The notes beneath the pieces were generated by a model, which made no database searches, was not told the DNA's origin, and saw nothing but the letters and a program-made list of their open reading frames with translations. Both the position numbers and the translations under genes were made by a program. Shown piece by piece: positions 1 to 64,000 of a DNA stretch of 64,000 nt (position 1 is the stretch's first letter; each line of letters starts with the position of its first letter). Origin of the DNA: Sabellastarte sp. h YS-2021 (lineage: Eukaryota; Annelida; Polychaeta; Sabellida; Sabellidae); the NCBI GenBank assembly GCA_964017235.1, contig OZ024928.1, positions 80,285,566 to 80,349,565 on the forward strand, given 5' to 3'.

Positions 1-1711
1 GAGTGATTTCGTCGAAATTTTCGACCCACAGGGTATCTAAGGAATGCAATCTTTGCAATTTTCAAAAAATTTTCCCCTCCCCAAAAATGGCGGCCATTTT
101 GAATTTTCGAATTTTTGCCAAAAATGGCAAAACACAAATTTGCTTCTATCTCCTTAACCGTGCGAGATAGAGCGATTTCGTCAAAATTTTCGACCCACAG
201 GGTATCTGAGCATTGTGCTCTTGGTAATTTTAACAAAATTTTCCCCTCCCCAAAAATGGCGGCCATTTTGAATTTTCGAATTTTTGCCAAAAATGGCAAA
301 ACACAAATTTGCTTCTATCTCCATAACCGTGCCAGATAGAGCGATTTCGTCAAAATTTTCGACCCACAGGGTATCTGAGCATTGTGCTCTTGGTAATTTT
401 AACAAAATTTTCCCCTCCCCAAAAATGGCGGCCATTTTGAATTTTCGAATTTTTGCCAAAAATGGCAAAACACAAATTTCCTTCTATCTCCTTAACCGTG
501 CGAGATAGAGCGATTTCGTCGAAATTTTCGACCCACAGGGTATCTAAGGAATGCAATCTTTGCAATTTTCCAAAAATTTTCCCCTCCCCCAAAATGGCGG
601 CCATTTTGAATTTTCGAATTTTTGCCAAAAATGGCAAAACACAAATTTGCTTCTATCTCCTTAACCGTGCCAGATAGAGTGATTTCGTCAAAATTTTCGA
701 CCCACAGGGTATCTGAGCATTGTACTCTTGGTAATTTTTAAAAAATTTTCCCCTCCCCAAAAATGGCGGCCATTTTGAATTTTCGAATTTTTGCCAAAAA
801 TGGCAAAACACTAATTTGCTTCTATCTCCTTAACCGTGCGAGATAGAGTGATTTCGTCGAAATTTTCGACCCACAGGGTATCTAAGGAATGCAATCTTTG
901 CAATTTTCCAAAAATTTTCCCCTCCCCAAAAATGGCGGCCATTTTGAATTTTCGAATTTTTCCCAAAAATGGCAAAACACAAATTTGCTTCTATCTCCTT
1001 AACCGTGCGAGATAGAGCGATTTCGTCGAAATTTTCGACCCACAGGGTATCTAAGGAATGCAATCTTTGCAATTTTCCAAAAAATTTTCCCCTCCCCAAA
1101 AATGGCGGCCATTTTGAATTTTCGAATTTTTGCCAAAAATGGCAAAACACAAATTTGCTTCTATCTCCTTAACCGTGCGAGATAGAGCGATTTCGTCAAA
1201 ATTTTCGACCCACAGGTATTTCAGCATTGTATTCTTGGCAATTTAAAAAAAAATTTCCCGTCCCCTAAAATGGCGGCCATTTTGAATTTTCAAATTTTTG
1301 TCAAAAATGGCAAAACACAAATTTGCTTCTATCTCCTTAACCATGCGAGATAGAGCGATTTCGTCGAAATTTTCAACCCACGGGGTATCTAAGGAATGTA
1401 ATCTTTGCAATTTTCAAAAAATTTTCCCCTCCCCAAAAATGGCAGCCATTTTGAATTTTCGAATTTTTGCCCAAAATGGAAAAACACAAACTGGCCTTAA
1501 CCGTGCCAAATAGAGTTATTTCGTTGAAATTTTCGACCCATAGGGTATCTAGAAAATGTACTCTTGGCAATTTTCAAAAAAATTTCCTTTTCCCAAAAAT
1601 GGCGGCCATTTTGAATTTTCAAATTTTTGCCAAAAATAGAAAAACAGGAATTTGCTTCTATCTTCTTAACCATGCCAGATAGAGTGATTTCGTCAAAATT
1701 TTCAACCCAAC
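1..1711. repeat. 169-bp tandem satellite, about 10 units, truncated by window start
   Basis: The GGCGGCC core recurs at about 91, 260, 429, 598, 767, 936, 1106, 1274, 1443 (mutated) and 1603, giving a 169-bp period. Two unit types alternate irregularly: one reads ...TATCTAAGGAATGCAATC, the other ...TATCTGAGCATTGTGCTC. The first seven units are nearly identical. Units from about 1200 onward are more diverged and the last is shortened, as expected at an array edge. Each unit holds a perfect 8-bp-arm hairpin (TTTTGCCA-AAAA-TGGCAAAA) and an AAAATGGCGGCC motif resembling a YY1 site. The array is stop-poor in several frames on both strands, which creates spurious 65-106 codon frames. It continues beyond the window. 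Confidence 0.97.
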
Positions 1712-2109
1712 CAATGCAAAAAGGCATGAAGCTGAAATAATTTACATCTACACTAACAAATATTTAAGCATCATTGATATATTTTACAAATGAAACAGGG
1801 TCTTGTAAGACTACTGTACAATTTGGGCAAAAGGTTCATGGGTGGACATTACACATGATAATGTGTGTTCTTCTATGCTATCCTGTTTCTATTCGCATCT
1901 ACTATCAACAGGGCGGCCGATTTCTAGTTGTTTATATCAATGATGTGTGCCAGGAAATGAAAAAGATGAGCACAGTGTCATATTTGATACTCACTTTAGT
2001 ATTTGATACCAAGCTATTAGACTGAATACAAATTTGATTAATTTTATTGCTTTTGAGCAGATATTGAGTCCTTTTACCATACATCCCTTGAACCCTTTGC
2101 AGGTATTGT
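1712..2109. other. Intronic sequence, nothing recognised
   Basis: AT-rich sequence between the satellite and the next repeat. An 83-codon frame at 1774-2025 has no recognisable domain or splice context. It is presumed to be ALK intron. Confidence 0.6.
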
Positions 2110-2430
2110 TTTCGTGAATAGCATCCTGCTGGGAGGATGGATATCTTGTAAACCATAAAGTGCAGCAAGTTTATTCTTGGTAAGAATATTGGTTGGTGAT
2201 ATAGCAATGCAACATATGGATGTTATATTGATTTGACCTTAGACCATTGCCATAGTGATTTTGACAAAATCTTGTCTAGGTCATATCTTGGTAACCATAA
2301 GGTGTAGGAAGTTCATATTTAGCCATGACATTGGACTGGGGTGTAGGTGTGTAAAATCATGGTCTGACATTTTTCATCATTGACCTTGCCATAGTGTCTT
2401 TGACCTACTAAATGTTCTCTTGGAAAGTGT
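2110..2430 (-). repeat. About two units of a ~140-bp dispersed tandem repeat, reverse orientation
   Basis: Phrases such as 'ttgtctaggtcatatcttggtaac' shortened, 'aggtgtaggaagttcat' and 'gaccttgccatagtg' are the reverse complement of the units repeated at 28150-28890 (cacaccTACA..., CCTACCAAGTATCAACTTCC, CACTACGGCAAGGTC). About 2.3 diverged units are present. Confidence 0.8.
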
Positions 2431-3139
2431 TTTCCAGATTACAGCTTCATTTGAACTGAAAACACCATATATACTGCAATGGGGATGTATAGTTGCAGCA
2501 CTACTATGGAAGTGTCACTTCTCTGAATTCTTAACTGAACTGTAGTGGGGATATACTGTTACCCAAATCCTTTGATTAGTAATGTAAAAATAACGTCATA
2601 TTCAACAGTGAGGAGATACGATATATCCAGGTGATCATTCACAATTGGAGATTAGAACATGGATTGTAATACCACAGGCCCAGCACTTACTACTTTAATA
2701 AAGCTACAAGTGTATCATCAACTGATTCATCAATACACTGTAAACTTTAGAAGTATAATTGATCATATATGTATCAATTATACAAAATTAAATTTGTACA
2801 GATGTAATCAGCTGTATCAGTGTAAAATTGACATGTCACACACTGACAGACTATGTCTGGTATCCATGTATTCACCTGGACTGTTTGGTACAGGCATCTC
2901 TGATGCTGTTTTTAAACAAGGTTATTAGTAGTTGTCATAGAATTTACTCATGCAAGTGTGCCTAAATGCTTGAAAAAAAGTATTAATAACTTTTTGCCCT
3001 CCTTATTTTTATAGAATTCTAGTATTCAAGGGTTTTCTTTGCCATTGTGTCCTGTGTTTTATGCATTGGAGTATTTTTTCTACACAAGACCTTAAAAGTT
3101 ATTTTATTTCACATTTACCTTTTTTAAGTATTCAAAATT
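2431..3139. other. Intronic sequence, nothing recognised
   Basis: AT-rich, no recognisable coding or repeat signature. An 89-codon frame at 2659-2928 has no supporting motif. Confidence 0.55.
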
Positions 3140-4030
3140 TTTAATTTAACCTCAGTTTATGACTCAAAAGTTGCTGTAAATATTAGAAATGTAAAATCAC
3201 AATTAACAACCATTATAGAAAAGGAATGGAAGTTAGAACTAGAAAGCAAGCCAAAGCTAAGACTTTACAAAACATTTAAAACAACTTTCGAAACCGAAGG
3301 ATATCTTTACAGACATCTTAAACGACAAGACAGATCTCTTTTGGCTCAATTTCGAACAGGTGTTTTACCTCTAAGAATTGAAACAGGAAGATATCAATTG
3401 AAAAAACATCCAAATACTGAAAGCTTCAGAAAATTAAATGTTGAAGAAAGAACTTGTTTAATTTGTAACACAGGTGACATTGAAAATGAGATCCATTTTT
3501 TTTATGTAAATGCAGTGCATATGAGATCCCAAGACATAATTTGTATAACATAATTGAGAAACATTTTCCAAATTTTCGAAAAATGTCTGATGAAGATAAA
3601 CTTAGTATTATTCTGAAGTCAAATGATAAGGAACTTGTAAGTTTTATTTGTGATTCATGGAAGATTAGACAAAATGTTACTGCCAAGTGATTAAATTTTA
3701 GGTTATATTAATATTGATTTATGCACTCTTTTGTTGAGAAAAACATGCTTAGTTATATATTGTGTTTTCCTTTACTAGTAGGTATATTGTTAAACTCTTG
3801 CAAATAATTAGATATTATTATCTGTATATTGTTCTTTTAGTATGTCAAAGACTGTAAAATATTGTCCATTTATAATTCTTATAGCAACCACTATTATGAA
3901 GTATTACTTACAAAAGTGACATATTAGTCCATTGGGGCTGGGCAAATTGTTTACTGTCTTATTTGATTATTGTTAAATGTATTTGCATGTCACTATAATA
4001 AATAAATTCTATTCTATATATAATTGTCTC
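3140..4030 (+). mobile_element. Non-LTR retrotransposon (LINE), 5'-truncated 3' end
   Basis: The frame is open from about 3160 to 3551. It contains the C-terminal region typical of LINE reverse transcriptases: an arginine-rich stretch (YLYRHLKRQDRSLLAQFRTG), then IETGRY, then a zinc-binding-like segment starting CLIC and continuing ENEIHFFYV. Downstream non-coding sequence ends near 4015-4030 with AATAAATAAATTCTATTCTA, a usual kind of LINE 3' terminus. The Cys expected after EIHFFYV is not intact, and only the last few hundred bases of the element are left. It is a dead 5'-truncated copy in the ALK intron. The clade is not certain. Confidence 0.8.
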
Positions 4031-5400
4031 AGCACTCCAATATAACTTAAGCAATAATGTATTGGAAATGGGAAGAAGAGCTTAAGACGGAGTTTATTAA
4101 ATCCTGCACACATAACTAATTAACTGAAAGCCTTGTTCAATCTGCTAAACTGCTAAAAGTTTCAATTGAGAGAATTTAATCAGACTCAACTGAGAAAATT
4201 CTTAATAAAACATAAGTGAAAATAGATAGTAATTGTTAAAACATAAGTGAAAATAGATACTTATGAAGGAACTACTCTCAGCTTATCGAATATTACCGTG
4301 CAAATGCACCAGACAAAATGCATTCTTTGAAAGTTGTCGCTAGTATTCAAAAGAAGAAAACAACTCTTGAGTCTGGTGACAGTGGGCGATATATAGACAG
4401 TTTGCAGCCTGCATCTTGATTGCTATCATGTATAATTTTGAGAGAACTGAAAATATAAGAAACAAACCTTAAATCTAAAGAAATTCTTTTTTTATCACAT
4501 ATTTTTGTAGATTTTAAGGCTTTCTTGGTCAAAACTGATTGGTTTTGTTTTGATATTTTTTGTTGTTGTTTCCTGTTAGTGGTAATTTGATTGGGGATGT
4601 ACTGAAAATTAAATATTTTTGGAATATGGTAAGCAGAAAGTCAGTGAAAGACTTAATAATCAAACTATGTGCCGGTTGTACATTAAATAAGATCAGAGGT
4701 TTAATACAGTCACAAAAATCACAAATTTCTCACAACTCAAGGAAATAGAAGAGGCTTTCCACACAGGCAAATTCCATTCTCAGGCGATTTTCACACTTTT
4801 CTACCTTAGATTGAGGTCAGTATTGCTTTCTTTATAATTAGATAATAAACTTCCCCTGCATGTTGCTACAAATAGTCCCTTCGCATAATAATTTCATCCC
4901 ATATAATCGTATCCGAGTTCTTCAAATTAAGAATGTGGTAAAAAGCAGGTTTTAATGGCTGCTTCAAGTCATTTTGGTAATCAAAATATGAAATATGTCA
5001 GATATTTGTAGCCATTCATGCTCTTGATATTCTTTGAAGTTCCCCAGAAATGATGACTTTGTGCCCCCATATTTTGTCCTTTTCAGCATGATAATTACTG
5101 CAGACCACTAGTGATAATTGTTTCCTTTGCAACTACAGTCCTACTCACAATGTCCGGTTCTAATACCTTGGCCAAAAAAGGCAGTTGTGTCTTATACCAA
5201 TGACTATTGCTAAATATGACTGTGAAAACAGTCTCAACCAATTGTGGTGGGATATACCAGTTTATATCTTGTTGATATTTCTGGTGTTATAGTGAAATAC
5301 CCATCTCGTTTCCTAACAGGATCACTCCTCATAATTATTCAATTATAAGACAAAGACTTCAGTTCCTAGGATAGAAATATATAGCGTTTCCTTGTTTTTT
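4031..5400. other. Intronic sequence, nothing recognised
   Basis: AT-rich sequence without a long frame, RNA gene or recognised repeat. Short local direct repeats (for example AAAACATAAGTGAAAATAGATA near 4205 and 4238) are present. Confidence 0.55.
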
Positions 5401-5789
5401 ATGTCAGCTGACTTGTCAGTCAGCTGACATTATGTCATCACTCTGCGGCGTGGGGGTACGCGTACGCATCCGCGTGAACAACTTCTTCTCCAAAACTACA
5501 AGGCCTAGAGACATGCTGTTTTTTTTAAAAGATACCTTATCTATCGAGGATGAAAAATTGTTCAAGGCATGCAAATCTGTCTGTTCGTCTGTGTGCTAGA
5601 GACATTACAAGGGGGGTACCCCCACCAAAAGTGTGAAAATTTCAACTTTTTATCACAATTTTCTCAGTGACTATTGCAGGGATTTCTCTCATATCTTGCA
5701 TATATGTACTAGGCCAGAGGTAGATTCTCTTGTGTGAGTATGAGACCTGGATCTGTCTTACTTTTTTTTTAATAAATTTTTTTAATAAT

Positions 5790-7400
5790 TTTTAATGCAT
5801 TAAAATTCATGAAATCATGCACTAAATCACTTATAACTTCAAAAGTGTTGCATTTACAGCATTTTGTGAAAATATGTTGTTCAGCTACTTTTTTCATAGC
5901 TACAATATGGTGAGTAAGTCGGGTGTCTGTCTCAATAGCTAAGTGAGTAATAGCTACTTTTGGGCTTTTCAGTAACTTCCATTATGAGTAAAATCACTTG
6001 TAACTTAAAAACTATTGCATTTAGAGAATTTCGTATAAATATGTTATTCAGCTACTTTTGGGCCAGCTATAACATAGTGAAATTTCAGACCTGTAGCTCA
6101 TGGCGTAGCTGAGTAATAGCTACTTTTAGGTTATCACTGTTGAGTAAATCGCTTATAACTTGAAAACTATTGCATTTAGAGAATTTCATATAAATATGTT
6201 ATTCAGCTACTTTTGGGTCAGCTATAACATAGTAAAATTTCAGACCTGTAGCTCATGGCATAGCTGAGTAATAGCTACTTTTAGGTTATCACTGTTGAGT
6301 AAATCACTTATAACTTGAAAAGTGTTGCATTTAGAGCATTTTGTTAAAATATGTTATTCAGCTACTTTTTTCATAGCTACAATATGGTGAGTAAGTTGGG
6401 TGTCTGTCTCAATAGCTAAGTGAGTAATAGCTACTTTTGGGCTTTTCAGTAACTTCCATCATGAGTAAAATCACTTGTAACTTAAAAACTATTGCATTTA
6501 GAGAATTTCGTATAAATATGTTATTCAGCTACTTTTGGGCCAGCTATAACATAGTAAAATTTCAGACCTGTAGCTCATGGCATAGCTGAGTAATAGCTAC
6601 TTTTAGGTTATCACTGTTGAGTAAATCACTTATAACTTCAAAACTATTGCATTTAGAATATTTTGTTTCAATATGTTATTCACCTATTTTGGGGTCAGCT
6701 ATAACATAGTGAAGTTTCAGACCTGTGGCTCATTTCATAGCTGAGTAATAGCTACTTTGAAGTTCTCACTGTTGAGTAAATCAGTTATAATTGGAAAACT
6801 ATTGCATTTACAGAAATTTGTGCAAATATGTTATTCAGCTACTTTTGGGTCAGCTATAACATACTGAAATTATAGACCTATAGCTCATGGCACAACTGAG
6901 CAATAGCTATTCTCAGGTACTGACTGTTGAGTAAATCAGCTATAACTTGAAAAATATTGCATTTGGAGTATTTTGTTAAAATATATTGTTCACCTACTTT
7001 TGGGTCAGCTATAACATAGTGAAGTTACAGACCTATAGCTCATGGCATAGCAGAGCAATAGCTATTTTCAGGTTCTCACTATTGAGTAAATCAGTTGTAG
7101 CTTGAAAACTATTGCATTTACAGTAGTTTGCTTAAATATGTTGTTCACCTACTTTTGGGTTAGCTATAACATAGTAAAATTTCAGACATGTAGCTCATTG
7201 CATAGCTGAGTAATAGTTCCTTTGAGGTTCTCACTGTTGAGTAAATCAGTTGTAACTTGAAAACTATTACATTTAGAGTAATTTGTTAAATATGTTATTC
7301 ACAGAATTTTTGGTCAGCTATAACATAGTGAAATTGCAGACCTCTATGTCATGGCATAGCTGAGCAATAGCTACTTTCAGGTTCTCACTGTTGAATAAAT
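5790..7400 (+). repeat. ~155-bp tandem array, about 10 units
   Basis: The CAGCTATAACATAGT motif recurs at about 6064, 6219, 6541, 6695, 6851, 7006, 7162 and 7315, a 154-161 bp step. Each unit carries TAGCTACTTTTGGG, GTTGAGTAAATCA and AACTTGAAAACTATTGCATTT. The first two units differ in reading 'tttcatagctacaatatggtgagtaag' (27 bases, here only described) where others have the CAGCTATAACA form. The same units occur in reverse at about 47500-48560. Confidence 0.93.
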
Positions 7401-7589
7401 CATTGTATCCACTGGATAGCCGCAGTGTGTAGAGAGAGATTTCACCATTACTGCTCTGATGAAAAAAAATATTATAGCTAGCTTTCTTAAGTTTGCAGTA
7501 TATATTAATAACCATAAAATGTTGTCTGGGAATATTTTTGGCCTCATTTTGAGAAACAAGATGGCCGCCACAGGTGTTTTTTGTCAGTC

Positions 7590-8165
7590 ATGAAAAGTGC
7601 TTATATCTCCCTTATTATTGATCCTAGAGGTTTGGGATGATAAACCAACCTGTAGGAAATCATGGGGTGGGAATCTTTTGGTGTGGTCAGATTTGACCTT
7701 CAATGACCCCTCCTTCAAGGTCAAACAAGGATAGCCAAACTTAAAAGTGCTTATAACTCGCTTATTATTGGTCCCAGAGGTTTGGGATGGTAAACAGACA
7801 GGAAGTCATGGGCTGTGAATCTGTTGATATGGTCCGATTTGACCTTGGAACCCTCCTTCAAGGTCAAATGAGGATAGCGAAAATTGAAAGTGCCTACAAC
7901 TCACTTATTATTGGTGACAGAAATTTGGGATGGTAAACCATCCCATAGGAAATCATTGGCTCGGAATCTTTTGGTATGGTCAGATTTGACCTTTGGACCC
8001 CTCCTTCAAGGTCAAATGAGGACAGCCAAGCTTAAAAGTGCTTATAACTCATTTATAATTGGTCCTAGAGGTTTGGAATGGTAAACCATAGGAAATCATG
8101 GGCTGGGAATATATTTGTGTGGTTAGATTTGACCTTGGACCCCTTCTTCAAGGTCGAACGAGGAT
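7590..8165 (+). repeat. ~147-bp tandem array, about 4 units
   Basis: CTTATTATTGGTCC-like cores recur at about 7610, 7761, 7904 and 8053. Each is followed by AGAGGTTTGGGATGG, GGAAATCATGGGCTGGGAAT and TCAGATTTGACCTTGGACC. A GATGGCCGCCA motif immediately precedes the array (about 7560). The same array recurs at about 61140-61570 and in reverse at about 46310-46520. Confidence 0.92.
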
Positions 8166-8452
8166 ATTGCATTTGTAGTATTTCTTTAAATATGTTTTAA
8201 CCTATTTTTTACACTTAAACAATTACCTTGTTATTTTCCTTCATAATACCATTTACAGGGCACAACTTTTTTATCCTTTTCTTCTGTCAGCTTCGGAATT
8301 TCTTTCAAACTTGCTGTTCAGTTACCATTTACTGTATTTCTGTACAGCCCTTTTCCTGAGAATTATTCTGTCCTCTAATCACCTTCACAAATCAAAAACA
8401 CTCAGTCAGCTGACACAGTGCCCGTTCACGGGCACTCTCCTCTTGTTTAGAT

Positions 8453-8950
8453 AAATACTCCACAGACAGTTGAAGAAACAATTATTACAAGTGTTTAGGA
8501 GTCTATTGCAGTAAAGGAAATAATTATTAGTGTTCAAGAGCCTGATAACAGTAAAATCATAACCTGTAGTCAGGAGCCAAAAACAGCTAAGGTAAAAACA
8601 GTTATCAGTGGTTCTGGAGCCAATGACAGTAAAATAACAATTATTACCCGTACCGATAGCCAATGACAGTGAGGTTAACAATTATGACGAGTGTTCAGAA
8701 ACCAATGATACCCAAGGAAACAACTATTATCAGTGTCCGTGGGAATCAATGATAGTTAAGGAAACAATTATGACCAGTGTTCATGAACCAATGTTAGGCT
8801 AGGAAACAACTATTGTTGTTGTTCAGGAGCCAATGACAGTTAAGAAAACAATTATTACTAGTATTGAGAGCCAATGACAGTTAAGGAAAGAATGCTTATC
8901 AATATTCGGGGATCAGTGACAGTTAAGGCATTAGATAAATACAAGTGTTT
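8453..8950 (+). repeat. Degenerate ~60-bp minisatellite
   Basis: AGCCAATGACAGTTAAGGAAACAATTATTAC-type units (described here in two parts: AGCCAATGACAGTTAAGG and AAACAATTATTACNAGTGTT) repeat eight to ten times with heavy decay. The array starts directly after the 3' hairpin of the preceding element, so it may be part of that element or flanking. Confidence 0.8.
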
Positions 8951-15211
<6,261 letters not shown>

Positions 15212-17100
15212 AGCAGGTAGTCTACAGTGAACCTGTTGTGACAGCATATGATGTACACAGTTAACTGAATAGATAGAACCACAGTAAGTTTAAGTTTTGC
15301 ATCAGGGGAACCAGTTCTGTGGTCCCAATATTGTTTTGTGTATTTATATTCAGCACAATATCTACTTTACAACAGAACTTAAAGTGCTATTTTACCCATC
15401 CAGAATGCAGAAGTACAGCTCAAACTCAATCAAGACTCACAATACCCTAACTGGTAGACATAGTCCGATGTGACAATTTATCCACAATTTTAGGCAGATA
15501 CTGGGATTTGAACCCAATCACAGAGGACGAACATCTTAATTAACACCAGTTTAAGTGTCAGAAGATGCTGTACTTTTACATTGTACTTGATCATAGCTTA
15601 ATCTAACTTGTGCAGGTAATGGAACTCCTATGTGTGCAAAATCTATGGTACTAAAATTTTTATTGTCTGAACTTTTGTTGTCCAAATATTCAGATTTGTA
15701 AACTTAATTCACTTCTCCCAAAACTCCATTATTGACACACTGAAGAGGTTTTTTTATATTATTAAGAAATGGTTTCTTATCCGAGTACAATATTCTATCC
15801 TTGAAATAGGAGCATAACAGAAGGTTTGGCTGTGTCTGATGGTGATTAGGTCGAGATAATCTTAACAGAGCTTTCACCAAGCAAATCAAAGATATCACAT
15901 TTGTCAGACTTGTAAAATAAAATATGGTTCTTGTCAAGAGATAAGCTTGAGAAGATTTGACAATACATTTACAGTTCCTTGTTTTCTCAGCTCTGAGTTT
16001 ATTGGCTTCTGTCAGCGCTATGAATAAATTGCATAGGTTTCTTCATAGAAAGAGTTCGGGTTATTATCACAGGGTGTTTGCAAATATATATATGGCATTT
16101 CTTGATGTATTGATGTATATAAGATAAACTGTCATTTATGGTTAGTACGAATGTGCATGTGTAATTTAGCATTTATGTCTGATAGTGTGTACTTGATTTA
16201 TGCTGCTTACATATCTAATGACAATTGTTCTGTTTAAATCATGGAGTCTCATTGTGTATGGGCTTCAGATGCAGCCTTGATATCCATACTGTATCAAGTT
16301 ATGGGTAGTGGTGGATATTGTAAAATTTGAGAACCTTCAGAGAAAGCTCAATACAAAGAGATAACTCTAAGAATACTTTATTATAATGTCCTCTTACAGA
16401 GCAGATATTCACATTTTTTTGGTAAAACAGCAGGTTAATTATTAACACAGAGAAGTGGAAGATAATATAATTATGTATCAGAATACAAGAAGTGTCTTAT
16501 TAGCACAAACTCTTTGCATGTAGTTAGTACCTAAAAAACACACAATGAATCTCGCCAGATAGTTCCACTTGAAATTTAAAAAAGAAGCTCTCACTGTGAC
16601 CCTTCTCACTTCTCTCCCTTTAACTGGTTTGCACTTAAAGACCCTGCTAGAGACCTTCCACGTCTTTTGTATATATTGTTCTGCATTGTCACCTTTTGTG
16701 TGCAATAAGTGTGAAATATTTGTTAAAACGCAAAAAAGGGGAAAAAGAAACTCAATCAGGATCTAAATTCAAATCATCTTTACATAAGGCCGAGCCATGG
16801 GTAGTAGACCCCACCTTGTGTGGAAACATCACCCAGATCAGATAGTTTTCCAGGTTTGTGCATAGACAAATCCAGTTCCAATAATCTCGCCCCTCTCGTT
16901 GAAGGAGAGGGGAGATAGGGAAATAAATGTGCTCTTAAAAGTGTAAATGTTGTCCTTTCAAAGGGGAATGTCTGTCTGGAGAAGACATTTCTATTTACTT
17001 TTATCTGGGGGAAAATGTTGCAAACATTTAAAGCGCTTTCTATGTTGGATGTTTGATTTCAATAAATGAAAATGTTTGTGTCTTACGTAATTTGTTCAGT
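15212..17100 (+). other. ALK: ALK 3' untranslated region (extent uncertain)
   Basis: No supported coding sequence. Candidate AATAAA signals lie at 15916-15921, 16023-16028, 16922-16927 and 17061-17066, so the transcript may end at any of several sites. Short frames on either strand (15704-15937, 16478-16766) lack motifs. Confidence 0.5.
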
Positions 17101-17548
17101 AATTTCATCTGTATAACTTTGTCATGATAAATAGGATAGCTTATCAGATCTAGGATAGCAGGAGGAAAAGTAATTTGACAACATGTATTTTAAAACTTCA
17201 GCCTGTTAATACAGTGTACACATGATTCTGGCTTTGTTTAACTAAAAATGCTAGTTTCTTGTTAAAACTTGTATTGTCGTTTCTTATTAATCAATGAATC
17301 ATGTGCTGCTCTTTATATCATCATTTGGCTGAAAGTGAGGAATTAATGATTTTTATGCATTTTCAAGTTTTACATGCAATTAAAATATGGCACCAAAAAT
17401 ATGCCATGGCAAGGATTTCTTGTTATGATGTAAAACTTACTAACATTTTGCCAGACTTTTTATCTCTCTTTGAGCACGCTCTTACCTTGTAATATTTATT
17501 GTGGTGTGTCTTTTAGTAGACACATACACCAATTTCAACTTTATATTT

Positions 17549-17639
17549 CATTTTTATCCTGGCTGAGATTATGAATGCTAGTTTTTATCCTGGCTGAATT
17601 TATGAATGCTAGTTTTTTTCCTGACAGAATTTGTGATAG
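17549..17639 (+). repeat. 31-32 bp tandem repeat, left part (split by transposon)
   Basis: Units of the form CTGGCTGAATTTATGAATG plus CTAGTTTTTATC are spaced 31 bp. The array stops at 17639 and resumes at 18406, so the element at 17640-18405 was inserted into it. Confidence 0.85.
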
Positions 17640-18405
17640 TCTGGTTCCCGACCTCTGCAATATATGGTCAGGTATCGCCCACCATCTTGGGTACTACGTT
17701 TCCGTAGTTACCACCTAGCAATGATCAAGAAGAAATTAAATAAAAATATTTCTAGTTAACACATTTGGTGCACATTTTGACACAATATTCCCCATTTACT
17801 GTGTAATGATATCCCATAATAATTAAACAATATTTGTGATAAACAAAAAATGTGCATCACTTTAAGTGCTGTCGATCCTCTATTATCACCCAAAACCACG
17901 TATTTGCTTTTAAAGAGTATTGTCTTCTCAAAATATTTTTAAGATCAATTGCCATTATTTGATGTTATAAGGAGGTCCTCGGTGGCCTAGTGGTTAGCAA
18001 GTTTGGCATCTAATCATAGGCTGTCACCTCTGTGGGTTCGAGTCCCACAAGTGGCAATGCTGAGGACCTGTCCCAATATGACCCAGGCTGTTGAACGGGA
18101 CGTTAAACCCCAACTTTGACTTTGATGTTATAAGTCCAATAATATATGGTAAAAATATTTAAATACATATAAAATGCATATGAATAATTGAAATAACGAT
18201 TGAGATTTCCCGATATTAATGATGCATTCTTTTGGTTCTTCAGCACTGGTACTTACTAGTTCACACCCTGGAAAAATGCCGTTGAAAATGCAAACAACTG
18301 TTTTGTGGGAAAATAGCACCATCTCACGACGTAAAAAAGAATGCAGCAAGGCCATCATGGGCGATACCAGTCCCTTATTGTTAAAGGTTGGCTGGTTCCC
18401 TGTCT
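17640..18405 (-). mobile_element. Non-autonomous DNA transposon (family M1), contains a SINE
   Basis: Its ends match, in reverse complement, the ends of the 2.4-kb element at 49262-51627: CTGGTTCCCGACC...GGTATCGCCCACCATCTTGG on one side and CAAGGCCATCATGGGCGATA...GGTTGGCTGGTTCCC on the other. The GGTATCGCCCA/TGGGCGATA segments form subterminal inverted repeats. Internal sequence around AAGTGCTGTCGATCCTCTAT is also shared. The 62-codon frame at 18219-18407 inside it is not supported as a gene. It is flanked by AATTTGTGA on both sides, but that is also the unit of the host tandem repeat. Confidence 0.85.
17972..18120 (+). mobile_element. tRNA-derived SINE with perfect 14-bp target duplication
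   Basis: A head of tRNA type is visible: A-box-like TGGCCTAGTGGTTAGCAAG, a perfect B box GGTTCGAGTCCC inside a GTGGG/CCCAC stem, and an outer stem AGGTCCTC/GAGGACCT. The tail reads GACGTTAAACCCCAACTTTG. The target site TTTGATGTTATAAG is repeated exactly at 17958-17971 and 18121-18134. It is nested in the M1 element, so it is younger than it. Confidence 0.95.
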
Positions 18406-18490
18406 AAATTTGTGAATGCTAGTTTTTTATCTGGGCAGAATTTGTGAATACTAGTTTTTATCTAGGCGGAATTTGTAAAATGCTAGTTAT
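18406..18490 (+). repeat. 31-32 bp tandem repeat, right part
   Basis: AAATTTGTGAATGCTAGTTT units continue here at a 31-32 bp step after the M1 insertion. Confidence 0.85.
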
Positions 18491-20339
18491 CCAAAGAACA
18501 TTTCACTGTGAAAGTACAGAATATTTTTAATCTTGTTATTTTCATAAATTGGTTTGTACTCACTGTTATTGTATTTTATCAAATAATATTGTCTAGAATT
18601 TTATTGGAAACCTCCAAATTATCACCAAATTGGTGGTAGTGTGTTTATGATGTGTCCTCTTAAAAGATGACATTTAGTTTAGCTCTCTCATTCCAGATGA
18701 AATAGACAAAGTATTGCTTGAAACAAGGTTTACCTTTTTACTTTTAAACTTCAACACAGCTTACCGATATTAAATTTCTTGCTTGTACATTAGTATTTTA
18801 AATATGAACCTAAAGTGTCTGCATATTGTAAATAAATGTTGTGCCTTAGTCAGAAGTCACAGATATATAATAGTAATCTTAAAGTCACTGCAAATGCTTT
18901 GGTTGTAAGTCATTCAACCTGTATTATTTAACTTGAAAATTATATGTTTGAATAAGGCAGTGCTCGGTTGATCATGAAACCTTCCAGTGGTTGAATTAAC
19001 ATTCAATTTTAAAGTGAACCAAGACTGACACAACAGTAGCTCATACTGGTCTATGTTTTAACGATTCATATATCTATATAACTATCACTATGCTCTTTCT
19101 AGGTCATTTTAAAATGCTTCTTTAACTTTAAAAATTAGCTCAAAGACTCCATAAATACTGCACAAATAGTACTTCATCACCCAAAATTTTTATATGTTTG
19201 AAAAAAAATCAATGTTTTCCAAGAAAAATTCTAGGAATGAGAATATCTGTTAATAAAAGGATGCTAGTTTGTTTGAGTTGCTGGCTGATCCTGATGGAGG
19301 TAAAATTGCAGATTGGTATAGTTCAAGGATTATTTCCTAGATCATTGATATCAGTGTGAAGCCACATGGATAACTCACCTACAATCATACCAAGAGCTGG
19401 AGACCTGTCATTGCAAAATAGTTCAGAACTTCTGAACACCTCACTTGTCCAGTAGTTAACATTTTTGGTGTTTTATCATCTGCCTGTTGCAAGGTTCCAG
19501 TCCATTTCATGGCAAAATGTAGGATAGTGGATCGAGGAAAAGTTGAGCTTTTAAAAAACCCAAATTTGACCTTTGTCTTTTGTTGCCCTCCAGACCTTGT
19601 AGTGTGTATCATTGAGTGACAAAAACACAGTCATCAGTTGAACTTGATGTTTGTTACGATGTATGAAGAAAGTGTTCTTACCAAACAGATGTGGTTTACC
19701 TTGATTCAGCTCTGTCACTTCTTTAATCAGATTTTATTTGTTCTAACCTTAGTAATGTAAGACAATTTTAACTTATTATATTCGTGAAATATTAGATAAC
19801 AAATGGTCAAATCTAACTTAAATAAAACCACATATCTGTTCTGGTTGAAGGGTTTTGCTCAAATATTGTAAGAAAATTTCTGTAGAAGTTTTGGTGACTT
19901 CACAGTTATTTGAATGCGAGAACTCCATAATACAGAAACATGTGTATCAAATATTGTAGTTGTGATAAATTATGTATAACAGTATTTATTCCTATATTAA
20001 ACTATGTATGAGTGTAAATTTATGAGTATATTCATGTATTAAAGTTGTTGATTGAATCTATTTTTATTGATAATGCCCATTTTTTTTAAGAAGTGTGACA
20101 CAAACTTGACAAACTCTGACCTCACACAAGATACTCAGAAACTATTAAGTTTGAAAGAGTATATATCTCTATACACCCTGTACACATAGCATGCTTTCTT
20201 GTTGAGTGTTGCAATAAACTCAGCCTTGTAATGTAATTAAAGTTTGATTTTTACTTTGCTTGCTTCAAGGACACACAGCATCACATGGCCATAGTTTCTT
20301 TTTATGATATGTTCATACTTTTCATTTCCGAATTAGAAT
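18491..20339. other. Intergenic sequence, nothing recognised
   Basis: AT-rich sequence between the ALK 3' end and the KMO 3' end. No frame above 76 codons and no recognised motif or repeat. Confidence 0.55.
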
Positions 20340-20353
20340 TCAAAAGTTCTGCA

Positions 20354-20507
20354 GAGGTCCACGGTGGCCTAGTGGTTCACCAGTTTGGCATCAAATCACA
20401 GGCTTTCACCTCCATAGGTTTGAGTCCTGCTAATGGCAAATGCCGAGGACCTGTCGCAATATGACTTTGGCTGTTGAGCGGAATGTAAAACCCCAACTTT
20501 GACTTTG
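20354..20507 (+). mobile_element. tRNA-derived SINE, older copy of the 17972 family
   Basis: Same layout as the 17972 SINE: AGGTCCACGGTGGCCTAGTG, a weakened B box GGTTTGAGTCC, GCCGAGGACCTG and a tail ending AAAACCCCAACTTTGAC. The target duplication is TCAAAAGTTCTGCA at 20340-20353 against TCAAAAGTACTGCA at 20508-20521, one mismatch. Mutations in the B box and tail agree with greater age. Confidence 0.92.
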
Positions 20508-20521
20508 TCAAAAGTACTGCA

Positions 20522-21563
20522 CAGAGGCCATTTATATATGGGTTGTGCTATTTCTTGAACCCTGGAATGGACCCTATTTTGCCGGAAATTTCAAACTCAA
20601 AGTGATAAGAATTGATATTAAAGTTACAATATTTTAGAAAGTTTTTTCGACAATGAGTCTAAAATAATTTTGTAAATTAACTTTATATTTAGCATGAATA
20701 CAACATGTTCCGCTGAAACTTAATGGATTGCTTTTGGTTTAACACTGCTTTGAATGCATAATATGAGACATATCATGATGGGTAATTACAGAGATGGAGA
20801 AAAGTAGTCTATGCATTTAGTCATAATTCTACATTGTAAAACTGCCAAAATTCCCTTTTATGTTTGGATTGAAATGTGCACCCAAAATTTATGCAAGCCT
20901 GTCCCTATTTTAGGTGGAGGATCAGTTACAATGATTGATACCTGCAGTAAAGAAATGACCATTCTAAAAATACAAGCAAAACAAATAGAGGAACAAACAT
21001 TCACATGTGTAAATATTTAATAACTTCACACTGTTATAAAAGCCACTTCCCAAAATACCTCAAAGATATGAAATGATATACAATTGTAAAGCTTGTCAAA
21101 TTTTATAAATATACACAAGTTTAGTAACATATTAAAATACACTGATATCAAAAGTAGCTGCCTGGTAAATCAATCCTTTATATTTACTCTAACAGTATAA
21201 ACTCTTATCAATAAGTGGGATTAAATCATTAGCATTTTCCACATACTCTTCTTAAGTTCTATTAGGTTGATATAAATGTACTGAATCTTTGTCTCAAAAC
21301 ATGAGGACATTGGTCTTCAGATTGTGTTCAGGCAATGGAGGGTCTGCAATATACCATTGCAATCAGGTCTTCATAAACAAATAGAAGTCTCCTGTTCAAA
21401 AGTTTTTGTGCAGGTGCAAATTTTCAGTAGACATTATTTTTTTAGTTATCTGAAAAGTTGATTATCCAAAATGACTTCCTGGTAAAATTTTTAATTTAAC
21501 TGCATTAACCTCATAAGCAGAATCCGACCATTAGAGAAAATAAATTCTCATTACTTTCTATTG
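20522..21563. other. Intergenic sequence, nothing recognised
   Basis: AT-rich. A 69-codon frame at 20811-21020 lacks splice or domain support. Confidence 0.5.
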
Positions 21564-21569
21564 TTTATT
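21564..21569 (-). promoter_or_regulatory. KMO: Candidate KMO polyadenylation signal
   Basis: AATAAA on the minus strand (TTTATT on plus), about 300 bases downstream of the KMO stop codon. If it is used, the KMO 3' UTR overlaps the putative plus-strand exon at 21660-21787. Confidence 0.4.
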
Positions 21570-21659
21570 TGTAAAATCTTCTTGCAGTATTCAGACATTG
21601 CCTGTTGGAGACAGTCAATTTGATAACTATCTTTTTGTTCTCTTCTCAAATTTCAATAG

Positions 21660-21787
21660 AAAATGTTCTGCATGACCGAAGATATGTTGAACACCCTGAC
21701 TTTGTATTAGAAGGGTTACAGGAAATAGAAGGGTTATGGGAGGAGTTCCAGGCAGCAATAATCCGAGACTGCAAGAGAGAGACATAA
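21660..21787 (+). CDS. Possible terminal exon of an unidentified plus-strand gene
   Basis: A strong acceptor (CTTTTTGTTCTCTTCTCAAATTTCAATAG, quoted as TTCTCAAATTTCAATAG) precedes 21660. In the frame with one base borrowed from a previous exon, 41 codons read NVLHDRRYVEHPDFVLEGLQ and continue EIEGLWEEFQAAIIRDCKRET to TAA at 21785-21787. Composition is soluble-protein-like, acidic and helical, unlike the repeat-derived frames nearby. I do not recognise the family and found no upstream exons on this strand. It lies antisense to the KMO 3' UTR. It could be a chance open frame. Confidence 0.35.
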
Positions 21788-21868
21788 AGAACCAGCAGCC
21801 TTAAGCAAGCCTCCTTCCCCGTTACAGTTGTACAAATGTTCCACACAAGGACACTTCCTGAAGTTGTG

Positions 21869-53574
<31,706 letters not shown>

Positions 53575-53622
53575 GTCTACAGCTGTTGTTTTGTCTTCCC
53601 TTTAAAATGGGCTGCGTAATCC
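53575..53622 (-). other. KMO: KMO 5' UTR end of exon 1, with a likely upstream splice acceptor
   Basis: On the minus strand ATTCTTCTACCACAG precedes GATTACGCAGCCC, 48 bases before the ATG. This looks like an acceptor, so a non-coding first exon probably lies further up (above 53622). I could not place the promoter. Confidence 0.45.
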
Positions 53623-55373
53623 TGTGGTAGAAGAATCTGTGTCACAATTTCACCCCAAAACAAACTTTCAAATTGTTATATATTATTTAGTTTACAATAC
53701 TTTTATCCGTACTGTATGAATAACCAGTCTTCCAACGACACCACACCAATATATTATTTGTGATTTTACATATAATTAGACCATGTGGTGATGTAACAGT
53801 TTTAACATAGGCTTCCTTTGCATAAAATAGATGTTCTCCACTTTAATGAACGAGATGTTATAATGTCCACATTCAGTAATAACAGTTTTTTCTCACATGA
53901 CTCCAGTAAAGTACATGGACCCCATGAAACTAGTTCTAGATTAACAAGAACCACACGGAAATATTTTATATGTTATAATTAAAGTGCTAATTAAAACCCT
54001 ATTGGGTACTGTATGTATACAGTATTGAAATCTCTGAATTTGTAAATAGGTCATTTCTTCTTTTGGGAGGAAATTCTTTCAGTTTTCTTCTTTATTTAGT
54101 TTCATATTATTGTCTGTTTGCATGATATAAATAGTGACTATATTTTACATAAGTGTTTACAAAACAAATTCACCGTCAGGTCCTTTGGGGAGAAGTATTA
54201 TTTGAAACTTTCAACTGATATACTCTTGAATTGTCACCCATATCTATATAATATGGATAGTGGAATTTTTTAAAGGACAGATATGGGTGTACGAGCGGCA
54301 AGTAATGGGCCAAAGTTTGAAAAAGACAGACTGCATGTACATTGTTGAGATTCTAGCATATTGGTACAATAGTGAATAGTATCGCTTGGTGGTAGTGGGC
54401 GGTGTTAAAGTTATGTCCATGATTTATGGCATCAACAGAGTGTGGTCTGTCATCTGGTACTTTTACATCACACGTGAGAGACCTCCGTGGGAAAATGACA
54501 AGCATATTCAGGATTCAATTACTTGATTTGAACCCTGTTGTCATGGGCTCAAATCTCTCTCATTACAACACATGGTAATAAACGTTCGAAGTAATAAACG
54601 TAATATTACCCCAACTGGCCAACTTGTCAGGTATCAGATCGCCTCATTATTACCAAATCAAATTACATGAGGGATATGTAGAAGAAACTTGATTCTACTG
54701 TATCATGTAAATTGCATAAACTGGCTTTTAGGTTGGTTTCAACAGCCAGACCCTTGTAAAACAGACATAGATTCTACATGTGTATATATTTTCCACAAGT
54801 TGACAGGAGTTAGATTAAAATTAATGCACAACCTCAGATGTGATTTCAAACCAATCTGCTAATTCCAAGAAATATTTGACTCCTAGGACCAGTGTTGATA
54901 TCACATAGGACACGGTGATAGACTGGTTAATAAGTTTAACATTTCACCACTCGCCTGTCAAAGCTGTGGTTGTGGGTTCAAATGAAACTCATCAAAAGAT
55001 GCGGTAATTAGTTGTTGAAAAGAACCACAACTTTGACCTTTGACATCGATATTCTTGATGTTCCAGTTACCTCGCAATAATGAGATAACAGATTTTATTA
55101 AAATGCACTGTCTCACATGATATATGCTTTCCCAGCAATAACGAGAGATAAATTTTTATGATGTATGCATTTCACAATTAATTATTGGTGTAGTGAATGG
55201 TGTTAAGTGTCATCGGTTCTAAAGAAAAATTCTATGATACTAGTTGAAATGTAAAGACTTGCTCCTTCATTGCCTTAAGTTGTTCAACTGACCAAAATAG
55301 TGAAACTTGTACCCTACGACTGTAAATTTTACAATAATTCATACACAAACTTCACTAAAGGTATTAAAACTAC
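53623..55373. other. Sequence upstream of KMO, no gene recognised
   Basis: Should contain the KMO promoter and a non-coding first exon, neither of which I can place. Near 54950-55050 GTGGTTGTGGGTTCAAATGA resembles a decayed tRNA-SINE B-box region, not called. Confidence 0.4.
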
Positions 55374-55772
55374 GGAAGCCTATAAGGGTCATGCTGAAAA
55401 AAAAAATTAAGTCGTAATTACGACTTACTATGTCGTAATTACGACTTATGAATTTTTTTAAAAACAAAAAACAACAATATTATCTCATAATTACGACTTA
55501 CACAAGTCGTAATTACGAGATACTAAGTCGTAATTACGACTTATGAATTTTTTTTAAAACCAAAAACAAGAACTCCTAAGTCGTAATTACGACTTACTAT
55601 CTCGTAATTACGACTTACACAAGTCGTAATTACGAGATCCTAAGTCGTAATTACGACTTATGAATTTTTTTTTAAACCAAAAACAAGAACTTACTATCTC
55701 GTAATTACGACTTGCTATCTCGTAATTACGACTTGTGAATTTTTTTTAAAACAAAAAACAACAAAATTGAGT

Positions 55773-56085
55773 GTTGGGCATGATCTCCCTTAGTGGTCAA
55801 GTGGGTAACACATTTGCCTGGCACACTGTTAATTAGGGTTCAAGCCTGGGTCAGGGAGATACATAGTGACTCAGATGATCACTATATTGGAGGTCCCGTG
55901 TTATCGGGCCCTTTCCCCAGTGACACCTAAAAGAACTTTGGAGACGTTGATAATTAGTCATCTCCAAGCCTCTTGATAATTAGTCATCTCCAAGCCTCTG
56001 TCTCTCTCTGTTGTAAATGTGATAGTCCCAGTATGACCCTGAGTGGTTGATGTGGATGTTAAACAACTAAATAACTTTAACTAAG
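55773..56085 (+). mobile_element. tRNA-related SINE, forward copy
   Basis: GATCTCCCTTAGTGGTCAAG, GGTAACACATTTGCC (A-box region), GGGTTCAAGCCTGGGTC (B-box-like) and closing GGGAGATA, which pairs with TATCTCCC-type sequence at the head (ATCTCCC/GGGAGAT stem). The tail includes two TAATTAGTCATCTCCAAGCC copies and ends GGATGTTAAACAACTAAATA, comparable to the GTTAAACCCC tails of the other SINEs here. Confidence 0.82.
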
Positions 56086-56467
56086 TTGGGCATGACTGAC
56101 AGGACAAGGCAACTGTCTAGCTGACCATAAAATCTTTTGCTACATATACTCAAGGTAGGAAAGTGACTCTAACCAACTTCAACCTAAGTAGCCAGTACTA
56201 CCAGCCTACAGAACACTCACTAATAACATTCAGTTAGAGCCAATTACATTAAACAACTAGATTACACTCTCGAAATTGTGCACTGACTGTAGCCTGTTAT
56301 TAACTAGTCATAGAGCCCCATAGACATCCATATTGCCTGACCTAATTTTGCTTGCTTAGGCTAAAGTGTTCCATTGTCTATCTTTTACAATGGTATGCCC
56401 ACAACCCTAGAATGTGGTTTATTTTTGGGTGAGGGTTGTGGGTAACTTGTGGAGTGTAGGCAGTTGT

Positions 56468-56561
56468 CTATGTATCTCCCTGACCCAGGCTTGAACCCTA
56501 ATTAACAGTGTGCCAGGCAAATGTGTTACCCACTTGACCACTAAGGGAGATCATGCCCAAC
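56468..56561 (-). mobile_element. SINE head, inverted perfect copy
   Basis: Exact reverse complement of 55773-55866 over 94 bases. The rest of the SINE tail is not present in this orientation. Confidence 0.93.
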
Positions 56562-57358
56562 TTAGAGCTTTAGCTCTGAACAAACACCACACCGTCTATT
56601 AGCATAGATTGGTGTTATAAAGGAAAAATGTTTGGTCAACTTTATTCTGCATTAGCTACCTCCATCGCAGTTTTAAATTCATCCCAATGTAACCCAGTCT
56701 TAAGTTATAATTGCGAGACAATTTTGTTGTTTTTTATTTTTAAAAAAATTCATAAGTCGTAATTACGACTTAGTATCTCGTAATTACGACTTATGTAAGT
56801 TGTAATTACGAGATAGTAAGTCGTAATTACGACTTAGGAGTTCTTGTTTTTGGTTTTAAAAAAAATTCATAAGTCGTAATTACGAGATAGTAAGTCGTAA
56901 TTACGACTTAGGAGTTCTTGTTTTTGGTTTTAAAAAAATTCATAAGTCGTAATTACGAGATACTAAGTCGTAATTACGACTTAGGAGTTCTTGTTTTTGG
57001 TTTTAAAAAAATTCCATAAGTCGTAATTACGACTTGTGCAAGTCGTAATTACGACTTAATTTTTTTTTCAACATGACCCTTATAGGCTTCCATATAAAAC
57101 AATTCTTTGCAGATAAACTATTTATCGTATATAGTTACGTGCAATCATGTATAGTAATTTTCCTGTCAGAGAAGATCCAGAATAGCCACCTAAAAAGTAA
57201 GCAGTCTTTGAAGAATTCATTATTCAGTAGATCTATTTAACTTTTATTTGAAAGTTGTACCAAAACATGTTGAAAGAATTAAGATGGCCAGAGTACTTGG
57301 GGTTAGATGTGGTGCAGGGTAACCATACCAACAGTAAAGCTATATAACCTTCTCTTTG

Positions 57359-57560
57359 CACTAGCGGATCGGGGGTGGGGGTTCAGGGGGTTCGAGCCCA
57401 AAGTACAAAATTATTTCTTGAGAGTGGTGTTGAATTTACAGAAAATGCACTATATTTTTATCAAAAATTAATTTTTTTCCTGGGGGCATGCCCCCACCCC
57501 CCCTAGTTATGGTATGTCTAATGTGAACCCCCCCTTACTTAAAAGCTGTATCCGCCCCTG
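57359..57560 (-). mobile_element. Second copy of the 5-bp-duplication MITE
   Basis: CACTAGCGGATC...GTATCCGCCCCTG, with CTTTG at 57354-57358 and again at 57561-57565. Reverse orientation relative to 31957-32258, with the same GGCATGCCCCC, TTATGGTATGTC-type core and TTCACATTAG words. Confidence 0.93.
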
Positions 57561-57742
57561 CTTTGTGTATTTAATGCTAGCTGGATGCTTGCAATTTTAT
57601 TTGGCCAATGTTGCCGTTTTCGTGATGTACGTTGACTATTGATAATGGTGGTCATTATGTTATTTCTGTTGAAGAAGGACAATGGGAGATTCGAGTTTGA
57701 GTTCATTTGCGTGTTTCATTTGGGAAACATATATAAACTTCT

Positions 57743-58324
57743 GGGCTGGTATTCACAAAGGGTCTTAGACTCAGCCAAGTTTTGGGCTAAGTCAGGACTT
57801 AAATCTAAGACTTTGGTCTTAGCTAGGCCTGGGACTTAAATGGATTTCACAAAGGGTGACTTAGCTAAGTCCAAGCTTATCAAATAACCACTGTGGTTTT
57901 CTGTGTCACGTGATCTTTTATATCTACTCAAAATATACTGTTGGTGACATATCCCTTATTTGATTCATTTCACCTAAGGATAAGTGTTGTTTTGAAATGG
58001 AAAACCTTGTTACCACATGTAAACTTCCCAAAGACTACTTTAGTGACATCTTCTGTATTATACTTTATTTACAGCCATTCAAATTCTGAAGTGGAAAATA
58101 GTTTATGGCGGCCATATTTAAGCCTCTTTACAAAATTTAAGCCCACTACCTCCCAGACTTAAAGTTAAGTCCACTGACTTAGCAATTTCATGGACTTAAC
58201 TGCTTTGTGAAATCCACTAAGTCTAAGACCACAGACATGTCATTCTGTTGACAAAAGTTAAGACCATAGTCTTAAATTTAACTCTAAGTCTAGGCTTAAT
58301 AAGTCCCTTTGTGAAATCGGCCCC
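57743..58324. mobile_element. MITE with ~20-30 bp imperfect inverted repeats (Harbinger-like)
   Basis: Left GGGCTGGTATTCACAAAGGG and right CCCTTTGTGAAATCGGCCCC are inverted, with GACTTA/TAAGTC words throughout. TTTATGGCGGCCATATTT occurs near 58101. It resembles the element at 23809 in layout. The 73-codon frame at 57941-58162 is not a gene. Confidence 0.85.
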
Positions 58325-58339
58325 AGAAGAAATACTACC

Positions 58340-60770
58340 AATAACAGTATTACTTTAAGATGTGGGGGTTAAATGGTCATTATTTTCAATCTTTTTAATC
58401 AAAGTACTCTCTTGAAATTTGTAGTAGATATTTTGCACCAAACATACAAATTTGACAAATAGTTTATACGAACTGAAATTAAACTTAATTGCATCTTCCC
58501 AAACATCTAATCAATATCTCAGTGGTGCGTAAAAACTCCTATAAATTGAAAGCCCGTAATTATTCCAAATAATTTGTAAAATTAGGTGATTTTTAAGCCA
58601 CTGTAAAGAATAATATTGATGGCCTAGTACAAATATACAAGGTAAAATACCATATTTTGGCAACATTGAAGAGTAGATTATCATTGACGTGAATTTTAGA
58701 TTTGTGGGTAGCTGAATCAAAACTGGATACTTAAAAATATCAGGATTGGTACACGTCATTGGGAGTTACTCTGGAGCAGTAAATACCACCTCTGACACAT
58801 TTTTTTTTGCATTTTTACAGGTCGTGAACTCATGTATACCAGTCGTAAAAAGTATAAAGAATGCAGCATTATACTATGGCTTTTGTTTATTTCTTTGTTA
58901 AATTGTTAATGTTGATTCTTTTGTATTAATGGGGTATTTTATGTCAGTGAGGCAAATTGTTGACAAAATTGATTTGCGTGTGTAACAGCTACATACATGG
59001 GTAAAGTAGTTGTTGTGGGATTAAGACAAAATGTAATCCAAGAAAGTGTGATTTAAATAATCAGTGCTGGAAAAAAGAAACCGCTAGCAGTTTAAAAAAT
59101 GTGTCTTTTTGCTGTCAAAAGAAATGAAATCCTCTTCCAATTGCTCCACCTTATCCTCAGATTTCTTGGATCACCCAGTGAAAAGCATTCTCAGTTCGCA
59201 CAACCTTTTCCCATACAATTTCATCCATGGACATTTTAAATAAAGTCACATTTGTTAAAAAGGTATGAAGTAAAGCTTCTCTTATATCCCGTCGTACATG
59301 TATACACATGTAAGTGTGCTGCAAATTTTGTTGAAAAAAAAAACTACCACGGGCTGGTAGTGGGGTAGTAGAGATTTGCACTTGCAAACAATGTATAAAT
59401 TGTTTCAACAAGGGTGTCTTGAATATCAAAGAACATACTGCGTGCACACAGAGAAAATGTGCATGCTAATTTTCATTGTGTGGTCTCTGCAGCCTTGATA
59501 TTCTATTATAAAATATAAAGTGTAGCTCAAGTGTCCCTTGCAAATCAGCCGATTTTTCTCTGTAACCAGGACGTACGTGCACGTACGATGGGATGTATGA
59601 GAGGCTTAATTTAAGGAGTTGATCTAATTGAAAGATATGTGTACAAATATCTAAACAGTAAGACAGATATCTTATCAACTAAAATTTTTTAAGTATTAAA
59701 TGTTGAAAAATGATCTCATTTAATTTTTAATTAAAATAAGATTTTAGAGATTAGACCCCTTTGTTTCGTTAAAGTAGTACATATCAGATTTCAAGGCTAA
59801 ACTTGTGTTATGTCCATTTTCCCTGGTCATACCTGCCGGGGGGGGAGGGGGTCCAGAACATCCTAGATGTGGGCAAGACCAACAAAACAGCAACACAAGT
59901 ACATAGTACACACTTTAATCCCAATTTAACCCTTCACAAACTATTTACTTGTAAAAACACTTAATAATTTTCAGATTTTCATCTCTGGGAACATGTACGT
60001 TGTTACTGCCACACCTTGGCTGTTCTTCCTTTTTTCCAGAGGAAACATGGGTTTTTATATTTTGGGTTAAGCCTTGGCCAAGTTAACATATTTTGGGCTT
60101 TTGTTCAATGGATAAAATTTTCTTACACATATTTTCTGGCATAAGTAAATGTGCAGGGTTTTTTAAAACTCAAAACTAAACTATCATTACGAACAGTAAA
60201 TAAATAATCGGATACATTACGTCCAAATACACAAATACAAATTTACCAGATGCATTATACAGCATAATAATAATATTAGTCACTGAGGAAAAATATCTGA
60301 AAACCTAGTACCTTTATTAATCCCTTCCTTTAGAGATTAAGCAGTGTAACATGATAACTAATTGAGATATTTATTAATTAGATCACTAGGAATTAATCAG
60401 GCTTTCCTAAATAATGCTTTTAAACGTGTCGTGTAACTTATAGAGATTGTATTTTGCGCTTGTTTTTCTCTACAATTATCTTGGCAAAGGTACAGCTCAT
60501 TGCTAGCTTATGTTTGCTAATTTATTTTCATTTATATAGCTACAGTGAAAAAACAATACCGTAGTTGATAAAGTATTTATATATAGGATTAATACATTAC
60601 TTTTAATATATTATGTTTTCAGTTTGTCTTAACATTTTGCTTTTCAAATTCTCTCTGCCATATCTGCGTGGTAAGGATCCCATTTTTTTTCTGGAGTTCT
60701 GCCTAACAAGTATACTTTCTCCAAGTCTTTCACATTCCACAAAATCTGACATACATGGTATCATTGTATC
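58340..60770. other. Intergenic, nothing recognised
   Basis: AT-rich with short frames on the minus strand (58511-58759, 59157-59447, 59466-59678) lacking motifs or matching splice sites. A G-run of nine at about 59838. Confidence 0.5.
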
Positions 60771-61660
60771 CACCAGATAGCATCCCATGGATACTATGGA
60801 TTTCGCTTCGTTACACCGCTGCAGTGAGTAGAGAGATTTCACCGTTACCGCTCTAACAAAAAAATATTATAGCTAGCCTTCTCAAATTTGCAGGATATAT
60901 TCATAACCATAAAATCTTGCCTGGGAATATTTTTGGCCTCATTTTGAGAAACAAAATGGCTGCCAGGAACATTTATTCGACTTTAAGCAAGGACTTTTGT
61001 TGGCCCTCTAGAGCAAAGGGTATTATAAGTAGAGATATCAAATTCACAGGATATGTTCCTTATGACAAAATCTTGACTGGGAATATTTTTGGCCTCATTT
61101 TGAAAAACAAAGTGGCCGCTATGGCCGTTTTTTGTCAGTCATGAAAAGAGCTTATATATCACTTATTATTGGTCCTAGAGGTTTGGGATGGTGAACCAAC
61201 CTATAGGAAATCATGGGCTGGGAATCTTTTGGTGTGGTCAGATTTGACCTTGGACCCATCCTTCAAGGTCAAACGAGGATAGCCAAACTTAAAAGAGCTT
61301 ATAACTCACTTATTATTGGTCCTAGAGGTTTGCAATGTGAAACCAATATGTAGGAAATCATGGGCTAGGAATCTTAGGATGTGATCAGATTTGACCTTTG
61401 TCCCCTCTTTCAAGGTCAAATGAGGATAGCCAATATTAAAGTGCTTATATCTCACTTATACGTGTTCCTAGAGGTTTGCAATGTCACACCAACCTATTGG
61501 AAATCATGGGGTAAGAATCTTTTAATGTTGTCAGATTTCACCTTGGGCTCCTTCAAGGTTAAGCGATGGTTGATTGGCTTTGGTGAGTTTTCCTTCTGGT
61601 GGATACAATTTGCATCAGTTGTCTGATGTGCTAGATCTAGTTATTTATGAATCTAGCGGG
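60770..61660 (+). mobile_element. Third copy of the 5401-type element core, partial
   Basis: ATTGTATCCACCAGATAGCA, AGAGAGATTTCACCGTTACCG, AATATTATAGCTAGCC and GGCCTCATTTTGAGAAACAA match 7405-7570. From about 61140 come three ~147-bp units (ACTTATTATTGGTCCTAGAG at 61161 and 61308). The 155-bp array and both hairpin ends are absent. Confidence 0.85.
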
Positions 61661-61904
61661 TGAGTGGGGAACCTTATGTCAGCCTCAAATTCTGGTAAAA
61701 AAATAATAATGTTACCTTAAAGGACTTGAAGAAGAAAGTCTACCCAACAATAGCTGGCTCTTCTCTCATGGTAATTAAAAATTGCTGACTTTCATTTGTT
61801 AGTTTGAAAGGCTTTCCTTATTAATTCTGATAGAATGATACTTAATACTTAAAACAGTTCCTTTTATTGACTAGTGGCTATCGACATTTGAATGTATTTA
61901 TAAA

Positions 61905-63575
61905 ACAAGGCCACTGCCACAGCAGTTATCTCCCACCTTAGAATCAGTAATAATGGAGAACTAAAGGAGATATAAGGCCTTTGTAGTAAGATAACCCCAC
62001 TTGACATTGAAAAATGGGTCAAAGGTAAAAGTCAGCAATTGGAAAAGTCTCAGACCATGACTTCCTTTAAGTTGTTTTCACATTTGGAACCCCTAGTAGC
62101 AATGAGTAAGGAGATATAGGCCTTTTTAATAGGATAATCTGATTAAATCTTAAATATGTGATATTGCGGCCATTTTGTTTTCGAAACTAGGCCAAATTAC
62201 TATCAGGCTAACTTTTCCAGCCGTATATCTTTTGTGCAAATTTGATGAACCTAGGTGCAATATTTCAAGTTTTACAGCATCTTAATGATTTTGAAATAAT
62301 TGGCTATGGTGGCCATTTTGTTTTTCAAAATAAGGTCAAAATTTTTCTTAGGCAAAACATTTGCAGGCCAGGACTTTTCATGATCTATCTTTACGTTCTG
62401 AAGCCATAGCACCAATAATAAGGGAGAAATAAGGATGTTTCAGTGTGATGATCCAATTTAACCTTGAAGCAGGGCTCAAAGGCCAAATTCAACACCTGGA
62501 AAAGATTCCCAGGCCATGACTTCCCACAAGTTGTTTTCACATTCGGAACCTATAGGAGCAATATTAGGGGAGACATCAGGCCATTTTAATAGAATTACCC
62601 CCATTTGACATAAAACATGTGATATGGCGGCCATTTTGTTTTTAGGTCTAGGCCAAAATTACTATCAGGCTAGCTTTTTTAGCCATATATCTTTTGTGCA
62701 AATTCGATGAAGCTAGCTGAAATATTTCAAGATTTAGAGCACCATTATGATTTTCAAACAATTGCCTATGGCAGCCATTTTGTTTCTCAAAGTGAGGCCA
62801 AAATTTTGCACAGATAGATTATTATAGTCATAAACATTCCTTGCAAATTGAAGATATCTTTATAATTGAATGAGATATTAAGGTTTATGTAAAAAGCGTG
62901 ACAAACGGATGCAAGTACAAACGGACGCATGTACAGAAGGTGTTTTATAATCTCCCGACCACAGCCTTCCCTTTTCATGGTCTGTCTTTACATTCTGAAG
63001 CCAGAGCACCAATAATAAGGGAGAAATAAGGATGTTTTAGCATGACGACCCCATTTAACCTTGAAACAGAGGTCAAAGGTCAAATTCAACACCTGGAAAA
63101 GATTCCCAGGCCATAATTTCCTACAAGTTGTTATCACATTCCGAACCTCTAGGAGAATTTTAGGGGAGATACAAGGTCTTTTTAATAGGATAACCCTGTT
63201 TGACTTTAAACATGTTATATGGTGGCCATTTTGTTTTTTTGAACCAGGCCAAAATTACTATCAGGCTAGGTTTTCTAGCCATACAGCTTTAGTGCAAATC
63301 TAATAAAACTAGCTGGAATATTTCAAGATTTAGAGCACCTTTATGATTTTCAAGCAATTAGCTATGGTGGCCATTTTGTTTTTCAAAATGAGGCCAAAAT
63401 TTTGCACAGACAGGTTTTCATAGCCATAAACATTCCCTGCAAATTTGGTGGAGATATCTTTATAAATAAATGACATATTAAGATTTATGTAAAACGTGAC
63501 GAATGGACGGACAGACGGACCCACGCACGTACGGAAGGCATTTTATAATCTCCCAATCACGGCCTTCATTTATTT
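61905..63575 (-). repeat. ~600-bp family, tandem run of about 3 units
   Basis: CATAGCACCAATAATAAGGG recurs at about 62405 and 63005 (as CCAGAGCACCAATAATAAGG), with GGCGGCCATTTTGTTTT, AAATTACTATCAGGCTAGCT, CATAAACATTCCCTGCAAAT and ACGGACCCACGCACGTACGG each time. Period is about 597 bp. Confidence 0.88.
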
Positions 63576-64000
63576 TCTTTGAATGGAAAATGGTGTCTTC
63601 ATATGGCTTCCAACATAAACTGGTTAACCTATCAAGTGATTTCTCCAGGACTTTGAATGCGCTGTTCCAGTTAACAATCATATAGACTGGTTTCATATCA
63701 CTTCTGGAGTGAGACAAGGCTGCACTTTATTGTCCTCCCTTTTCAGTGATTGCACTATGAAAATGAAAATTGAACACCAAAATAAGGGAATAAACTGGAC
63801 ATTATTCTTTTCCCTTGAAGACCTAGATTTTGCTAATGACATTGCCTTACTAGTACTATCTCCAAGGCTAGTCATATGCAGAAGGTAACATGTATGCTAA
63901 ATCATTTTGCTGACAGGATTGTCTTTCAGATAAATACCAGTAAGACCCAGGAAATAAGAATAAACACAAAAACTGAAGAAATCATCGCTATTATGAACAA
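63575..64000 (+). mobile_element. LINE reverse transcriptase fragment (RTE-like), runs off the window
   Basis: Frames read LVNLSSDFSRTLNALFQL, then DWFHITSGVRQGCTLLSSLF, GINWTLFFSLEDLDFANDIA and, after a frame change, SHMQKVTCMLNHFADRIVF and INTSKTQEIRINTKT. GVRQGC and LDFANDIALL are the RT palm boxes; the catalytic box reads FANDIA where FADDLA is usual, so the first Asp is Asn. Two or more frameshifts make it dead. The WTLFFSLEDLDFADD style is known from RTE/SR2-type elements. Confidence 0.85.

Follow-up and report, generated by a model that had tools for sequence, protein, structure and literature searches.

Repeat families with the anatomy of non-autonomous Helentrons in a 64-kb stretch of the Sabellastarte sp. 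genome

The repeat families labelled A to G in a 64,000-nucleotide stretch of contig OZ024928.1 (the window, taken as a whole) share a genuine common architecture, and this architecture is the published anatomy of HINEs, the non-autonomous Helentrons. Its parts follow one another as a TT, a 5' subterminal inverted repeat (subTIR) folded on its own complement, a CG-rich or GTCC-type leader, a tandem array, a 3' subTIR, a 3' palindrome and a second TT. The order of hairpin, CG-rich leader and array or body, which a first-pass annotation of this DNA had proposed, was found in the six families A to F and likewise in family G, which that annotation had not listed. Both ends of A, B, C, D and G lie inside the window, whereas E and F had to be completed from copies elsewhere in this 1.79-Gb genome; element ends are sharp across genomic copies. 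The evidence consists of these ends, their TT flanks, one empty site, cores common to several families, and an autonomous Helentron that is built in the same way and has both its ends in common with short elements. We consider it very probable that the window families are HINEs and that the Rep/PIF1-helicase/endonuclease proteins of autonomous Helentrons recognise their ends in trans.

Element ends and insertion sites

The elements and their parts in the window are as follows, each with its basis where one applies.

5401-8445, plus strand: family A element (HINE), 5' hairpin to CTCTTG before TT (end flanks of genome copies)
5401-5430, plus strand: A 5' subTIR (TGTCAGCTGACT) and its inverted complement, forming the 5' hairpin (DNA fold -14 kcal/mol, z -7.8)
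5985-7402, plus strand: A core array 1, 155-bp unit, 9.1 copies (TRF)
7593-8166, plus strand: A core array 2, 143-bp unit, 3.9 copies (TRF)
8404-8445, plus strand: A 3' subTIR (AGTCAGCTGACA), palindrome AGTGCCCGTTCACGGGCACT and tail CTCCTCTTG (sequence, fold z -4.3)
25353-26124, minus strand: family D element, copy 1, subTIR AACCCCAGCCC (3' end in genome matches, subTIR pair)
26595-27708, minus strand: family D element, copy 2 (10-base exact subTIR pair)
42094-45313, minus strand: family C element (HINE), from the ATATCCCCAGAC hairpin with its CCG-repeat leader to a 3' subTIR, an imperfect hairpin and CTAG before TT (both ends of genome copies)
43449-44887, minus strand: C core array, unit of about 350 bp (TRF)
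46204-48919, minus strand: family B element (HINE), GTATCCCC hairpin to CTAG before TT (5' and 3' ends of genome copies)
48894-48919, minus strand: B 5' hairpin GTATCCCCGACGCGAAGCGGGGATAC (fold z -3.7)
47427-48373, minus strand: B core array, 155-bp unit, common to A and also beside the ORF of Helentron beta (TRF, sequence matches)
46530-47270, minus strand: B core array, 133-bp unit, likewise found next to the beta ORF (TRF)
46204-46252, minus strand: B 3' subTIR, hairpin GCATCTG-GCCA-CAGATGC and CTAG (sequence, fold z -3.0)
51882-52483, minus strand: family E 5' portion with T-run, ATCTCC hairpin, CG-rich leader and body
53168-53462, plus strand: family F 5' portion only, with ACCTCTGCCAAGG hairpin, TCTGTCCG leader and first body units
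60766-61640, plus strand: family G element, GTATCCACC ... GGTGGATAC, hairpin and CTAGATCTAG before TT (single window copy)
61906-63568, minus strand: E-type element with 3' end (GGGAGAT subTIR, ACTGC-TGTG-GCAGT, CCTTG before TTTT) and incomplete 5' hairpin (sequence)

The design described in the first pass stands, but its coordinates had to be revised: several ends lie outside the ranges given, with B extending to 46204 and C to 42094, the single unit at 25352-27715 is actually two D elements, and 53163-53470 holds only the 5' part of F.

Flanks of the copies read indicate insertion at TT or T-rich sites. For family A, with at least 40 places in the genome listed for each end, TTTT precedes all eight fetched 5' ends and TT follows all 30 fetched 3' ends. 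The two ends of C agree in all six copies read, with T-rich flanks at 6/6 3' ends and 13/13 5' ends, and identity over 371 bp is 100% at 40 of the 40 places listed in the genome. The B hairpin is the start of the element in 30/30 fetched copies, 29 of which have the T-rich flank and one AT in front instead of TT; the 3' flank holds for all six ends found, CTAG before TT being the end in six of seven long copies and the seventh (L014) being interrupted. TT follows the 3' end of F in the three other copies in which it was read. Among 39 non-window matches to D, 37 stop at query positions 235-243 at the 3' end and the remaining two at 246 and 250; D copy 2 is 81-84% identical to copy 1 in two stretches. 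ATCTCC is intact in four of six other copies of E fetched; no 3' end of E was seen within 51890-52490, and it was read in one other copy (L125). The E-type element at 62830-63568 is 85% identical to 51735-52467.

A constant hairpin end could also be the RNA 3' end of a 3'-hairpin retroelement, the variable far ends being due to 5' truncation during target-primed reverse transcription. Nine of the 30 fetched B copies do lose the match early in the first 1.7 kb, at varying places, and one of them (L022) has similar, non-identical 13-base stretches on both sides. Against this, inspection by eye gave no clear duplication at the other eight, several early stops look like insertions of other elements (one in L015, presumably pogo-like, and one and the same element in L023 and L030), and in six of the seven longer copies the far end is sharp and the same, with its subTIR, hairpin and CTAG. 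For B, the common far end of the longer copies rules this reading out. End-to-end template switching was also considered for the hairpins that abut interrupted B copies (L013, L014 and L036), for which nested insertion is simpler.

The single empty site comes from family C, one copy of which (L108/L109) is inserted within a 133-bp array. When joined, its flanks align across the junction to uninterrupted B arrays at 84-92% identity with one to three gaps (13 rows shown), and a 20-base string spanning the junction is exact in 6/7 B copies. Because the junction string is intact in B copies, there is no target duplication at this site. The common far end and the duplication-free empty site together largely refute a retroelement origin, which we regard as extremely unlikely. 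Inverted repeats and hairpins close to both ends would also fit cut-and-paste transposons of the foldback or MITE type, which have terminal hairpins and make ordinary target duplications. Here, however, the 3' inverted repeat is subterminal, with an unrelated palindrome and a short tail beyond it, no duplication is present at the single empty site tested, and the flanks are TT rather than a duplicated target, making such transposons an exceedingly improbable source. Classical terminal inverted repeats with fixed target duplications, or true ends without a hairpin, either of which the first pass had named as contrary to its proposal, were not found where tested.

End pieces were folded as DNA, each against 200 shuffles. 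At the 5' end the z scores were -7.8 (A), -3.7 (B), -3.7 (C), -2.5 (D copy 2), -1.8 (E), -1.7 (F), -0.9 (D copy 1) and -0.5 (G, in a piece one base short). At the 3' end they were -4.3 (A), -3.0 (B), -1.6 (E, window), -1.4 (G), -1.3 (C, in a piece one base short), -0.7 (E, L125), -0.1 and +0.2 (D) and +0.5 (F, L122). The 3' palindrome or stem-loop was equally stable in 0 of 200 shuffles for A and 2 of 200 for B, and short 3' stems are visible in C, D, E, F and G at z of -1.6 to +0.5 (from single copies of C, F and G and two copies each of D and E). Hairpin stability is therefore clearly above chance only for A, B and C at the 5' end and for A and B at the 3' end, and most short hairpins are no more stable than many of their shuffles. 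The remaining hairpins are supported by boundaries that the copies have in common and by exact subTIR pairs. The longest exact pair is 12 bases in A, 7 in B, 12 in C, 11 and 10 in D, 13 in E, 13 in F, 14 in G (window sequence alone) and 12 in Helentron alpha, the strings being from the ends read and the E, F and alpha pairs combining variants of different copies. Eleven identical subTIR bases define a family in the available text of PMC4067079; A, C, D copy 1, E, F and G reach this length, and B (7) and D copy 2 (10) fall short of it with positions as expected.

Array cores and autonomous Helentrons

The families had been described as unrelated by sequence, which does not hold for their interiors. 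A 6300-7507 and B 47329-48535 share a 1.2-kb core at 94.5% identity over 1209 bp beneath unrelated ends, A 7470-8015 is 80.5% identical to G over 550 bp, and the A-E and D-E matches are weaker (75-84% at best). No match of C or F to other window families was present among the rows listed. The ends fall into different classes, with the tail CTTG before TT in A, E and F, CTAG before TT in B, C and G, and GGCTA-TTTTT in D, and the subTIRs differ.

A Rep/helicase element with the same terminal hairpins, as anticipated in the first pass, was found as regards its design, but its subTIR is unlike that of any window family. This element, Helentron alpha, is 12.3 kb long and combines Rep, PIF1 helicase and endonuclease with a hairpin, a GTCC/GTCT leader and an array. 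Its 2237-aa ORF contains Helitron_like_N, PIF1, AAA_19, DUF6570 and Exo_endo_phos domains, with PF14214 and PF05970 above cut-off within one ORF; Exo_endo_phos (PF03372) scored 21.4 bits in L096, below the 24.5 cut-off, and 28.2, above it, in a separate frame of L097. The translation also contains what we take, by eye, to be HLH and YIASY motifs. The 5' end, TTTTT-AGG(T/C)GGGTTGCG with hairpin and GTCC/GTCT leader, is present in three of the four loci fetched (L128 is without it), and the 3' end in all three loci reaching that far, with TA instead of TT following in L097. TRF gave array periods of 164 and 187 in L106 only. Three short elements of 933, 1498 and 1541 bp, known by their ends alone, are 99-100% identical to alpha at both ends. 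They lie on C7 (82.1216 Mb), C4 (44.3012 Mb) and C1 (108.216 Mb). With all 88 helicase rows and a 15-kb limit, 35 of 40 alpha 3' ends and 38 of 40 alpha 5' ends listed have no helicase row nearby.

For each of A 5', A 3', B 5' and C, all 40 places listed are more than 15 kb from any helicase row, the smallest distance among them being the 15.4 kb of an A 3' end. A count against only 60 of the 88 rows, without three C15 rows and the fragments adjoining a kept row, came out the same. The places listed therefore link none of the window families to an autonomous element of its own, a weak result given the limited length of the lists. This, together with weakly scoring short hairpins and end sequences that differ among A, B/C/G, D, E and F, is what would be expected if unrelated repeats had each acquired a hairpin and an array by chance, with no common machinery. 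Such convergence appears very unlikely given that the same part order and T-rich flanks recur in every two-ended family and in the protein-coding Helentron, and that tails are shared as CTTG by A, E, F and alpha and as CTAG by B, C and G.

A second Helentron lineage, beta, has B-type arrays about 0.4 kb after its ORF, with 155-bp and 133-bp units at the same junction in two copies. The beta loci are at C1:175.35-175.37 Mb and C2:115.876-115.892 Mb. The 133-bp array of the window copy of B is 87-91% identical to that in L130 among the rows shown. Relative to the ORF, the beta arrays run opposite to the B 5'-3' direction. No 3' end of the four Rep loci (L100, L103/L129, L104/L130 and L105) was present in the pieces fetched; at L104, the two last pieces past the array are other sequence and the helicase part has three stops.

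Transposition in trans and movement of cores

For HINEs served in trans by autonomous Helentrons, Rep would probably nick the DNA at the TT preceding the 5' subTIR hairpin. Rolling-circle replication would then displace and copy one strand up to a terminator formed by the 3' subTIR and palindrome, and the copy would be joined into a TT site, with target duplication absent. Which autonomous family moves each window family is at this stage a matter of inference. The proposal that one replication machinery mobilises many unrelated cores retains its Helentron-type rolling-circle machinery, as exemplified by alpha with its hairpin, leader, array and matching 3' end. The cores themselves are not unrelated, several being common, and since the terminal classes differ in tails and subTIRs, several Helentron families are more likely than a single machinery.

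With both ends kept and the interior free to vary, tandem arrays could be carried and passed between end pairs. The 155-bp core in A and B, and the 155-bp and 133-bp units beside the autonomous beta ORF, tentatively suggest that array cores are modules passing between Helentron families with incompatible ends; we hold this to be possible and rather unlikely. If the ends of beta were B-type, the arrays would belong to the autonomous element itself and would have reached A-type ends later, rather than being satellites captured singly.

Relation to known elements

Helitron2 elements have a subterminal 3' inverted repeat and asymmetrical terminal inverted repeats, and canonical Helitrons have 5' TC, a 3' hairpin followed by CTRR and A-T insertion. 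The window families do not have the canonical form: their 5' ends are not TC, CTAG is found only in B, C and G, and TT lies on both sides.

The design was previously published for oyster HINEs, and the closest precedent is Cg_HINE of Crassostrea gigas (Vojvoda Zeljko et al. 2020, PMC7492417), which in the available text likewise has a 5' subTIR with complementary inverted repeat, a GTCY/GTCC/GTCK left-flank microsatellite, a satDNA-like array of about 140-180 bp, a 3' subTIR and palindrome, and TT insertion without target site duplication. Two differences stand out. Each Cg_HINE array cluster is described with one flank pair, whereas here the A/B core lies beneath two end pairs that are unrelated; and that account could link Cg_HINE to no autonomous element, whereas here an autonomous Helentron shares both ends with short, non-window elements. 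The same paper re-categorises Pearl (CvE and others) of bivalves, with up to six repeats of about 160 bp, as a non-autonomous Helentron and gives DTC84 and MgE, also of bivalves, a comparable architecture, a likeness to the window families that is by description alone.

Helentrons and HINE/DINE-1 elements of mite, mosquito and Drosophila, in the portion of Thomas et al. 2014 (PMC4067079) available, resemble those described here in the Rep/helicase/endonuclease protein, the palindromic or inverted-repeat-flanked subTIR, the 3' stem-loop, the T-rich target and HINE copies that outnumber the autonomous partner. They differ in sequence, and here the GTCC leader and the tandem array near the 5' end belong to the autonomous element itself.

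The autonomous partners of the array-carrying oyster HINEs are given as unresolved in the available part of PMC7492417, and the corresponding part of PMC7992393 reports no evidence for autonomous elements in a later oyster assembly. In Sabellastarte sp., a 12.3-kb Helentron with an open main ORF, leader and array, together with short elements whose ends are 99-100% identical to its own, makes this partnership directly testable, and the core common to A and B offers a case in which the movement of satellite arrays from one transposon family to another can be studied.

Ends and target sites of the repeat families

We searched 1.786 Gb of genome in 647 contigs and examined each region named by the first-pass annotation. 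The DNA searches had hundreds to thousands of candidates, of which the 40 best were scored, and copy counts are lower bounds. The repeat families A, B, C and G have the following extents:

5401-8445, + strand: family A, 5' and 3' ends common to genome copies
46204-48919, - strand: family B, common 5' start, and common 3' end in longer copies
42094-45313, - strand: family C, six copies read at both ends
60766-61640, + strand: family G, both ends within the window, found by a scan for CTAGTT behind hairpins

For family A, all 39 non-window matches among the best 40 scored start at query bases 2-8, the position of the T-run ahead of ATGTCAGCTGAC, and at the other end all 39 (again of the best 40) stop at bases 169-178 of the 181-base query. 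TTTT precedes the element at 8 of 8 ends fetched, and TT follows CTCTTG at 30 of 30. The interior comprises a 5' hairpin, a GTACGCGTACGC leader and 155-bp and 143-bp arrays (TRF), with a subterminal inverted repeat (subTIR; AGTCAGCTGACA) and a palindrome (AGTGCCCGTTCACGGGCACT) in the 3' part.

Family B starts with exactly GTATCCCC in all 30 copies fetched, 29 of them with TT ahead of the start. An early stop within the first 1.7 kb in nine of the 30 made the far end seem variable; a retroelement was nevertheless rejected because six of seven longer copies, the window copy included, have one far end in common, made up of the subTIR, the hairpin and a CTAG that borders on TT. In the remaining copy, L014, a different element headed by a hairpin breaks the sequence, and length variation among the six complete-ended copies fits array copy number. 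Hairpin-headed elements adjoin B copies at L013, L014 and L036, one type with CCACCCCCCTGGGGGGTGG and GTCCGGC repeats, the other with AAGCGTCC-type hairpins and CTCCGCCGG or CCGCCACC repeats.

The end first assigned to family C, at 43080, is internal to the element. Since a 371-bp query spanning this position matched at full length and 100% identity in 40 of 40 scored places (best 40), C looks very young, as judged from sequence identity. The tail is CTAG/TT (the slash marks the element end) in all six copies read at both ends. One C copy (L108/L109) lies within a 133-bp array; when its two flanks are joined, their alignment to uninterrupted arrays runs on through the junction, and the 20-base junction string occurs exactly in six of seven B copies, indicating that no target duplication was formed. 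The empty-site evidence proposed in the first-pass annotation comes from this one site.

Family D proved to be two separate elements, and 37 of 39 non-window matches to its 3' end (best 40 scored) stop at query 235-243. For E and F, a complete copy was not found at the window coordinates first assigned to them. The F 3' end carries a CCTTGGCGGAGG-type subTIR, a GCACTCTCTGAGTGC-type palindrome and CTCTTG/TT in all three copies that were fetched to read it, and the E 3' end was read in one of three copies (L125), with none seen in L123 or L124. A second F-type terminal hairpin (CCTCCTTGGCGGAGG) lies at 41221-41231. B, C and G all begin with (G/A)TATCC and have CTAG/TT as their tail; the tails of A, E, F and alpha (a 12.3-kb autonomous Helentron elsewhere in the genome) end in CTTG, and that of D is GGCTA followed by a T-run. 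The proposed sharing of a hairpin, leader and array design is upheld; some of the coordinates, those for C and D among them, required revision.

In DNA folding of the terminal hairpins, with 200 shuffles for comparison, both ends of A (z -7.8 for 5', -4.3 for 3') and of B (-3.7 and -3.0) stood out, as did the 5' ends of alpha (-4.1) and C (-3.7). The 5' end of D copy 2 gave -2.5 and the remaining ends -1.8 to +0.5, including alpha 3' at -1.1. Because these values are weak, the short hairpins are supported by their position at common boundaries, not by stability.

Other repeats lie nearby. A 169-bp tandem array (1-1709; 10.2 copies, 90%, TRF) extends past the window start, and CCACTGTACCACTAGGGAAGAAC-type unit arrays occur in both orientations at 49497-50887. 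The palindromic TAAGTCGTAATTACGACTTA arrays at 55371-57094 form two inverted blocks, between which there is an inverted repeat of 94 bp at 100% identity, and look like a foldback element. The 146-bp array AAGGTCAAAGGTCAAATCAAGGTCACACC (28260-28876), also seen with L010 and L069, is probably a further family of non-autonomous Helentrons (HINEs); its L010 relative comes after a hairpin (ACCCCACAGCCC...GGGGT) and a leader (GGGCGGGCGGG). Often within or beside these arrays is a recurrent element (L023, L030, L097, L118, L132) that has TATTGCGTTAATACATCCTATCCAATGGACAAT and palindromes rich in GC.

Cores shared between families

The families had been taken as unrelated by sequence, which does not hold for several of their interiors. 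Between A (6300-7507) and B (47329-48535), on opposite window strands, identity is 94.5% across 1209 bp that include a non-array spacer; A matches G at 80.5% over 550 bp and E at about 75%. C and F had no match to other families among the matches listed. Over the first 505 bp of core (20 rows in all, two from one copy), identity to the window A copy is 95-99% for seven others of family A and 90.5-92.7% for B copies, which suggests, on sequence distances, that the A/B core transfer predates the spread of each family. Over the next 730 bp, however, three A copies (90-92%) are more distant from the window A copy than are most B copies (94-96%), which counts against a simple history; array register or later exchange could account for this.

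Core sharing is not in itself new, since a 2025 review describes the same array type in different Helitron elements (PMC12628747). In oyster HINEs, by contrast, the relevant section of PMC7492417 pairs every array cluster with one specific flank pair, whereas here the A/B core lies beneath two unrelated end pairs.

Autonomous Helentrons and short relatives of alpha

A Helitron_like_N search of the genome gave 24 matches. Alpha copy L096 encodes a 2237-aa ORF with DUF6570, Helitron_like_N and PIF1, its Exo_endo_phos match falling below cut-off; in a second copy (L097) the protein lies in three frames, with the endonuclease frame above cut-off. The 3' end, ...CGCAACCCGCCTTTTGGGGCACCTCTGACCCTCTTG, is identical in L096, L097 and L102 and is flanked by TT at two of these loci and TA at one. 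The 5' end, about 7.4 kb upstream of the Rep domain, reads TTTTT, AGGTGGGTTGCG hairpin, GTCC/GTCT leader and array (TRF periods 164 and 187 in L106), giving a full span of 12,314 bp. The hairpin and leader are also present in L126 and L127 but not in the piece read for L128. Alpha is thus the proposed design on a protein-coding element; the Rep/helicase element expected to carry the same ends was found as to design, but the alpha subTIR differs from that of every window family.

Alpha ends recur at 96-100% identity (3', best 40 of 1551 candidates) and 99-100% (5', best 40 of 1321). When all 88 helicase rows are used, no row lies within 15 kb for 35 of the 40 best-scoring places at the 3' end and for 38 of 40 at the 5' end. 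Three further end pairs in matching orientation, known from their ends alone, lie 933, 1498 and 1541 bp apart, leaving no room for the ORF. Of the helicase rows, 24 span the full 448-aa query at 98-100%, ten of them in an 823-aa open frame. Since these 24 alpha rows compare with 24 Rep-domain matches across all lineages, Rep-less alpha copies seem common.

The helicase-endonuclease part of a second lineage, beta (L103, L104), is 28-29% identical to alpha. About 0.4 kb past its ORF stop begin 155-type and 133-bp units, in identical order in the two copies (pieces L129 and L130) as far as L129 reaches (99.5% over 1057 bp). Their best matches to B copies are 81-97% identical, and they run, relative to the ORF, opposite to the 5'-3' direction of B. 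Neither beta end was reached, the stretches past the array at the L104 locus being other sequence.

A probable Helentron-type mode of replication

Direct observation covers the element ends with their TT flanks, a single empty site, the sharing of cores and the anatomy of the partner. From the part of PMC4067079 on Helentrons, together with general knowledge of these elements, Rep would nick at the 5' end, the helicase would unwind the strand, replication would run as far as the 3' palindrome, and a TT site would receive the copy. Additional leader copies lie directly upstream of A in 6 of 40 places (best 40 scored); L005, the one read, has two A 5' ends in tandem, and L106 and L127 each have two alpha 5' ends. 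These doubled ends and extra leaders fit aberrant rolling-circle copying, as described in the 2025 review (PMC12628747).

The Helentron-type design of array-carrying elements is already published for oyster. Our search of open-licence PMC papers found no report of an autonomous/short Helentron pair in a bivalve, which is not proof of absence. The present analysis adds the ends of seven families and one core that lies beneath two end pairs unrelated to each other. It also adds a beta Helentron in which these arrays recur, and an autonomous element whose two ends are both found on short relatives. The suggestion of one replication machinery for many families is right about the kind of machinery, Helentron, although several Helentron families are more likely than a single machinery. 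Each of A-G would depend on Rep proteins from its own family, and the element interior would be free to change.
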